From Fulvivirgaceae bacterium JP3-4 (GTDB lineage Bacteria; Bacteroidota; Bacteroidia; Cytophagales; Cyclobacteriaceae): a DNA stretch of 64,000 nucleotides. Position numbers and translations under genes: made by a program. Of this stretch, positions 1-64,000 are shown one piece after another (the stretch's first letter is position 1; each line of letters starts with the position of its first letter). The notes under the pieces were generated by a model. That model had not been told where the DNA came from. It did not search any database and was given only the letters and a program-made list of their open reading frames with translations. Location: contig JARKND010000001.1 in the NCBI GenBank assembly GCA_029309925.1, forward strand, positions 2,604,001 through 2,668,000, in the 5' to 3' direction.

Positions 1-1330
1 CTTTTGTCTGCGCGAACAAGACGTTTTTCAAATTAACGGTGGTGCCGAGCGCCAGCGGCTGAAGGGAGAAATTCATCTCGAGTTCCTTCATCTCGTATGT
101 ATTGACATTAAGCTTCTCGAGCGTGCTGACGTAGCCTTTTGCCTCTATTGAGATTGTATACTCCTGCGTAGATGGAATAGCGATCGTATAACCAACTCCC
201 GTACTTTCTGCTACAAGCCCGGGCTGTGCCGGCCCAACGAAGGACACAGTAGCCGGTATATTTTCACCGGTCTTTGCGTTGATAACCTTGCCATAAACTT
301 TGATTGTGTTAGGGGGCAACTCAGCAGGTTTCTCTATTGGCACTTCAACATACTCCATCACAGTATCCACGCGTGGTGGAGAAATTCTTACAATAGGATC
401 ATCGGCAACCGAATCCTTTGGCGGATCGACAGTGGCAACTGTAACGACAGAAGGCTCAGGTGATTTATAGAATTTGATGTCACCGTATCCATCACTGTTG
501 ATCGTGCTTGTAAACAGCGCAGCGTCCGATGTGCGCAACGGCCGGTAATACAACTCGCGACCCGGTGAGTTTATCTCCGGCCCAAGGTTTTTCGGTGACG
601 ACCAGTTAGTCCAGCTGTCGTCAAGACGGGTGGCCGAGAAAACGTCAAAGCTTCCGTTGCCTTTCAGGCCGTTGCTGGAAAAGAAAAGTGTCATTCCATC
701 AGCGCTCAGCGAAGGACTCAGCTCCTGAAATTGCGTATTGATTGTAGCACCCAGGTTCTTTGGTTCCGTCCACTTTCCGTTTTCATTGAAGGACACGTAA
801 ATGTCGTCAACGCCATGGCTACCATATGTATCTGCAGAAAATACGAAAACGGTTCCGTCATTTGAGATTGTGCCGCAGAGAATTCCCGATTTGTTCTGAT
901 AGTATGGGATGGAGATGTTTGCGGGACGTGACCAGCCGCTACCTGTGTTTGTGGAAATGGCAATGCCTTGCGTTCTGGCTCGTTCACCGGAAGGATCATA
1001 ATGGCCATGGAGAAAAAGCTGTTGTCCGTTATCAGAAAATCCTGCCACGGCATTGTAGGCGCGATCATTGAGCAATGTACCTGCATGGATCGGAGCCGAC
1101 CATTGGCCGCCCGTCAGCCTTGAATACCAGATGTCACCCGGATCTTTTTTGCCACCGATGTTGGAAGGATGATTGCTCACTGTGAAAAAAAGCGTTTGTC
1201 CATCGGGGCTAAGCATCGGGTTCTGTTCATCATAATACGAGTTGACCGATCGGAACGACTCTGAGCTTAACACCTGTGCATGCAGTGCTGTAGTGAACGC
1301 AATGAGCACAAATGGAAAAACTAAACGCAT
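1..1330 (-). CDS. OmpA-family protein with PD40 repeats (C-terminus beyond window)
   Basis: This is the N-terminal part of a secreted envelope protein; the gene runs off the left edge. Reading leftwards from the ATG at 1330 the frame stays open for 443 codons. Residues 1-18 are a signal peptide. PD40 (WD40-like, TolB-type) repeats follow, with motifs such as NPMLSPDGQTLFF near residue 37 and ELSPSLSADGMTLFFSSN near 205. A carboxypeptidase-regulatory-like beta-sandwich follows (KVYGKVINAKTGENIPATV). The last visible residues (LALGTTVNLKNVLFAQTK) match the start of a peptidoglycan-binding OmpA C-terminal domain. Proteins with this layout are common in Bacteroidota and tie the outer membrane to the cell wall; the precise role of this one is unknown. 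Confidence 0.85.
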   Translation of the reverse strand, partial: MRLVFPFVLIAFTTALHAQVLSSESFRSVNSYYDEQNPMLSPDGQTLFFTVSNHPSNIGGKKDPGDIWYSRLTGGQWSAPIHAGTLLNDRAYNAVAGFSDNGQQLFLHGHYDPSGERARTQGIAISTNTGSGWSRPANISIPYYQNKSGILCGTISNDGTVFVFSADTYGSHGVDDIYVSFNENGKWTEPKNLGATINTQFQELSPSLSADGMTLFFSSNGLKGNGSFDVFSATRLDDSWTNWSSPKNLGPEINSPGRELYYRPLRTSDAALFTSTINSDGYGDIKFYKSPEPSVVTVATVDPPKDSVADDPIVRISPPRVDTVMEYVEVPIEKPAELPPNTIKVYGKVINAKTGENIPATVSFVGPAQPGLVAESTGVGYTIAIPSTQEYTISIEAKGYVSTLEKLNVNTYEMKELEMNFSLQPLALGTTVNLKNVLFAQTK

Positions 1331-1364
1331 AGCTTCACTAATTTTTTAATGGGGTTTGGCAGAA

Positions 1365-1961
1365 TCAAGGTCTTCGACTGACCCAGAGATTCTTTTTTAG
1401 TGTGAATCTCCAGGGAAGCAATGCATCTTCGCCTGCATAATCGATTCCAATCCTTGGACTCGCCTCAATATCAATCTTTGCAATCTTTTTGCCAAGATCT
1501 TCAATCCAAACTTCGTCATTCAGAAGGTATTTTCCATTGAAACTTCGGTCAATGCCCAGCGCTTTAGACAACTTGCCGGGACCCGAGGTAAGATGAAAGG
1601 GACTGGCCAGAGACCCCCGTCTTTTTTTCATTTCTTCGATCCCTTCCAATGGCTCCAGCGCCCGGATAAGTACGGCATCGGCAGTACCGGGAACATTGGT
1701 CACGACATTAAACAGGTGGTGAATTCCATAGCAGAGGTACACGTAAGCATGACCACCTGCTTCAAACATAATGGCATTGCGGTCGGTCTTCCTGGCGTTG
1801 AAAGCGTGACACCCCCTCTCCTTCCAGGAGTATGCTTCGGTTTCAACGATCATGCCCCCGGTGACAACTTTTTTTTTACGCGTGAAAAGCCCTTTTCCGA
1901 TAAGATTTCGCGCTATTTCTACTACATTGGTGCCCTGGTAAAATTCCTCCTTCAACTTCAT
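1365..1961 (-). CDS. DNA-3-methyladenine glycosylase (AAG/Mpg family)
   Basis: Base-excision repair enzyme that cuts alkylated and deaminated purines (3-methyladenine, hypoxanthine) from DNA. The 198-residue length and the order of conserved blocks fit the AAG family: FYQGTNVVEIARNLIGK at the start, the catalytic segment IVETEAY with the active-site Glu, the GCHAFNARKTDRN block, AYVYLCYGIHHLFNVVT, and VLIRALEPLEG. I chose the ATG at 1961 because the conserved region starts a few residues later. A frame extension to 1982 adds seven unconserved residues. The gene is divergent from the DUF2911 gene and shares a short upstream region with it. Family confidence is high. Confidence 0.93.
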   Translation of the reverse strand: MKLKEEFYQGTNVVEIARNLIGKGLFTRKKKVVTGGMIVETEAYSWKERGCHAFNARKTDRNAIMFEAGGHAYVYLCYGIHHLFNVVTNVPGTADAVLIRALEPLEGIEEMKKRRGSLASPFHLTSGPGKLSKALGIDRSFNGKYLLNDEVWIEDLGKKIAKIDIEASPRIGIDYAGEDALLPWRFTLKKNLWVSRRP

Positions 1962-1991
1962 GCAAACGATTTCGAATATCAAAAACTTTTA

Positions 1992-1999
1992 TAAATTTG
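1992..1999 (+). promoter_or_regulatory. candidate -7 promoter box for the DUF2911 gene
   Basis: TAAATTTG fits the Bacteroidota -7 consensus TAnnTTTG. It lies about 130 bases before the ATG at 2128 and between two divergent genes. No clear TTTG-type -33 element was found, and an 8-mer of this degeneracy also occurs by chance. Confidence 0.35.
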
Positions 2000-2127
2000 A
2001 CGCCTTAAATAACGAACAAACTACTTAACAAATCACAAATAAATTCCACCATGAAATCAGGGTGAGTACAGTCAAAAAGTAGTTATCAGATTTCATGATT
2101 CCACCAAAAAAAGCAAAACAAAAAAAC

Positions 2128-2976
2128 ATGAAAAGAGTATTACTGATTGCAGTGATTGCCGTGATGAGTATGGCGTCTGAAGCGCAGGTGCAAACACCAG
2201 CGCCAAGCCCAGCAGGTTCTGTGTCGAGCACTATTGGACTTACCGATGTAAAAATTGAATACTTCCGTCCACGACTGAGGGGCAGAAAAGTATTCGGTGA
2301 AAAAGATGTGATGTATCCACACGGCACAATCTGGAGAACAGGTGCGAACAATGGTACTAAGATCACTTTTTCAGATGATGTAAAAGTCGAAGGCATTGCC
2401 GTTCCAAAAGGTGAATACCTCATCTTCACATGGCCGGGAGCAATGGAGTGGACGGTTGCACTTTACAAGGATGTGAAAATTGGTGGTAACACCAACGCAT
2501 ACGACAAGAGCCAGGAAGCCGCAAACTTCAAAGTGAAATCTGAAAAGCTTCCAAACAAGGTTGAGACTTTCACCATCAGCATCGATGACATCGCAGAAGA
2601 TAACAGAAGCGCAAAAGTGAACCTCGCATGGGAAAACACAAAAGTTGGCTTCACAGTTACCACAGATTACGATGCGAAAGTGATGAAGTCGATCGAGACT
2701 TTCACCAAGGTGAATCCTAACAACTATTTCCAGGCAGCAGTGTATTACCTCGACAACAACAAAGACCTGAATAAGGCTTTGGAGTGGGTGAATCTCGCGC
2801 TTGAAAGCAATCCAACTGCCTTCTGGATGTTGCACCAGAAAGCTAAAATTCAGAAAGCACTTGGCGACAAGAAGGGCGCAGTAGAAACTGCAAATGCATC
2901 GCTGAGGGAAGCAAAGAATGCCGGAAACCGCGACTACCAAACAATGAACGAAGACCTTATCAAGTCAATCAAATAG
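2128..2976 (+). CDS. DUF2911 secreted protein with TPR-like C-terminus
   Basis: Secreted protein of unknown function. From the ATG at 2128 the first ~19 residues form a signal peptide ending near SEAQ. The DUF2911 domain follows (about residues 25-170), with blocks such as WRTGANNGTKITFSDDVKVEG and KGEYLIFTWPG. The last ~90 residues look like two helical TPR-type hairpins (AVYYLDNNKDLNKALEWVNLALE, then KAKIQKALGDKKGAVETANASLREAK). The frame is open from 2095, but the lysine-rich extension there would spoil the signal peptide. A strong terminator follows at 3030. DUF2911 proteins are very common in Bacteroidota; no enzymatic motif is visible. Confidence 0.88.
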   Translation: MKRVLLIAVIAVMSMASEAQVQTPAPSPAGSVSSTIGLTDVKIEYFRPRLRGRKVFGEKDVMYPHGTIWRTGANNGTKITFSDDVKVEGIAVPKGEYLIFTWPGAMEWTVALYKDVKIGGNTNAYDKSQEAANFKVKSEKLPNKVETFTISIDDIAEDNRSAKVNLAWENTKVGFTVTTDYDAKVMKSIETFTKVNPNNYFQAAVYYLDNNKDLNKALEWVNLALESNPTAFWMLHQKAKIQKALGDKKGAVETANASLREAKNAGNRDYQTMNEDLIKSIK

Positions 2977-3027
2977 GCTCGCAAATAAAGAAACCTTTTT
3001 TAACCTAAACCTAAACCTAAATTGAGA

Positions 3028-3060
3028 AAGCCGCCTTGAGAGATCAGGGTGGCTTTTTTG
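3028..3060 (+). terminator. intrinsic terminator after the DUF2911 gene
   Basis: Ten-base-pair stem (3030-3039 with 3044-3053, two G-U pairs, GAGA loop) followed by six T. It begins about 50 bases after the stop codon. Three copies of ACCTAA lie just before it (3003-3020). Confidence 0.85.
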
Positions 3061-3261
3061 TTTAATAAACTCCCCACCTCATCATATGTGAAGGCCGTTG
3101 TCTCAGGAATTCGACCAAAATTAACACGGGTAAATTGATGCGTAATCACGGGCGGCACGCGCTTATCTGCATAAAGGTGGTTTCACCGGTTGTAACACGC
3201 AATTCAACGCCAAAGCGGGCATAATTTTTTTCCATCCATTCTCCAACTAACCTTAAGCGCT

Positions 3262-4596
3262 ATGAAACAGATGATCAGCCTGAAGCAGCGCCTTCTCTCG
3301 CTGGATAAAGATATCCGCGTTGCCGTAGTCGGCATCGGATCCATGGGAAAGGCTCTCGTATACCAGATCCACACAACACCGGGAATGAAACCCGTGGCCA
3401 TCGCAGATGTTCATCTGAAAAAAGCCATTGACTGCGCAAAGTGGCTCAAAGTCGACTACGACATCGTAGACACGGTGCAGGATCTTAATTTCACCATTCA
3501 GACTGGCAGACTTGCCATCACCGATAATGCCGAGCTCCTGGCATCAAGCAATCTTGTTCACGTACTGGTTGAATCGAGCAGTTCTGTCTTTCAGGGAGCG
3601 ATGCATGCCATGAAAGCCATTTCCAATCATCAGCACGTTGTGATGATGAACTTTGAAGCCGATCTGATGTACGGCCCGCTCCTGTTGCGTGCAGCAGAAG
3701 AAGAGGGTGTTGCCTATACGTGCGCAGATGGTGACAAGCCTACCGTAATCAAGAAGCTCGTTGATGAGATAAACCTGTATGGCTTTGATCTTGTGATGGC
3801 GGGCAACGTAAAGAACTTCCAGGATCGTTATACGACCCCCGACAAGATCGCCTTCGAGGCAGACATGCGCAGCCTTGACCATAAGATGTGCTCATATTTT
3901 ACAGATGGAACAAAGGTGTCCGTTGAAATGGCCGTGCTGGCAAATGCAATCAACGCTCGCACCGCGGTGCCGGGAATGCACGGCTACAGGGCCTCAAGCA
4001 TTTACGACATCTTCAAACTTTACGACTTCGATAAGGACTGGGATGGCAAGACCCCGATCGTGGATTACCTGCTCGGGGCTGAGCCCCGCGGTGGTGTGTT
4101 TGTGATCGGTCATACGAAAGATAAATTCCAGCAAGCTACTTTGGGCTGGTTTCCGCCTGATATCGGCCCTGGTCCTTATTACCTCTTCTATCGGCCATAC
4201 TACCTCGGACACATTGAGGCCACCCAGTGCATTGCCGAGGCTTACTTTGAGTCAACGGCCCGGCTACAGCCTGCCTTCGGCATGAAGACGAATGTGTTTA
4301 CCTACGCCAAGCGGGAGCTTAAAAAAGGAGAGATCCTTGACGGCAAAGGTGGCTTCAAGGCTTATGGATTGATTGAAAACATGGACAACAACATGAACGA
4401 TCCAGGCCTTCCGATTCTTCTGTCAGACAACCTTATTTTGAAGCGCGATATTGGGCGTGACGAACGCATTACATTGAATGATGTGGACTTCAATCCTGAG
4501 CACAAGCCGTTCAAGCTCTACTTCGAGGCAGCGGGAATGATGTCTCCCAGGCGCCCGCGGCAGGAACCGCTTACTTCAGAGTATCAGTTCGTTTAA
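3262..4596 (+). CDS. homoserine-dehydrogenase-like oxidoreductase with C-terminal SAF domain (COG4091 type)
   Basis: Predicted NAD(P)-dependent dehydrogenase of 444 residues. The N-terminal Rossmann fold shows VAVVGIGSMGKALVYQI (GxGxxG near residues 24-29), then a catalytic domain resembling homoserine dehydrogenase (HVVMMNFEADLMYGPLL, then MAVLANAINARTAVPGMHG). The C-terminal ~100 residues have the SAF fold seen in antifreeze-like and UxaA proteins (AKRELKKGEILDGKGG near 350). In other bacteria this family is linked to unusual sugar-acid or polyol catabolism, not to threonine synthesis, and no threonine genes are nearby. The gene stands alone between two terminators, so the substrate cannot be inferred from context. 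Confidence 0.8.
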   Translation: MKQMISLKQRLLSLDKDIRVAVVGIGSMGKALVYQIHTTPGMKPVAIADVHLKKAIDCAKWLKVDYDIVDTVQDLNFTIQTGRLAITDNAELLASSNLVHVLVESSSSVFQGAMHAMKAISNHQHVVMMNFEADLMYGPLLLRAAEEEGVAYTCADGDKPTVIKKLVDEINLYGFDLVMAGNVKNFQDRYTTPDKIAFEADMRSLDHKMCSYFTDGTKVSVEMAVLANAINARTAVPGMHGYRASSIYDIFKLYDFDKDWDGKTPIVDYLLGAEPRGGVFVIGHTKDKFQQATLGWFPPDIGPGPYYLFYRPYYLGHIEATQCIAEAYFESTARLQPAFGMKTNVFTYAKRELKKGEILDGKGGFKAYGLIENMDNNMNDPGLPILLSDNLILKRDIGRDERITLNDVDFNPEHKPFKLYFEAAGMMSPRRPRQEPLTSEYQFV

Positions 4597-4602
4597 GGAT
4601 TA

Positions 4603-4637
4603 GGCCGCGATGTGTATCAGACGGGCGGCCATTTTCT
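4603..4637 (+). terminator. weak hairpin after the SAF-domain oxidoreductase
   Basis: GGCCGC (4603-4608) pairs with GCGGCC (4625-4630), followed by ATTTTCTT. The loop is large, so this is a weak candidate. Confidence 0.4.
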
Positions 4638-4732
4638 TGATTGTGGGCTTTTTTCATACATGAGATTCCCACGCAGGATTTTTTTTACTACGTTTATTCA
4701 ACATCAAAGAGGGGTTCTTTTTTGTACTACAG

Positions 4733-4761
4733 AAAGCAGTTGACACGTCAACTGCTTTTTT
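4733..4761 (+). terminator. strong intrinsic terminator between convergent genes
   Basis: Perfect 11-bp stem AAAGCAGTTGA (4733-4743) and TCAACTGCTTT (4748-4758) with a CACG loop and six T on the plus side. It lies between the convergent oxidoreductase and receiver genes. On the minus strand the T tract is poorer, so it mainly stops rightward transcription. Confidence 0.85.
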
Positions 4762-4767
4762 CATTCA

Positions 4768-5157
4768 TCACATCCGGTCGTAAATGAATTGACGCAAAAT
4801 TGACTGCAGTTCCGTGTATTCATACTCCTTGGCGAAGAATGTCAACGACCTGCGGTCTTCGATGCCTGCATACTCACTCGGCTCACCATAGGCAAGAATT
4901 GGTATACGCCTGAGATGAACGTCAGCGCGCAGGAGATCGAGGAAGCTGTTAATATCCAGTCCATTCATTGAAAGGTCGATAATCAGGTAATCTGGGACGT
5001 GCGTGCCGGAAGACATGAGTGCCGCGGCCTGCAGACTTTCCACGATGATCATTACGACCGACTCTTCTGATACTCTGCCGATGGCTTCCGTAAATGTCTG
5101 ATGGTCATCGGGATCGTCCGTGACTAGCAAACATGTTTTAATTTCCAATGTTTTCAA
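4768..5157 (-). CDS. stand-alone response-regulator receiver domain protein
   Basis: Single-domain CheY-like protein of 129 residues without an output domain. The acidic pair is D14-D15 (LLVTDDPDDH), the probable phospho-acceptor is D61 (YLIIDLSMNG), and the conserved lysine is in FFAKEYEYTEL. The usual Thr/Ser switch after beta-4 is not evident: the segment reads PILAYGEPSE. Such proteins in Cytophagales usually relay phosphate within larger signalling networks, and the partner kinase is not next to it. It is divergent from the XRE gene at 5278, and a palindrome lies between the two. Confidence 0.8.
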   Translation of the reverse strand: MKTLEIKTCLLVTDDPDDHQTFTEAIGRVSEESVVMIIVESLQAAALMSSGTHVPDYLIIDLSMNGLDINSFLDLLRADVHLRRIPILAYGEPSEYAGIEDRRSLTFFAKEYEYTELQSILRQFIYDRM

Positions 5158-5213
5158 CGAAAAATACTATTTTCACACTTTGCTTCAGGTGAAGCCAGAC
5201 AAAAGACCTTGCA

Positions 5214-5233
5214 AATTATCAGAAATGATAATT
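5214..5233. promoter_or_regulatory. palindrome between receiver and XRE genes (candidate operator)
   Basis: Perfect inverted repeat AATTATCA-N4-TGATAATT. It lies 45 bases before the XRE start and about 57 bases before the divergent receiver start. Xre-type repressors bind short symmetric sites near their own promoters, so autoregulation is a reasonable inference. Confidence 0.45.
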
Positions 5234-5277
5234 AAACGAAACATAATAGAGCAAAAAGCAAGGCATTCAAGAAGACT

Positions 5278-5571
5278 ATGAAATCGGAGAAAGTGTATAA
5301 GCAATTTTTGCTCGATGTGGGAGCAAAATTGACCGAGCTGAGAGAAGAAAAAGGCTACGATACAATCAAAGAATTTGTAACAAAATTCGACCTGCCGGAA
5401 ATCCAGTACTGGCGAATTGAAAAAGGCAAGGCAAACATCACTTTCAAATCCCTCATCAAGATCCTCTCCATCCACAAGCTCACTCCCCGCGACTTCTTCG
5501 AGATACTCCACAATGACCAACTGCTGAAATCAATCGAACCTGCAAGAAGGCGAAGAAGTGCCCGGGTTTGA
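5278..5571 (+). CDS. XRE-family helix-turn-helix regulator
   Basis: Small DNA-binding protein of 97 residues. The helix-turn-helix covers about residues 12-68: GAKLTELREEKGYDTIKEF, the recognition region FDLPEIQYWRIEKGKANI, and SLIKILSIHKLTPRDFFEIL. The YWRIEKGKANIT segment is the usual HTH_3 'S.iE.G....s...l..ia..l' pattern. The C-terminal tail is short and basic (RRRRSARV). No ligand-binding domain is present. It is divergent from the receiver gene and is followed by a long 8-bp repeat element instead of an ordinary terminator. Confidence 0.85.
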   Translation: MKSEKVYKQFLLDVGAKLTELREEKGYDTIKEFVTKFDLPEIQYWRIEKGKANITFKSLIKILSIHKLTPRDFFEILHNDQLLKSIEPARRRRSARV

Positions 5572-5578
5572 GAAAGTG

Positions 5579-6064
5579 TGTTCAGGTGTTCAGGTGTTCA
5601 GGGGTCCAGGTGTTCATGTGTTCATGTGTTCATGTGCTCGTGTGAGGGTTGCGAGGGCAGGTAGGCCAGGCTCGCGAAATGTGTTAATGTTCTAGTGTGT
5701 TAATGTTTCCGGCTGAACGGCCTGTCTCAAAGAAATCAATTTCATCATTCACCAAACAAAAAAACGCCACGCTGCGCGTGACGTCTCTTTATCGTCTGTG
5801 TATATCCTACCTTAACACCTTAACACCTTAACACCTTAACACATTTACACATTAACACTTTAACACATTAACACTTTAACAATTAACACATTAACACATT
5901 AACACATTAACACCTTAACACATTAACACCTTAACACATTAACACCTTAACACATTAACACTTTAACACATCAGCCCGTTACCACCTCACCCCAATCGGA
6001 AGCCGATAGTCCCCTCAACCCGAATCCCCCACATGCGCACATGAACACCCGCGCACCCGAACAC
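5579..6064. repeat. nested 8-bp tandem-repeat element between convergent genes
   Basis: Four blocks, all with an 8-base period. Block 1 (5579-5642) has eight units of the TGTTCATG/TGTTCAGG type. Block 2 (5682-5705) has three units of the TGTTAATG type. A central hairpin lies at 5764-5784 (CACGC-TGC-GCGTG core). Block 3 (5812-5970) has twenty units of TTAACAC(A/C/T), 159 bases, one unit being 7 bases. Block 4 (about 6031-6064) has CATGAACA-like units. Blocks 3 and 4 are the reverse complements of blocks 2 and 1 in mirrored order, so the whole element could fold on itself. It fills the gap between the convergent XRE and M16 genes. No coding potential was seen. Confidence 0.85.
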
Positions 6065-6071
6065 ATTTCCC

Positions 6072-8927
6072 CTACCTTACTCCTTTCAGCGAAGCCTGCA
6101 TCTTCGGATTTCCATTGATATCGAGTTCTACAATATCATATCCCAGACGTTGCAGACCCGGTTGAATAAGTGCCTTGTCGCCAACAAGAAGGATATACAT
6201 TTTGTCCGTTGTCAGCCACTTTGATGCGAGCTTGTTGATTTCGTCTTTCGGAATAGTGGCGATGATCTTGTTCTGCTGATCAACATAATCTGCCGGCAGG
6301 TTGTAGTCGAGAATGCGTTCGATAAAGCCAGCTTTCTGGAACGGTGTTTCGTAACGTAACGCATCGCGCTGACCAATAGCACTTCGCATGAACGTGATCT
6401 CTTCATCGGTGATACCCGTCTTCGCGTATGTTGAAATCTCTTTCATCACTTCAACGAGCGCGCTGTCCGTTGCATTGGCTTTGATCCCCGACCCAAAGAA
6501 AAATTCACCTGTATACTTATCACCGTACACGCTGCACCGCGCGCCATAGGTCCAGCCTTTGTCCTCGCGAAGATTGAGGTTTACACGGCTGTTGAATGCT
6601 CCACCGAGCGCGTAGTTCATCAATCCCATCTTGAAGAATTCGCCTGTTGCGTCATACTTCAAACCGGTGACGTATCCCACACGGAATTCAGTTTGTGCGG
6701 CCTTAGGCACGTCTACAAGATAAATCTTAGTTTTGTCGATGGACGGAGCCGGGGCAAGCTGAGGAAGCTTGATATCACGTGCCGGGAGTTTTTTGAGGAA
6801 CGCAAGCTTTGGAAGAATTTCGTCTTCCTTCACATCGCCAACGATCACCAGCTTGGCCCCTTTCGAAGTGATGGAAGTCTTATAGAGATTCTCAACATCT
6901 TTCACTGACAAATTCTTCACGGAAAATTCGGATCCAACGGAATTTATTCCCAGGATGTGACCTTGTCCGTACGACAACTCGCCAAGAATATCATCAGCAA
7001 CAACTGAAGGCTGTGACTTGCGCAGCTTGAATGATTCGAGTGTCTGCTTTTGGATTCTGTTGAATGCAGCGTCAGTGAATTTTGGATTGAGCAACTTTTC
7101 TTCAAACAAAGCGAGTGTTTTGTCCAGATTTTTCTTCAACGACTGAACGGTAAACGTAATACCATCCAGCCCGCTGCCAGCGCTAACGGTGCTGCCGAGT
7201 TTCTGGAGCTCGATTTGCATCTGCTCAGCAGAGTAGTTCTTTGTATCCTCATTCAGCATCGCGCCAAGCATTCTCGACAAACCTGCCTTTGAGGTATCCG
7301 ATGCCTGAAGGAGATGACCACCTGGCATCGTGAAAGAAATCGTTACAAGTGGAAGCTCCGTTGTTTCCGTCCCAATCGCTTTTATTCCGTTGTCAAGGTC
7401 GCGCTTCCAGAACGCTGGAACTTTAACGTTCGGATTTGCTCCGTTTCCGGGAATCTTGCTACGATCAAAATTGTCTTTTGCTTTTGCATATTTCAGACCT
7501 TCATAACCATAGTCTGGCGCCTTGTACTTTGACGCGTCAATTTTGTAGTTGTCGGCTGCAACAATATTTGTCTCCTGACCTTTAGGAACAACGCTTACGA
7601 TCACCGCAGGCTTGTCTTTGATGTATTGATTGTAAACGCGCATCACATCTTCTTTCGTCACGCGGTTGTGCATTTCGATCAGCTTGCTGATCATGTTGGG
7701 ATTACCGGTCAGTGTCTGGAACTGCGCGAGCTGGAACACTTTGCCTGAAACACTTTGCAAACCGTTGATGGTCTGTGATTCAAAACTACCCTTGAATTTC
7801 TCAACATCTTCTTCGGTGACACCCCGAACCTCGAAGGAATCGAGTGCCGCATCGATTTCTTTTTTGAGATCTGTGAGTGTTACGCCTGGCGAAGGCGTTG
7901 CACGAAAGCTGAATTCGCCAGCGAGCTCCGCAAGGCTGCTGAATGCCAAAGCACTTACTGCCTTCTGTTTTTTCTCGATGTGTTTATAAAACAATGAAGC
8001 CTTTCCCTGGCCAATTACCTGAGCCAGACAGGATAGCGCTGCCATGTCAGGATGGTAGATTGGTACCGTAGGATAAGTCACCGACAGCTGAGGTAATCTT
8101 GCATAGTTGTCGTTGAGTGTTACATAACGATTGCCTGAAAGGACGGGTGCAGGAAGGCTCATGTTCCTGACTTCAGGACCACGAGGGATGCTGCCAAAAT
8201 ATTTTTGTACGAGGGTGAGGACATCGGCTGGTTTTACATCACCGCCTACGGTCACTGTTGCATTGTTGGGACCATACCAGCGCAGGAAGAAGTTTTTAAG
8301 GTCATTGACATCTACGCGATTCAGATCTTCAATGTATCCGATCGTAAGCCACGAGTAAGGATGTCCGTATGGATACAGGTTCTTGGCGATCACCTCCCCT
8401 ACGAGTCCGTATGGCCTGTTGTCATAATTCTGACCGCGTTCGTTCTTCACAGTTTCGCGCTGGATCTCAAATTTCCGCTGCGTCACAGCATCGAGCAGAA
8501 AGCCCATGCGGTCTGCCTCCAGCCACAACATTTTTTCGAGCTGATTGCTTGGAACGGTCTCGTAGTAATTCGTTCTGTCGCGGTTTGTCGATCCGTTAAG
8601 TGATCCGCCCGACTCTGTCACCAGCTTGAAATGCTGTTCATCCGCTACATGGTCACTTCCCTGAAACATCATGTGTTCAAAGAAGTGTGCAAAACCGGAT
8701 TTGCCGATCTCTTCGCGGGCAGAACCCACGTGATACGTTACATCAACCTGAACAATCGGATCACTGTGATCTTCGTGGATAATGACGGTAAGGCCGTTCG
8801 GCATCACGTATTTCTCATACGGAATGACAACCGAACCTGGCTTTTGTTCAACTTTTTCAACCAGTTTCGCCTGCCCGAAGCCTGCGAGGGGTAGCAAGGC
8901 AAGCAGGACAATCAATAATTTCTTCAT
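6072..8927 (-). CDS. M16-family zinc metallopeptidase (two-domain, secreted)
   Basis: Secreted or periplasmic insulinase/pitrilysin-family peptidase of 951 residues. Signal peptide at 1-19 (LLPLAGFGQA). The inverted zinc motif HFFEH is at residues 81-85 (H81, E84, H85), and the third ligand is probably E163 in VKNERGQ, matching the family spacing. Two M16 halves are present: the active N-terminal half with its inactive partner (about 40-470) and a second pair from about 500 to 930 that contains no HxxEH. The RFDxxGY-type region typical of the second half is seen as LREDKGWTYGARCSV. Family members degrade peptides of moderate length. The gene appears monocistronic. Confidence 0.93.
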   Translation of the reverse strand: MKKLLIVLLALLPLAGFGQAKLVEKVEQKPGSVVIPYEKYVMPNGLTVIIHEDHSDPIVQVDVTYHVGSAREEIGKSGFAHFFEHMMFQGSDHVADEQHFKLVTESGGSLNGSTNRDRTNYYETVPSNQLEKMLWLEADRMGFLLDAVTQRKFEIQRETVKNERGQNYDNRPYGLVGEVIAKNLYPYGHPYSWLTIGYIEDLNRVDVNDLKNFFLRWYGPNNATVTVGGDVKPADVLTLVQKYFGSIPRGPEVRNMSLPAPVLSGNRYVTLNDNYARLPQLSVTYPTVPIYHPDMAALSCLAQVIGQGKASLFYKHIEKKQKAVSALAFSSLAELAGEFSFRATPSPGVTLTDLKKEIDAALDSFEVRGVTEEDVEKFKGSFESQTINGLQSVSGKVFQLAQFQTLTGNPNMISKLIEMHNRVTKEDVMRVYNQYIKDKPAVIVSVVPKGQETNIVAADNYKIDASKYKAPDYGYEGLKYAKAKDNFDRSKIPGNGANPNVKVPAFWKRDLDNGIKAIGTETTELPLVTISFTMPGGHLLQASDTSKAGLSRMLGAMLNEDTKNYSAEQMQIELQKLGSTVSAGSGLDGITFTVQSLKKNLDKTLALFEEKLLNPKFTDAAFNRIQKQTLESFKLRKSQPSVVADDILGELSYGQGHILGINSVGSEFSVKNLSVKDVENLYKTSITSKGAKLVIVGDVKEDEILPKLAFLKKLPARDIKLPQLAPAPSIDKTKIYLVDVPKAAQTEFRVGYVTGLKYDATGEFFKMGLMNYALGGAFNSRVNLNLREDKGWTYGARCSVYGDKYTGEFFFGSGIKANATDSALVEVMKEISTYAKTGITDEEITFMRSAIGQRDALRYETPFQKAGFIERILDYNLPADYVDQQNKIIATIPKDEINKLASKWLTTDKMYILLVGDKALIQPGLQRLGYDIVELDINGNPKMQASLKGVR

Positions 8928-9082
8928 AGGTTTTTTGGTAGTTTTTCTGACAGGTAATAAAAGAAAAAAAGGTCAGAAGAACCAGCTGATTTATATACGG
9001 ACGGACACTTTGCGAGACAGTCGCAAGTTTCGGGTTGCAGGCTGCACATCAGCTAAGCGCAGCGGTCACGCAATGGATCAGA

Positions 9083-9922
9083 TTAGTTGGTCAGTCCCAG
9101 CTCGCGGAACGTATTGCCTTGTTTAACGTCTCCGGTTTCGAATCCCTTTTTAAACCAGTACATGCGTTGTTCGGATGTGCCATGCGTAAACGCATCGGGA
9201 ACCACACGACCCTGAGATTGTTTTTGCAGACGATCGTCACCAATGGCGTTGGCGGCATTAAGCGCCTCTTCAATATCGCCTGGATCGAGAATATCTTCCA
9301 TTTCCTGCGCATGATGTGCCCACACGCCTGCATAGAAATCAGCCTGTAACTCGAGCGCTACTGAAAGTTTGTTTCCATCTGCCTCACTTAGTTGCTGACG
9401 GGCGCGATGAACTTTGTCTGATGTGCCAAGTAAGTTTTGGACGTGATGGCCAACTTCGTGAGCAATCACATACGCCATGGCGAAGTCGCCTGATGCTCCA
9501 AACTGGTTACTGAGCTGATCGTAAAAACTCAGGTCGATGTAAACAGAATTATCGAGTGGACAATAGAACGGTCCGGTTGCTGCGCTTGCGAAACCGCACC
9601 CCGACTGATCGGATCCTGAGAACAACACGAGCTGAGGTTCCTGGTACTGTGTGCCGAACTCCTGCGGAAATATATCATTCCATACATTTTCCGTGTAGCG
9701 AAGCACAACACTTACAAACTGCGCGTTCTTATCATCAGCTTCGCTTGGCTGATAGGAGTTCGAACCGGAACCGACATTGATATTCTCGAGCGGGTTGTTA
9801 CCGAACAATAAACTCAAGATGAGGATAATGATTCCACCAACGCCACCACCGATCGCCATCTTACCACCCATTCCCCTTCTGTCAGAAACATTGCCGCTTC
9901 CCGGTCTGCCTATCCACTTCAT
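9083..9922 (-). CDS. YpfJ/KPN_02809-family neutral zinc metallopeptidase
   Basis: Membrane-anchored predicted metallopeptidase of 279 residues (zinc_peptidase, PF04228 type). The cytoplasmic N-terminus begins MKWIGRPGSGNVSDRRG, which is the family's usual opening. One membrane segment is at about 24-40, and the zinc motif HEVGH is at 155-159. Typical blocks are CGFASAATGPFYCPLDNSVY and LELQADFYAGVWAHHAQ, the latter carrying the downstream Glu ligand. The end block (RVVPDAFTHGTSEQRMYWF) is also characteristic. The biological substrate is unknown. It stands alone on its strand with the M16 peptidase downstream across a 155-base gap. Confidence 0.93.
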   Translation of the reverse strand: MKWIGRPGSGNVSDRRGMGGKMAIGGGVGGIIILILSLLFGNNPLENINVGSGSNSYQPSEADDKNAQFVSVVLRYTENVWNDIFPQEFGTQYQEPQLVLFSGSDQSGCGFASAATGPFYCPLDNSVYIDLSFYDQLSNQFGASGDFAMAYVIAHEVGHHVQNLLGTSDKVHRARQQLSEADGNKLSVALELQADFYAGVWAHHAQEMEDILDPGDIEEALNAANAIGDDRLQKQSQGRVVPDAFTHGTSEQRMYWFKKGFETGDVKQGNTFRELGLTN

Positions 9923-9972
9923 ATGATCTGTTTAAGTATATTGGAAAAAAAGGATGTGCCAGTACAGGCCAA

Positions 9973-10007
9973 TTTAAGATTTAAAGTTTAAGATTTAAGA
10001 TTTGAAG
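9973..10007 (+). repeat. five 7-bp repeats directly before a start codon
   Basis: Five consecutive units of the TTTAAGA/TTTAAAG type, period 7, ending immediately before the ATG at 10008. The repeat therefore makes up the 5' leader of the hydrolase gene. A change in unit number would alter leader spacing but not the reading frame. Confidence 0.7.
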
Positions 10008-10949
10008 ATGCTAGCAACAAGATTCACCGTTGGTAAATTGTGTCTGGTACTAATAATTATCGTGACAACTGGCTGCAGTAGCGAAAAACGACATACGCGG
10101 CAGGGGTTTGTTGAGGTGGAAGGTGGAAAGATTTGGTATGAAATCGTTGGTGCGGAACAAAAAGGAATACCGCTGGTGCTGTTGCACGGAGGTCCTGGGT
10201 TCACGAGCGACTATCTGCGGCCTCTCGCTGCACTGGCTGATGAACGGCCTGTCATTTTTTACGATCAACTGGGAGCAGGCAGATCCGATCGGCTCCAGGA
10301 TACTTCACTCTGGAATATCAAACGATTTGTTCGGGAACTCACGCAGCTTCGAAAGGCACTCAAACTGGACACGATTCATTTGTACGGCCATTCATGGGGA
10401 ACAATGCTTGCCACAGAATATCTCACCGAAAATCCTCCTGGCATTCGCTCCTTAATTTTTGCCGGCCCCTGCATCAGCGCCCAGCGATGGATTGCGGATG
10501 CGAACATGCTGCGCAAACAGTTGCCACAGCATGTGCAAGACACGTTGCTGTTTCACGAAACGCGCGGCACTACGTCATCAGCCGGCTACATCAGAGCAAC
10601 AGACGAATTCTATAAACGCCACCTGTGCCGGATTCCTTTCACGCCTGACGTGCAGAAGTCGTTTGATGATCAGAGTCTGAGCGTCTACAATACCATGTGG
10701 GGCACCAATGAATTTACGGCATCGGGTAATCTCAAAGATTTCGATCGCACGGATGTTCTCAGTCGGATTACCGTACCAACCCTCTTCACCTGCGGAGAAT
10801 TTGATGAAGCCACACCTGCTACAACGAAATGGTATGCAGATCAGGTGAGAAACTCGAAAATGGTTGTGATCGAAGATGCTTCCCACCAGACTATGAATGA
10901 GAAGCCGGAGGAGTATGTGAAGGTGGTGAGGGAGTTTTTGAGGGATTGA
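10008..10949 (+). CDS. proline-iminopeptidase-like alpha/beta-hydrolase lipoprotein
   Basis: Predicted lipoprotein hydrolase of 313 residues. The signal sequence ends in a lipobox with Cys23 (VTTGCSS). The alpha/beta-hydrolase core has the proline-iminopeptidase oxyanion motif GGPG (61-64), the nucleophile elbow GHSWG with S129, and likely partners D266 (CGEFDEATP) and H293 (ASHQTMNE). This points to removal of N-terminal proline or a similar small amide or ester, outside the cytoplasm. An upstream TTG at 10002 is also in frame, but ATG at 10008 gives a clean lipoprotein signal. The gene converges on the SDR gene at 11081 with a 7-bp tandem repeat between them. Confidence 0.88.
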   Translation: MLATRFTVGKLCLVLIIIVTTGCSSEKRHTRQGFVEVEGGKIWYEIVGAEQKGIPLVLLHGGPGFTSDYLRPLAALADERPVIFYDQLGAGRSDRLQDTSLWNIKRFVRELTQLRKALKLDTIHLYGHSWGTMLATEYLTENPPGIRSLIFAGPCISAQRWIADANMLRKQLPQHVQDTLLFHETRGTTSSAGYIRATDEFYKRHLCRIPFTPDVQKSFDDQSLSVYNTMWGTNEFTASGNLKDFDRTDVLSRITVPTLFTCGEFDEATPATTKWYADQVRNSKMVVIEDASHQTMNEKPEEYVKVVREFLRD

Positions 10950-10954
10950 CTGGA

Positions 10955-11017
10955 GGGTAATGGGTGATGGATAATGGTAGATGGGTAATGGGTGATGGGT
11001 AATGGGTGATGGGCAAT
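10955..11017. repeat. nine-unit 7-bp tandem repeat between convergent genes
   Basis: Nine uninterrupted units of GGGTAAT/GGGTGAT type (63 bases). It starts six bases after the hydrolase stop codon and lies in the 131-base gap before the convergent SDR gene. A short hairpin TTAGCC-AGA-GGCTAA follows at 11027-11041. Confidence 0.85.
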
Positions 11018-11080
11018 GTAAAGCCATTAGCCAGAGGCTAACAGCCAAAAGCTCTGCAATCAAGACACTAGCTTAAAATC

Positions 11081-11800
11081 CTACCCTTTTCCGGGAATGC
11101 TTGGGCGCACTTCAATCTTGCTTGGCAACGTGCGCGGATTGAGTTTTAACAGATCGATCACCAGCTGACCGATGTCTTCCGGCTGGATTTTCCAGGCATC
11201 AGCTTCGGACGGTGAGGCGTTGTTGAAGTTGGTTGCAACTGAACCCGGCATGATCGTACTGACTTTGATGCCATGATTTCTGAGGTCCATCATAATCGCC
11301 TGCGTAAATCCGACAAGCCCGAACTTACTTGCATTGTAGGCAGATCCGCCTGCGAAAAAGTTTGTTCCTGCAAGACTCGCCATCGTCACAATGTATCCCT
11401 TTGATTTTTTAAGTGGTTCAAGACACGCTTTAACACTGTGAAAAACTCCCGTCAAATTAGTATCGATTGTCTCGTTCCAGTCTTCTGTTGTCAGTGTTTC
11501 GATCGAGCCGAAATATCCAAGTCCAGCGTTCGCGATCAGCACGTCAAGCCCGCCCCATTTAGCAACAATTTGTTCAACTGCTTTCTGCTGCGACTTCCCA
11601 TCGCGCACATCGGCAGCAAGCGCAAGGATCTCTCCTTTTCCCGATTTTTTTAGTTTTTCCGCGGCAGCATCAGCGGATTTTTGTGAGCGTGCTGTGATGG
11701 CAACATGCATGCCTTCCGCAAGCATCGATTGTGCGACACCGAAACCAATACCTTTGCTGCCACCGGTGATCAGGGCAATTTTATTCTGTAAAGTGCTCAT
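11081..11800 (-). CDS. short-chain dehydrogenase/reductase
   Basis: Cytoplasmic NAD(P)-dependent oxidoreductase of 239 residues with the classical SDR layout. The cofactor motif TGGSKGIG is at 12-19, NAG at 91-93, and the catalytic residues are S142, Y155 and K159 (YNASK). An Arg at 38 after beta-2 (TARSQ) suggests NADP preference. The substrate cannot be told from the sequence; the closest general class is the FabG-like 3-ketoacyl or polyol reductases. It appears monocistronic, with a -7-like promoter box about 55 bases upstream. Confidence 0.9.
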   Translation of the reverse strand: MSTLQNKIALITGGSKGIGFGVAQSMLAEGMHVAITARSQKSADAAAEKLKKSGKGEILALAADVRDGKSQQKAVEQIVAKWGGLDVLIANAGLGYFGSIETLTTEDWNETIDTNLTGVFHSVKACLEPLKKSKGYIVTMASLAGTNFFAGGSAYNASKFGLVGFTQAIMMDLRNHGIKVSTIMPGSVATNFNNASPSEADAWKIQPEDIGQLVIDLLKLNPRTLPSKIEVRPSIPGKG

Positions 11801-11855
11801 ACATCCTGGGGGTTAGATTCGTAAATTGAACAAAGAAGAACGCAGTAGATTCGCA

Positions 11856-11863
11856 CAAATATA
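11856..11863 (-). promoter_or_regulatory. candidate -7 promoter box for the SDR gene
   Basis: On the minus strand the bases read TATATTTG, matching TAnnTTTG, 55 bases before the SDR start at 11800. No clear -33 element was found. Confidence 0.35.
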
Positions 11864-11920
11864 TTGTATACTTATTAACTTACGCGTTCTTAACAATCAT
11901 TATTCATCCCTGATCTTTCT

Positions 11921-13141
11921 ATGAAACCCTGCTCCCTAGCGCTCTTGCTCGTTGTCACCATTGCGTGCGAATCTCCCGCACAGGATTTTGACACCAAACA
12001 GATCGAAAAACACATCAAGATACTCGCTGATGATAAACTCGAAGGCCGCGGTACGGGCTCTCAGGGTGAAAAAGCAGCCGCTGAATATATTATCGGGGTT
12101 TTTAAGAAACTAAAGCTTCAACCGAAGGGCGACAACAACACATTTCTTCAACAATTCTCTTTTCGCAAAGGTGTTCATGGTGAGGGCGAGGTGGGCACAG
12201 CCAATAATATTGTCGGATTTCTCGACAACGGTGCTTCCACTACGATCATTATAGGCGCTCACTACGATCACCTGGGAACAGATGGCCAGGGAAGCTCGCT
12301 GGACGCAAATCCAAAAGACAAGATTCACAATGGTGCAGATGATAATGCTTCCGGGGTTGCGGGTGTGCTCGAACTTGCGCGGTTTTTCAGTAACAACAAG
12401 AAGAAAGAAAACAATAACTATCTGTTCCTTTGTTTTTCCGGTGAAGAGCTCGGACTGGTGGGATCCAAATATTTTGCAGACCACTCACCTGTCCCAATGA
12501 CATCGGTCAACTATATGATCAACATGGACATGATTGGCAGACTCGATCCGCAATCGAAGACTGTCATGGTGCACGGAACAGGAACAAGTCCCGTGTGGGA
12601 ACCGATCCTGAAAAAACTTGAGAATGAAAATCTCAAAATAAAGACCGATTCATCCGGAACAGGACCGTCTGATCACACTTCCTTCTATCTAAAAGACGTT
12701 CCCGTATTGCACTTCTTCACAGGCTCACACAGCGACTACCACAAGCCATCGGATGACTATGAAAAAATCAATCTTGCCGGAGAAGCTGAGGTACTCAGGT
12801 TAATTGCAACCTTGTCAATGGGACTTGACAATGCACAAAAGCTTGCGTTCCTCAAAACAAAAAGCAAATCGATGGCAGGCAGATCGACCAAAGTGACAAT
12901 GGGTATCATGCCGAGCTATGCGTCTGATGTTGAAGGATTAAAAGTAGATGGTGTTTCGGAAGGAAAGCCTGCGCAGAAAGCGGGAGTTCAGACCGGAGAT
13001 GTAATCATCCTAATCGGAGATTATCCCATTAAGGACATCCAAAATTACATGGACGCGCTGGGCAAGTTTGAAAAAGGTCAGACTGTTCCCTTGAAAGTGA
13101 AGCGCGGAAATGAGACTGTTGAATTGTCGCTGACGTTTTAG
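11921..13141 (+). CDS. M28-family zinc aminopeptidase with C-terminal PDZ domain
   Basis: Secreted di-zinc aminopeptidase of 406 residues. The signal peptide is at 1-20, with a possible lipobox at Cys16 (TIAC) that is not a perfect match. All M28 ligands are visible: H114 (GAHYDH), bridging D140 (NGADDNASG), catalytic E175 and ligand E176 (SGEELGL), D203 (NMDMIG) and H274 (SDYHKPSDD). The last ~85 residues form a PDZ domain (VDGVSEGKPAQKAGVQTGD), which in this subgroup probably positions peptide substrates. Its stop codon overlaps that of the convergent histidine-kinase gene. Confidence 0.93.
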   Translation: MKPCSLALLLVVTIACESPAQDFDTKQIEKHIKILADDKLEGRGTGSQGEKAAAEYIIGVFKKLKLQPKGDNNTFLQQFSFRKGVHGEGEVGTANNIVGFLDNGASTTIIIGAHYDHLGTDGQGSSLDANPKDKIHNGADDNASGVAGVLELARFFSNNKKKENNNYLFLCFSGEELGLVGSKYFADHSPVPMTSVNYMINMDMIGRLDPQSKTVMVHGTGTSPVWEPILKKLENENLKIKTDSSGTGPSDHTSFYLKDVPVLHFFTGSHSDYHKPSDDYEKINLAGEAEVLRLIATLSMGLDNAQKLAFLKTKSKSMAGRSTKVTMGIMPSYASDVEGLKVDGVSEGKPAQKAGVQTGDVIILIGDYPIKDIQNYMDALGKFEKGQTVPLKVKRGNETVELSLTF

Positions 13142-14502
13142 TTTTTACGCGCGATCTGGATCAGGCCGATATCGATGGTCACTTTTGTACCGCTGTTCGG
13201 TTCACTGATAATGTTCATCAGGCCTCCGATCGTTTTCATCCGGTTCTGCATGTGCGCAATCCCCTGGCCGCGTGTTTCAAGCGTGCGGTCAAATCCCAGC
13301 CCATCATCAGTGATGGTGATGTGAAGTCTGTCATTCACGATGGTGATGGCGATGGCAACATTCATGGCCTTCGAGTGCTTGGAGATATTCGTCAGCACTT
13401 CTTTCACAACCATGATGATGTTATGGAAGCTCACACGCTGGATAAAGAGCTCGTGTACCTTGTCGGGATAAGTTCCCACGACATCGATCGGTGAATCCTC
13501 GAAATACTGCGAACTATAATCACGAATGCGCGTGATCAGATTTTCCAGGGTACTGTTATCAATATTCAGCTGCCATACCAGATCCTTCATTCCCGCAAGG
13601 AGCGAATTCGAAATTTCCATGATGGAAAATACGCTCTTCCTGTTCTCCGGTGCGCCTGGTTTGTCGACCAGCGTTTGTGTCAGCGCGTTAATCTTCGAAA
13701 GCTCGGAATCCAGGTCATCATGAATGTCTTTAGAGATCTGCATGCGTTCCCGTTTTTCGAGCTGACGCGCAGAGCGCTCTGCGATGAGGTGCCTTTTGAA
13801 TTTTGAGCGGCCGATCAGTACACCTATCAGAAGGATGAAAAGCACACCCAGCGCAATACTTTGAATCAGAATAAGCTGCTTGTTGCGCTCGTAATTTTCA
13901 CGTGAGCTGGAATTGAGCACAGTGAGTTGCTGTCGCTGCTCTTCGATTTTTGAATCTTTGGCAGATGTTTCCAGCTCATACTTTGCGAGGAGTTCATTGT
14001 ACTTGCGCGTTTGTGTTTCTTCGTTAATGCTGTCGCGTATTGCACGGGCGAGGTTGCGGTAGCGATAGGCAATCTCATAGTCCTTTTTCTTTTCGCTGCA
14101 AGTGACCAGATCTTCGTAGACATCGGCCACCACAAGCGGCTGCCCGAGGCTTTTGTAGATCCGTGCAGCCTCGCGGTAATACGGAAGTGATGCGTTCTCT
14201 TCTCCGGATCGGCATTCGAGCTGGGCAATCTGAAGATAGAGCGTAGCGAGTCTTTGCAGATCACCCGCTTTACGAACAAAAGGCAGTGCACGCTTTCCAA
14301 CGATGATAGCGCGATTATAGCTGCGATTTCGGTACTTCTCGAACAAGCCGATGAGAATACGATGCTTTACTGAATCGGCCTGACCAACGAGCGCTTTATT
14401 AACACTATCAGCAAATTTCTTTTGCGCAGGGGTCAGCTTTTTCTGAGCTAAACCATCGATTGCAAAAAATACAAATACTACAGCAATGAGAAATCGATAC
14501 AT
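13138..14502 (-). CDS. TPR sensor histidine kinase (HisKA_3 type)
   Basis: Membrane sensor kinase of about 454 residues. From the ATG at 14502 it has a signal peptide (MYRFLIAVVFVFFAIDG), periplasmic TPR-like helices (about 45-170), a coiled coil (about 165-205), one membrane helix (about 209-231), the HisKA_3 phospho-acceptor H261 (ISKDIHDDLDSELSK), and a HATPase_c domain with N-box NISKHS, G1 DDGLGF and G2 GQGIAHM. Kinases of this class normally phosphorylate a NarL/LuxR-type regulator. None is adjacent, so it is an orphan in this window. An in-frame ATG at 14535 would add a charged extension before the signal peptide. Confidence 0.88.
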   Translation of the reverse strand: MYRFLIAVVFVFFAIDGLAQKKLTPAQKKFADSVNKALVGQADSVKHRILIGLFEKYRNRSYNRAIIVGKRALPFVRKAGDLQRLATLYLQIAQLECRSGEENASLPYYREAARIYKSLGQPLVVADVYEDLVTCSEKKKDYEIAYRYRNLARAIRDSINEETQTRKYNELLAKYELETSAKDSKIEEQRQQLTVLNSSSRENYERNKQLILIQSIALGVLFILLIGVLIGRSKFKRHLIAERSARQLEKRERMQISKDIHDDLDSELSKINALTQTLVDKPGAPENRKSVFSIMEISNSLLAGMKDLVWQLNIDNSTLENLITRIRDYSSQYFEDSPIDVVGTYPDKVHELFIQRVSFHNIIMVVKEVLTNISKHSKAMNVAIAITIVNDRLHITITDDGLGFDRTLETRGQGIAHMQNRMKTIGGLMNIISEPNSGTKVTIDIGLIQIARKN

Positions 14503-14640
14503 GTAAGAATAACGTGCTTTTTTTAAGCGCTGCAAAATACGCTTTTTATATATGTTAAACTTGCGATTTGGAAAAAGTTGAGGAGTGTGATAATCGCTTC
14601 GGCATCAGTGCTTAACCCTGCGTGGGCTGTGCACTGAAAA

Positions 14641-14672
14641 AACAAAAGGGCCTGTTGCATTCTCAACAGACC
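14641..14672 (-). terminator. intrinsic terminator after the 74-residue gene
   Basis: On the minus strand GGTCTGTTG pairs with CAACAGGCC (14649-14657 with 14664-14672, one G-U), then CTTTTGTTTTTT. It lies 24 bases after the small gene's stop, which supports that gene being real. Confidence 0.75.
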
Positions 14673-14696
14673 ATTTTTCCAGATCCGGGTAAATAT

Positions 14697-14921
14697 TTAA
14701 AAGTTGAAATTCTGGCGATGAACAAGTTGTCTGAAATCGTACACTTCGCGTTGAATCTGATCCAGCAAGTGCGCATAAAACCCTTCAGCATCGTCCCGTT
14801 CAACAGTGAACCCGATGCTCTGCGGCCCGATGTTATCGATTACTATGTCGTTTGAACGTCTTAAGATCCGGAGGATATCTTCCTGCTCTCCTTCCTGGTA
14901 ATGCACTCTGAAATTTTCCAT
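14697..14921 (-). CDS. small hypothetical protein
   Basis: Uncharacterised protein of 74 residues (MENFRVHYQEGEQEDILRIL and onward). I recognise no family. It is acidic and soluble, with no signal peptide and no Cys. The predicted form is a short alpha/beta protein with two beta strands in the middle (DIVIDNIGPQSIGFTVE) and a C-terminal helix (YAHLLDQIQREVYDFRQLV). A good terminator follows, and its direction agrees with the neighbours. The frame extends three codons upstream to an ATG at 14930. Confidence rests on the terminator and on the protein-like composition. Confidence 0.55.
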   Translation of the reverse strand: MENFRVHYQEGEQEDILRILRRSNDIVIDNIGPQSIGFTVERDDAEGFYAHLLDQIQREVYDFRQLVHRQNFNF

Positions 14922-14976
14922 AAGTATCATTCCGTTTCAGCGTTAGAACACAAAGTTTGTTCCGCGAAAGCGGCCG

Positions 14977-15006
14977 ATAAAAAAGGCCCGGCAATACAGC
15001 CCGGCC
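14977..15006 (-). terminator. intrinsic terminator after the stress-type SDR gene
   Basis: Stem GGCCCGGC (14985-14992) with GCCCGGCC (14999-15006), one C-C mismatch, six-base loop; on the minus strand it is followed by TTTTTT. It starts about 30 bases after the SDR stop codon. Confidence 0.8.
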
Positions 15007-15036
15007 TCTTCTACGCCAGCCAAAAAATTCTACATT

Positions 15037-15903
15037 CTACGTATTGATAATCGATCCTCCGTTCGGATGCAGCACCTGCCCTGTAATAAAAGCTCCTTCC
15101 TGCGATGCGAGAAAAACATAGCAAGGTGCGATCTCAACCGGCTGCGCGGCCCGCTCCATTGGCACATCCTTGCCAAACTTGCTCACTTTCTCATCATTAA
15201 ACGAGGCCGGAATCAACGGTGTCCATACTGGCCCTGGCGCTACCGCATTCACGCGCACGCCTTTTTTGATCAGTGATTGCGAAAGGCTTCTCGTAAAAGA
15301 AACGATCGCACCCTTCGTTGCTGAATAATCCATGAGCGACTCATTACCGCGATACGCGTTTACTGAGGTGGTGTTAATGATAGAACTTCCCTCCTTCAGG
15401 TACGCTACAGCATATTTGCTCAGATAGAAATAGGAAAAGATATTCACCTTAAAGGTATACTCCCACTGCTCAGCGGTGATATCCTGAATGTCTTTCTGCT
15501 CGTATTGCACAGCAGCATTGTTCACGAGGATGTGCAAGTGCCCGAAACGCTCAAGTGTTTTCTCGATGACATTGCGACAGTTGACCTCCTGCGAGATATC
15601 TGTCGCAATGAGAAGTGCTTCTTTGCCATACCTGCGTACCTCACGTGCTGTCTCCTCTGCGTCCTGGTGTTCGTCCAGGTAAACAATTGCAACGTCTGCT
15701 CCTTCTTTGGCAAACTTAATCGCAATCGCTCTTCCGATTCCGCTGTCGCCACCGGTGATGATGGCAACTTTTCCGTTGAGCCGGCCGAAGCTGGGCTCAT
15801 CGGTGTCATATATAGGCCGCGGGTTCATTTCCTTCTCAATACCGGGCTGTCTGTCCTGGTGCTGAGGTGGAACCTGCTTCGGCATTTCTAATATTTGTTC
15901 CAT
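15037..15903 (-). CDS. SDR oxidoreductase of the general-stress-protein-39 type
   Basis: Short-chain dehydrogenase of 288 residues with the ~40-residue proline- and glutamine-rich N-terminal extension typical of the GSP39/YhdF/YghA subgroup (MPKQVPPQHQDRQPGIE). The cofactor site TGGDSGIG is at 50-57, NNAA at 128-131, and catalytic S180, Y193 and K197. In other bacteria this subgroup belongs to stress regulons; the substrate is not settled. It starts 17 bases after the stop of the baeRF gene, so the two are probably co-transcribed and the stress link may extend to both. Confidence 0.9.
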   Translation of the reverse strand: MEQILEMPKQVPPQHQDRQPGIEKEMNPRPIYDTDEPSFGRLNGKVAIITGGDSGIGRAIAIKFAKEGADVAIVYLDEHQDAEETAREVRRYGKEALLIATDISQEVNCRNVIEKTLERFGHLHILVNNAAVQYEQKDIQDITAEQWEYTFKVNIFSYFYLSKYAVAYLKEGSSIINTTSVNAYRGNESLMDYSATKGAIVSFTRSLSQSLIKKGVRVNAVAPGPVWTPLIPASFNDEKVSKFGKDVPMERAAQPVEIAPCYVFLASQEGAFITGQVLHPNGGSIINT

Positions 15904-15920
15904 TTAAATGTTTTTAAGTT

Positions 15921-17381
15921 TTAATAGCGCATCACTGCTGCGATCTCACTTCCACCCGGCATCTGATCCTTGGGCAGAAAGTGCACCTCACCTGCATTGA
16001 GAATGGTGCGGATCACGGCTTTGTCGATCAGGTCTTCATCGCCATCCTGTTGTGTTTCGTTGATGGACAGCTTGTTATTCATCTCATCGAACGTTCCCCA
16101 GATGTGCGCACCTTGCTGCACAAACAAGTGCCATACCCGTTTGTAATGTGCCGCGGGAATAACGTCAGCGGGAATTGATGAAGTCAATTCAGTAGCCGAT
16201 TGATTTCCATATAACTCGAGCGCTTTCTTATGCCGTTCCGCGAAATAAGGTTCCATCACTTTCTTCGCCTGCTCATGCAGCGAGTGCAGGTCAGTGTACT
16301 GCTTGTTACCGGTGATGGCTTCATCCCAGATAGGCTTGTACTGAGCAACAGATTTATAGATCGGAATAAGATATTCAACTCCGGCAAGAAGCAGCGGAAC
16401 ATTCTCTTTGTTCAGCACAGCTTTCCACAAGGTTTCGTCCACCTCGTCAAAATACATGGCAATATTTTCTTTCTCATCCGGCTTTCCGGAACCGATGCCG
16501 TGAAAGTTTGCACCACCGCCCGCTCCACTGCTTCCGGTCCGGAATAGCTTCTGGTCGTCTTTTTCCTCAAAATGTACTACGTCATCTACACCGTTTGGCA
16601 GCTCATTAATGATGAGTTCAACCATTCCATGTTCGCCCGCCCGATAGAGTTTTACCTCTTTTTTGCTGAGCATGAGCAGGTAGAAATAATCCCCTTGCGT
16701 CATCATTGGAATAAGGGGACTGAGATAATACGATGTGTTCACAATCAGCTCATCCTGCTTCGGTGCGATTGGTAGCCTGATGTATTTTGTCGATCCTTCT
16801 GTAATAAACACTGCGAGCCCTTTGCTCTGCTGGCGCCAGAACATATCGTTGCGCAACAAGTCGAACGATGGTGCGAGCAGTTTTTCGATCGTGAGCTCGT
16901 CCATGTTCTTCTGTCTCAGCTGCGCATTGATCTGCTGCAGGTAATTTTTGAACATTGTGTTGTCAACGAGCTCATTGACCTCAACGCCTTTTGCATGTGT
17001 CTGCAAATAGATGGAGATGCAAGTCTGCCCCTGATGCGCGGCAAGCGATGAAAAAGTTTCCTTGTTCATCATGGGTGAAAGCTCTTCGGCCTGCGCGGGC
17101 GCCACATCACTTTCATTGAAAGTCTCGCGTTTCGCTTTTGTGTTTTTATTGTCGCTTGTCTCTGTTTTTCGTTCTTCGCGTTTATCTGTGTTTCGGTTGC
17201 GATGGCGGACGCGTAAATTTGGTGCTGGCTCTTCTTCGCCAACGGTGTACTTATCCGCAATCTCAAGATGTTCTTCGTAGGATCCCGTACTGATTGGTTT
17301 CAGTCCAGGTGTGTCTGTTCTCAAAGAACCTGATGGTTTTCCCTTCCGGGGATGAAATTTCCCTTCTCTATCCTTTCCCAT
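15921..17381 (-). CDS. baeRF-family protein (bacterial archaeo-eukaryotic release-factor fold)
   Basis: Cytoplasmic protein of 486 residues related to the eRF1/Pelota middle domain. The first ~110 residues are low-complexity, charged and probably disordered (RKGKPSGSL, RHRNRNTDKREERK). The ordered part starts near LSPMMNKETFSSLAAHQGQ. The loop GSSGAGGGANFHGIGSG (around residue 300) sits where the release factor's GGQ-type loop lies, and a C-terminal helical and alpha/beta region follows. The family is predicted to act on stalled or hibernating ribosomes or on RNA, but this is not proven here. It is the first gene of a pair with the stress-type SDR. Confidence 0.8.
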   Translation of the reverse strand: MGKDREGKFHPRKGKPSGSLRTDTPGLKPISTGSYEEHLEIADKYTVGEEEPAPNLRVRHRNRNTDKREERKTETSDNKNTKAKRETFNESDVAPAQAEELSPMMNKETFSSLAAHQGQTCISIYLQTHAKGVEVNELVDNTMFKNYLQQINAQLRQKNMDELTIEKLLAPSFDLLRNDMFWRQQSKGLAVFITEGSTKYIRLPIAPKQDELIVNTSYYLSPLIPMMTQGDYFYLLMLSKKEVKLYRAGEHGMVELIINELPNGVDDVVHFEEKDDQKLFRTGSSGAGGGANFHGIGSGKPDEKENIAMYFDEVDETLWKAVLNKENVPLLLAGVEYLIPIYKSVAQYKPIWDEAITGNKQYTDLHSLHEQAKKVMEPYFAERHKKALELYGNQSATELTSSIPADVIPAAHYKRVWHLFVQQGAHIWGTFDEMNNKLSINETQQDGDEDLIDKAVIRTILNAGEVHFLPKDQMPGGSEIAAVMRY

Positions 17382-17619
17382 ACCATTTCATTTAAATCAT
17401 TCAGCGAAAAAAACGAAAATTACTATACCACTTCAACCCACTGAAGCGTGCAAATTCCGGCCGCTATCCGCGTACAGCTGCCTTCCTGTTGGCATCTTAA
17501 CAGCAGCAGGCATGGTATTTTAATCTAATACAGCACCTGTTTATGTGTTTATAGTTAATTGCTTGATTATCATAACATTAAACGGGTGTATTAATCAAAC
17601 CAGTTTAATCCCGATACCA

Positions 17620-17862
17620 ATGAGAAAAGTAGTTGTTGCACTAACTGTAATGATGCTGTTAGTGGTGTTGATTGGCGCGGACATTCGCAGAACTGATGTA
17701 CAAAACGCCCCCGCTCCGAAGGCCGAAGTGGCTAAAAAGAAATGTTACGGTTACACGATTATCGAATTTGGAAAAGGTATTAATTGTCACGGAGACACCA
17801 TCAGCCTGGTGCGCGTAGACGGAATTCAACGGATGGAAAAGGAAATGGCTTCCGCTGAATAG
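17620..17862 (+). CDS. small membrane-anchored or secreted hypothetical protein
   Basis: Protein of 80 residues with an N-terminal hydrophobic segment (VVVALTVMMLLVVLIGA, about 4-20) and a short soluble tail. The tail has two cysteines (KKKCYGYTIIEFGKGINCHG) spaced so that they could form a disulfide outside the cytoplasm. I do not recognise the family. The ATG at 17620 is preferred over the upstream in-frame ATG at 17545, because the latter would put a second hydrophobic stretch in front of the signal. A terminator follows at 17954, which supports expression. Confidence 0.6.
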   Translation: MRKVVVALTVMMLLVVLIGADIRRTDVQNAPAPKAEVAKKKCYGYTIIEFGKGINCHGDTISLVRVDGIQRMEKEMASAE

Positions 17863-17953
17863 ATATCCTTTTTATTTCAAATGCGGAGATCGTATCTTAG
17901 TATCAGAATTTAAAGTCAGGAAGAAAGGGTTCCTGGCTTCTATAGCTAAATTG

Positions 17954-17979
17954 CCCCACCTCCCCAAGGTGGGGTTTTT
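17954..17979 (+). terminator. intrinsic terminator between convergent genes
   Basis: CCCCACCT (17954-17961) pairs with AGGTGGGG (17967-17974), five-base loop, then TTTTTA. It serves the small plus-strand gene and overlaps the last codons of the convergent adenine deaminase gene. Confidence 0.85.
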
Positions 17980-19600
17980 ATTTGAGAAGCGGGTCCGCAA
18001 AGCGGAACTCACTACCATCAAACAAGCCTTTATCGCTCAGCTTTAATGCTGGAATGACCAACAGCGCCATAAAAGACAGCGTCATAAACGGTGACTTCAA
18101 CGTGCTCCCAAACTCCTTTGCCTTTGCATCCACTTTCTTATACAGTGCTGCTACTTCATATCCATCGCGGTCAGACATCAGTCCAGCGACAGGCAAGGGC
18201 AGCACATGTTCCTCAACTTCATCAACCACGGCAACGCCACCCTTCGCTTGAATGATTGCGTTGACGGCTTTACAGATCACTTCATCATTTACACCTAATG
18301 CGATGATATTGTGCGAGTCATGCGCGACAGAAGATACGAGTGCTCCCTTCTTCAGCCCAAAGTTTTTAATGAAGCTTACCGCAACGGGTGCTGTTTTGTA
18401 GCGGTTGACCACAACAATCTTAAGGATATCTTCATTCTTATTGCTCAGAAGGTTTCCGCGCTGAAGCAAAGCATGTCCTGAAGATTCCCGCGTAATCAAT
18501 TCGCCATCGAGGGCTTCAATCACACGCACTTTAGTATCGCTTGCGCTGATACTGAAGTCGGATACCGCCATCGGTCCGATCGCAAACTTATTAATCACTG
18601 CAGCGGGAACCCGGCTGATCTTTGATTCTCCCTTTGAGGCAACAAGTTCTCCATCAATAAACGTCTGAACGACATCAAACGATTCGAGGTCTTTCACCAC
18701 GATGAAGTCTGCGGGATCGCCTTTACGGAGGAGTCCAACGTCCAGCTTATAATGTTCAACGGGATTGATACACGCAGCCTGCAAAACCTTAAAGAGGTCG
18801 ATCCCTTTCCGCAGGGCGCGCGCAACCAGCTGATTGATGTGGCCTTCTTCAAGACCGTCAGGGTGTTTGTCATCAGAGCAGAACATCATGTTCCGGTAGT
18901 GCTCGTTCATCAGCCCGATCAACGCCTCAAAGTTCTTCGCTGCGCTGCCTTCGCGGATCAGGATCTTCATACCGAGATTCAGCTTGTCAAGGGCTTCTTC
19001 GGCAGTGAAGCACTCGTGATCGGTGGTGATGCCGGCCGAAATGTATTGTCGCGCCTGCTCACCGCGCAGTCCGGGTGCATGACCATCAACGGCTTTACCA
19101 AATTCATGCGCGAGTCGGATTTTTTCTATCACCTCCGGATTGCGCTGCAGCACACCAGGCCAGTTCATCATCTCTGCCAGGTATCTGATCTCCTTGCGGC
19201 CAAAAAGCTTCCGGATGTCCTCAGCAGTGACGGTGGCTCCTGCGGTTTCGAACGTAGTTGCGGGTACGCAGCTCGGGGCACCAAAATAAAATTTGAAGGG
19301 CACCTTGCTTCCATTATCGATCATGTATTCCACACCGTCCAACCCGAGGACATTAGCAATCTCATGCGGGTCTGAAATCGTTGCCACGGTTCCATGTACC
19401 ACCGCCAGACGCGCAAACTCAGAAGGCACCAGCATCGAGCTCTCAACGTGCACGTGAGCATCTATAAAGCCTGGAAGGATATATTGTTCAGGAGCATATA
19501 AAACTTCACGCACGGAAACTATTTTTTTATCACGAATCTCAACTTCTCCTTTAAAGAACCTGCGGGCGCGAATGTCTACAACAGTACCGGATACTTTCAT
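17978..19600 (-). CDS. ade: adenine deaminase
   Basis: Converts adenine to hypoxanthine and ammonia in purine salvage (EC 3.5.4.2); cytoplasmic. The 540 residues follow the Ade/AdeC layout: metal-binding HVH at 49-51 in [15 protein letters not shown], then [49 protein letters not shown] and [14 protein letters not shown]. The C-terminal domain shows [13 protein letters not shown] and LPVAGLMSD. Its ATG overlaps the stop of the OmpA-like gene by four bases (ATGA), so translation is probably coupled. The biological link between the two is unclear. Confidence 0.95.
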
Positions 19601-20547
19601 TCATTGAGATTTACGATCCTGAATTCTACCCTGCGATTGAGTGCGCGGTTTGCATCATTTGTGTTTGGCACGACAGGCGAGCCTTCCCCAAAACCCTTTG
19701 TCGGAAGTTGCTCAGGCCTCGCGCCTTTCTCTACAAGATAGTTCTTCACACTGAGGGCTCTTTTGCGCGAAAGCTCAAGGTTATACTCATCGGTACCGAC
19801 ATCATCAGTGTAGGCACTGATCTCGAGGACCATCTTCGTCTTCTGGGATAAAACATGACTGAGTTCAACAAGCATGAGCTTCGCAAAATCGGTCAGCTCG
19901 GCCTGATTCGGTTCGAAGTGAATGTTATTCAACGAGATCTTGCTTCCCAGTTTGAGCGGAACAAGCCTGATTTCCTTTTTCCTTACTCTGCCATCAAAGA
20001 CGCGTTTATAGTCGATGGTGTCTTTAAACGAAAAATAGCCTGGCGCCCGCACCTGCAGCACGTGTGCCTGGTCATATTCAAGGTCAATGATGTAAGGTGC
20101 AACGCTGACCTCTTCACTGAAGATCTCTGTTGCCTCATCGAGTGTAAAAAGGTCAATGGCCGAAGTTAAAGGCTGATTCGTTACAGCATCGAGAACGGAA
20201 ATATGTAGCTGTGGAATGCCGGGCTGCAACTGGATTTCCTGCAGCGGGTTTTGTTTCACGGTCTCATAGTCGATCTTCACTTCGCTGTCGAAATAACCAG
20301 GCTTGGTGATCGTAAGTAATTCTTCCTTATCACCATCCAGCCCGATGGTGTATTTTCCCCATTCAACCTGCTTCACCGTTTCGGGTAAATACCAATTGAG
20401 TGTTGCTTCTATGGGCTTGCCGGTGATCTGATTTGTGATTGAAATGTTAACCGTAACGGAATCTGACTGCGCGTGTGCCAGTATTGAGAGAAGCACAAAA
20501 CAAGACAGAACAAAAAATCTTACGTGAACGGGATTCCTATGTACCAT
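19597..20547 (-). CDS. OmpA-family outer-membrane/peptidoglycan-binding protein
   Basis: Secreted protein of 316 residues. The signal peptide ends near ILAHAQ (about 26). Two repeated beta-sandwich units follow: [19 protein letters not shown] near 33 and [17 protein letters not shown] near 115. Both resemble PEGA or carboxypeptidase-regulatory folds with a repeated PGYF motif ([32 protein letters not shown]). The C-terminal ~110 residues are a typical OmpA peptidoglycan-binding domain ([21 protein letters not shown] and [12 protein letters not shown]). It probably tethers the outer membrane to the cell wall. It is first in an overlapping pair with ade. Confidence 0.9.
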
Positions 20548-20624
20548 ATAGCCGCTTGTTTACCCGAAAGATACTGCGACACAACAACGCCACCAAAGGA
20601 GACTTTATTTAGTTGTGCGGAGAC

Positions 20625-21191
20625 TTATTTGTCAGCGGAAACAACCTGTCGGTGCTTTTTGTACTGTACCAGCGATTTTAAGCCAGCTCTGACATTCTTC
20701 GTCCACTCGGCCTGCTTGTCGAGCATTGCCCCGTGCAGGGTTTCGAGGTCATACTGAATATCAATTTCGTTGCTTTCATGCAACAATTTTTGAATGGCGC
20801 GATTGTACACTTTCACATCATCCTCGCCTGCAGCGGAAAGTTCGGCAATGGTCTGGCGGATTTTCCTGGCGTATAACTCAGCGATATCAAAGTGAAGTTG
20901 CTCGTGGGCGAGTAGCTCTTTTGTATGTGCGTCAGCCCAGGATTTGTTCTTGACAAAGACTGCGGATACATCGTAACGCACTTCATCTTTTACCATGTAT
21001 GGCTTGGCTTTGATCTGGACGACCGTGCCGGCATCGCCAGCGGCATCTTCGGTGCGCTTACCCTGGAAGTCCTCCCAGGTAAGAGGCCGATATTCATTCC
21101 ACACGATGACATCGTTAGACTCGGAATTATTCACGGTGAACGAAAACAGCGAGCACGACACAAACAACAAGGCAGCAATAGACGTTTTCAT
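20625..21191 (-). CDS. DUF922 predicted zinc-dependent peptidase
   Basis: Secreted protein of 188 residues. The signal peptide is at about 1-18 and the DUF922 signature is clear: WNEYRPLTWEDFQG near 31, then the zinc-type motif HEQLH at 96-100 (ELLAHEQLHFDIAELYARKI). The C-terminal ~60 residues are helical. The family is predicted to be peptidases from the HExxH motif alone, and the activity has not been proven to my knowledge. It lies in a run of small secreted-protein genes on the minus strand, 77 bases upstream of the OmpA-like gene. Confidence 0.85.
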   Translation of the reverse strand: MKTSIAALLFVSCSLFSFTVNNSESNDVIVWNEYRPLTWEDFQGKRTEDAAGDAGTVVQIKAKPYMVKDEVRYDVSAVFVKNKSWADAHTKELLAHEQLHFDIAELYARKIRQTIAELSAAGEDDVKVYNRAIQKLLHESNEIDIQYDLETLHGAMLDKQAEWTKNVRAGLKSLVQYKKHRQVVSADK

Positions 21192-21292
21192 AGCAAGGTT
21201 ACTGACTGATGAATGTCAAAACGAATGCCAGATGTCTAATGCTGCCTGCTGCGCTCTGTGAGCGACTAGAAAAAAACCAACTAACAACTAAA

Positions 21293-21781
21293 CTAATTCC
21301 TTGTGTATAAATTAAAGTCCATCAATTGCTCGGAGGCAAAATCCCGTTGTGCCTCGAGCCGCATCATGGACCTGAACATCGTATCGATCTGAAAGAAGGC
21401 CGTTGCTTTTTCTGCAGTTACTGCCTGCTTGAATTTTTTATAAAACTGCTTCCTCATTTTTGCGAGGAGCAGGTCGTTCTTTAAAATGCGCTGCGACATG
21501 TCTTCCAGTTCGCTTTCGCGGAATTGTCCGCTGGCGTCAGAATACTTTTTCAGTATCATGATGGATTCCAGTTCCACATACCGTGTTGCGTTGTTGTAGC
21601 TCTCGAATACCGGCCAGAAGGAAGATTTTTCGGCTTCCGTAAAATTCATATGATGCAAAACTACGGCCTTCTTGCGCAGGGACCATCTCAGGTCTGAGAA
21701 GCGCAATGTATCCAATGCGGATTGTGCGATGGATGTGCCGAAGCATGCCATCAGGGCGAAGGCCAGAACGATTCTTTTCAT
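21293..21781 (-). CDS. secreted helical protein of unknown function
   Basis: Protein of 162 residues with a signal peptide ending near FGTSIAQ (about 20). The mature part is almost entirely helical and charged: KAVVLHHMNFTEAEKSSFW, then ELEDMSQRILKNDLLLAKMRK and KFKQAVTAEKATAFFQIDTM. The spacing and the 'F.....F..FK..vt.ek...F.qid' pattern recall Spy/CpxP-type periplasmic proteins of Bacteroidota, but I cannot confirm this. It is upstream of the DUF922 gene in the same direction with a 101-base gap. Confidence 0.65.
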   Translation of the reverse strand: MKRIVLAFALMACFGTSIAQSALDTLRFSDLRWSLRKKAVVLHHMNFTEAEKSSFWPVFESYNNATRYVELESIMILKKYSDASGQFRESELEDMSQRILKNDLLLAKMRKQFYKKFKQAVTAEKATAFFQIDTMFRSMMRLEAQRDFASEQLMDFNLYTRN

Positions 21782-22001
21782 GGAAAACGGGAAACTTGTC
21801 TGTTAAGTGTCGATTAAAATCTCGTGCCGGCCGGTTCGCCCGCTGAATTGTCATCGATGAATTGCGGAAACAACGAACAAAATCGCCAATGGAATCGGTT
21901 TCGGCTAAAGCTGTGACACATTTCCCAAAAATCCCATTCGGTTCGTGTGAGATTATTCACTACATTCATTTTTACGTTCCCCACTCAACAAACTTTCCTT
22001 T

Positions 22002-23243
22002 ATGTTGAGAATCTTTACACTTGTTTTTCTGCTGACAGGCGCTGGTGCGCATGCCATGTCGATTCTGATCCCAATGGATCAAAATCAAAAGAATCATCTG
22101 AAAGCCTATGGCATCGCATTCTATATGCTCCAGAAAGGGCTTGAAGTTGACTGGCTCCTGAACTACCGCGGAGGCAGTTTCATGGTTACGTGGGCAAACG
22201 ATCTTCAGAATGAATGTGTCGTGCGGGGAGTTTCTTTTGAACTGGTTGACGATGTCAATGTTGGACGAATCTTAAAAGAAATCGATTCACCCTCCGCGAA
22301 CATGAATGTGGTGAAACTTGAACGGGCACCAAGGATTGCCGTTTATTCACCGAAAAACGAATTGATCCTCGATGAGACAGATGCCGTGATCGTGGTGCTC
22401 AACTATGCAGAGATTCCATACACGATAATATATGATGAGGAAATCTACAAAGATGAACTCGCTAAGTACGACTGGCTTCATCTGCACCACGAAGATTTCA
22501 CCGGACAGTACGGGCGATTTTTGAGACGCGAGTCATCACGGATAGAAGCCGACATTCAGCAGGCTACTGCCAGGCGGTTGGGCTTCAGCAAAGTCTCAGA
22601 GATGAAACTGACTGTAGCTAAAAAAATCAAGGCTTTTTGCGCAGGTGGTGGCTATTTATTTGCGATGTGCTCGGGCGCAGAGACCTTTGACATCGCGCTT
22701 GCAGCGGAAGGTGTTGATATTAACGAAGCCTATTACGATGGTGACGATTCAGATCCGCTCGCGCAAACCAAACTTGACTTTGCAAGAACGCTTGCCTTCG
22801 AAAACTTCACGCTGGAGCCGGGTCACAGCAGAAGGTTCTCAGATATCAACACAGGGCGTCCGGATTTCTTCGACAGGGCATCTGGCTTTTTCAACGTTTT
22901 TCAGTTTTCAGCAAAATGGGATATAGTACCTTCCCTTCTCACGCAGAATCATGAATATGTCATCAAGGAGTTTCACGGGCAGACAACCTCATTCAACAAG
23001 TATACTGTCAAGCCTGCCGTGACTGTCCTTGGCGAAAACACGAACCGTGAAAACGTTCGATATATCTATGGAGAGCTGGGCCGGGGACACTGGACATTTT
23101 ACAGCGGTCATGATCCTGAAGGCAGCCCCGGCAGGTGGAGAGAGCCCACTGACCTCAATCAACATCCACAATCGCCTGGCTATCGGCTGATCTTAAACAA
23201 TGTGCTGTTTCCTTCCGCAAAGCGCAAGAAGCAAAAGACTTAA
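22002..23243 (+). CDS. secreted protein of the family annotated 'asparagine synthetase B' (name doubtful)
   Basis: Protein of 413 residues with a signal peptide (LLTGAGAHA, about 1-18), so it is periplasmic or secreted. Highly conserved family blocks are visible: ILIPMDQNQKNHLKAYGIAF, LLNYRGGSFMVTW, YDWLHLHHEDFTGQYGRF, GGGYLFAMCSGAETFDIAL, KWDIVPSLLTQNHEYVIKEF, GHWTFYSGHDPEG, and the end SPGYRLILNNVLFPSAKRKK. This family is widespread in Bacteroidota and databases call it asparagine synthetase B. I see neither an N-terminal glutaminase Cys nor the SGGxDS ATP-pyrophosphatase loop, so that name is not supported. The GGG..F.MCSGAE segment resembles class-I amidotransferase-like folds. Function unknown. 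Confidence 0.8.
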   Translation: MLRIFTLVFLLTGAGAHAMSILIPMDQNQKNHLKAYGIAFYMLQKGLEVDWLLNYRGGSFMVTWANDLQNECVVRGVSFELVDDVNVGRILKEIDSPSANMNVVKLERAPRIAVYSPKNELILDETDAVIVVLNYAEIPYTIIYDEEIYKDELAKYDWLHLHHEDFTGQYGRFLRRESSRIEADIQQATARRLGFSKVSEMKLTVAKKIKAFCAGGGYLFAMCSGAETFDIALAAEGVDINEAYYDGDDSDPLAQTKLDFARTLAFENFTLEPGHSRRFSDINTGRPDFFDRASGFFNVFQFSAKWDIVPSLLTQNHEYVIKEFHGQTTSFNKYTVKPAVTVLGENTNRENVRYIYGELGRGHWTFYSGHDPEGSPGRWREPTDLNQHPQSPGYRLILNNVLFPSAKRKKQKT

Positions 23244-24073
23244 TGACCAAACTCATGCGGAATGCTGTCGATACTTCGGACCTGAATATTTCGGTAGTAA
23301 ACTTCTGCCCCTTCACTCTGCAACTGAATCTTGCCTCTTGCCAGGCGCTCACGCTTCTCTCCGCGCAGGAGCGCTGAACCGTAAAGCTTCATCACAACCG
23401 TTCCGTTCACTACGTGAATTGCAGTGTCGCCAAAACAAATCACTTCCATGACATTCCATTCGCCAGTTGGTTTTTCCGCATCGGGCTGCTTGATGACGTG
23501 TCGCCCGTTTTCACTCTTTTCATCAAATCGCTGCAACGGACCATCGGAAGTATAAATCCAATCGCCTTTCGCTGTTCTTCTGGAAGGAATTTCAAAACTT
23601 CCACCGGCAACGCCCCAGTAGTCACCACAATCGCCTTCCTGCACCTGGAACTCCTGAGAACTCATCCAGAAACCAAAGTCTGCACCGTGCGGACCGGTAG
23701 CATGATACAATATTCCACTGTCGCGTTTCTGGTTTTTTCTGGGATGCCATTTTTCCCTGCCCCACTTCATTTCCATGCGAAGGTGATAGTTTGAAAACTC
23801 TTGTGTTGTCGAGATGCCCCCGAATCGCTCACCGGAAATTCTGAGCGCAGGTTTTCCTTCTAGCGTGACAACGCTAAAAACATTCAACGTGTCATTATTG
23901 AGGCCGAGTGGAATTGAGTCACGGTTTCCTGCGCTGTCGAACGCGGGGCCGATGTAGGTGTCCCAGCCGCTCAGATCGCGGCCGGAGAAAAGATCTGTCC
24001 ATGAAGTTGTCCGATCGGGGCTACATTTCAAAAATGCAAAGGGTATTATCGCAATAAGCAGCTTTCTGATCAT
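23240..24073 (-). CDS. DUF1080 (3-keto-disaccharide hydrolase domain) lipoprotein
   Basis: Predicted lipoprotein of 277 residues; lipobox Cys at 17 (AFLKCSPD). The DUF1080 concanavalin-like fold starts with WTDLFSGRDLSGWDTYIG and continues with LRISGERFGGISTTQEFSNY, MEMKWGREKWHP, RDSGILYHATGPHGADFGF, ECQVQEGD-like FQVQEGDCGDYW, and GEWNVMEVICFGDTAIHVVNG. Some relatives cleave 3-keto-glycosides made by a glucoside 3-dehydrogenase, but no such oxidase is nearby. It is the last gene of a run with the hydroxyacid dehydrogenase and the acetylesterase. Its 3' end overlaps that of the convergent gene by four bases. Confidence 0.88.
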   Translation of the reverse strand: MIRKLLIAIIPFAFLKCSPDRTTSWTDLFSGRDLSGWDTYIGPAFDSAGNRDSIPLGLNNDTLNVFSVVTLEGKPALRISGERFGGISTTQEFSNYHLRMEMKWGREKWHPRKNQKRDSGILYHATGPHGADFGFWMSSQEFQVQEGDCGDYWGVAGGSFEIPSRRTAKGDWIYTSDGPLQRFDEKSENGRHVIKQPDAEKPTGEWNVMEVICFGDTAIHVVNGTVVMKLYGSALLRGEKRERLARGKIQLQSEGAEVYYRNIQVRSIDSIPHEFGH

Positions 24074-24101
24074 TCACAAAAGATACCAATATTCTATGAG
24101 A

Positions 24102-25046
24102 TCAGCCAACGACATTCTGCGGCTGCCCATGCAATGCAGCGCGAATGTTTTCAAAAGTTGTTTGGAGAATCCTCCCACGTGCTTCTTTACTGAGCCACGC
24201 AGTATGCGGAGTGATGATGCAATTATCAAGACCGATGAGCGGATTGCTTTTCGGTGGTGGTTCAGTACCCAAAACATCAAGTGCCGCGCCAGCAATTTTT
24301 TTCTCCGACAGCGCTGTGGCAAGCGCATTCTCATCGATCAATTGGCCGCGTGAGGTATTGATCAGAAAAGACGATCGCTTCATTGATGAAAGCAGATGCT
24401 GATTCACAAATTTCTCATTCTCCGGCCTGAGCGGACAATGAAGTGAAACCACATCACTGTGCCGGAAGAGTTCTTCCATTGATACATGCTGGGCGGGCAC
24501 ATCCGCAGCCTTGCCGCGATGAAAAATGATTTTCATTCCCAACGCGTGGGCTATACGTGCTGTCTGATTTCCTATGCGACCCATGCCGACAACCCCGAAG
24601 ACTTTGTCTTTCACTTCAACCAGCGGAGATCTGGTATAACTCCAGTCGTTTGAGGTGGACCAGTCACCTTGCTGCACGCTCATATTGTTCTTACCAACGT
24701 GATTTGAAAGCTCGAGCATCAGCGCAATCGCATGTTGGGCAACGGAGTGAGTGCCGTATTCCGGAACATTACAAACCACCACGCCTCTCTCCTTCGCTGT
24801 ACGAACATCAATGATATTGTAGCCGGTAGCGGTGACAGCAATTACCTTCAGCTTTGTGCATGCCTCAATTGTGCTGGCATCAACAGGCGTCTTGTTCGTG
24901 ACTATAACGTCCGCATCCGATACGCGAGCAGGGAGTTCGTTGGATTTTGTCCGATCATAATATTCAACTTGCCCAAGCTTATGAAAATCATCCCAACTCA
25001 GATCTCCCGGGTTCAGTGTAAAGCCATCGGTTATGACGATCTTCAT
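24102..25046 (-). CDS. D-2-hydroxyacid dehydrogenase (hydroxypyruvate/glycerate type)
   Basis: Cytoplasmic NAD(P)-dependent 2-hydroxyacid dehydrogenase of 314 residues. The Rossmann motif GMGRIG is at 154-159. Catalytic residues are R233 (INTSRGQLIDE), E262 (LGTEPPP) and H281 (ITPHTAW). The substrate-binding VTATGYNIID block near 71 resembles glycerate and hydroxypyruvate reductases. The start of this gene directly abuts the stop of the acetylesterase gene (zero-base gap), so the two are co-transcribed. An acid product of sugar breakdown would be a fitting substrate, but this is inference. Confidence 0.9.
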   Translation of the reverse strand: MKIVITDGFTLNPGDLSWDDFHKLGQVEYYDRTKSNELPARVSDADVIVTNKTPVDASTIEACTKLKVIAVTATGYNIIDVRTAKERGVVVCNVPEYGTHSVAQHAIALMLELSNHVGKNNMSVQQGDWSTSNDWSYTRSPLVEVKDKVFGVVGMGRIGNQTARIAHALGMKIIFHRGKAADVPAQHVSMEELFRHSDVVSLHCPLRPENEKFVNQHLLSSMKRSSFLINTSRGQLIDENALATALSEKKIAGAALDVLGTEPPPKSNPLIGLDNCIITPHTAWLSKEARGRILQTTFENIRAALHGQPQNVVG

Positions 25047-26999
25047 CTAAAAGGTGAATTTGCCAGCCTCAGTAATGCCTTTCCATGTGTCAGTGCGGAA
25101 AGGCGCGGCAGGAAATCCCTCAGCGTTGAAAAGATTGTTGTCGGTAGCATCATCTGCCCAGCCGAATCTGACAGCAACTGGCTTCGTGATCTGGTCGTGG
25201 TAGATCACCACTGTATTGCCTTCGATGGATGCCTTCGCAAACCGGAACTTCTGATCATCGCCCGCAACTTCGAAGCCTTTTATATAGCCGTACTTGTCTT
25301 TTGCCACGAGGCCGCCACCGATATTATCAAACGTTACAATCGCTTTATTACCCTCAATGCGCAACGACTTGAATGTCGGCCCCTGATCGACACGTGTTTT
25401 ATTGTATGTTCTGTTCAAAGCAATGGCAGCAAGGCGCTTTCCAACATCCTGCTTGTTTCTCGGATGAATATCATTGGGATCTCCGATGTCGGTTGTCACC
25501 GCCATACCCGTGTTCGGAAGACTGAGCGTGATGGTTTGCGCCTCACGCAACTCAGCCCACGTGCTACCATTTTCACTTGTGCCGTTGTTTGCCTTAAACG
25601 TGGCGAGCTGCACGAAATAAAAAGGAAAATCTCCCTGCCCCCACCGCTTGCGCCAATCCTGGATCATCAGCGGAAATGCCTTTCGGTACTGATAAGCACG
25701 TCCTGCGTTAGACTCACCCTGGTACCACAATGCGCCTTTGATTGCCATCGGGAGAATCGGATTGATCATCGCATTGAACAGCAGTGTCGGGTAGCTGTTT
25801 GGGCCAACGGATTGCGACCCTTTAGCCACACTTTCGATGCGGAAATGCCAGTCACCTGAGAGATCGACCTTTCTGCTTCCCGCTTCTATCGCCAGCGTTG
25901 ATGCATCGCCATAAATTCCTCCGCCACCACCTGTATCTTCAACCCGAACAGTGACTATGTTCTGACCTTCGCGAAGCACACTTGCCGGCACACGGTATTT
26001 CCGCGGCTCATTGTACTGCCTTGTGCTTCCAACTTTCTGTCCATTGACATAAGTGTCATCCCAATCGTCAACCATGGCAAGCATCAGTGTCGCATCTTTG
26101 CCAAGGTCCTGACTGGTAAGTTCAAACGTTTTTCGGAACCATACTACTCCATCAAGGTCCTGAAGACTCTGTCCTTCCCACAGGTTAGGAAGTTTCATGG
26201 TCTTCCACGTGGCATCATCAAACGCAGGATCGATCCATTTTTGTGACGTGCCGGGAGCATCGAGGCTTCCCTGAAGCTTTTCGATTTTTGCAGTCGTCTC
26301 ACGTTGTTTCTGCTTAGCCAGCGAATCAAGGTTCAGCCGCGGCATACCGGCAATCATTGCCTTGAATTCATCTGTTGCCGCAAATGCTTCTCTGCTGGTC
26401 CAGGTTTCCACATGAGTTCCTCCCCAACTTGTATTGATCAATCCGATTGGAACATTTAATTCTTTTGTCAACTCTCGGGCAAAGAAATAACCGACTGCGG
26501 TGAAGTCGGCAATGTTTGCGCTTGTAGCAGGTTTCCACTCACCACCAAGAACATCTTTTTGTGGCTCAGACGCCACGGTGTTAGGAATTTTAAAGTGCCG
26601 GATCGTTGGAAAATTTGCTGCAGCGATTTCCTCGTTTGGATTGTTGCTGTTCCTGACGGTCCACTCCATATTGGACTGGCCTGAGCAAACCCAAACATCT
26701 CCGATCAGCACATCTGAAAGTGTGATAGTATTTTTTCCTTTAACGGTAAGGCTATACGGTCCTCCTGCCGGCTCTGCTTCAAGTGAAATTTTCCACGAAC
26801 CATCTTTGCCTGCAATTACTGCACGGGTCTGCTTGTTTAGCGATACGGTTATTTTTTCTTTGGGATCTGCCCAACCCCAAACGCTGATGGCGCGATCGCG
26901 TTGGAGCACCATGTGGTCACCGAAAATCTTCGGCAATTGAACATTTGCAAAAGCGGAAACAGCGAGAATGAAGAACAGAAGTGTTGTAAGCTTTTTCAT
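25047..26999 (-). CDS. sialate O-acetylesterase-type SGNH esterase
   Basis: Secreted esterase of 650 residues that removes O-acetyl groups from sugars. The signal peptide is at 1-18. Block I is DVWVCSGQSNMEWTV with the nucleophile S109; further blocks are INTSWGGTHVETW, the GH2-like sugar-binding insert (VVWFRKTFELTSQDLG, about 280-390), ALWYQGESNAG, and GDPNDIHPRNKQDVGKR with the Asp-His pair. Homologues act on sialic acid or on acetylated xylan and pectin. It heads a three-gene run with the dehydrogenase and DUF1080 genes, suggesting uptake and trimming of acetylated glycans. A GH29 fucosidase gene lies 2 kb away. Confidence 0.92.
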   Translation of the reverse strand: MKKLTTLLFFILAVSAFANVQLPKIFGDHMVLQRDRAISVWGWADPKEKITVSLNKQTRAVIAGKDGSWKISLEAEPAGGPYSLTVKGKNTITLSDVLIGDVWVCSGQSNMEWTVRNSNNPNEEIAAANFPTIRHFKIPNTVASEPQKDVLGGEWKPATSANIADFTAVGYFFARELTKELNVPIGLINTSWGGTHVETWTSREAFAATDEFKAMIAGMPRLNLDSLAKQKQRETTAKIEKLQGSLDAPGTSQKWIDPAFDDATWKTMKLPNLWEGQSLQDLDGVVWFRKTFELTSQDLGKDATLMLAMVDDWDDTYVNGQKVGSTRQYNEPRKYRVPASVLREGQNIVTVRVEDTGGGGGIYGDASTLAIEAGSRKVDLSGDWHFRIESVAKGSQSVGPNSYPTLLFNAMINPILPMAIKGALWYQGESNAGRAYQYRKAFPLMIQDWRKRWGQGDFPFYFVQLATFKANNGTSENGSTWAELREAQTITLSLPNTGMAVTTDIGDPNDIHPRNKQDVGKRLAAIALNRTYNKTRVDQGPTFKSLRIEGNKAIVTFDNIGGGLVAKDKYGYIKGFEVAGDDQKFRFAKASIEGNTVVIYHDQITKPVAVRFGWADDATDNNLFNAEGFPAAPFRTDTWKGITEAGKFTF

Positions 27000-27078
27000 G
27001 ACGAACTGATTGTTCCCGAAACTACAAAAATGCCAGAAACTTACAATCCTGTTCGATCCAATATGAAAGAGTTCTCTC

Positions 27079-27561
27079 CTATTCCTCCGCCTTCAGTTCA
27101 CGCTCAAGCTGGTCGATCATGCGCTGAAAAATCTTAATCAGTCGTTTTTTCTGCGCCCGATCCGAAGCGCTCCACTTCTCTGTATCGGACCGTTTATGAG
27201 CCACCTTGAACTTCATTCCACTCAATGTGGTCGTGTAATCATTTGCATTCAGCTTCCTGACGTGCTGATGTGCCATAATGTACCAGTGATATTCCGTGCC
27301 GACCGGAACACCGGAGCCTTCCGGAGCTTTTCCCGCCCTGCGTTTCGTCACCGCGTAGTTAATTTCCCATTCGTCAGGTGTAAGCTTCTTCTCCTTCCAT
27401 TCACCCTTGTCGTAATACCACTTGTGACTTCGTCCGACTTTCATGCCGGTGTATTGCTGACCTTCGAACTCCTTAAACTTATTGTATGACTTCGCCAGAT
27501 CTTTCCTCGCTTCCGCATTGCGTTTAACCGGCTTGCGTGTTTTTGTTTTTGCTGCTGCCAT
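27079..27561 (-). CDS. basic hypothetical protein
   Basis: Protein of 160 residues that I do not recognise. It opens with a Lys/Ala-rich tail (MAAAKTKTRKPVKRNAEARK) like that of small nucleic-acid-binding proteins. It then has an aromatic, strand-rich middle (GMKVGRSHKWYYDKGEWKEK, PVGTEYHWYIMAHQHVRKL) and ends in a long charged helix (KKRLIKIFQRMIDQLERELK). No membrane segment or Cys is present. The open frame continues upstream to 27795, but that part runs through a terminator-like hairpin and reads as low-quality sequence, so I start at the ATG at 27561. Confidence 0.6.
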   Translation of the reverse strand: MAAAKTKTRKPVKRNAEARKDLAKSYNKFKEFEGQQYTGMKVGRSHKWYYDKGEWKEKKLTPDEWEINYAVTKRRAGKAPEGSGVPVGTEYHWYIMAHQHVRKLNANDYTTTLSGMKFKVAHKRSDTEKWSASDRAQKKRLIKIFQRMIDQLERELKAEE

Positions 27562-27599
27562 AGCTTCATGTTTAACCCGCACGCAAAAAAGGCGGGCCA

Positions 27600-27644
27600 C
27601 AAACAAAAAATCCCAGGCGCAATGATTAACGTGCGCCTGGGATT
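27600..27644 (-). terminator. strong hairpin with T tract upstream of the 160-residue gene
   Basis: Perfect 12-bp stem AATCCCAGGCGC (27609-27620) and GCGCCTGGGATT (27633-27644), followed on the minus strand by TTTTTTG. It points towards the gene that starts at 27561, with no coding gene behind it. It could be a leader attenuator or the end of a small RNA. A second, smaller stem (CCCGC/GCGGG) is at about 27576-27596. Confidence 0.65.
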
Positions 27645-27836
27645 CTAACCTGTCCAACCATTTAAAGAAATGGCCGCACGGTAGTTTGTTAAAAAAGCAT
27701 ACCAATGCATGTGAAGTGACACGGAAAACCTTCGACTCGTCTGCAATATCATTGTTAGTATACGGCACGGCAGTGCGGCACGCATTTTTTTTCAATAATC
27801 AAGTGCAGTGAGCAGCTGTATCTAAATGACAATCAA

Positions 27837-28940
27837 ATGAGTAAACTTACAGATAAGGTCAAGAGTTATTTCACTATGCTTAAGACCACATTCAAACAGT
27901 GGAATGAACGTGAGCCATTTAACAATAGTATCATCATCGCGTATTACACTATCTTCTCCCTGCCGGGATTGCTGGTAATCCTTATCAACATTGCCGGATA
28001 CTTTTTCGGGGCAGAGGCAGTAACGAAACAGTTGTCAGGTCAGATTGGTGGCATCGTAGGTGGCGATACGGCTAAAAGCATACAGGAGATGATCGCCAAT
28101 GCACAGAAGACGGGAGGCACCACCTTGTCGACAATCCTTAGCGTTGCAACTTTGCTATTTGGTGCCACCGGGGTATTCTATCAACTGCAACAAATGTTGA
28201 ATAAGATCTGGGAAGTAAAACCGAAACCGAAATCTTCAGCGATTCTGAAGCTTGTTAAAGACCGCGTATTTTCATTTGGACTAATACTGGTAGTAGGATT
28301 TCTGCTGTTGGTGTCATTGGTGTTGTCGGCTGCATTAACTGCGCTGAGCGGTTGGGTGGAGACGCATGTTTCTGAGGCATTTCTGGTCGTCTTCAAGGTT
28401 CTCGATATCCTTTTATCCGTAGGTGTTATTACCGTACTCTTTGCAGCAATGTTCAAGTTCCTGCCGGATGCGAAGATCAAGTGGCGTGATGTGTGGCATG
28501 GCGCGATCATGACTTCGGTCTTGTTTGTGATCGCGAAATTCCTGCTCGGCCTTTATTTTGGCAACAGCGATCCGGGTTCCACGTATGGTGCGGCTGGTTC
28601 GATTATCCTGATCATGTTATGGGTGAACTATGCGGGGTTAATTCTGCTGTTTGGTGCGGAGTTCACGCAGGTTTACGCGCGTGCGCATGGACGAAACATC
28701 AAACCCACGGAAGGAGCCGTGTCCACCGAAGGGCAGAATGACAATGGTGCAATAGTCAACAAAAAAACTGAAGCTCAGACAAAAAATATCGGGGCCGGCA
28801 AAAACCGCGAGCCGCAACGCAGACGCTATGTTGCAGATGAAGAAGTCAACGCGCGTGCGAATACAGGCAAGCGAAAACCTAAAGTTTCATTCGGGCAGTT
28901 CTTAGCAGGCTATATTATTCATAAGATCAAAGGGCACTAG
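27837..28940 (+). CDS. YihY/BrkB-family inner-membrane protein
   Basis: Integral membrane protein of 367 residues. The N-terminal family motif FKQWNEREPFNNSIIIAYYTIFSLPGLL is broken here into recognisable parts (WNEREPFNNS, AYYTIFSLPG). About six membrane segments follow at roughly 32-56, 97-115, 142-170, 186-210, 224-245 and 252-275. The typical WRDVWHGAIMTSVLF and SIILIMLWVNYAGLILLFGAEFTQ blocks are present. The last ~80 residues are cytoplasmic, basic and low-complexity. Despite the old 'ribonuclease BN' or 'virulence factor' names, its role is not known. Confidence 0.9.
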   Translation: MSKLTDKVKSYFTMLKTTFKQWNEREPFNNSIIIAYYTIFSLPGLLVILINIAGYFFGAEAVTKQLSGQIGGIVGGDTAKSIQEMIANAQKTGGTTLSTILSVATLLFGATGVFYQLQQMLNKIWEVKPKPKSSAILKLVKDRVFSFGLILVVGFLLLVSLVLSAALTALSGWVETHVSEAFLVVFKVLDILLSVGVITVLFAAMFKFLPDAKIKWRDVWHGAIMTSVLFVIAKFLLGLYFGNSDPGSTYGAAGSIILIMLWVNYAGLILLFGAEFTQVYARAHGRNIKPTEGAVSTEGQNDNGAIVNKKTEAQTKNIGAGKNREPQRRRYVADEEVNARANTGKRKPKVSFGQFLAGYIIHKIKGH

Positions 28941-28987
28941 ACGCGAACAACGCGGCTGATGCCGAAAGCGTAAAGATCAGGCGTGAA

Positions 28988-30322
28988 CTAGTTCAAACCG
29001 CCTTTGCCCCTATAGAGGTCAACAGGTTTGTCGAGGCGCAACTTCAGAACCGTGACATATTCATCATTGAGTTTTGCAGGAACATCAATATAGATCAATC
29101 CCGGAATCGGGCTCCACGAAATTTTACCGACAACTTTGTGTTGCAGTTTCGAGCCCGTACCAAGCACTTCTACTTCAAGCACTTTATTTTTGACACCCTT
29201 CAGCATCACCTGACCTGATGTTTTTCCATGAAGAAAGAGATAGACTGTGGTCGAATCTTTTGATAAGGTTGTTGGACCGTAAAAATGCCCGGGAGGAATT
29301 CCGGCAACGGTATTGAAAATGGCTTCACCATGCTTCTTGTTCCATTTCCCTAATTCTCTTAACACCGTGATCTGTTCTTGAGGAATGGTGCCATCTTCTT
29401 TCGGGCCCATGTCGAGGAGAAGATTTCCACCATTGGCAACAGCGTCAACAAATATCGTAATCACTTCATAAGGTGTTTTCCAGTTGTTGTCGTTGTGAAA
29501 TCCCCAGTTGTCGTTTGTGGTCATGCACAGCTCCCACCACCTGTATGCCGGACGTGTCACAGGAAAATTCTGTTCAGGCGTTTCGTAGTCACCGTATCCC
29601 TGAAGCCGACCATTGATGATCGCGTTTGGGTTGTCCGCAAGAATAATGTTGCGCACCTTAGCGCTTTCCCATTCTTCAGCGCTGTGCTCCCAGTCGCCAT
29701 CAAACCACCACAAGTCTGGCTTGAATGTCGAGCTGATCTCTTTGATCTGCCCCTGAAAAAAATCCCTGAACCGGTTCCATCGCTTGTAATCGTCTGCAAC
29801 CTTATAGCGAGAGCTGTCTTTCGTAAACCCGGGATAGTCGGGATGCGACCAGTCGATCAGTGAGTAATACGCGCCAGCTTTTATCCCGCGCGTTCGAAGC
29901 TCTGCAAATAACGGAGTGATGAGATCCTTCTTCGCGGGTGTTGAGCTGACAGAACTGAGCTTGTTCATCCGGGTGTCATACATTGCAACACCATCATGAT
30001 GTTTCGTGGTCACAACAGCATAACGTGCACCTGATTCCTTGATCAGCTCTGCCCAGAACGCGGGATCGTATTTGGAAAGTGTAAATGACTTCAACTGCTT
30101 CATGTAGTCACTGTAGCTGATCTTCTTGTTGTAGAAGCTCCAGGATTCGTCTACACCATCCACCGCGTAGATTCCTTCATGAATGAATATTCCGAGTTTG
30201 GCGTCAGCGAACCACTCCATCTTTTTTGCAATGTCATCTGATTTGACCTGCGATTGAGAAAGTGATGAGAAGGATAAGAGGGATAAACCGGTAATGACAA
30301 TGAGTGGGAGTTGGGGGTGCAT
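28988..30322 (-). CDS. secreted alpha-L-fucosidase (GH29)
   Basis: Glycoside hydrolase releasing alpha-linked fucose, 444 residues from the chosen start. The ATG at 30322 gives a clean signal peptide (LPLIVITGLSLLSFSSLSQS); an upstream ATG at 30367 would not. GH29 blocks: WFADAKLGIFIHEGIYAV, YAVVTTKHHDGVAMYD, GIKAGAYYSLIDWSHPDY, and WWFDGDWEHSAEEW with the nucleophile Asp in WFDGDW. The DNWGFHNDNNWKTP and LLDMGPKEDGTIP blocks are also present. The C-terminal ~100 residues form a beta-sandwich. It probably acts in the periplasm on fucosylated glycans and appears monocistronic. Confidence 0.92.
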   Translation of the reverse strand: MHPQLPLIVITGLSLLSFSSLSQSQVKSDDIAKKMEWFADAKLGIFIHEGIYAVDGVDESWSFYNKKISYSDYMKQLKSFTLSKYDPAFWAELIKESGARYAVVTTKHHDGVAMYDTRMNKLSSVSSTPAKKDLITPLFAELRTRGIKAGAYYSLIDWSHPDYPGFTKDSSRYKVADDYKRWNRFRDFFQGQIKEISSTFKPDLWWFDGDWEHSAEEWESAKVRNIILADNPNAIINGRLQGYGDYETPEQNFPVTRPAYRWWELCMTTNDNWGFHNDNNWKTPYEVITIFVDAVANGGNLLLDMGPKEDGTIPQEQITVLRELGKWNKKHGEAIFNTVAGIPPGHFYGPTTLSKDSTTVYLFLHGKTSGQVMLKGVKNKVLEVEVLGTGSKLQHKVVGKISWSPIPGLIYIDVPAKLNDEYVTVLKLRLDKPVDLYRGKGGLN

Positions 30323-30530
30323 GATCTGGAATTTGGTTGACGCAAATTCGGAAGGATTTCCCTTCATGGCAAGTTCAAAATAACGGAGCAGTGATTTTGC
30401 AATGTGTGTGCGTAATAACCCAAGGGTCCTTCGCTTGCGAGGAGTTCGTCCTCTTGCTCAGGAACCGGTGCTTTCTATGTAGTGTGTCCACCACGGATTC
30501 AAAGGGCGTGAAGCGTGTAGCGTGCAGCCT

Positions 30531-30569
30531 TTAAAAACAAAGAGCTGCGAGTAATCATACCCGCAGCTC
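30531..30569 (-). terminator. intrinsic terminator after the desaturase gene
   Basis: GAGCTGCG (30542-30549) pairs with CGCAGCTC (30562-30569); on the minus strand it is followed by TTTGTTTTTA. It lies 25 bases after the desaturase stop. Confidence 0.8.
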
Positions 30570-30593
30570 ACTGAATAGATTATTTTCTCAGGC

Positions 30594-31364
30594 CTACGCT
30601 GCCTTCTTTACATTTTGCAACAAGACTTCTTTCTGACGCACCACCTTGATGATTCCCAGCTTGTCAAGAACTTTGATGACCTGATAGGTCGGGTCGATCT
30701 CGTGCCAGCGGATGCCGCCAAAGTTAGCGCGTGATCCTAGCTTGTGATGATTGTTGTGGTAAGACTCTCCCATCATCAGGAAATCAACCGGAAGGAAATT
30801 TCTTGACGTATCGCCAACTTCGAAATTTCTGTATCCGTACTTGTGTGCAAACCAGTTGATGATCGCACCATGGATCGGGCTCATGAGGAACATCACCGGC
30901 AACAGTAGCCACAGCCACCAGCTCGTGGCGAACATAACAAAAATTGAAACGTATATGAGTCCGAAGAAAACGCGCGATGGCCATGATCTTGCAAACTTGT
31001 CAAACGATTCCCAGTTAGGAACGCCTTCAGTAAAGCGCTTCTCCGGAATAAATTTTTTGTTGGCGATCGAAGAATAGATCGTCTTGGTTTTCCACATCAT
31101 GTTCCAGATGGTCTCATCATACTTGGGTGAGTGTGGATCATTTTCGGTATCAGCGAAAGCATGGTGCATGCGGTGCATCACTCCGTAGCCGTAAGGGCTT
31201 AAGTAGTTTGAACCCTGGAAGATCCAGGTAAGAACATAAAAAACTTTCTCCGTCCGCTTGCTCATGGTAAAAGCGCGGTGAGCGGCATAACGGTGCAGAA
31301 AGAATGTCTGGAAGAATAGCGACAGGTACCAGTGCGCTACGAAAACAGTAAGAATTACGGCCAT
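30594..31364 (-). CDS. membrane fatty-acid (acyl-CoA) desaturase
   Basis: Di-iron membrane desaturase of 256 residues that puts a double bond into acyl chains, probably delta-9-like. All three histidine boxes are present: HRYAAH (24-29), HRMHH (64-68) and HNNHH (203-207). Membrane segments lie at about 4-20, 40-55, 131-148 and 149-168. It is shorter than eukaryotic SCD enzymes but normal for the bacterial class. A perfect 9-bp-arm inverted repeat lies in its leader (31395-31423), a candidate site for lipid-responsive control. The ECF sigma-factor gene is next upstream, but a 112-base gap argues against simple co-transcription. Confidence 0.92.
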   Translation of the reverse strand: MAVILTVFVAHWYLSLFFQTFFLHRYAAHRAFTMSKRTEKVFYVLTWIFQGSNYLSPYGYGVMHRMHHAFADTENDPHSPKYDETIWNMMWKTKTIYSSIANKKFIPEKRFTEGVPNWESFDKFARSWPSRVFFGLIYVSIFVMFATSWWLWLLLPVMFLMSPIHGAIINWFAHKYGYRNFEVGDTSRNFLPVDFLMMGESYHNNHHKLGSRANFGGIRWHEIDPTYQVIKVLDKLGIIKVVRQKEVLLQNVKKAA

Positions 31365-31394
31365 GAAATGTTTACAGGTTAATAGTGAATGTTA

Positions 31395-31423
31395 AACAAT
31401 TGGTGTTGTTGAAGCCAATTGTT
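31395..31423. promoter_or_regulatory. inverted repeat upstream of the desaturase (candidate operator)
   Basis: AACAATTGG (31395-31403) and CCAATTGTT (31415-31423), perfect 9-bp arms with an 11-base spacer, 31 bases before the desaturase start. It has no T tract, so a protein-binding site is more likely than a terminator. Confidence 0.45.
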
Positions 31424-31476
31424 CCCCTGTAAGACAAAATAGTGGACTGTTTTGTGACAGACAGACGAAAAAAACT

Positions 31477-32172
31477 TTACTTTTTTTTCTCCAAAGCGGC
31501 CTTAAGGTCGTTTTTGATGGTATTGAGGAACTCAGCAGCGTGACCTACGTCACATGATTCTTTGAAACTTTTCATCAATGCCGTCTTTTCTGCGATCGCA
31601 AGATTCAGCCGCTCCTTCTCTTCATTGATCTTTTTCTTTGCGCGGCAAAACAGCTGGCGGCAGTGCTCCTGTTTTTTATCTAGCAGCACCTGCATCTCCT
31701 TGTATTCAACATCAAATGCCTCCTTCAGCACAAATGCTGCCCGCTCAAGCGGCTCAAGTTTGTGCTGGATGACGTGAAATGCTTTTGACAACCGTTGCTC
31801 GATGTCGATGTGACTAAAGTCGGCCTCTCTGAAGCGTTCGACAAATTCCGGCCAGTGGAATGATTCGATGTATTGTTCCTTCTTCCGCTTCAGTGCCTCG
31901 AGATGGTTAAGGCAATTATTGGTGACAGCGCGGATCAGATAAGCTTTGGTGTTCTTGATCTTCTCCTGCTCGGTGTTCAGCCAACGGATAAAGGTCTCCT
32001 GAACCACGTCTTCAGCGTCAGCTTTACATTTCAGCAACTTCATGGCAATGGCATGGAGCATGGGCTGATAGAGTGCGATGGCCTGGGCTTGATTCAAGGT
32101 GTTGATATTTTCCGAAAGATAGCGCTTTTCTCCGGCTTTTCCATGCTTTGTACAACCATCCAACACCACCAT
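31477..32172 (-). CDS. ECF-type RNA polymerase sigma factor (SigJ/ECF41-like, shortened tail)
   Basis: Alternative sigma factor of 231 residues. Region 2 covers about 30-100 (CKADAEDVVQETFIRWLN, KAYLIRAVTNNCLNHLEALK). The linker has the WPEFVE motif seen in SigJ-like factors. Region 4 covers about 125-185 (LEPLERAAFVLKEAFDVEYKEM and CRQLFCRAKKKI). Members of this class normally carry a ~100-residue SnoaL-like domain that controls activity. Here only about 45 residues follow, ending in AAEFLNTIKNDLKAALEKKK, which resembles just the first helices. No anti-sigma gene is adjacent. Confidence 0.85.
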   Translation of the reverse strand: MVVLDGCTKHGKAGEKRYLSENINTLNQAQAIALYQPMLHAIAMKLLKCKADAEDVVQETFIRWLNTEQEKIKNTKAYLIRAVTNNCLNHLEALKRKKEQYIESFHWPEFVERFREADFSHIDIEQRLSKAFHVIQHKLEPLERAAFVLKEAFDVEYKEMQVLLDKKQEHCRQLFCRAKKKINEEKERLNLAIAEKTALMKSFKESCDVGHAAEFLNTIKNDLKAALEKKK

Positions 32173-32244
32173 TTTGCCCTTTAAAGAGTTTCACGGGCGG
32201 GTATCATTCAAATTCCGAAATTCATAGATAAACACACCTGCCCT

Positions 32245-33609
32245 ATGAAACTTCTGACGACAATTTTCCTCGCCCTGTTTTGCATTTTTGCAGCAGCACA
32301 ACAGCCACAGTCATCTGCTTCGCGCGAAATTGTTTTCGAAGACGTGGCTGTGATCACCATGGTGCGGAACGAAGTGAAAGAGCATCAGACTGTTGTTACG
32401 AAAAACGGAAAGATCACGGGTGTTGGACCTGTGAAGAAAGTGAAGTATGGTAAAGATGCCCTTGTTATCGATGGCCGCGGTAAATACCTGATGCCGGGCC
32501 TGGCGGAAATGCACGGTCACGTCCCTCCGATCGATGACCTCCAGCCGATGAAAGATGTTCTCGAACTTTTTGCCGTCAACGGGATCACTACCGTGCGTGG
32601 AATGCTTGGCCATCCCCGGCACCTTGAGCTGCGGACGATGGTCAACGAAGGTAAACTTATTGCTCCTCACTTCTACACGACTGGCCCATCGATCAACGGT
32701 ATGAGCGTAACGTCACCAGAGGCCGGAGCTGAGATGGTTCGCCAGCAGAAAAAAGCGGGCTACGATTTTCTAAAGATGCATCCGGGCTTATCACGCGCAA
32801 AATTCGATTCAATTGCCGCGACTGCAAACAAGTTGAAGATTCCCTTTGCAGGTCACGTGTCATTCGGTGTCGGTGTGTGGAGAGCGATTGAAGCGGGCTA
32901 CTCCTCTATCGATCACCTCGATGGGTTTGTTGAAGGTTTGGTGCCGGGCATAGAGACGTTGGTTGAACAACAGACGGGCCCGTTCGCACTTCAGGTTGCA
33001 GATCGAGCCGACACCACAAAAATTCCACAGCTCATGCAGGCATTGAAGGCAAAGAATATCTGGGTTGTGCCGACACAATCGCTCGCGGAGCGCTGGTTTT
33101 CACCACATTATTCTTCAGATGATTTCCGGAACGATCCGCATAAAAAATACATGAGTCCCAATACGATGGATCAATGGATCAAGTCAAAAGACAACCTGAT
33201 GAACGATCCGAATTATAACGTTTCGAAAGCTGAAGCATTTTTAAAGCTGCGGAGGAAACTTGTGCGCGAGTGTCAGAAAAACGGTGTCGGCCTTTTGCTG
33301 GGATGCGATGCGCCACAAATCTTTAACGTGCCCGGCTTCTCAACACACAATGAACTTGAATACCTTGTGCTGGCGGGCCTTACACCATACGAGGCATTGA
33401 AAACCGGTACCGTGAACGTTGCGCAGTACCTGAAAATAAAAGACGCGGGCACGATCCAGGTTGGCAGCGTTTCAGATATGATTCTTCTGAATGCCAATCC
33501 GCTTGATGACATCAGGAATGTTAAATCACAAGCAGGCGTAATGATCGGAACGAAGTGGATGGACAAATCCTTTATTGACAGCGCACTAAAACGCCTGGAA
33601 AGACAATAG
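32245..33609 (+). CDS. secreted amidohydrolase (imidazolonepropionase-like)
   Basis: Metal-dependent hydrolase of 454 residues with a signal peptide (LFCIFAAAQ, about 1-18). The metal-binding HGH motif is in LMPGLAEMHGHVPP (near 90). The remaining ligand regions are LKMHPGLSRAKFD, FAGHVSFGVGVWRAIEAGY, SSIDHLDGF and LLLGCDAPQIFNVPGFS with the catalytic Asp. The composite beta-sandwich at both ends (VVTKNGKITGVGPVKK, VSDMILLNANPLDD) is typical. Relatives hydrolyse cyclic amides, prolyl dipeptides or related bonds; the substrate is not predictable. It is followed after 61 bases by a gamma-glutamyltransferase-like gene in the same direction. Confidence 0.88.
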   Translation: MKLLTTIFLALFCIFAAAQQPQSSASREIVFEDVAVITMVRNEVKEHQTVVTKNGKITGVGPVKKVKYGKDALVIDGRGKYLMPGLAEMHGHVPPIDDLQPMKDVLELFAVNGITTVRGMLGHPRHLELRTMVNEGKLIAPHFYTTGPSINGMSVTSPEAGAEMVRQQKKAGYDFLKMHPGLSRAKFDSIAATANKLKIPFAGHVSFGVGVWRAIEAGYSSIDHLDGFVEGLVPGIETLVEQQTGPFALQVADRADTTKIPQLMQALKAKNIWVVPTQSLAERWFSPHYSSDDFRNDPHKKYMSPNTMDQWIKSKDNLMNDPNYNVSKAEAFLKLRRKLVRECQKNGVGLLLGCDAPQIFNVPGFSTHNELEYLVLAGLTPYEALKTGTVNVAQYLKIKDAGTIQVGSVSDMILLNANPLDDIRNVKSQAGVMIGTKWMDKSFIDSALKRLERQ

Positions 33610-33670
33610 ACGAATACTGTTGTTTTAGAAATTACGAGCACCTAACTTTTTGACGTTAACCTAAACCACA

Positions 33671-35512
33671 ATGAGAAAAATAGTCTTATCACTATTGCTA
33701 TGCTTTGCATTCCTGGCAGCACAAGCGCAATCAACTCAAAAGCCTGTACTCCACGGAAAACACTGGATGGCCATCACAGGCAAGCCCCTGGCAGCAACTG
33801 CAGGTGCAATGATCTTTCAGAAAGGCGGAAATGCTGTTGATGCATCATGCGCGATGGTTGCAGCAACATGCACGATGTGGGATGTATTAAGTTGGGGCGG
33901 AGAAACACAGGCGCTCATCTACAATCCAAAAACAAAAAAAGTTATCGGCATTAATGCACTGGGAATTGCTCCCACGGGTGCGACTGCTGAGTTCTTCAAG
34001 TCAAAAGGAATGAACTATCCACCGGAATACGGCCCACTCTCAGCGGTGACGCCTGGAACACCCGGAGGACTCTGCTATATGCTGGCTGAGTTCGGTACGA
34101 TGAGTCTGAAAGATGTTCTCGCTCCTGCAATGACACTTGCAGAAGGATATCCGATAGAAGCACAGACTGCCAATGCCATGGAGCGTGGCAAGAAACAAAT
34201 TAAGGAATGGCCCTATTCAAAATCTGTTTTCCTTCCACACCTGGGTGAAGAACGCGAGGCGCCCGTTGCTGGAGAAATTTTCAAGCAGCTCGACCTTCTT
34301 GAAACCTTGCGAAAGATGGTTGAAGCTGAAGCGCAAGCCTTGAAGAAAGGCAAGAGCAGAAAAGAGGCCATCTATGCAGCACAGGATCGTTTTTATAAAG
34401 GAGATATTGCACAGGAGTTCGTTCGCGGCAGCAAAGAACAAGGCGGTCTGATCACCATGGAAGACCTTGCGAAATGGAAAGTTATCCAGGAAGAACCGCT
34501 CAAAGTAAATTACAAAGGGATTGACGTATACAAACTGTCGCAGTGGACACAGGGACCGATGATGTTGCAGGCGCTCAACATGCTGGAAAATATCGATGTG
34601 AAGAGCATGGGCTTCAACTCTGCAAAGTATATCCACACGATGTACCAGGTCATGAACCTGACCTTTGCCGATCGTGATTTCTACTATGGTGATCCTTACT
34701 TCGCACCGGAAGAACCGATTACCGGCTTGCTCTCAAAGGAATATGCAAAGGCGAGAGTGAAGGAAATCAATTGGGAGAAGAATAATGCGAAAGCTGCCCC
34801 TGGCGATCCGTATCCCTTCGAGGGCAAAGTGAATCCATACAGCGACTACCTGAAACAATGGAAGCAGGCTTCGCTCGACAAACCCGTGTCACCTCTGGAT
34901 GAAAATTATCTGAACCAGGTTTTTTTAGGAACCACTTCCGTGGAAGCTGCCGACAAGGAAGGATGGGTTGTATCCATTGTTCCGAGTGGAGGATGGCTTC
35001 CGGCATGCATTGCAGGCAAGACCGGCATTGGGATGAGTCAGCGCATGCAAAGCTTTGTCACCGATCCAAAACTGAATCCTTACAATGTGGTTGAACCTGG
35101 GAAACGACCCCGTGTAACACTCACGCCAACCATGGCACTCAAGGATGGAAAGCCTTACATCTCGTTTGGTGTGCAGGGCGGTGACACACAGGACCAGAAC
35201 CTGCTTCAATTCTTTATCAACATGGTTGAGTTCGGAATGAATGTGCAGGAAGCCACAGAAGCACCAAACATCAACACCTATCAGTTCTATCTTTCGCTGG
35301 GCGGTGAGGACCGAAAACCAAAGCCTGGTAACATCCTGCTGCATGAGAGCACTCCACCGTATGTGCGAAAGGAACTCGCGCAGATGGGTTACCGGTTAAC
35401 GTATGACGATCGGACCTCCGGCCCTATCAATGCAATCTATTTTGACTGGGAGCACGGCAGCTTCTGGGGTGGCTCGAGCAATCACGGAGAAGATTACGGC
35501 ATCGGCTGGTGA
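33671..35512 (+). CDS. gamma-glutamyltransferase-family secreted protein
   Basis: N-terminal-nucleophile hydrolase of 613 residues with a signal peptide (LCFAFLAAQAQ, about 1-19). The N-terminal part shows MAITGKPLAATAGAMIFQKG and GGNAVDASCAMVAATC, and the later GPLSAVTPGTPGGLCYMLAEFG. The processing site region is NQVFLGTTSVEAADKEGWVV, where a Thr would become the catalytic residue of the small subunit; the classical TTH is altered to TTS. The C-terminal GVQGGDTQDQNLLQFFINMV is typical. It probably transfers or cleaves gamma-glutamyl or related amide bonds in the periplasm. It may be co-transcribed with the amidohydrolase. Confidence 0.88.
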   Translation: MRKIVLSLLLCFAFLAAQAQSTQKPVLHGKHWMAITGKPLAATAGAMIFQKGGNAVDASCAMVAATCTMWDVLSWGGETQALIYNPKTKKVIGINALGIAPTGATAEFFKSKGMNYPPEYGPLSAVTPGTPGGLCYMLAEFGTMSLKDVLAPAMTLAEGYPIEAQTANAMERGKKQIKEWPYSKSVFLPHLGEEREAPVAGEIFKQLDLLETLRKMVEAEAQALKKGKSRKEAIYAAQDRFYKGDIAQEFVRGSKEQGGLITMEDLAKWKVIQEEPLKVNYKGIDVYKLSQWTQGPMMLQALNMLENIDVKSMGFNSAKYIHTMYQVMNLTFADRDFYYGDPYFAPEEPITGLLSKEYAKARVKEINWEKNNAKAAPGDPYPFEGKVNPYSDYLKQWKQASLDKPVSPLDENYLNQVFLGTTSVEAADKEGWVVSIVPSGGWLPACIAGKTGIGMSQRMQSFVTDPKLNPYNVVEPGKRPRVTLTPTMALKDGKPYISFGVQGGDTQDQNLLQFFINMVEFGMNVQEATEAPNINTYQFYLSLGGEDRKPKPGNILLHESTPPYVRKELAQMGYRLTYDDRTSGPINAIYFDWEHGSFWGGSSNHGEDYGIGW

Positions 35513-35559
35513 AATCAGGAGGCGGGGAGCCGGGACCCGGGAAGCCGGTAAAAATTTGA

Positions 35560-35600
35560 GGTCGCCAACGCAGTGGGTACTGGTTGGCGACCTTTTTTAT
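35560..35600 (+). terminator. intrinsic terminator after the GGT-like gene
   Basis: Perfect 10-bp stem GGTCGCCAAC (35560-35569) and GTTGGCGACC (35583-35592), followed by TTTTTTAT. Confidence 0.88.
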
Positions 35601-35739
35601 TTACTGCAAATTCGTCAGTCGTCATTCACATTTCGTAATTCCCATATACCCACCAGTACGGATATCGAATACCATTATCACGGTATAGTTCGGCAGGCGC
35701 ATTCAGTATAGCTTTATATCGGCTTTTAATCCCGCTGAT

Positions 35740-35805
35740 ATGAGGAAGGTTCTGATTCTTCTTTTCATTTTGGTTTCAATTGCGTTGCTCACTACACAGT
35801 TGTGA
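35740..35805 (+). CDS. possible 21-residue membrane micropeptide
   Basis: ATG-initiated frame encoding MRKVLILLFILVSIALLTTQ plus Leu and a TGA stop. It has two positive charges followed by a single hydrophobic helix, as in known bacterial small membrane peptides. It lies in an otherwise gene-free gap, upstream of a structured segment and a terminator. A hydrophobic run of this length can arise by chance, so support is modest. It could instead be a leader peptide for the RNA that follows. Confidence 0.3.
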   Translation: MRKVLILLFILVSIALLTTQL

Positions 35806-35806
35806 G

Positions 35807-35950
35807 GCGTGGGGATCTAGCCGTTTTGAAATGCTTTTTCCCGTCTCGCTGAGCAACTGCGGATAACCTTCGGGTTGTCCGTATCGCTCAGTCGACTTGT
35901 AAAACCTTTTGGTAGTAATAATCGGTCGTTTAGGTGAATTGGCTTAGTAA
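35807..35950 (+). ncRNA. candidate structured RNA with UUCG-capped stem
   Basis: The plus strand holds a two-tier hairpin. The inner stem GCGGATAACC-TTCG-GGTTGTCCGT (35859-35882) has ten pairs including two G-U, capped by a stable C(UUCG)G tetraloop. The outer stem is CTGAGC (35849-35854) with GCTCAG (35886-35891). It is followed by a strong plus-strand terminator at 35951-35978, although no plus-strand gene other than the micropeptide lies between this and the previous terminator at 35592. The exact 5' end is not known. It matches no RNA family I recognise. Confidence 0.4.
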
Positions 35951-35983
35951 AAAGGAGTCTCAGACCGAAGACTCCTTTTTTTA
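35948..35983. terminator. bidirectional intrinsic terminator
   Basis: AAAGGAGTCT (35951-35960) pairs with AGACTCCTTT (35969-35978), eight-base loop. Seven or more T on the plus side and five on the minus side. It ends the MacB-type gene on the minus strand and a rightward transcript from the gap. Confidence 0.85.
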
Positions 35984-35987
35984 TTTC

Positions 35988-38378
35988 CTACTCCCACTTC
36001 AGCGTCTCTGCAGGGTTCGTTTTAGACGCCCTGACGGAGTGAAATCCAACAGTGACAGAAGACACCCCGAGCGCTATGATGGCCGCCAGCGCGTAGATCC
36101 AAAGGCTCACGTCTGCCCTATACGCAAACTGTTCCAGCCATTGTGAGGAAGCGAAATACGCGATGGGAACGGAGATCACAACAGCGATCAGTACCAGCAT
36201 GGCAAACTGCTTGTTCAGCATTACGATAATGTTGGCTACGGTTGCCCCTAACGCCTTGCGGATGCCAATCTCTTTTGTCCGTTGTTCAGCAGTGTAGGCA
36301 GAAAGACCGAACAATCCGAGGCATGAAATAAAGATTGCCAGTATCGTAAACATTCCTACGGCCTTGCCGAACACAGCTTCCTTTTCAACCATCTGCGCAA
36401 AGTTGTCTTCAAGGAAATGGAATTGCATCGCCTCATCCGGAGCAAGGGCTTTCCATTTTTCCTGGCAGAGCTTGAGAATCCTTTCAACCGAACCCGGTTT
36501 TACCTTCAACGAGAGCTGTGTTAAGTTGCTGCTGCTGATGCGCTTGTCCTTTTCGTAGCGCAGGGCAAGTGGCCCTACCTGATTGCGAAGTGATTCCCAA
36601 TGAAAGTCACGCACAACACCAATGATCGTAAATTCTTTATTGACGACTTTGCCGATCGGGTTAGCAATTCCCAATGCCCTGATTGCGCTTTCATTAAAAA
36701 TGACTGCTGCAGTGTCTGATGCGATTTCCGGATTGAACCATCTTCCCTCAGCAAGTTTATATTTCATGACTTCCTGTAGCTGCCCATCGCCAAAATTTGT
36801 GCTGACGCTCAGCGCCTGCTCCATCGTGTCGAGCTGAAACGCCACATAGGCCATCATGTACTTGTTACCCGGTTGGCCACCATGCGCAGAAGCCGCAATC
36901 ACATCCGATTCATTAGCCAGTTCATCGCGGAAAGCGTAACGGTTTGGAAGTTGATAGGCATTGTCGATCGTAAGGACATTTTCCTGTTCGAATCCCAGAT
37001 CACGCTCCGACATGAACGACAACTGTCGCACAACGATTGTCGTTGCAATTATTAAGGTAATGGAAATCGAGAATTGAAATACGACCAATGCATTTCTGAA
37101 ACCAGATGATGATGTGCCGGTCACCGTTCCCTTGAGCACTCGGACAGGCTGGAATGACGTGAGATAAAAAGCCGGGTACAAGCCCGACACGATTCCGGTA
37201 ATGATTGTGAACGCGAGGACGATCAGCATTGCTGCAGGCTGAGTCCAGAGATAGCTCGGCATTGCCTGACCAGTAACCCACAAAAATGCCAGCACAAAGA
37301 GCTCGTAAAGCCCGAGGGCGATGACCAGTGCGATAAGACTGAGTACTACAGATTCAATCAGAAACTGAATCACCAATTTACCGCGAGACGTTCCCAATGA
37401 CTTGCGAACACCTACTTCTTTTGCTCTGCGGGTAGCCCGCGCGGTAGAAAGGTTAATAAAGTTCACAGAAGCCAGCACCAGGATAAAACATGCAATGACC
37501 GCAAAGATGTAGACATTCATTTCGTTGCCGCCTGCTGACAGCTCAAAGTTCGCCCTGGACTTCAAATAAATGTCATGCAGGGGTGTAACGTGAAAACGAA
37601 TGGAATTTGCATCGCTCCTGTACTCTTCTACGGAATTTTTACCCATCGATTTTCCAACGGCAGGATAAACAGTCTTCTCGATTAATTGATTGAGCGCGTC
37701 TTCCAGATCCTGCTGTGAGGTGCCATCTCTCAGCAATGTATAATTGTAAACTGATGCGGATCCCCATGAATACTTGTCCATCGCCTCAAGTTTAAGCGAT
37801 GTCCACACTCCAGCCTGCATGTGCGAATTGCCTTCGGTGTCCCTCACGATCCCAGTCACTGTAAATTCTTCCCTTTCCTTTCCGATTTGAAGTACCTTAC
37901 CCACGCCATCGCTTGTATTAAAAAATTTCAACGCCATGCTCTCGGTGATCACCACGGACGAGGGCTGCGATAATGCATTTTTATCCCCGGCTATGAACGA
38001 ATAATTAAACACAGAAAAGAATGCAGAATCAGCCTGATACAATTGCTCCTGAAATGTCTGATCACCGATTCTTATCTCTTCGTTTCTGCTTCTGCGGAAT
38101 CGCGTCCAGTGTTCGATACCTGCAAATTGCTTTGGCAGGTGTTCACCGAGCAACTCAGTGGCTATTGCAAATTGGCCCATCCCGAAGAAAGAAATGCCTA
38201 CCCGATAAATCCGCTCGCCTTTCGCGAAGTGCCGGTCATAGCTCCACTCTCCGTATGCGTAAAAGAAAATCACGAGACTGCAGGCGAGTCCTACTGCCAG
38301 GCCGAAAATGTGGATGAAGGAATAGAGGAACTGGCGTTGCAGGTTCCGTACGGTTATCGTCAGGATGTTCCGAAGCAT
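35988..38378 (-). CDS. MacB/FtsX-type ABC transporter permease
   Basis: Inner-membrane permease of 796 residues with two MacB_PCD-FtsX units. Each unit has a large periplasmic domain followed by three helices; one extra membrane helix opens each half. Segments: MLRNILTITVRNLQRQFLYS at the start, FtsX helices near 285-310, 335-360 and 380-405, and again near 675-700, 725-750 and 760-785. The family motif RAKEVGVRKSLGTSRGKLVIQ appears in half one and TKEIGIRKALGATVANIIVM in half two. No ATPase gene is adjacent. Such permeases in Bacteroidota use an ATPase encoded elsewhere and move substrates mechanically, often peptides, antibiotics or lipoproteins. Confidence 0.92.
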   Translation of the reverse strand: MLRNILTITVRNLQRQFLYSFIHIFGLAVGLACSLVIFFYAYGEWSYDRHFAKGERIYRVGISFFGMGQFAIATELLGEHLPKQFAGIEHWTRFRRSRNEEIRIGDQTFQEQLYQADSAFFSVFNYSFIAGDKNALSQPSSVVITESMALKFFNTSDGVGKVLQIGKEREEFTVTGIVRDTEGNSHMQAGVWTSLKLEAMDKYSWGSASVYNYTLLRDGTSQQDLEDALNQLIEKTVYPAVGKSMGKNSVEEYRSDANSIRFHVTPLHDIYLKSRANFELSAGGNEMNVYIFAVIACFILVLASVNFINLSTARATRRAKEVGVRKSLGTSRGKLVIQFLIESVVLSLIALVIALGLYELFVLAFLWVTGQAMPSYLWTQPAAMLIVLAFTIITGIVSGLYPAFYLTSFQPVRVLKGTVTGTSSSGFRNALVVFQFSISITLIIATTIVVRQLSFMSERDLGFEQENVLTIDNAYQLPNRYAFRDELANESDVIAASAHGGQPGNKYMMAYVAFQLDTMEQALSVSTNFGDGQLQEVMKYKLAEGRWFNPEIASDTAAVIFNESAIRALGIANPIGKVVNKEFTIIGVVRDFHWESLRNQVGPLALRYEKDKRISSSNLTQLSLKVKPGSVERILKLCQEKWKALAPDEAMQFHFLEDNFAQMVEKEAVFGKAVGMFTILAIFISCLGLFGLSAYTAEQRTKEIGIRKALGATVANIIVMLNKQFAMLVLIAVVISVPIAYFASSQWLEQFAYRADVSLWIYALAAIIALGVSSVTVGFHSVRASKTNPAETLKWE

Positions 38379-38471
38379 TTTGAAAGAGTTAACAGATTCC
38401 GCAGTTCAAACACGGTGCCATTGGCTAATTTACTATAAATGAACCTGTTGCGAAAGGTAATCTTCGTGGGA

Positions 38472-38489
38472 TGTATCGGTTTCGATACA
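38472..38489. other. short hairpin in the permease/radical-SAM gap
   Basis: TGTATCG-GTTT-CGATACA, perfect 7-bp stem. It is 8 bases beyond the radical SAM stop codon on the minus strand, but no T tract follows it. It could help 3'-end stability. Confidence 0.4.
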
Positions 38490-38496
38490 GTAAGCC

Positions 38497-39396
38497 TTAC
38501 GGGAGTGATACATCAAGGATGCCATTTCTGATTCCAATTTCACGGCAAAGGCGCGTGGCCAGGACAGCTAATGCTGCGTGATATTCCTGTGGCGGATAGG
38601 GATAGATCCGGTAGAGCTTCTTGTAGTCTGGGATGAGATGCGGGAATTTGCGCTCGAGAAATTTTCGATAGAGCACTTTACTGTCGGAAGGCTGAGAGCC
38701 GAACAGCGTCAGCCCACCGATGAGTATGTAGTCAGCACCGTGCTCTTTTGCTGCGCGGATCATCTTCGTCAGTTGTTCTTCAGAATCGGAGATGAAAGGC
38801 AGGACGGGGATACAATTAACGCCAACAAACATTCCGGCTTCCTTGCACTTCTGCATGGTCTCGAGTCGCTGCTGCGGAAGGGGCGCACCTGGTTCTAAAG
38901 CTGAGGCTATCGCGGGATCCAGTGTTGACATTGAAAATGAAAGGATTGCTCCTCGCGTAAACTTTCCACGCAGGTCTGCTGCATGAACGGCAACGCGATC
39001 TATTTCCTTCAGCAAGTCCAGGTCTCGGAGGATCATCTCCGATTTGGTGATCATCAAAACCGGAAAACGATGGTTTAAAATTGTTTCAAGAAATTGACGT
39101 GTAAGTCTATATTTCTCCTCAGCCCTAAGATATGGATCAGTAGCGGACGCAAGTGCAATGATCCCGTACTGATCCTTCTTAGCACGAAAGGCAAGTTGTC
39201 GGTCGAGCACCTCTGCCCCATTGAGTTTCACCGACAAGGTCTCTGCCATGTTCTCTCCATACTTGCTTCCGCGGATGTAGCAGTACTGGCAATTCATGCT
39301 GCAGCCTTCATACGGATTCAAGGTATAATCATCGAGAAACCAGTTGTCGCGCTTTTTCTTTTTGTTCAGAATCGATTTGACGAGAATTGTCTTCAT
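38497..39396 (-). CDS. radical SAM protein (spore-photoproduct-lyase/PA0069-like)
   Basis: Iron-sulfur radical SAM enzyme of 299 residues. The cluster motif is CSMNCQYC (CxxxCxxC, near residues 31-38) in NPYEGCSMNCQYCYIRGS. Further blocks are ASATDPYLRAEEKYRLTRQ, PVLMITKSEMILRDLDLL, SFSMSTLDPAIASALEPGAP and VGVNCIPVLPFISDSEEQL. Members of this group are related to spore photoproduct lyase, but the substrate is unknown. ATG at 39396 is preferred; a GTG at 39402 is the alternative. The gene is separated from glpK by a gap containing 8-bp repeat units. Confidence 0.85.
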   Translation of the reverse strand: MKTILVKSILNKKKKRDNWFLDDYTLNPYEGCSMNCQYCYIRGSKYGENMAETLSVKLNGAEVLDRQLAFRAKKDQYGIIALASATDPYLRAEEKYRLTRQFLETILNHRFPVLMITKSEMILRDLDLLKEIDRVAVHAADLRGKFTRGAILSFSMSTLDPAIASALEPGAPLPQQRLETMQKCKEAGMFVGVNCIPVLPFISDSEEQLTKMIRAAKEHGADYILIGGLTLFGSQPSDSKVLYRKFLERKFPHLIPDYKKLYRIYPYPPQEYHAALAVLATRLCREIGIRNGILDVSLP

Positions 39397-39403
39397 GTGC
39401 ACG

Positions 39404-39488
39404 CGTGCTCAAGTGCTCGTGTGAGCAAGTTTGTCAGCTTTTGCGAAGTTGAGCATTGTCACGAACCTATGACATGACCACCTGAACA
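39404..39488. repeat. degenerate copy of the 8-bp repeat element
   Basis: On the plus strand TGCTCAAG, TGCTCGTG and TGAGCAAG follow one another with period 8 (39406-39429). Towards the other end CATGACCA and CCTGAACA (about 39472-39487) give the reverse-complement type. This matches the outer arms of the 5579-6064 element in unit, period and orientation. Confidence 0.5.
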
Positions 39489-39490
39489 CA

Positions 39491-40978
39491 TCATTCACTC
39501 ATCCACCCCATCGTTCTCTTCACCGCTTTCTTCCAGCCGCTGTAGAGTTTGTTTCGGACCGAATCATCCATCGAAGGTTTGAAACACTTTTCGATCTTCC
39601 GGTTTTTAATGATATCATCCTTCTTCCACATTCCTATTTGAATAGCAGCAAGGTATGCGGCACCCATGGCTGTAGACTCGATCACTTCAGGACGATCGAC
39701 TTCAGTGCCAAGGATGTCAGACTGGAATTGCATCAGGATATTATTCGCACAAGCGCCACCATCCACTTTCAGACTCGCGAGCCTGATTCCGGAGTCTTCC
39801 TGCATCGCGTTGACGAGATCTTTGGTTTGATATGCCAGTGACTCCAGTGTGGCCTTTATGATGTGATCCTTGCCTGTGTCTCTTGTGAGGCCAAAGATTG
39901 CTCCGCGCGCGTACATGTCCCAGTATGGCGCACCCAATCCCGCGAAAGCGGGAACAACATACACTTCGTTTGACCCGAGTGCCTTGGCGGCAAAATATTC
40001 AGAATCTTTTGACTGATCGATCAGGTGAACGCTGTCGCGCAGCCATTGGACTGCAGCACCTGCGATGAACACACTTCCTTCAAGTGCGTAGTCCACCTTG
40101 CCCTCCAGTCCCCATGCGATTGTTGTAATCAATCCATTCTTCGAAAGCTGGATATTTGTGCCCGTATTCATGAGCATGAAACAACCAGTTCCATAAGTAT
40201 TTTTTGCCATGCCCGGCTTAAAGCAAGCCTGGCCGAACAGTGCAGCCTGCTGATCCCCTGCAACGCCCGCGACCGGAATTGATTTTCCATCAATAACAAA
40301 ATCGCCAAAATGATGAGCCGATGGTTTCACGTCAGGAAGCAGTGACTTCGGGATCTGAAGCGCATCAAGCATCTTCTCATCCCACTTCAGCTGACGAATG
40401 TCGTACAGCATCGTACGAGATGCATTGGTATAATCAGTTGCATGGACTTTTCCTTTCGTCATGTGCCAGATCAGCCACGAGTCAATGGTGCCGAATGCAA
40501 GCTCGCCCTTTGCAGCGCGGTCGCGTGCACCTGCAACGTTGTCGAGGATCCACTTCACTTTCGTGCCTGAAAAATATGAATCGATCACAAGACCTGTTGT
40601 CTTTCGCACGTGATCTTCAAGTCCTTGAGACTTCAGCTCTTCACAGATTGGTGCCGTGCGTTTATCCTGCCAGACGATTGCATTGTAGATGGGCTCGCCT
40701 GTTTTCCGGTCCCAGACCACTGTGGTCTCTCGTTGATTCGTGATTCCGATCGCGGCAACCGATGACGGATTTACTTTGTGATCAGCCATTACTTTGTTCA
40801 ACGTGCCGAGCTGCGTTGACAGGATCTCACGAGGATCATGTTCAACCCATCCCGACTGCGGAAAGATCTGCCGGAACTCCTGCTGGGCAATCCCTACGAT
40901 TCCGCCTCCTTCGTTAAAAAGAACGGTGCGCGAACTTGTTGTTCCCTGATCGATGGCGAGAATAAACTTTTTACTCAT
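39491..40978 (-). CDS. glpK: glycerol kinase
   Basis: Phosphorylates glycerol to glycerol-3-phosphate (EC 2.7.1.30) in the cytoplasm. The 495-residue length is normal for GlpK. The ATP-binding start is [18 protein letters not shown]. Further marks are the glycerol-binding [16 protein letters not shown], the [12 protein letters not shown] block, [11 protein letters not shown]-like [32 protein letters not shown], and [17 protein letters not shown]. It follows glpF with only a three-base gap; together with the trehalase gene this forms one operon. Uptake through GlpF and trapping by GlpK is the standard glycerol entry route. Confidence 0.96.
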
Positions 40979-40981
40979 AAA

Positions 40982-41686
40982 TCAGAAGAGAAGGTTATAC
41001 AGCCACGCTCCAAGAACACCACCGATGAATGGCCCGACTACGGGAATCCAGCTATAACCCCAGTCGGAATGACCTTTACCGGGAATCGGCAGGATGAAAT
41101 GTGCAAGGCGAGGAGAAAAGTCGCGGGCAGGATTGATAGCAAAACCTGTTGTTCCTCCGAGGCTCAGACCGATTGAAATGATCAAACCTCCGACCACGAT
41201 CGGATTGAGTCCTTCGGCAAACTTGTTTGCACCGATGAAGAGAATCGCGAGCACGAGGATCATCGTTGCAAATATTTCGGAAAACAAATTCGAAAAAGTT
41301 GAGCGGATCGCTGGACCTGTGCAAAACACGGCAAGCTTAAGGCCTGGATCTTCCGTACGCGACCAGTGCGGCAGGTAGAACAGCCATACGAGCACAGCCC
41401 CGGCAAATCCACCAGCAAACTGCGCCAGCATGTAGCCCGCCAGTTGCGAAGAAGGAAAATCTCCGGCAAGGGTGAGCGCCAGGGTGATAGCAGGATTGAG
41501 ATGGGCCCCGCTGATTCTGCCCACTGCGTATACCGACAGCGTAACGGCAAGTCCCCACGCAATGACCACGAACAGCGTACCTGCATTTTCTCCTTTGGTT
41601 CCGCGCAGGAGGACGTTGGCAACGACACCGTCACCGAGGACGATGAGCAGCATGGTGCCTAAAAATTCAGCTAGATAGGGCGACAT
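40982..41686 (-). CDS. glpF: glycerol uptake facilitator (aquaglyceroporin)
   Basis: Inner-membrane channel of 234 residues with six helices and two NPA half-helices. The NPA motifs are GAHLNPAITLAL (64-66) and GFAINPARDFSPRL (185-189). The Asp after the second NPAR is the mark of glycerol-conducting members, as opposed to water-only AqpZ. Length is slightly short but includes all helices. It lies between the trehalase gene (24-base gap) and glpK (3-base gap), all on the same strand. The frame also shows the usual WGLAVTLSVYAVG pore helix 2. Confidence 0.95.
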   Translation of the reverse strand: MSPYLAEFLGTMLLIVLGDGVVANVLLRGTKGENAGTLFVVIAWGLAVTLSVYAVGRISGAHLNPAITLALTLAGDFPSSQLAGYMLAQFAGGFAGAVLVWLFYLPHWSRTEDPGLKLAVFCTGPAIRSTFSNLFSEIFATMILVLAILFIGANKFAEGLNPIVVGGLIISIGLSLGGTTGFAINPARDFSPRLAHFILPIPGKGHSDWGYSWIPVVGPFIGGVLGAWLYNLLF

Positions 41687-41710
41687 ATTGGAGTTATTTA
41701 GTTGATTGGC

Positions 41711-43282
41711 TTACCGCGATGGAAGGCTATAGCTCTTCTCTTTCCTGAACGCAAGTGCTACACCATTGGACCATCCGAATCCGTCCTGGTTAGGATACTC
41801 CCCTCCGCCTGCAATCAGTGTTGTATCCATTACGTTATACTTTTCCATCATCTTTCCTGTAGCTTCATAGACGCGTTCGTTCTGTCTCAGCCAGCGATCA
41901 CGGATTTTGTCGGCCAGGTTGTCTATCTGATAATTTTTCAGCCCCTTGTAGGTCATCCATTGCAGCGGAGCCCAGCCGTTGGGCGCATCCCATTGCTGAT
42001 CGGTATCTGTCAGCGTGGTGACAACACCGCCAGGTTTCAGAAATTCATTTTCAATAACAGTTGCAGCTTTCTGTGCCAGATCTTTTGACGGCATTTCGAA
42101 AAATAAGGGGAAGATTCCTGCCAGCGATTTGACTCCGGTGCGCTCGCCTTTTACAAAATCATAATCGAAGAAATAATTCTTTTCAGGATCCCATGAAAAT
42201 GTAAGCAGCGCTCTTCTTCGCTGATCGGCACTTCGTGTGTATTTACGCGCGAGTTCAGTCTGGCCGCGAAGCTCATAGCCTTTGGCGATCATTCGCTCAA
42301 GATGGGCCATAAGACAGTTGAGATCGACAGGAACAATGTCTGTAGTGTGGATCGTTGCCAGTGATTTCCCATCGGCAAACCATCGGCTGCTGAAATCCCA
42401 GCCAGACTCTGCCGCAGATCGAAGATCTTTATACAGTTTTTTCTCGTTTGCTTTGTTCTGCTGACCAAGCGCGTAGTCCTCCTTGTACGCCTCCGGTCGC
42501 GGTGAGTCTCCCTTGTCGTAGTAGCGATTCATGATCGTGCCATCGCTAAGCATCACAACGTGCTGGACTGCAGTGCCGGGATTTTTTACGGAATCAAGTC
42601 CATTCATCCAGAACGAATATTCTTTCACCATGGCATCGAGGTAGTGATCCGCGGCAAGCGAATCGTATTCTTCAAGCTCTTTGACAATGAGTGAAAAGAA
42701 CGGAGGCTGTGAACGTGTGAGGTAATAATTGCGGTTTCCATTGGGAATAAAACCCACCGTGTTGATCAGGTGCGCAAAGTTCTTCACCATGCTTTGAATC
42801 AGGTCGTAGCGCTTCTGCGCCTTCAGGCCGAGGATCGTGAAGTAGCTGTCCCAATAGTAAACTTCGGAGAATCTTCCTCCGGGGACAACGTAGTCGTTGG
42901 GAAGAGCGATGAGTGAAGAGCGTGGTTCCGCATCATCCGCTTTTCTGGTCAGTGTTGGCCAAAGCTTCGTAATGTGTTCTTCCATTGCGAGCGTTGTGTC
43001 TGTCGTAAATGTGGATTTCGGTCTGACGGGCAAATCGAAATTCCGGTTGACGAATTCAACAAGGTCAAAATCCGGTTTCGATTTTACGGACTCGTATTCC
43101 TCCAGGATCTCTTCAATGTCGCGCTTCGGTGTGCAGTCGACAAAGGTCTTTGAATCCGGGAAGATGGCCTTCAGCTGGACATCATGGAAAAGTGAAGAAG
43201 TGTAGAAATTTATGGAGCGTCTTTCGCGGGTGGCGCATCCGATTAGAAACATCGCCATCCCCAGCATACAAAGGAGTTTCAT
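41711..43282 (-). CDS. periplasmic trehalase lipoprotein (GH37)
   Basis: Hydrolyses trehalose to two glucose molecules (EC 3.2.1.28). From the ATG at 43282 it is a 523-residue lipoprotein with Cys16 (FLIGCATRE). Both trehalase signatures are present: PGGRFSEVYYWDSY and QWDAPNGWAP. The catalytic Asp is in ESGWDFSSRW and the catalytic Glu in GGGEYPNQDGFGWSNG. The upstream in-frame ATG at 43300 would add six residues. It heads the trehalase-glpF-glpK operon, an uncommon pairing. A perfect 8-bp inverted repeat lies just upstream. Confidence in GH37 is high; the true substrate may be trehalose or a close alpha-glucoside. Confidence 0.93.
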   Translation of the reverse strand: MKLLCMLGMAMFLIGCATRERRSINFYTSSLFHDVQLKAIFPDSKTFVDCTPKRDIEEILEEYESVKSKPDFDLVEFVNRNFDLPVRPKSTFTTDTTLAMEEHITKLWPTLTRKADDAEPRSSLIALPNDYVVPGGRFSEVYYWDSYFTILGLKAQKRYDLIQSMVKNFAHLINTVGFIPNGNRNYYLTRSQPPFFSLIVKELEEYDSLAADHYLDAMVKEYSFWMNGLDSVKNPGTAVQHVVMLSDGTIMNRYYDKGDSPRPEAYKEDYALGQQNKANEKKLYKDLRSAAESGWDFSSRWFADGKSLATIHTTDIVPVDLNCLMAHLERMIAKGYELRGQTELARKYTRSADQRRRALLTFSWDPEKNYFFDYDFVKGERTGVKSLAGIFPLFFEMPSKDLAQKAATVIENEFLKPGGVVTTLTDTDQQWDAPNGWAPLQWMTYKGLKNYQIDNLADKIRDRWLRQNERVYEATGKMMEKYNVMDTTLIAGGGEYPNQDGFGWSNGVALAFRKEKSYSLPSR

Positions 43283-43304
43283 CCGATTGGTTTGATACAT
43301 CTAA

Positions 43305-43332
43305 ACTTAACACTAATTTCTGTTTGTTAAGT
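43305..43332. promoter_or_regulatory. inverted repeat upstream of the trehalase operon (candidate operator)
   Basis: ACTTAACA (43305-43312) and TGTTAAGT (43325-43332), perfect 8-bp arms with a 12-base spacer. It ends 23 bases before the chosen start codon. The 20-base centre spacing would suit a dimeric regulator on one face of the helix. Confidence 0.5.
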
Positions 43333-43823
43333 GAAGGCGTGGCAATTTTTATGTGAGGAGTCAAATCAGGGAAGGTGTCCCGGGCTTTAAAAGAACAGCA
43401 AGTGGCTGGTACGTGGCGACCATCATCCCGCTGAGTGTTAGAGTCCCGGGAGAGGTTGAGTATCGGTGGAAAAATCAGGTAAAATAGCATGTGTCGGATG
43501 GCGTAATGAAACGCAAACAGTGGGCATGAACCCGATCAACATGCAAGCGGATTGCGCAAGGGTATTTCACCGCTCGGTCTGGTGAATTGCGTGGCGCATT
43601 TTGATTTTAATGGCCTTTTCTACCAATATTTCGTCCCTCACCGGACTTGAATGCAACGACATATTGTTACCATTCAGCAAATAATTTAATCGTAGCAAAG
43701 TAGATTAGTGTTTAGCATCTACTCGCTTTTTACCGCGAGTATGCCATGAGCGCTATGTCTCGCCATGAGCGCATCAGAACTCCAACGCATTGGTATAAAA
43801 ATGTGTCGTGACCGTAGACGAGA
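43333..43823. other. gene-free gap with small repeats
   Basis: No credible gene was found in this ~490-base gap between the trehalase operon and the haloperoxidase-like gene. It holds a hairpin ACTCGC-N8-GCGAGT (43721-43740) and a direct repeat of GCCATGAGCGC (43743-43753 and 43762-43772). The rest carries no feature I can name. Confidence 0.6.
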
Positions 43824-45176
43824 TCAGTTCACATCCGCCAGTTCCTCTTTTCGGGTTTTTAGTTTTTCGAGAACGTAGCTTCCCAATGCACGGCCTTCGA
43901 TCATTCCGTTTTCTACGGCAGGGCGATAATGGATTCCGCCATACATCCTGCTGATTGCGGCCTCTTCAGCTGCATGCATGAATGAGTTGAACGATCGGAC
44001 AGAAAGGCCAAATTCTATCTCGGTTGAATCAGTGAAGGCAAAATTATCACCGAACAATTTTGTAAGCGCGGTGGCAGAGGCAGCGGAAATAACGCTGTGA
44101 CCACTGGTGTATTCCGGGAACGGAGGTGTTTGCAACAGGGGCACCCAATCCTCATCGATGTGCTGATTGATGAAACTCTCCGGACGGATGACACGGCTTC
44201 TGTATTTTTCATCCCAGCAGCTAATGAATCCATCGACCAGCGAAACAGCGACCAGTGCATAGGCTTCGGTTGATTCGACAAAATTTTTCTTTGCTTTGGC
44301 GCAGGCTACGTGTGTGATGTTCATCCAGTGGCCACCAGGGGAGATCTTCTTCGTGGCAAACATCACGTGACCTTTAACGTTCATTACGAATGGGTTGCAA
44401 TCCCAGAACGATGCGATCTGACGCTGCTCATCCGTCAGATTTTTTCCCATCTGATAAACTTCTTCCGCTTCCCTGAAGAACTTACTGTTTCGCTGCAGCG
44501 AAAAAGGCGTAGGCGCAGATGGCTTAAATTGCGCTGCCGAGTCAATTGCAAATGTTCTTATTTTGTTCCAATGTGGTTCAACGGCATCCATATACGCAGG
44601 AGGCGTGGGCTTCCAGGTTGCCGGTGAGTTCTCAATGGAGTATTTCGGGAATGAACGGCTTTGCTTGTAATTGTCTTTAGAAGACCACGCGAGGATGTGA
44701 TCGGCTACTTTAGTACCATAGGCAACAGACCTTTCAAAAACTTCTTCCGGCATGCCGGAGTTTCTGAACTGCGTCATGATGCTGTCGTAGAATACGTCCA
44801 TCTTATCTTCAGAAAAAACCAATGTGCGTCCGATCTTTAGCATCGCCTGCGTGCTGGCCAGCGGAAACGAATATTCCTGGCCAGGGTCGGGCTCCGGTGT
44901 TTTTTCAAGACCGTTCAGCTTGCCGGCAAGGCTTTCAAACTTGGGATCGAAATGACGTGCGGCTTCATAACCCGCAATGGACATATAGGCGTAAATGCGG
45001 GATGCCACCGGAGGAGAAAAAATATCATACACAATGACATCGGTCACCTGCTTGACAGAACCATGGATATATTCCGGATTTTGTGTCGTCAGTCGCCAGT
45101 CCTCCTGTGTCTCCCGGATGGTTGAACAGCCAAGGACAACTACACAAATCAATCCACTCAGCACCAGTTGTTTCAT
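43824..45176 (-). CDS. PAP2/vanadium-haloperoxidase-fold lipoprotein
   Basis: Envelope lipoprotein of 450 residues (Cys17, VVLGCSTIR). The C-terminal half has the three active-site motifs shared by vanadium haloperoxidases and PAP2 phosphatases: KYRSRVIRPESF, PEYTSGHSVISAASA with the GHS core, and SRMYGGIHYRPAVENG with the SRxxxGxH His. The protein has no membrane helices after the signal, as in the haloperoxidase-like branch. It may be a phosphatase or a peroxidase; the sequence does not decide. It is the last gene of the SusC/SusD operon and starts 67 bases after the GH65 gene ends. Confidence 0.85.
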   Translation of the reverse strand: MKQLVLSGLICVVVLGCSTIRETQEDWRLTTQNPEYIHGSVKQVTDVIVYDIFSPPVASRIYAYMSIAGYEAARHFDPKFESLAGKLNGLEKTPEPDPGQEYSFPLASTQAMLKIGRTLVFSEDKMDVFYDSIMTQFRNSGMPEEVFERSVAYGTKVADHILAWSSKDNYKQSRSFPKYSIENSPATWKPTPPAYMDAVEPHWNKIRTFAIDSAAQFKPSAPTPFSLQRNSKFFREAEEVYQMGKNLTDEQRQIASFWDCNPFVMNVKGHVMFATKKISPGGHWMNITHVACAKAKKNFVESTEAYALVAVSLVDGFISCWDEKYRSRVIRPESFINQHIDEDWVPLLQTPPFPEYTSGHSVISAASATALTKLFGDNFAFTDSTEIEFGLSVRSFNSFMHAAEEAAISRMYGGIHYRPAVENGMIEGRALGSYVLEKLKTRKEELADVN

Positions 45177-45243
45177 AGGGGTTTCGGGTAAAAAACAAAA
45201 ATACAGAATTGCCCGGGCAATCAAAACAGGGCTGCCAGCCGGC

Positions 45244-47271
45244 CTACTTTACGGTGAAATCTTTTTTCTGGATACCGACACCTTTGATCTGCAGCGACTT
45301 CCATTGCTTTGGAAGCATGCCTTTCTGCTGAACGATTCCCTGATCAGTGATCTGAAGACCACCGAATCCGGCAATCACGGCCTGCAGCATTCCACCTGCA
45401 CCTGTAGCAAAATAAGGGTTTGTGCCACCGGCCGTTTCAGCCAGCACACCGAAAGGCTGCACTTCATTCGGCTTGTAACTCTTCACAAACCAGGAATATG
45501 CTTTGTCAGGATTGCCGAGCTTCGCGTAGAGTGTCGCCAAAACTGAATTGCCCATCGCTGGACCATTGGGTGACATCCGTGGCTCGTAGTATTTCAGGTC
45601 CTTTTCAATCTGAGTACGATCGGTAATAATGTCCAATGGGTATGCCAAAAGGTTGACGTCTGCCTGTTTGATATCAACGCCATCGTAGGTGGCGTTCTCG
45701 CGCGTGACGCCATCAGGAAACTTGAGGATCGGAACATTCTGAGCAACGTGCTCCCAGTCGGGATTTGGTGCAAGGCCTAACTCCCTTGCCGCCTGACTTG
45801 CATAGCGCAATGAAGTAATAGCCATGCCGTTGGTGAATGCGTTGTTGTCGATATTCTCCTGCCATTCGTTGGCACCGATGACGTTGTTTATCTCGTAACG
45901 GCCCGGACCTTTTCGTTCCACCCTGCTCGACCAGAAGTCTGCAACTTCTTTCAGCACCGGGTATCCCCTGTCCCGCAGCCACGTTTTGTCTTTTGTGACC
46001 TGGTAGTATTTCCAGAAGGCCCATCCGACACATCCTGTGATGTGATGCTGGAATGGACCGGTAAGTGCCCACACAGGTGTATCTTCACTGCCTTCATCCG
46101 AACTTTCCCATGGGAACATTGCACCTTTATAACCATGAGAAAATGCATTCTGTCGCGCGGCTTCGAGGCGCTGGTACCTGTACTCCAGAACTGACTTTGC
46201 CATTTCGGGCTGCATCATGAGCAGCGGTGGATACATCCAAAGTTCCGTATCCCAAAACACGTGTCCATTATATCCAAGACCGGAAAGTCCCATAGGAGAA
46301 AGACTGAACGCGGTGCCTTCGCGGACAAATGAATACAGATGGTACAATGCAAAACGAATATCTTTCTGCGCCTGCAGATCGCCTTCTATCACAATGTCAC
46401 TTCGCCAGATTTTTTCCCATTCAGCTTCATGCCGTGCGAGTAAGCGTGCCGCACCTTCGAGGCGCGCAAAGACTGTCAGTCGCTCTGCTTCATTTAACGG
46501 ATCGTTATATACACCCGTTGATGTAGCTGACGCCACCACCCAGAACTGATAAGTCTGACCAGCCTTCAAATCTTTATAAAACTTCACGAGGTGCATGTTG
46601 TAATCCCAGTCTTCGTGAATCAGCACCGGTTCCTGTCCATGCGCTTCTGAGAAAATAATGCTGTTGCTGACTGCAACGGTGTGCCTGCCTGACGGGCTCT
46701 TGCCAACCGATGTTAAGAGCGGAATCTTTACGTGCGGCCTGTCAATTTCACTGTATAAATTTCTGACATCTGTTAAGTGGTTCGGTGCTTCGATTACGCT
46801 CATCGGAGTAATACGCACGTCTTTTTTTGCGGTGATCTCGATGCTGGCAAGGGCAGTGTATGGCAAATGTCTCAACGCATACAGTGTATGTCGTACTGAT
46901 ACTTTGTCACCAACATTGAATGTAGTGGCAAGTGCTGCCCGCTTCATATCCAGCGACTGCCTGTAATCGGAAATTTCCTTCTGGCCGATGCGCTGTCCAT
47001 CCACATCGAGATTCATGTTTATGTGATTGAAAGTCTTGAGAATGTTGGAAACGCGACCGCGCTGGTAGTAATCGTACACACCGTTGAGCACAACATCTCT
47101 AACCTTCATTGGTTCAGGTGATGATACCAGACCGATCATCCCGTTCGCCACCGTCACTCCATAATAATTGTTAGCATCTATCTTCGAGGCATCGATAGTC
47201 CAACCATTGTCCTGACCGAAGGACCCGGCAGAACATAAAATGAGCAGTGCAACTGGAAAAATGTGTTTCAT
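45244..47271 (-). CDS. secreted GH65 glycoside hydrolase (alpha-glucosidase type)
   Basis: Periplasmic enzyme of 675 residues with a signal peptide (LCSAGSFGQ, 1-19). The GH65 layout is an N-terminal beta-sandwich (to about 270) and an (alpha/alpha)6 barrel. The acid catalyst is E469 in NNVIGANEWQEN. E612 (FGVLAETAGGTNPYF) stands where the hydrolase branch has its catalytic base and where phosphorylases instead bind phosphate. From memory, the Flavobacterium johnsoniae alpha-1,2-glucosidase FjGH65A has the same pair at nearly the same spacing. So hydrolysis of kojibiose-like or other alpha-glucobiose links is more likely than phosphorolysis. It is two bases from the third FG-GAP gene. Confidence 0.88.
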   Translation of the reverse strand: MKHIFPVALLILCSAGSFGQDNGWTIDASKIDANNYYGVTVANGMIGLVSSPEPMKVRDVVLNGVYDYYQRGRVSNILKTFNHINMNLDVDGQRIGQKEISDYRQSLDMKRAALATTFNVGDKVSVRHTLYALRHLPYTALASIEITAKKDVRITPMSVIEAPNHLTDVRNLYSEIDRPHVKIPLLTSVGKSPSGRHTVAVSNSIIFSEAHGQEPVLIHEDWDYNMHLVKFYKDLKAGQTYQFWVVASATSTGVYNDPLNEAERLTVFARLEGAARLLARHEAEWEKIWRSDIVIEGDLQAQKDIRFALYHLYSFVREGTAFSLSPMGLSGLGYNGHVFWDTELWMYPPLLMMQPEMAKSVLEYRYQRLEAARQNAFSHGYKGAMFPWESSDEGSEDTPVWALTGPFQHHITGCVGWAFWKYYQVTKDKTWLRDRGYPVLKEVADFWSSRVERKGPGRYEINNVIGANEWQENIDNNAFTNGMAITSLRYASQAARELGLAPNPDWEHVAQNVPILKFPDGVTRENATYDGVDIKQADVNLLAYPLDIITDRTQIEKDLKYYEPRMSPNGPAMGNSVLATLYAKLGNPDKAYSWFVKSYKPNEVQPFGVLAETAGGTNPYFATGAGGMLQAVIAGFGGLQITDQGIVQQKGMLPKQWKSLQIKGVGIQKKDFTVK

Positions 47272-47273
47272 AA

Positions 47274-50200
47274 CTAGCGTAGTTTAAATCCAAGAACCGA
47301 ACTATTATTTCTTCCAACAAGATATGATTTTTCACCTCGTGGACCTTTCGTAAATTTAATATCGCGACCCTCACCCCGCACAATAAAGCCTGACTCTTTT
47401 GGCGGGATGGCCTTAAATCCACCGCTACCATCGCCTTGCAAGATCAAGCCCACTCCTGCGTCATACGGACCGATTTCCGGCTGAACCGCGGTCAGATTCC
47501 CGCACAGCATAAGGTCTTGTTTGCCGTCTTTGTTAAAATCATCAGTCAGAATACTGAAGATTGGAAAAAACTGAGCCTCTACGGGAAGCGCCTTCACAAT
47601 AAATTTGCCGTTGTCATTGATCATCAACACGGATCGAAATTCATTTGCCTGCATCACAGCCGAGTTGCCCTGCAGCTGCGGTGTTACAATGTCATCGAGC
47701 TCAACATTCCTGTAGTCGTAGTAATTCAGAAACTTCTTTTTAAGTGATGGTATCTGACGCACGAGCTGATCACGTGAAGTGAATGGATAACTCCTGTCAC
47801 CGTTGTAGTAAACGAGGATATGATCTGATCCTCCGTTCGAATCAAAGTCACCCAGGTACATGGTCAGCGGTTTTTCTTTTGTTGCTGTCAGCCGTGAGTT
47901 CAGACCCACATTGCCAGCGATCAGGTCATCATCACCATCGTTATCAATATCCGCTGCGACAACAGAATTCCACCACCCTTTTGTGTCAGCAAGACCATAT
48001 TCTGAAGTGCGATTGATGAAACGATGATCGGGTTGCTGAATCAAGATCGTCACCTGCATCCACTCTCCTGCCAACACAAGGTCAGGTCGGCTATCCTTGT
48101 TGATGTCCGTCCACGTTGCGTCCTTCACCATCCCGGGACGGTTGCGTGATGGATTGTCAAACGTGCTGCCACCGAGCCATCCTGAGTTCACAAGGAAATT
48201 TCCGGTGCCATCATTTTCGAGGAGATAGCTTACGGGACTCATCCCGTAGAGCATCGGAATAACAACGGCACCGATAAACAAATCCTGATCTCCATCGCCA
48301 TCATAATCCGATGGCTTCACACACGATGCGTGCAATGAAATAGCAGGAAGTTTTGCAGGTTGATGCGAAAAATTACCTTTACCGTCATTGACGTACAGTC
48401 GCGGATGCAGAAGTTCCTTTTTGTCAAGCTCTTCCTGCCCTCCGGACACAACCACCAAGTCGAGATCGCCATCTTTATCCGAATCGAAAAAGGCGGCATC
48501 AACATCTTCATGTTCGCGGTGCTGCACAAACGCGGCAACCGTCTTGAGGGAGAATTTTCCATCAGCCTGTCGCAAGAAAAGTTGTCCCGCCTGCCCTTTC
48601 GCCCCACCAACAAAGACATCATCCATACCGTCACCATTGATGTCACCTGTAGCGAGGCATGGGCCTTCAGTTGAAAACATGTGCGGGATCAGGCTTTCGC
48701 GATTAAATGCATTAAAGTCATTTTCCCTGTGTGTAAATGGTGGTGCCGTAGCCTGGACAAACATCGGAGGCTGCGCTTTTTCTTTTGTCTGGCTTTCCTT
48801 TGACTCGCTGTATCTCAACACCACATTTTTTTGGTCCGAGATCTCTGCCTGTGTAATTCGCAGATCAGGCCATGTCACCGTGACTGTAATCTTCGAAGTA
48901 GCAGCACGTCCAAACATCATTTCATAATCCGAAGACGAACACCATCCACGGGTGGGAAATAGTTGCTGAACCTGGCTGCCCTTGTCAGATGAAACTGTAA
49001 CCTTCGCACCAATAGCATTGAGATTGGCGCTGCCCGAGTCGCCTTTCAAAGAAATCTTCAAGAAAGTACCTGGTGCTGCTGTATTTTCATAAACACCAAC
49101 CATGCCGTTGATGCGGTTGACCACTATATCCGGATCACCGTCACCGTCAAGGTCGCCAATAGCGCCACCGTTGGAATATCCCGTCTCAGACAATCCCCAC
49201 TGTTGCGAAACATCTTCAAATGTCAGTTTGCCTGTATTGCGAAAAAAGAAATTGTTCACCTTGCCTTCCGGCATCTTGTTGATCCATGGGAGAACATCAG
49301 CCTGCTTCTGAACAGAGTCAGAAGAAATAAAATTGATATAGTCAAGATCGTTCGGACGTCTGACGATGCCGTTGGAGATAAACAGATCTTTGTATCCATC
49401 ACCGTCAAAGTCCTGCAGCAACGGTCCCCAGCTCCAGTCTGTCGCGCTGACCCCTGCAGCCAACGCTATATCCCTGAATGACACCGCGGCAGAATCGATC
49501 TTCCCCAGGTTGACTTGCAAGGTATTTCGCGATACCTGCTTGTGATAGCCATACTTCAATTTGAATGAATATACTTCGTAAGAGTCCTCGCCTGCAGATG
49601 TTTTGATCACCGATTCATCCTGCGGAAGCATATCAACCGTGACAATATCGGGCAACTGATCATTGTTGATGTCACCAATATCATTTCCCATGGAAAAACG
49701 GCTCGTGTGCGGCATGGATTTCTCCAGTTGTTGCGAGAATGTGCCGTCTTTCTGATTGATGTACAAATAATCGTTTTCGATAAAATCGTTGGAGATGTAA
49801 ATGTCGGGATACCCGTCTTCATTTAGATCCGAAACACCAATGCCAAGTCCGTAACCGATCTGACTTGAATAGATCCCTGCTTCGCGCGTAACATTAGTAA
49901 AGCTGTGTTTGCCCGTCTCTTTAAAAAGGTTTTTGTAGAGGCGGTCTCCCGCAAGCGAATCCGTCTGGTTGCGCAGGCTTACCTTCCCATAAGATCGCTG
50001 CGTATGCACGGAATGATTCAGCAGGTAGCAATCCAGATCGCCATCAAGATCATAGTCGAAGAACGAAGCCTGCGTTGAAAAACCCTGAAAGGATAAGCCA
50101 TACTCTTCTGTCCTGTCTGTGAACGTTAAATTGCCATTGTTGATAAAAAGCTGATTGAAGCCGTTGAACTTTTTGTAGTTTCCAACGCCACAGACGAAGA

Positions 50201-50600
50201 TGTCGAGGCGGCCATCGCTGTTGATGTCAACCATCGATACTCCTGTCTTCCAATTTCCTTTTGCTGCAACGCCTGCACTGGTGGTAATATCTTCGAATAC
50301 AAACTTGCCCTTGTTCAGGTAAAGTTTGTTTTCACCGCGGTTGGCAGACAGGTATACATCAGGCAAACCATCGTTGTTAATGTCCCCAATCGCTACTCCA
50401 CCACCGTTGTAATAATAAAGGTATTCAATAATATTGAAGTCCTGGTCGTCATGGAGCGCGTTGACAAAACGAATTCCCGTATCAGCAGAGTCGAGCTGAC
50501 GAAATAATGTTTGTGCAGGTGCAGCTTTTTCAGCTTCATTACAAGCCGCAAGTGTCAACACCGAAAACAAAACAAGAAGGATGTTAACGTGCCCTCTCAC
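47274..50600 (-). CDS. FG-GAP/VCBS-ASPIC double-propeller lipoprotein (third copy)
   Basis: Surface lipoprotein of 1108 residues, lipid Cys20 (LTLAACNEAEK). It has fourteen DxDxDG-type calcium loops: seven before (DINNDGLPD to DLDGDGDPD, about 70-490) and seven after (DINGDGMDD to DFNKDGKQD, about 655-1060) an ASPIC/UnbV segment (about 500-610, with VTVTWPD). This suggests two seven-bladed integrin-alpha-like propellers. Three cysteine-poor, acidic paralogs sit in tandem. The start is a GTG that overlaps the previous gene's stop (GTGA). A conserved helical insert (QIPSLKKKFLNYYDY) lies between loops 13 and 14. Function is not established; ligand or glycan binding at the surface is a fair guess. 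Confidence 0.88.
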   Translation of the reverse strand: MRGHVNILLVLFSVLTLAACNEAEKAAPAQTLFRQLDSADTGIRFVNALHDDQDFNIIEYLYYYNGGGVAIGDINNDGLPDVYLSANRGENKLYLNKGKFVFEDITTSAGVAAKGNWKTGVSMVDINSDGRLDIFVCGVGNYKKFNGFNQLFINNGNLTFTDRTEEYGLSFQGFSTQASFFDYDLDGDLDCYLLNHSVHTQRSYGKVSLRNQTDSLAGDRLYKNLFKETGKHSFTNVTREAGIYSSQIGYGLGIGVSDLNEDGYPDIYISNDFIENDYLYINQKDGTFSQQLEKSMPHTSRFSMGNDIGDINNDQLPDIVTVDMLPQDESVIKTSAGEDSYEVYSFKLKYGYHKQVSRNTLQVNLGKIDSAAVSFRDIALAAGVSATDWSWGPLLQDFDGDGYKDLFISNGIVRRPNDLDYINFISSDSVQKQADVLPWINKMPEGKVNNFFFRNTGKLTFEDVSQQWGLSETGYSNGGAIGDLDGDGDPDIVVNRINGMVGVYENTAAPGTFLKISLKGDSGSANLNAIGAKVTVSSDKGSQVQQLFPTRGWCSSSDYEMMFGRAATSKITVTVTWPDLRITQAEISDQKNVVLRYSESKESQTKEKAQPPMFVQATAPPFTHRENDFNAFNRESLIPHMFSTEGPCLATGDINGDGMDDVFVGGAKGQAGQLFLRQADGKFSLKTVAAFVQHREHEDVDAAFFDSDKDGDLDLVVVSGGQEELDKKELLHPRLYVNDGKGNFSHQPAKLPAISLHASCVKPSDYDGDGDQDLFIGAVVIPMLYGMSPVSYLLENDGTGNFLVNSGWLGGSTFDNPSRNRPGMVKDATWTDINKDSRPDLVLAGEWMQVTILIQQPDHRFINRTSEYGLADTKGWWNSVVAADIDNDGDDDLIAGNVGLNSRLTATKEKPLTMYLGDFDSNGGSDHILVYYNGDRSYPFTSRDQLVRQIPSLKKKFLNYYDYRNVELDDIVTPQLQGNSAVMQANEFRSVLMINDNGKFIVKALPVEAQFFPIFSILTDDFNKDGKQDLMLCGNLTAVQPEIGPYDAGVGLILQGDGSGGFKAIPPKESGFIVRGEGRDIKFTKGPRGEKSYLVGRNNSSVLGFKLR

Positions 50601-53600
50601 TTTCTCCGCATTTTAAAAAACAGCATGCTGTCGTTATTGCGGGCAACAGCAAGAACCTTGCTGCCCTTAATATCCAAAAGCTGCAAATCTCTTACTTCCC
50701 CGTCAATCTGAAGTCCTGAAACAGCCGGGCTTACATAGTTGAACTTACCTTTCCCATCGCCAAGCATCAGTGCACCATAACTCGCATCATAGCGGCCGAC
50801 TTCGGGTTTTGTGCGATAGAGATTACCAGCCATCAGAATATCTTTTGTTCCATTATTGTCGAAGTCTTCAACAAGGATGGCGTACATCCTTGAGAATTGC
50901 GCTTCCACCGGCAGAGACTGAAAGGTGAATGACCCCTTGCCTGAATTGAGAAACACACCGGACGAAAGCTCATACGCATCGAGTCTTATTGCGCCCTTCA
51001 TCTCTTCTGGCGTAAATACCTGGTCTATCGTTTGATCTTTGTACGAATCGTACTTCAGAAATTTCTTTTTTAGCGCTGGGATTTGTGTAATGAGATCGTG
51101 ACGCAAGACCATCGGGTAACTTTTCTCTCCATGAAAGGTGCAGGTGATGTGTTCGATGGTGCCGTTGCGATCGAAGTCGTTAACATACATTGACACAGGT
51201 TTATCCTGAGCTGCTCTGAACCGTGAGTTCGTGCCGTGATTCGCTGCGATGATATCAAGGTCTCCATCATTGTCGATATCTTCCGTTACAATTTTCGACC
51301 ACCACCCATTCGTTTTATCAAGCCCTGCAGTTTGCGTGACATCTGCAAATGTTCCAGCTTTGTTGACGAACACTTTAATCGGCATATAGTCACCAGCAAC
51401 GATCAAATCAACCTTTTTATCGCCATCGATGTCTGACCACACCGCGCTGGTAATCATACCTACCTTCGTCAAGCCAGGCGCCACTTTATCGGTGACGTTC
51501 GTGAACACACCCTTACCATCATTGTTCAGGATATAGCCATTCGCGGGCAAGCCATAAGAAAAGGGAATACTTCTCACGCCAACAAACAGATCGAGATCAC
51601 CGTCACCATCGTAGTCTGAAGCTGCAACAGTTGAAGTGCTCTCGAATTTTCCTGCGGGAAGGATTTGATCAGATTTTACGAATTTTCCGTTGGTATTGAA
51701 ATAAAAACGGTCGACCAATGCATTGGAACTCGTTGAGAACTCATTACTTCCCGAGCAAACATACAGATCAAGGTCACCATCCCCATCGGCATCAAAAAGA
51801 ATGGAACTGACGTCTTCTGATAGTTTGTCTTTGTCAAACACGTCACCACTGGCGGGCTGAAATTCACCGGAAGCCGACTGCACAAACAAAGTGCCCGAAG
51901 ATCCTTTTGCTCCGCCTATATAGAAATCATCGCGACCATCTCCGTTGACGTCACCCACAGACATATCAGGGCCTTCACTGCTGATCATATGATAGAGCAG
52001 CTTGTCGCGATCGAAATCGACAAAGGCGCTTTCCTCGTGACGATATGTTGCCAACGGCTGAGAAAGACGCTCGAAGAGAGGCGCAGTCTTAACAGTAGCA
52101 ACTTCATTTATATTGGATCCCTCCTTAGGCTGTGTCAACTCCAGCATCTGATTTGCGGCAATGTCACGCAACACTGTCTTCTTTCCATCAGGCCATGTTA
52201 CTTCGATCACATCCAGTGAATCGATTTCCCCCAATCCGATAAACGGACGCGGATCAACAGACGATTCAAAACCGCGGTTGGGCATTTGTTCAAGATAGAA
52301 TTTCTTGCTGCCTCTCCTTAACTCTATATTAGCGCCAACAGCCAGTGTGTTCCTGCCGTTGCCCTTCAGCGAGAATGTGAGGTAATGATTATCCTTTTTC
52401 ATTTCGCTGGATTCATTTCGAATGACGCCAGCCAGTCCGTTGACGCGGTTCACAACGAGATCCAGGTCACCGTCATTATCCAGGTCTCCGTACGCAGCGC
52501 CATTTGAGAAATTAGGTGAGCCCAGACCCCATTCGCCTGCCCGATCTGTAAACTTAAGATTGCCCTCGTTATGGAATGCAAAATCCGGAACGGGATTCGA
52601 TGGAATGAGTTCGACAAGTTTTTTATAGTCAACCTTGTTTTTCGAAATGATAGACCGGACAATTTCTTCGTTTGAAACATACTGGAGATAATCCTGATTG
52701 GTCAGGTCCTGGTAGATGCCATTGGCAACAAAAATGTCTTTCAACCCATCGTTGTCCATGTCGAAGATCAATGCGCTCCAGCTCCAGTCTGTTGCTTCGA
52801 CTCCGCTCAATCGCCCGATCTCGCTGAACGTGTTGTCTCCATTGTTTAACTGAAGCATGTTACGCGTAAACTGGTGGTGATAGTCGTTGCTTACGTTATT
52901 TTGATAGCGGTCCCAGTTGTCAAACGTTGTAACGGTCTTCAACCGCTCATTGGCGTGCGGTAACATCTCTGTGACGAAGATATCCGGCCACGAATCATTG
53001 TTAATATCCGCCACATCGGCACCCATGGAAGCTGCGCTGATCGATTTCATCTGTTCTGTGAGTCTCTCCGAAAATGTGCCGTTGTGATTGTTGATGTAGA
53101 GGTAGTCTCTTTCAAAAAAATCATTTGAAACATAAATGTCAGGCCAGCCATCGCGGTTGACATCGCCCACCGTCACACCCAGTCCGAACCCAATTACACT
53201 TCCGTAGATACCGGCCTCTTCGCTGACATCTTTAAATTTTCCGCCATCATTTCTCAAAAGCTTGTCGCCACCAAGGGAATCTCTTTTTGGCCTTTCGTTT
53301 TTTCGAAGATTAAAACTTCCGATGGCCTGAAAACTATTGTTGAGAATATAAAGGTCAAGGTCGGAGTCCCTGTCGTAGTCAAAAAAAACTGCGTGTGTTG
53401 TAAATCCGCGATCGTCAACGCCATATTCCTGTGCGCGCTCCGAAAAAGTAAGATCACCATTGTTGATAAACAACTCATTCTCTTTATCGTCACCTTCTAC
53501 GTCACCTGAGTTGCAGACATAGATGTCAACAAAACCATCGCCATTGACATCGGCAAAGCTGACCCCTGTCGACCACGCGCGTGTTCCTCCTACTCCGGCC

Positions 53601-53917
53601 TTATCTGTGATGTCTTCAAACTTAAAATTGCCCTTATTAAGATACAGTTTGTTCTTCCCCTGATTTGAGATCATGTATACATCAACCAGACCGTCATTGT
53701 TAACGTCACCGAGCCCGACACCACCACCATTGTAGAAATTGCGATAGGTATAGATGTTAAAGTCCTGATCGAACTCAAGGCGGTTGGCGAAATCAACACC
53801 GGTGGAATCCGGAGGAAGTTCCGTAAAAAGTGTAGGCTTATGGTCATCTTCCTTTTCCACGCAGGAGCAGAGAAGTGATATCACAAGCACAAACAAAAGT
53901 GGGTGTTTCGTGATCAT
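50597..53917 (-). CDS. FG-GAP/VCBS-ASPIC double-propeller lipoprotein (second copy)
   Basis: Surface lipoprotein of 1106 residues with lipid Cys19 and a very acidic exposed start (CSCVEKEDDHKP), like the surface-export signal of this phylum. Fourteen calcium loops were counted, seven on each side of the ASPIC/UnbV region (VIEVTWPDGKKTVLRD, about 500-610). First loops: DVNNDGLVD, DVNGDGFVD, DYDRDSDLD; last loops: DIDNDGDLD, DFDRNGTIE, DFDNNGTKD. The helical insert between loops 13 and 14 reads QIPALKKKFLKYDSY. It starts nine bases after the small lipoprotein gene and overlaps the next copy by four bases. Confidence 0.88.
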   Translation of the reverse strand: MITKHPLLFVLVISLLCSCVEKEDDHKPTLFTELPPDSTGVDFANRLEFDQDFNIYTYRNFYNGGGVGLGDVNNDGLVDVYMISNQGKNKLYLNKGNFKFEDITDKAGVGGTRAWSTGVSFADVNGDGFVDIYVCNSGDVEGDDKENELFINNGDLTFSERAQEYGVDDRGFTTHAVFFDYDRDSDLDLYILNNSFQAIGSFNLRKNERPKRDSLGGDKLLRNDGGKFKDVSEEAGIYGSVIGFGLGVTVGDVNRDGWPDIYVSNDFFERDYLYINNHNGTFSERLTEQMKSISAASMGADVADINNDSWPDIFVTEMLPHANERLKTVTTFDNWDRYQNNVSNDYHHQFTRNMLQLNNGDNTFSEIGRLSGVEATDWSWSALIFDMDNDGLKDIFVANGIYQDLTNQDYLQYVSNEEIVRSIISKNKVDYKKLVELIPSNPVPDFAFHNEGNLKFTDRAGEWGLGSPNFSNGAAYGDLDNDGDLDLVVNRVNGLAGVIRNESSEMKKDNHYLTFSLKGNGRNTLAVGANIELRRGSKKFYLEQMPNRGFESSVDPRPFIGLGEIDSLDVIEVTWPDGKKTVLRDIAANQMLELTQPKEGSNINEVATVKTAPLFERLSQPLATYRHEESAFVDFDRDKLLYHMISSEGPDMSVGDVNGDGRDDFYIGGAKGSSGTLFVQSASGEFQPASGDVFDKDKLSEDVSSILFDADGDGDLDLYVCSGSNEFSTSSNALVDRFYFNTNGKFVKSDQILPAGKFESTSTVAASDYDGDGDLDLFVGVRSIPFSYGLPANGYILNNDGKGVFTNVTDKVAPGLTKVGMITSAVWSDIDGDKKVDLIVAGDYMPIKVFVNKAGTFADVTQTAGLDKTNGWWSKIVTEDIDNDGDLDIIAANHGTNSRFRAAQDKPVSMYVNDFDRNGTIEHITCTFHGEKSYPMVLRHDLITQIPALKKKFLKYDSYKDQTIDQVFTPEEMKGAIRLDAYELSSGVFLNSGKGSFTFQSLPVEAQFSRMYAILVEDFDNNGTKDILMAGNLYRTKPEVGRYDASYGALMLGDGKGKFNYVSPAVSGLQIDGEVRDLQLLDIKGSKVLAVARNNDSMLFFKMRRK

Positions 53918-53926
53918 TGCTCGATA

Positions 53927-54541
53927 CTACTCTCCTTTTGCGGATTCCGCTTTGGTGATTGAATGCTGAAATGCCGGGTGCAGAAGATCCTGAACTCTTG
54001 CGATTACGCTGCGTTGATCTTTTGTGTAGAGAATAATTCTGCGATTGCCATCAACTTTCACCGGCATCTCCTCACCTTTTACATTTGCGATGACAAAATC
54101 ATTTCCTTTATACCAGTTCACAAGCAAGTCCTGCAGATGATGCTTAAGGCTGTCAGCGTGAACCGATTTATCATAAATTGTCGAACCAATGTAGCTGAAC
54201 TCCATTTCCATTTCTGCTATACGATCGGAGTCGTCAAAATTTGGAAAGAAGAACATGCGGATCTGGCGCGGCTCCCTGTGCGCAAGTGAATCTACAAACA
54301 GGTATTGTACCGCACTATTGCCGGGACTTTGCTGGACAAGCTGTTGCTTATTCAAGTCAAAGCACCGCCCATAAAAATCCTGGCGCGTATCACCGAGGTT
54401 AATTCCAAACAGGATCGAATCGTTACGAACACCTTTGCTCAGCTCCTCTTTGACCAGTTTTGTGTAGTCAGACTGACATGCCGTCCAGAGGATACCGGCT
54501 GACACCAGGCTAATTATTAATCTTATATATCTCGAGTTCAT
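53927..54541 (-). CDS. small lipoprotein in the FG-GAP cluster, unknown family
   Basis: Lipoprotein of 204 residues; lipid Cys22 (LWTACQSDYTK) from the ATG at 54541. I do not recognise the family. The mature part has a segment ILFGINLGDTRQDFYGRCFDL near 40, a strand-rich middle (YLFVDSLAHREPRQIRMFFF), and a long region with a KVDGNRRIILYTKDQ end. 'GI.LGD....f..rc..L' is seen in other small Bacteroidota lipoproteins. It sits between two large propeller genes and overlaps the end of the first copy by about 32 bases, which argues for a shared function. Confidence 0.7.
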   Translation of the reverse strand: MNSRYIRLIISLVSAGILWTACQSDYTKLVKEELSKGVRNDSILFGINLGDTRQDFYGRCFDLNKQQLVQQSPGNSAVQYLFVDSLAHREPRQIRMFFFPNFDDSDRIAEMEMEFSYIGSTIYDKSVHADSLKHHLQDLLVNWYKGNDFVIANVKGEEMPVKVDGNRRIILYTKDQRSVIARVQDLLHPAFQHSITKAESAKGE

Positions 54542-57500
54542 CATTGTGTTTTGCAAATATTAAATACAACTTATCTTTTACGCGCAGGCTTTCGATACCT
54601 CGTATCTCGCCCTTCACACCCAGGCTTACGCCATCGGAAAAATGAAAAGAACCATCGCGCAATATACCTTTAAAGTACCAGCCTTCCGAGGCATCATAAC
54701 GTCCGAACTGGGGTTTTACGTGGAATTGATTTCCCGCGGCAATGAGGTCACCGATACCGTCATTATCAATATCCGCTGCATGCAACGCATAGAGGGGTGA
54801 ATATTGCGCTTCGCGGGGCAGCGGATGGATAGAATAAGTTCCATTCCCCGACAGGAGAACAACCGATTCAAGAATATCGACCTCAAAGTGTTTTGCTTTA
54901 CTCAATGACTTTTCATCGATGAGATCATCAATTGACTTCTTACTGTACTCCTTGTAATAAAGCAAGGTTTTCCTGAACGAGGGCAGTTGCGAAATAAAAT
55001 CATCCTTATCAGCAATCGGAAAATACTTCTCTCCCAACTTTGTACAGTAGATCTGTTCAACGGACCCATTCTGGTCAAAGTCGCCAACGAACATCGCATC
55101 TCCCGGCTTGAAAAAAGTATTCAATCCGTGGTTTGCGATGATGAAGTCTGGCTTTCCGTCTTTGTTCAGGTCTGCTGTATGGATATCATTCCACCAGCCT
55201 CGCGTCTTGTCTAGATTGAAACCCGATGACACGTTGGAGAACCCAGCGTTGCGATTCTGGAAAAATTGGATTGACATCCAGTCACCGACAATAACAAGAT
55301 CATCCAATCCATCAGCATTTATGTCTGTGACTTCGAGGTCAGTAATCATTCCCAATGATTGAAAAGCAGGTGCGCGGGCTGCAGTAACATCAGTGAATCC
55401 TCCGGTTCCGTCATTCTCCATCAGGTAAGCCTTCCCACCTGTTCCGTATACGTAGGGATCAAAGCGCTCTGCCACTACAATGTCGTTGTCGCCATCATTA
55501 TCGAAGTCGATCGGCTTTGCCACGCTCGTTGAAACAAATTCAGCGTATGGAAGCTGCTTTGGTGAAATTGAGAAATTTCCCTTACCATCGTTTAACAAAA
55601 TATGGTCGAGCTGTGCACTGGAAGTTTTTGGAAAGTAACGACCTCCGGTCGCAATGAAAAGGTCGAGATCACCATCACCATCAATGTCCGTGAACATTGA
55701 TTTCGTTTCCTCACCCAAAAAAGCCGACTTAAAACTATCTGGGGAACGCTGTGTGAACTTGTCCGGTGTGTATTCGAGAATTACTCCTGCCTGATCTTTT
55801 CCTCCGCCAACATAAAACTCGTCAATGCCATCTCGATTTATATCGCCTCGCGCAATCGCAGGCGTTTCGTTGCTGTACATCATTGGAATCAGCCTGTCCC
55901 GATTGAAGTCTACGAGTTCAGATCCTTTATGCCGAAATGATTCAGTATTGATCCGTGCCATGCGTGTGGCGGCAGTACGCGGAATCCATTCGGGATAATC
56001 TTTGCGCACCTCCACCTCTTCTTTAACGATCGTTTGAATTTTACCGGTTTGCACGCCATAAAGAACGGAGAAGTCGCCCTCCGGCCAGTGGATCACGACC
56101 GAGTCGAGTCTTGTAACTTCTTTGCCAACACCTATTGTAATGCGAGGCTGTACAGAACTTTGAAAACCACGCGTCACAAAGTTATCGGCAAAGAACTGGC
56201 GACCACCCGCGTAAGCGCGGACCTCCGTTCCCACTGCATGTGTATTCTTTTTCGATGAAAGAATTAAGGTTATGCTTTGGCTGAGCGAGTCTGTATTATT
56301 TCTGTAAAGCGCAACGCGAGCGTTGATGTTATTAACGATCAGATCAAGATCACCGTCATTATCGAAATCACCGTAGGCGCTTCCGGTGGAAAAAGCATGA
56401 CCACCCAGACCCAGTTCGTCAGCGCGATTTCTGAAACTCAGGTTGCCATCGTTCACAAACGCATAATTTGAAAACTGCGATGAAGGCATTAAACCGATCA
56501 ATTTCAGAATGGCGTTCTGCTCCTCTTCGCGAATGATTTTTCTCACATTTTCTTCCGCTCCAGTGTATGTGAGGTAGTCGCGATCGAGCAGGTCTTTAAA
56601 TATTCCGTTGGCAACAAAGATATCGCGTAAGCCATCGTTGTTCATATCGAACAGCAGTGCTCCCCACGACCATTCGGTGCCGGCTACACCTGCCATCCGG
56701 CCAATTTCCAAAAACCGTTTCTCTCCTGGCGCTTTTGTCTGAAGAACGTTGCGCGATACCTGGTGATGATAACCGCTTTCAATGTTGAGTTGATATTTAT
56801 TCCAATTCTCGAAAACTGTTTTTGTCTTCCTTCGGCTGAGCGAGTCGGGTAACATCTCGGTAACAAACAACTCCGGTTGACCATCATTGTTGAGATCTGC
56901 ATAGTCCGCTCCCATTGAACCCATGCTGATGGACTCAAAGTAGTCTGGTAGCGATTCAATGAACCCCCCTTTCTGATTGTTTATATAGAGGTAATCCCGC
57001 TCAAAAAAATCGTTGGAGATAAAGATATCCGCCCACGCATCGTTGTTAAAGTCTCCCAGGGTGATTCCCAGCCCAAAGCCTATGCTGCTGTGATAAATTC
57101 CGGTTTCATTTGTGGCATCGCGGAATTTACCTCCGTCATTGATAAAGAACTTGTTTCCCCCTCCCTGCTGATCCGGAATGAGGCGCTGATCTTTTACAAG
57201 GTCATAATTCCCGACAGACCGGATCGAATTGGTAAGGAGGTAGCAGTCGAGATCGGAGTCACGGTCGAAATCAAAAAATGCTGCCTGAACAGACAGCCCC
57301 CTAACGTCAAGGCCATACTCTTTGGAGCGTTCCGTAAACGTCAGGTTGCCGTTGTTAATAAAGAGTTCATTATTGCGATGATCAACATCGGGATCACCGG
57401 ATTTACAAACGTACAGGTCAAGCAAACCATCGCCATTTACATCGGCAAAAGTTACACCGGTTGACCAGACACCTTTGCATGCGACTCCGGCCTGGTCAGT

Positions 57501-57791
57501 AATATCTTTGAACTTAAAATCTCCGGTGTTCAGGTACAGCTTGTTACCAACCTGGTTTCCCGAAAGGTAAATATCGAGCAAGCCGTCATTATTGATGTCG
57601 CCCACGGCAACACCAGCACCATTATAAAAATTCCGGTATGTGTATGGGTTAAGGCGCTCGGTGATTGTGAGGTCGTTGCGGAAGCTGATGCCACTTTGCT
57701 CGGTGACATCTGTGAACGCTTTTGATTTCGTTGTCTCTCTCTCACCGCAGCCGATCAGAAAAATAAGCGCTATTGGGGCAATTAGTCTCAT
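54510..57791 (-). CDS. FG-GAP/VCBS-ASPIC double-propeller lipoprotein (first copy)
   Basis: Surface lipoprotein of 1093 residues; lipid Cys15 (LIGCGERET). Fourteen calcium loops: DINNDGLLD, DVNGDGLLD, DFDRDSDLD, DFNNDAWAD, DLNNDGQPE, DMNNDGLRD and DFDNDGDLD before, and seven after, the ASPIC/UnbV segment (RLDSVVIHWPEGDFSVL, about 495-605). The helical insert between loops 13 and 14 reads QLPSFRKTLLYYKEY. It is the most diverged of the three copies in that insert. Its start codon lies directly after the T tract of a strong terminator that follows susD, so its expression probably depends on read-through. The three copies likely arose by duplication. Confidence 0.88.
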   Translation of the reverse strand: MRLIAPIALIFLIGCGERETTKSKAFTDVTEQSGISFRNDLTITERLNPYTYRNFYNGAGVAVGDINNDGLLDIYLSGNQVGNKLYLNTGDFKFKDITDQAGVACKGVWSTGVTFADVNGDGLLDLYVCKSGDPDVDHRNNELFINNGNLTFTERSKEYGLDVRGLSVQAAFFDFDRDSDLDCYLLTNSIRSVGNYDLVKDQRLIPDQQGGGNKFFINDGGKFRDATNETGIYHSSIGFGLGITLGDFNNDAWADIFISNDFFERDYLYINNQKGGFIESLPDYFESISMGSMGADYADLNNDGQPELFVTEMLPDSLSRRKTKTVFENWNKYQLNIESGYHHQVSRNVLQTKAPGEKRFLEIGRMAGVAGTEWSWGALLFDMNNDGLRDIFVANGIFKDLLDRDYLTYTGAEENVRKIIREEEQNAILKLIGLMPSSQFSNYAFVNDGNLSFRNRADELGLGGHAFSTGSAYGDFDNDGDLDLIVNNINARVALYRNNTDSLSQSITLILSSKKNTHAVGTEVRAYAGGRQFFADNFVTRGFQSSVQPRITIGVGKEVTRLDSVVIHWPEGDFSVLYGVQTGKIQTIVKEEVEVRKDYPEWIPRTAATRMARINTESFRHKGSELVDFNRDRLIPMMYSNETPAIARGDINRDGIDEFYVGGGKDQAGVILEYTPDKFTQRSPDSFKSAFLGEETKSMFTDIDGDGDLDLFIATGGRYFPKTSSAQLDHILLNDGKGNFSISPKQLPYAEFVSTSVAKPIDFDNDGDNDIVVAERFDPYVYGTGGKAYLMENDGTGGFTDVTAARAPAFQSLGMITDLEVTDINADGLDDLVIVGDWMSIQFFQNRNAGFSNVSSGFNLDKTRGWWNDIHTADLNKDGKPDFIIANHGLNTFFKPGDAMFVGDFDQNGSVEQIYCTKLGEKYFPIADKDDFISQLPSFRKTLLYYKEYSKKSIDDLIDEKSLSKAKHFEVDILESVVLLSGNGTYSIHPLPREAQYSPLYALHAADIDNDGIGDLIAAGNQFHVKPQFGRYDASEGWYFKGILRDGSFHFSDGVSLGVKGEIRGIESLRVKDKLYLIFAKHNDELEIYKINN

Positions 57792-57792
57792 T

Positions 57793-57832
57793 TTAAATAA
57801 AAAATAGCGCCCACCGTAAGTGGACGCTATTT
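57793..57832 (-). terminator. intrinsic terminator between susD and the FG-GAP genes
   Basis: On the minus strand a 13-bp stem (57820-57832 with 57802-57814, one U-G pair), five-base loop, then TTTTTTATTTAAAATGAG, the last ATG being the next start codon. It begins 32 bases after the susD stop. The hairpin would both end part of the transcripts and crowd the next ribosome-binding site. Confidence 0.85.
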
Positions 57833-57863
57833 CAAAATTACAAACTATAAAGTTATGCTCGTA

Positions 57864-59396
57864 TTAGTAGCCAGGATTTTGCTTGAGCGGGAATGCCGTT
57901 GAAGCAGAAGCCTGCATTTGCTGAATTGGAATAGGGAAAATATTCTTGTGCGGTGCATTGTGTGCAGGCTTTTCCCACCAAGCGTTGCCAAATGCTCCAA
58001 AGCGGATCAGATCAGGACGTCTCAGCGCCTCGATGAACAATTCTCTTCCGCGTTCTGCGAGCATCTGACCTTCAGTCATTGTAGTGAAGGTCGCAACACC
58101 TGCACGAGTCCTCAACTGGTTAACCAACGCAAGCGTAGTTGGATGGCTGAAGTTGTTTGCGTTCAGACGGGCAACAGCTTCTGCCTTATTCAACAATACT
58201 TCTCCATAGCGCAATACCGGATAGTCGTTGTCCATGTCGTTGTTCTGGCCAATCTTGAAACTGAATTTTCCAAGACGAGCACCAGCCTGACGGGAAGCGT
58301 TTGGAGCAAGTTCATTGATCTTTGGCGTATAGTTGATTGCAGGACCGTCCGGATCTGCCTTATCGAAGGCAAGGTCAAGGATTGGGTTGCCCTGGATGTC
58401 AACCTGAGGACCAACAATAAAGTTGTTTGCTTTACGCTTGTCAGCAGCTTCGTACGAGTTGTAAAACTCTTCCATCGCAGCATAACCATTCCATGGCTGT
58501 GATTGCAAACGGTACGTCAACTGGCTTGGGTAGTGGAGCGTCATTTGCGCAAAGAACATTCCCTGTCCAGTTGCCTCATCGAAAGGAACGATGAAGATGT
58601 GCTCAATATTCTCCACGTTGTCCGGATCGAAAACATCCTTATATTCTGGAGACAGGTTATACAATGATGAGTTGATCACCATATCGGCAGCATCAATCGC
58701 CTTTTGATACATTGCTGTGCCACGATACACGTTCGCGTTCAGGTAAATCCTTGACAACAATGCGTAAGCTGCTGCCTGATTGGCGCGGCCGTATTCGGGC
58801 TTTGCTGCAGGAAGGTTCGGAATCGCTGCAAGTAATTCTGCTTCGATGAAGTCGAACACCTGTGCGCGAGTTGATTGAGCAGCACCTTGTCCGGCCACGG
58901 TTACGATCGGCACATTACCGAAGAGATCCATCAAACGATAGTAAAAGAATGCCCTCAGGAATCGCAGCTGGGCGTTTGCGCTTGCATTCAAGCCGTTATC
59001 CAAAAGGTCGTTACACTGGAAGATACCGTTATAGGCATTTTCCCATGCATCGTTGATAGACACAGACTGCGGAGTGAAATTGTGCTTGTGCATTTCAAGG
59101 TTTACACCACCATCGAACCAGTCGCCACCACGCTGAGGCACGACAACCTCATCCGATGCCAGCTCCTGAACGTTCCAGTAGCCACCGTTCGTTGCCGTTC
59201 CGGCAAACAGTCGTGAGAAAGCGTCCGTCAATCCATCATTGGGTGTCGGCTTATTGACGTTGTTCTTGGTTCCAACACCGGGGTTGGCCGGATCAAAATC
59301 GCTTGTGAAATCACCCTTGATCTCCTCGTCCAGGTTACATGAAACTGACGATACGAAAAGGGCGGTTACGAGTGAATATTTTAAAAAATTCTTCAT
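57864..59396 (-). CDS. SusD/RagB-family nutrient-binding lipoprotein
   Basis: Outer-membrane surface lipoprotein of 510 residues, lipid Cys20, with the acidic surface-export start CNLDEEIKGDF. TPR-like helices typical of SusD are present (DAWENAYNGIFQCNDLLDNG near 115, LRFLRAFFYYRLMDLFGNVP near 145, GRANQAAAYALLSRIYLNANVY near 205). The C-terminal end shows VLRYGEVLLNKAEAVARLN, LRTRAGV, ERGRELFIEALRRPDLIRFG and FPIPIQQMQA. It captures the substrate and passes it to the SusC channel. It starts 17 bases after susC, so the two are co-transcribed, and a terminator follows. Confidence 0.96.
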   Translation of the reverse strand: MKNFLKYSLVTALFVSSVSCNLDEEIKGDFTSDFDPANPGVGTKNNVNKPTPNDGLTDAFSRLFAGTATNGGYWNVQELASDEVVVPQRGGDWFDGGVNLEMHKHNFTPQSVSINDAWENAYNGIFQCNDLLDNGLNASANAQLRFLRAFFYYRLMDLFGNVPIVTVAGQGAAQSTRAQVFDFIEAELLAAIPNLPAAKPEYGRANQAAAYALLSRIYLNANVYRGTAMYQKAIDAADMVINSSLYNLSPEYKDVFDPDNVENIEHIFIVPFDEATGQGMFFAQMTLHYPSQLTYRLQSQPWNGYAAMEEFYNSYEAADKRKANNFIVGPQVDIQGNPILDLAFDKADPDGPAINYTPKINELAPNASRQAGARLGKFSFKIGQNNDMDNDYPVLRYGEVLLNKAEAVARLNANNFSHPTTLALVNQLRTRAGVATFTTMTEGQMLAERGRELFIEALRRPDLIRFGAFGNAWWEKPAHNAPHKNIFPIPIQQMQASASTAFPLKQNPGY

Positions 59397-59413
59397 ATGA
59401 TCTCTCTGTTTTT

Positions 59414-62362
59414 TTACAGGCCGATGTTTACACCAAAAGTAAATGTCGTGGCCGTGAAGTAGTTGTTTCTTCTGTCAATACCAGGTGCCAACACGTTAGG
59501 TGTCGTTCCAACAAAACCACCGTTATCAGATCCACCGAAGTCCTGAAGAACTGGTTCCGGGTCGATACCGGTATACTTGGTAATCACGAAAGCATTCTGA
59601 ACGTTAGCGTAAACGCGGAAGCTCTTGACAGCTGCGCCTGACGCGGTCTTAACGTTGTATCCAAGCGTGATATTGTCAAGCTTGAAGAAATCTGCCTTTT
59701 CAACGTACAGGGAGCTATACTGCGCAGAAGTCAAGCCTGCAACTGCCTTATCCGTGAGAACACGGTTGTAAGAGTTGATCGCACCTGGATCGATAGGCTC
59801 ATAGAACGCCCTGAAGTTGTTTACGAGGCTGTGACCGAATGCGCCTCTGAAGAATGCATTCAGATCCCAGTTCTTGAATGTCAACTGGTTAGTCCAGCCC
59901 AATTCCATTGTAGGAAGACCGTTACCAAGTTGTTTGAAATCACCATTCGGGTTCAATGCTTCTGCCGGTGCTGAAATTACCTGGCCGTCACCATTGATGT
60001 CCGCAAAACGAGGAGCACCGTTTCCTTCAACGCCTGAGAACACAGGTCCCCAGATCTGACCGATCTCTTCACCTTCGGCAACACGGATCATGAATGTACC
60101 GTTTTGCCCAGGTGCACCGAGTTCAGCCATCATTTGTTCATCGATGATGAACTCCTCAAGAGTTGTTTTGTAAGTGCTTAACACGATGCCAGGCTGCCAG
60201 CTAAGCTCGCCAAACTTGAATGAGTTGTAAGCCAATGAAAGTTCGGCACCATTTGTCTTCAAAGCACCAGCGTTCTCAAAACGTCTGCCTGATGGATATT
60301 CAGTAACAGGAACCTGTCTTTCAAGGATGAAGTCTTTGATATCACGAGTATACACATCAATAGCACCAGAGAACTTGCCGCCCAATCCGAAATCAACACC
60401 AACGTTGATCTCTGATTTCTGTTCCCACTTCAGGTCTTTGTTTGCATCTCTGCGCAGTGTCACGCCACCACCACCTTGAAGCGAGTATTCGTATAAGTCT
60501 TGTGACAGACCTGATTCATTCGGTAATGAACCAGTCACACCATAACCTACTCTGAATTTCAATACATCAACGTTGTTAATGCTGAGGTAGCGATTCAGAT
60601 CAACACCAAGACCCGCTGCAGGGAAGATACCCCACTGGTTGTCTTCACCAAGCTTTGTAGATCCTTCTCTTCTTACAGACGCGTTAAAGAAAATCGCGTT
60701 GTCGAAAGTAAGGTTCACACGACCGAAGCCAGCGATAATGCGGTTAGCTGGAGAAGCGTTGCTGCTGATGTTTACGCGGCTTGCAAGACCTGAAAGACGG
60801 TCTCCGGAAGCTTCCAGCATGTTGTATCCCAGGATGTCGCTTGGGAAATCTCCGAGTTCAAGGAAAAGGTCTTCAAAATTATCTTCCTGGAAGGAATAAC
60901 CAGCCGAAAGATCCAGGTTCACTTTGCCCAGTAGCTTGGAATATGTTCCATATGCCTCGAACAATGTGAATGATCTGTCAGAAGTATAGCGTCTTGCCAG
61001 ACCACCGCGGTTCAACCCTCTGAACAATGAAGCACGGGAATAGTACTCACCATTCAAAGTGTTCTCGTATTGCTGACCGTAGTTTGCTGTGAGTGTCAGA
61101 CCTTCGAACAACTGATAATCAATCTTTGCATTATAGTTGAGTGTCTTGCGCTTGCCTTCGTTGATGTTTTGGTCAAGAATGGCAACCGGGTTAAAGTTGT
61201 CGAAAAGGATCGCCTGATAGTAGTTACCGTTATCAAAACGGATTGGCGCTGTTGGGTTATAAAGAACCGCGTAGCGAAGTGCCTCATTAAAGGAGTAGTT
61301 GCTCTTGCGGTTTGTTAATGCCATGTTGAAGTCAAATCTCAGCTTGTCGTTCAACGCGCTATGTGTCAGGTTAGCGCGACCGTTGATCTGATCGAATCCT
61401 GATTTCTCAAGGATACCATTGATATCACGGAAGTTAGTTGACAAGCGGAAAGTAGTTTGCTGGTTGCCACCTGAGATTGCCAGGTTGTGAACATGCGATA
61501 TACCTGTTCTTGTAACTTCGTCAACCCAGTCGGTTTCTGAACCAAGGTCGTTACCACCTGCGGCCAGATACTCAGAGCGGCTCATCAATGGCTGTTGACG
61601 TGCGATAGTCGCAGCTGAAATATAGCCATTGTAGTTTGTTGAAAGACCACCATTGCGGGTCGAGCCGCGCTTCGTAGTAACGAGGATAACGCCTGAAGAA
61701 CCACGGCTACCGTAAATTGCAGCTGCAGAACCATCCTTCAAAACGTTGATCGACTCGATGTCGTTAGGGTCTACGTTGTCAAGTGATGCACCGATAACTC
61801 CATCGATTACCACAAGAGGCGAAGTGTTGGCACCCACCGTAGAGATACCTCTCAAACGAATTGTAGAGTTTGAGTTCGGGTCGCCTCCGCGGTTATACAC
61901 GGAAAGACCTGGCACTTTTCCCTGGAGGAGCTGAGTCGGGTCGTTGATGTTACCCCGGTTAAATTCCTTCTCACTCAAAGCGACCACCGAACTGGTAATC
62001 TCTTTCTTCTCCTGCGAACCGTATCCGACTACCACCACTTCAGATAGTGATGTTACATCAGATGACAGACTTACGTTCACCGTAGTTTGAGTACCTACCG
62101 CCATCTCCTGCGTTTCGTACCCTACAAACGAAAAAACAAGCGTTGCTGTTGAAGGAACGCTCAGACTGAAATTTCCGTCAGCATCGGTGGCGGTACCGTT
62201 GTTAGTACCTTTTTCAATTACATTGACACCAGGAAGTCCGGTACCATCATCAGATGACGTTACCTTCCCTGTCACAGTCCTACTCTGCGACCACGCCATG
62301 GTCGTTGCCAGCATCAGTAGAACCGTAAGATACCTGCTTAGAGACAAGTAAAATTTTGACAT
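59414..62362 (-). CDS. SusC/RagA-family TonB-dependent transporter
   Basis: Outer-membrane importer of 982 residues. From the ATG at 62362 a signal peptide (LLMLATTMAWSQ) is followed by a carboxypeptidase-regulatory-like domain (VTGKVTSSDDGTGLPGVNVI, about 25-100). The plug domain follows (VVVGYGSQEKKEITSSV near 115, then STIRLRGIS and SINVLKDGSAAAIYGSRGS). The rest is a 22-stranded barrel ending in an aromatic-rich terminus (FTATTFTFGVNIGL). There is no STN domain, so it is not of the anti-sigma-signalling type. It imports the ligand bound by SusD using TonB energy. The open frame extends to 62428, but the signal peptide supports 62362. Confidence 0.96.
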   Translation of the reverse strand: MSKFYLSLSRYLTVLLMLATTMAWSQSRTVTGKVTSSDDGTGLPGVNVIEKGTNNGTATDADGNFSLSVPSTATLVFSFVGYETQEMAVGTQTTVNVSLSSDVTSLSEVVVVGYGSQEKKEITSSVVALSEKEFNRGNINDPTQLLQGKVPGLSVYNRGGDPNSNSTIRLRGISTVGANTSPLVVIDGVIGASLDNVDPNDIESINVLKDGSAAAIYGSRGSSGVILVTTKRGSTRNGGLSTNYNGYISAATIARQQPLMSRSEYLAAGGNDLGSETDWVDEVTRTGISHVHNLAISGGNQQTTFRLSTNFRDINGILEKSGFDQINGRANLTHSALNDKLRFDFNMALTNRKSNYSFNEALRYAVLYNPTAPIRFDNGNYYQAILFDNFNPVAILDQNINEGKRKTLNYNAKIDYQLFEGLTLTANYGQQYENTLNGEYYSRASLFRGLNRGGLARRYTSDRSFTLFEAYGTYSKLLGKVNLDLSAGYSFQEDNFEDLFLELGDFPSDILGYNMLEASGDRLSGLASRVNISSNASPANRIIAGFGRVNLTFDNAIFFNASVRREGSTKLGEDNQWGIFPAAGLGVDLNRYLSINNVDVLKFRVGYGVTGSLPNESGLSQDLYEYSLQGGGGVTLRRDANKDLKWEQKSEINVGVDFGLGGKFSGAIDVYTRDIKDFILERQVPVTEYPSGRRFENAGALKTNGAELSLAYNSFKFGELSWQPGIVLSTYKTTLEEFIIDEQMMAELGAPGQNGTFMIRVAEGEEIGQIWGPVFSGVEGNGAPRFADINGDGQVISAPAEALNPNGDFKQLGNGLPTMELGWTNQLTFKNWDLNAFFRGAFGHSLVNNFRAFYEPIDPGAINSYNRVLTDKAVAGLTSAQYSSLYVEKADFFKLDNITLGYNVKTASGAAVKSFRVYANVQNAFVITKYTGIDPEPVLQDFGGSDNGGFVGTTPNVLAPGIDRRNNYFTATTFTFGVNIGL

Positions 62363-62521
62363 ACGGTTTTTTTGGTTTGGGTTAACTGTTAAAAAATAAA
62401 TGGAGGATATAGAAAAGCTGTGGGTCAAAGCACACTAACTATAATTCCAATTAAAATATAGGAAGAACGCGCTGATTAACTCATGAAATTTTGAACATTT
62501 TTTTTTAGGAATCGAATCCGC

Positions 62522-62529
62522 AAACGTTT
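62522..62529. promoter_or_regulatory. AAACGTTT palindrome upstream of susC (candidate LacI-family site)
   Basis: Perfect 8-bp palindrome with the CG centre that LacI-family proteins favour, 160 bases before the susC start. Confidence 0.4.
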
Positions 62530-62673
62530 CCGCTTTTCAAACTGGCACGGATTAGCCTCTAAAATGCCCGGTTTTTGAATTCTTTTTAACGCGTCATATC
62601 CGGGATTTTTGCGCCCGAAAACGTTGAAGTGCTGGTTGTTGACATCGAGCGCAAAAACTCAAGAACTGATTTA

Positions 62674-62721
62674 CGCAATCGATTGCGGTGCAATGGTAAA
62701 TTATTTGCGCAACGAGTTGCG
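62674..62721. promoter_or_regulatory. paired palindromes upstream of the lacI-type gene (candidate operators)
   Basis: CGCAATCGATTGCG (62674-62687) is a perfect 14-bp palindrome. CGCAACGAGTTGCG (62708-62721) has the same six-base arms style, CGCAAC/GTTGCG, around a two-base centre. Starts are 34 bases apart. A further GTTGCG half-site lies at 62729-62734. All lie within 80 bases of the regulator's start codon. Confidence 0.6.
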
Positions 62722-62752
62722 ATGATTGTTGCGGAACGGTTAACTTGCAGTC

Positions 62753-63805
62753 ATGAAATACAATCAAGTAACCATCAAAGACATCGCCCGCGAGCTCGGT
62801 ATCTCCCCTTCTACTGTCTCACGTGCGCTGAAAGATCATCCAGACATCAGCCCTGAAACAAAGAAGGCAGTCAACGAATTGGCCGAGAAACTAAACTACC
62901 AGCCAAACATTGTCGCGCTGAGTTTACGTCAAAGCAAGACAAACACGATCGGAGTTATTATTCCTGAACTCGTACACTTCTTCTTTTCTACTGTGATCAG
63001 CGGAATTGAAGACGTTGCATACAGCGCAGGTTACAATGTCATCATCACGCAATCAAATGAATCGCTTCAACGCGAGAAGACCGATATAAAAGCACTCTTC
63101 AACAGCCGTGTTGACGGCATGCTTATCTCCGTCTCGCGCGAAACGAATACTTTCGATCATATTGAAGGCATTCTGGCCAAAGGTGTTCCAATGGTCTTCT
63201 TCGACCGCGTATACGAAAATGCAAACTCCAGCAAAATCATTGTTGACGATTTGAGTGGCGCCAAGGAAGCAACGCTTCACCTGATTGAACAAGGTTGCAA
63301 ACGCATTGCCCATTTGGAAGGTCCGCCAAACCTCGAAATCACCAAGCAGCGTCTTGAAGGATATGTTGAAGCTTTGAAAGAACATAACATTCCTGTGAAC
63401 AAGAGTCTCATCATGGCGTGTCCTCTGGGAACCATTGAAGAAGGCAAGAAAGCAACGGAGAAACTACTGGCTATGAGTGAACCGCCTGACGCGATTTTCG
63501 CAACGAACGATCCGGCTGCTATGGGTGCCATGCAGGCGATCAAGGAAGCCGGATTAAAGATTCCAAAGGATATTGCGGTGGTAGGATTCAGCAACTGGTT
63601 CTTCAGTGCACTCCTCGATCCGCCATTGACTTCAGTTGACCAGCCAGGTTTTGAGATGGGACAGGAAGCCGCAAAACTTCTGATCCGTCAGATAGAGCTC
63701 AAGACAAAAAACAGCGATGTTGACGTCCAACCTGAAACAAAAGTGTTGAAAACCAGACTGGTTGTCCGCGATTCTTCTCTGAAGAAGGGAAAGAAAACAA
63801 AATAA
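62753..63805 (+). CDS. LacI-family transcriptional regulator
   Basis: DNA-binding regulator of 350 residues. The N-terminal helix-turn-helix reads VTIKDIARELGISPSTVSRA (6-25) with the hinge helix region NYQPNIVALSLRQSKTNTIG (about 46-65). The periplasmic-binding-protein-like sensor domain follows (VIIPELVHFFFSTVISGIED, VDGMLISVSRETN, RIAHLEGPPNLEITKQRLEG, AIFATNDPAAMGAMQAIKEAG, VVGFSNWFFSALLDPPLTSV). It is divergent from susC and probably controls that operon, and itself, in response to a sugar. Palindromes of the LacI type lie between the two genes. Confidence 0.95.
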   Translation: MKYNQVTIKDIARELGISPSTVSRALKDHPDISPETKKAVNELAEKLNYQPNIVALSLRQSKTNTIGVIIPELVHFFFSTVISGIEDVAYSAGYNVIITQSNESLQREKTDIKALFNSRVDGMLISVSRETNTFDHIEGILAKGVPMVFFDRVYENANSSKIIVDDLSGAKEATLHLIEQGCKRIAHLEGPPNLEITKQRLEGYVEALKEHNIPVNKSLIMACPLGTIEEGKKATEKLLAMSEPPDAIFATNDPAAMGAMQAIKEAGLKIPKDIAVVGFSNWFFSALLDPPLTSVDQPGFEMGQEAAKLLIRQIELKTKNSDVDVQPETKVLKTRLVVRDSSLKKGKKTK

Positions 63806-63824
63806 TCAGCGCCTATATAAATAG

Positions 63825-63890
63825 TGTCCACCGTTGATGGCTGAGAAGTTCTCATATTCGCCATCGCTTTAAACGGTGGACATTTCTTTT
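63825..63890 (+). terminator. long three-tier hairpin after the lacI-type gene
   Basis: TGTCCACCGTT (63825-63835) pairs with AACGGTGGACA (63872-63882). Inside it GATGGC (63836-63841) pairs with GCCATC (63860-63865), and a TGAGAA/TTCTCA tip caps it. TTTCTTTT follows. It can act as a terminator but is unusually long and symmetric. Confidence 0.7.
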
Positions 63891-64000
63891 GATCTCCATG
63901 CAGTCAGATTCACCACCTTGGTTAACTTTGACTCAGGCAGCCAATTGCTGCTGCAATCCGCTTCAAGGAAAACCCGCGAGGTCTCTGCGAATCGGAATTT
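63891..64000. other. right-edge sequence without an assignable gene
   Basis: Short open frames cross the edge on both strands (for example one on the minus strand ending at a TAA within the preceding hairpin), but none shows a recognisable domain. The neighbouring gene lies beyond the window. Confidence 0.5.

Follow-up and report, generated by a model that had tools for sequence, protein, structure and literature searches.

Organization of the locus

What might an operon do in which a SusCD transporter is encoded together with three giant propeller lipoproteins (PropA, PropB and PropC), a small lipoprotein, a GH65 enzyme and a protein of the vanadium haloperoxidase family (VHPO)? This question is raised by a 64,000-nt stretch of DNA (the window), which is part of the 5.8-Mb genome of Fulvivirgaceae bacterium JP3-4 (G000; in the following, G numbers denote genomes and L numbers named loci). 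An initial annotation had described eight minus-strand genes running almost without gaps next to a divergent LacI gene, with about half of the coding length devoted to huge lipoproteins. Open reading frames and family models agree with this description. The genes lie in the order SusC-SusD-PropA-small lipoprotein-PropB-PropC-GH65-VHPO (43824–62362; Table 1), separated by 17, 72, −32, 9, −4, 2 and 67 nt in 5′ to 3′ direction, and the three propeller proteins comprise 3,307 of about 6,130 encoded residues (54%). The probable start codons of SusC (ATG at 62362), VHPO (ATG at 45176) and the small lipoprotein (ATG at 54541) deviate slightly from those of the longest ORFs. All eight genes of the annotated list were found, but the list lacked a continuation: 523 nt downstream of VHPO, genes for a trehalase, a GlpF-like channel and the glycerol kinase GlpK follow on the same strand with gaps of 24 and 3 nt. 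Because of the 523-nt gap, these three genes may form a separate transcript. The channel belongs to the MIP family and owes its "glycerol" label to its place before GlpK. A promoter scan was uninformative (29 promoters found, 26.2 expected).

Table 1. Position of genes and candidate regulatory elements in the window.
Feature	Position	Strand	Length	Basis or remark
LacI-family regulator, divergent from SusC	62753..63805	+		LacI HTH and Peripla_BP_3
Candidate LacI operator GCAATCGATTGC, perfect palindrome	62675..62686	none		pattern GCAAWCGWTTSC
Candidate LacI operator GCAAACGTTTCC	62520..62531	none		158 nt 5′ of SusC ATG
SusC TonB-dependent transporter	59414..62362	−	982 aa	TIGR04056, 641 bits (cut-off 368)
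SusD lipoprotein	57864..59396	−	510 aa	SusD-like_3 and SusD_RagB
Terminator-like hairpin in the SusD-PropA gap, candidate attenuator	57801..57833	−		15-bp stem and T-rich tail
PropA, FG-GAP/VCBS and UnbV_ASPIC giant lipoprotein	54510..57791	−	1,093 aa	lipobox by eye
Small lipoprotein	53927..54541	−	204 aa	without Pfam family
PropB, two calcium-loop propellers flanking UnbV_ASPIC	50597..53917	−	1,106 aa	family models and predicted structure
PropC	47274..50600	−	1,108 aa	domain make-up as PropB
Secreted GH65, predicted kojibiose-hydrolase type	45244..47271	−	675 aa	NF053734 and match to PDB 7fe3
VHPO, vanadium-haloperoxidase-family lipoprotein	43824..45176	−	450 aa	PAP2 and match to PDB 4cit
GH37 trehalase	41711..43300	−	529 aa	TreF subfamily NF009773, 575 bits (cut-off 512); lipobox by eye
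GlpF-like MIP-family channel	40982..41686	−	234 aa	TIGR00861, 195.9 bits (cut-off 171)
Glycerol kinase GlpK	39491..40978	−	495 aa	TIGR01311, 731 bits (equivalog cut-off 590)

Conservation of the gene neighborhood

Homologs of VHPO were detected in 78 of 296 genomes of the phylum (E ≤ 0.001); in 54 of them, the best match exceeds 300 bits. Counting was based on the top-scoring place of 50 of these 54 genomes, leaving out the 24 genomes with weaker matches; the remaining four (G000, G064, G019 and G078) all have the core of SusCD, propellers and VHPO. In 34 of the 50 loci, VHPO has a same-strand propeller gene at a distance of no more than 6 kb. SusC or SusD is encoded within 16 kb on that strand in 26 of the 34; in this count, G029 was assigned manually, and some stretches are too short to show SusCD. 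The other 16 of the 50 loci have a VHPO without a propeller gene within 6 kb, so the core is not obligate; many such propeller-less loci are records of Saprospiraceae. A similar picture emerged for the best 80 named loci (out of 584 relatives): of the 47 that have both 10-kb flanks, 28 have a same-strand propeller gene no more than 6 kb from VHPO.

PropB itself has matches, some of them only partial, in 179 of the 296 genomes. Upstream sequence of at least 8 kb was available for 50 distinct propeller genes; for 38 of them, SusC or SusD is one of the four preceding same-strand genes. Neighboring propeller genes are closely packed, with an overlap or a gap of less than 60 nt in 64 of 67 distinct pairs. 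These counts describe loci found via VHPO, GH65 or propeller matches rather than all propeller genes. The initial annotation had made its proposal dependent on conservation of the neighborhood in related genomes. It does recur, and recurrence in many genomes argues against a chance arrangement. A distinction that had not been drawn before is that the recurring core consists of SusCD, propellers and VHPO, while GH65 is an optional passenger. Among the open-licence PMC literature, the titles and abstract starts of the best-ranked matches contained no report of a haloperoxidase occurring together with SusCD and VCBS/ASPIC proteins. We class the locus among the Sus-like systems, as a widespread variant of new composition.

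The best solved match of the window SusC is PDB 8aa4 from a dextran utilisome. Among the compared loci, the closest SusC and SusD are those of L125 and L122 (61% and 57%). SusC is only 31–33% identical to its counterparts in G064, G019 and G144, whereas the GH65 proteins of the same genomes are 76–78% identical to that of the window. Judging from these identities, transporter and enzyme genes have probably been reshuffled and the locus appears to be a mosaic, which weakens any conclusion about the ligand drawn from SusCD alone.

Propeller proteins and the small lipoprotein

The family models FG-GAP_3, FG-GAP and UnbV_ASPIC score above their cut-offs in PropA, PropB and PropC. Calcium-type loops (D-x-[DN]-x-[DN]; 11 in PropA, 13 in PropB and 14 in PropC) fall into two sets, one on the N-terminal and one on the C-terminal side of the UnbV_ASPIC domain, pointing to two propellers per protein; by our reading, each of them has seven blades. 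The structure of PropB was predicted with a pLDDT of 90.5 and a pTM of 0.91 from an alignment (A2) of 40 sequences of the window and the named loci. Mouse CRTAC1 (PDB 9etn) is the best match of PropB both in fold (E 5e-26) and in sequence, and the two are FG-GAP/UnbV_ASPIC relatives. However, the mouse chain comprises 551 residues, in contrast to a bacterial double-propeller lipoprotein of 1,106 aa, and the TM-score normalized by query length is 0.36.

The propeller paralogs keep their positions. Among the 24 named loci listing at least two full-length copies, the last copy is closest to PropC and the preceding copy closest to PropB in 22; the exceptions are L224 and L257. The small lipoprotein is found between the first two propellers elsewhere as well, e.g., in L118, L121, L126, L129, L184, L198, L200, L226, L241 and L256, and in L268 the VHPO gene directly follows it. 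Its predicted structure (pLDDT 86.7) gave no match at E ≤ 0.001 in a fold search of the PDB.

Gene order and lipoboxes suggest that the propellers are SusCD-associated surface proteins; of 170 full-length propellers, only 87 contain a lipobox recognized by pattern. The number of acidic residues following the lipobox was considered as a surface-export signal and rejected, as it does not separate the protein classes (at least two in 35 of 87 propellers, 27 of 72 VHPO and 30 of 37 SusD proteins). Consequently, we draw no claim about the surface from this count.

A haloperoxidase-family protein with an intact site

VHPO matches PDB 4cit, by far its best solved match, over 417 residues (515 bits, E 1e-153), and the active-site motifs are alike. 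We take 4cit to be the vanadium iodoperoxidase of Zobellia. The vanadium haloperoxidase site, with the motif K..R, SGH and R..H, is common to PAP2 phosphatases. In an alignment of eight homologs, K324, R331, S358-G359-H360, R410 and H416 are invariant. VHPO is predicted to be an enzyme anchored in the membrane, with an intact site for vanadate or phosphate, and both halide oxidation and removal of phosphate are possible activities. The named relatives closest to it include proteins of Chryseolinea serpens (64% identity) and of MAGs assigned to Cyclobacteriaceae (up to 70%), which makes a host within this family probable; records of the own genome may be missing from this search.

Using 4cit as query against 299 genomes of the family of G261, we found a single protein with 99% identity, in G323. 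Its gene directly follows three propeller genes (L128) and precedes a GyrI-like gene. Unlike the window VHPO, which has SusCD in its run, the G323 gene has no SusCD directly upstream; the nearest pair observed (L178) is several genes off in another run. The initial annotation had not included that VHPO closely matches a vanadium haloperoxidase of known structure.

Sugar and glycerol genes next to VHPO

Against NF053734, the equivalog model of kojibiose hydrolases, the window GH65 reaches 1134.7 bits (cut-off 800); its match to PDB 7fe3 has 818 bits. It is identical to FjGH65A, its best solved match, in 325 of 612 printed alignment columns. For FjGH65A, we take E472 to be the acid and E616 the base. 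Both of these and W391, E392 and T407 are identical in the window enzyme, provided that the numbering of the paper is taken to be 3 above that of the PDB chain; without this offset, the numbers miss the named residues. In PMC8626586, these five residues are named and glucobioses, kojioligosaccharides and glucans are given as substrates. The window GH65 is a predicted enzyme of the kojibiose hydrolase (α-1,2-glucosidase) type.

Linkage of the sugar and glycerol genes to VHPO was assessed in 78 genomes of the own family, one per genus; the chance figures given here are based on genes placed uniformly in 5 Mb and do not account for common descent. The trehalase gene lies within 3 kb of VHPO on the same strand, always downstream, in 13 of 33 genomes having both (chance approx. 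0.04). For GlpK within 12 kb on the same strand, 9 of 51 genomes were counted (chance approx. 0.2), and 7 of 12 genomes having both VHPO and a GH65 of the kojibiose-hydrolase type encode the two within 3 kb on the same strand (chance approx. 0.01). Leaving out the own genome, the values are 12 of 32, 8 of 50 and 6 of 11, respectively. A GH65 59–63% identical to that of the window adjoins VHPO in G428, G292, G352, G398 and G180; in G265 (L196), the GH65 beside VHPO was assigned by our own profile label only. Across the order, GH65 adjoins VHPO in G064, G019, G078, G144 and G017, representing 5 of 26 GH65 places, and is apart from it in the other 21.

The order of the window is nearly reproduced in L250, which reads propeller-small-propeller-propeller (split into two ORFs)-GH65 fragment-VHPO-trehalase-SSF-GlpF-GlpK. 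The GlpK cut-off of TIGR01311 is passed in the window, L199, L226, L228 and L256, and a GlpD-like protein scoring below curated cut-offs is encoded after GlpK in L199 and L256. GlpK is also found beside VHPO without GH65, namely in L228, L234 and L256 (family-tested in L228 and L256), which speaks against GH65 as the sole source of glycerol. A kinase near VHPO in L262 was rejected as GlpK, being xylulokinase-like and located beside a xylose isomerase; the layout of L263, compared by layout only, is the same. Other neighborhoods contain further sugar genes: GH97 and GH100-like genes follow VHPO in G261, and GH13 genes are present in the neighborhoods of G064, L241, L250 and L273.

Candidate regulatory elements

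Two sites of the pattern GCAAWCGWTTSC occur in the window, both in the gap between LacI and SusC. The whole genome contains six sites, corresponding to nine strand matches compared to three for the reversed control pattern. Two of the other four sites are inside ORFs. The third is located in a gap, at a distance of 252 and 303 nt from the two ORFs it precedes, and the fourth precedes a sugar-porter gene by 130 nt. The palindrome is located 129–158 nt 5′ of SusC in G019, G078, G064 and G144, and at 159 nt in G790; in G019, it is also found 69 nt before the LacI gene. The LacI proteins of the window and of the G019 locus share 85% identity. In 209 loci (3.7 Mb, with some overlap), 17 palindrome sites were detected. 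Up to 300 nt upstream of a called ORF start are 15 of them, compared to 3,733 of 20,000 random positions, and 9 are within the same distance upstream of SusC or LacI (random positions: 168 of 20,000). Additional sites in G019 and G078 precede GMC oxidoreductase, Gfo/Idh/MocA and Nuc_H_symport genes (families tested in G019).

A hairpin with a T-tract is present in 30 of 45 distinct SusD-propeller gaps, compared to 0.4 in shuffled sequences, and was found in none of 13 SusC-SusD, 10 propeller-propeller and 27 propeller-VHPO gaps. We had considered this element as special to the SusCD-propeller system. This was rejected, as it also occurs after 7 of 14 other SusD genes. Rather, it seems to be a dosage element that follows SusCD genes in general.

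Proposed function and alternative explanations

The initial annotation had suggested that the locus handles an α-glucosidic ligand. This is sustained by a GH65 above the kojibiose-hydrolase cut-off, by a trehalase adjoining the module in the own-family genomes counted above, and by the LacI-type palindrome 5′ of SusC here and in five relatives. We consider it fairly probable that the window carries a LacI-controlled operon for outer-membrane uptake and breakdown of small α-glucosides, most likely trehalose and α-1,2-linked glucosides, the latter perhaps including 2-O-α-glucosylglycerol. PropA, PropB, PropC and the small lipoprotein would form a surface assembly around SusCD that concentrates or gates the ligand, which SusCD would then import. 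α-1,2-Glucosidic bonds would be cleaved by a periplasmic GH65 and trehalose by the lipoprotein trehalase; glycerol, if any is released, could enter via GlpF and be phosphorylated by GlpK. Via the GCAAWCGWTTSC palindromes, LacI may keep the genes repressed as long as no inducer is available, and attenuation at the hairpin after SusD could hold the giant propellers below the level of SusCD. An α-glucosidic substrate is well supported, and trehalose is supported as a ligand by gene linkage. Since an α-1,2-glucosidase occurs together with glycerol genes, we hypothesize that glucosylglycerol may be a ligand as well; to our knowledge, no enzyme of this GH65 clade has been described as acting on glucosylglycerol.

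As described in PMC7618045, the levan and dextran utilisomes of Bacteroides thetaiotaomicron likewise combine SusC, SusD, extra lipoproteins and a glycosidase in one locus. Their additional components are a surface glycan-binding protein and a glycoside hydrolase, in contrast to the window, where VHPO, a small protein and three double propellers of 1,100 aa are encoded and a complex of these with SusCD is a proposal.

A very unlikely alternative, in our opinion, is a polysaccharide utilization locus for α-1,2-branched dextran, with GH65 trimming the branches as in FjDexUL of Flavobacterium johnsoniae. FjGH65A works in that system, the SusC of the window is closest to a dextran utilisome SusC among solved structures, and both loci combine SusCD with a GH65 of the kojibiose-hydrolase type. 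However, GH66 matches are absent from all eight genomes searched (own and seven relatives), and the family models recognize no dextranase among the operon genes. According to PMC10316084 and PMC8626586, FjDexUL contains GH66, GH31, GH97 and SusE, none of which was recognized in the window operon; it is described with a SusE/F protein and a SusR homolog, the latter in place of LacI, and with neither propellers nor VHPO. Trehalase and glycerol genes of the window do not fit dextran either. Uptake of glycerol-phosphate glycans or lipids appears unlikely, though less so. Kojibiose occurs in teichoic acids, and fragments bearing it could be processed by VHPO acting as a phosphatase, by GH65 removing kojibiose and by GlpF/GlpK taking glycerol. 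Such a role would agree with the PAP2 fold of VHPO and with GlpK next to VHPO in the three loci without GH65, but no phosphodiesterase is found among the operon genes, a vanadium haloperoxidase is the best solved match of VHPO by far, and the trehalase would be left unexplained.

VHPO might instead be a working peroxidase subunit of a surface machine for a halogenated or oxidatively modified ligand, the sugar enzymes being secondary. The conserved vanadate-site residues and the near-identical relative of 4cit encoded after three propeller genes are in line with this; since neither a peroxide source nor a dehalogenase was recognized among the operon genes and several linked genes are plain α-glucosidases, we regard it as quite improbable. 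Hardly credible is the view that only SusCD and propellers belong together, as one unit, with GH65, VHPO, trehalase and glp genes as neighbors by chance: each of these genes is indeed missing from some loci, yet same-strand co-localization exceeds uniform expectation, with shared descent ignored, tens to hundreds of times.

Going beyond uptake of small α-glucosides, the locus could represent an unrecognized surface machine widespread in Bacteroidota, in which SusCD is joined by position-specific giant double-propeller lipoproteins and by VHPO as a regular subunit, and which here would scavenge compatible solutes (trehalose, glucosylglycerol) of other microbes. This broader interpretation is a tentative one, which we hold to be doubtful. 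If our explanation is true, two orphans would gain a physiological setting, namely the huge ASPIC/VCBS lipoproteins of many Bacteroidota and the haloperoxidase family of PDB 4cit. In addition, it would define a LacI regulon open to testing and, for water and soil, a possible path by which carbon of the osmolytes trehalose and glucosylglycerol is used.

Gene content of propeller loci

Four further propeller loci (L154–L157) are present in the genome of strain JP3-4 itself. Extra genes were repeatedly found in or beside the module of SusCD, propellers and vanadium-haloperoxidase-family lipoprotein (VHPO): within the module a GyrI-like protein, which was not seen among the window operon genes, in relatives DUF3179 genes 3′ of VHPO, and a gene of ~313 aa on the opposite strand directly before GH65 or VHPO, for which the one copy tested (L196) gave no Pfam family. 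At L250, a GH65 fragment stands where other loci carry the full-length gene, and gene decay is a possible explanation. Matches at L235 and L274, in MAGs labelled Gemmatimonadaceae and Rickettsiales, are possibly misbinned Bacteroidota contigs.

Features of the compared loci
Feature	Position	Details
Palindrome, JP3-4	L284:2383 (G000:C5:850383)	perfect
LacI-type palindromes, G019/G078	L084:272, L084:6716; L086:6221, L086:12666	
Propeller locus, JP3-4	L154	SusC-SusD-propeller-VHPO-propeller
Propeller loci, JP3-4	L156, L157	SusC-SusD-propeller
GyrI-like	L081:13689-14585, L083, L085, L128, L134-L136, L139, L144	~300 aa
DUF3179	L084:9988-11178, L199:15377-16567	
~313-aa gene	L143, L146, L147, L149, L150, L196	
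GH65 fragment	L250:9534-10004	156 aa

Predicted LacI regulon

Elsewhere in the JP3-4 genome, the candidate operator GCAATCGTTTGC stands 130 nt upstream of a sugar-porter MFS gene, a likely member of the predicted regulon. In two relatives with VHPO and adjoining GH65 (G019, G078), LacI-type palindromes lie close to genes for a GMC oxidoreductase and its partner, a gluconate 2-dehydrogenase subunit-3 protein, and to Gfo/Idh/MocA and Nuc_H_symport genes, which suggests a glucoside-oxidation branch within the same LacI regulon.
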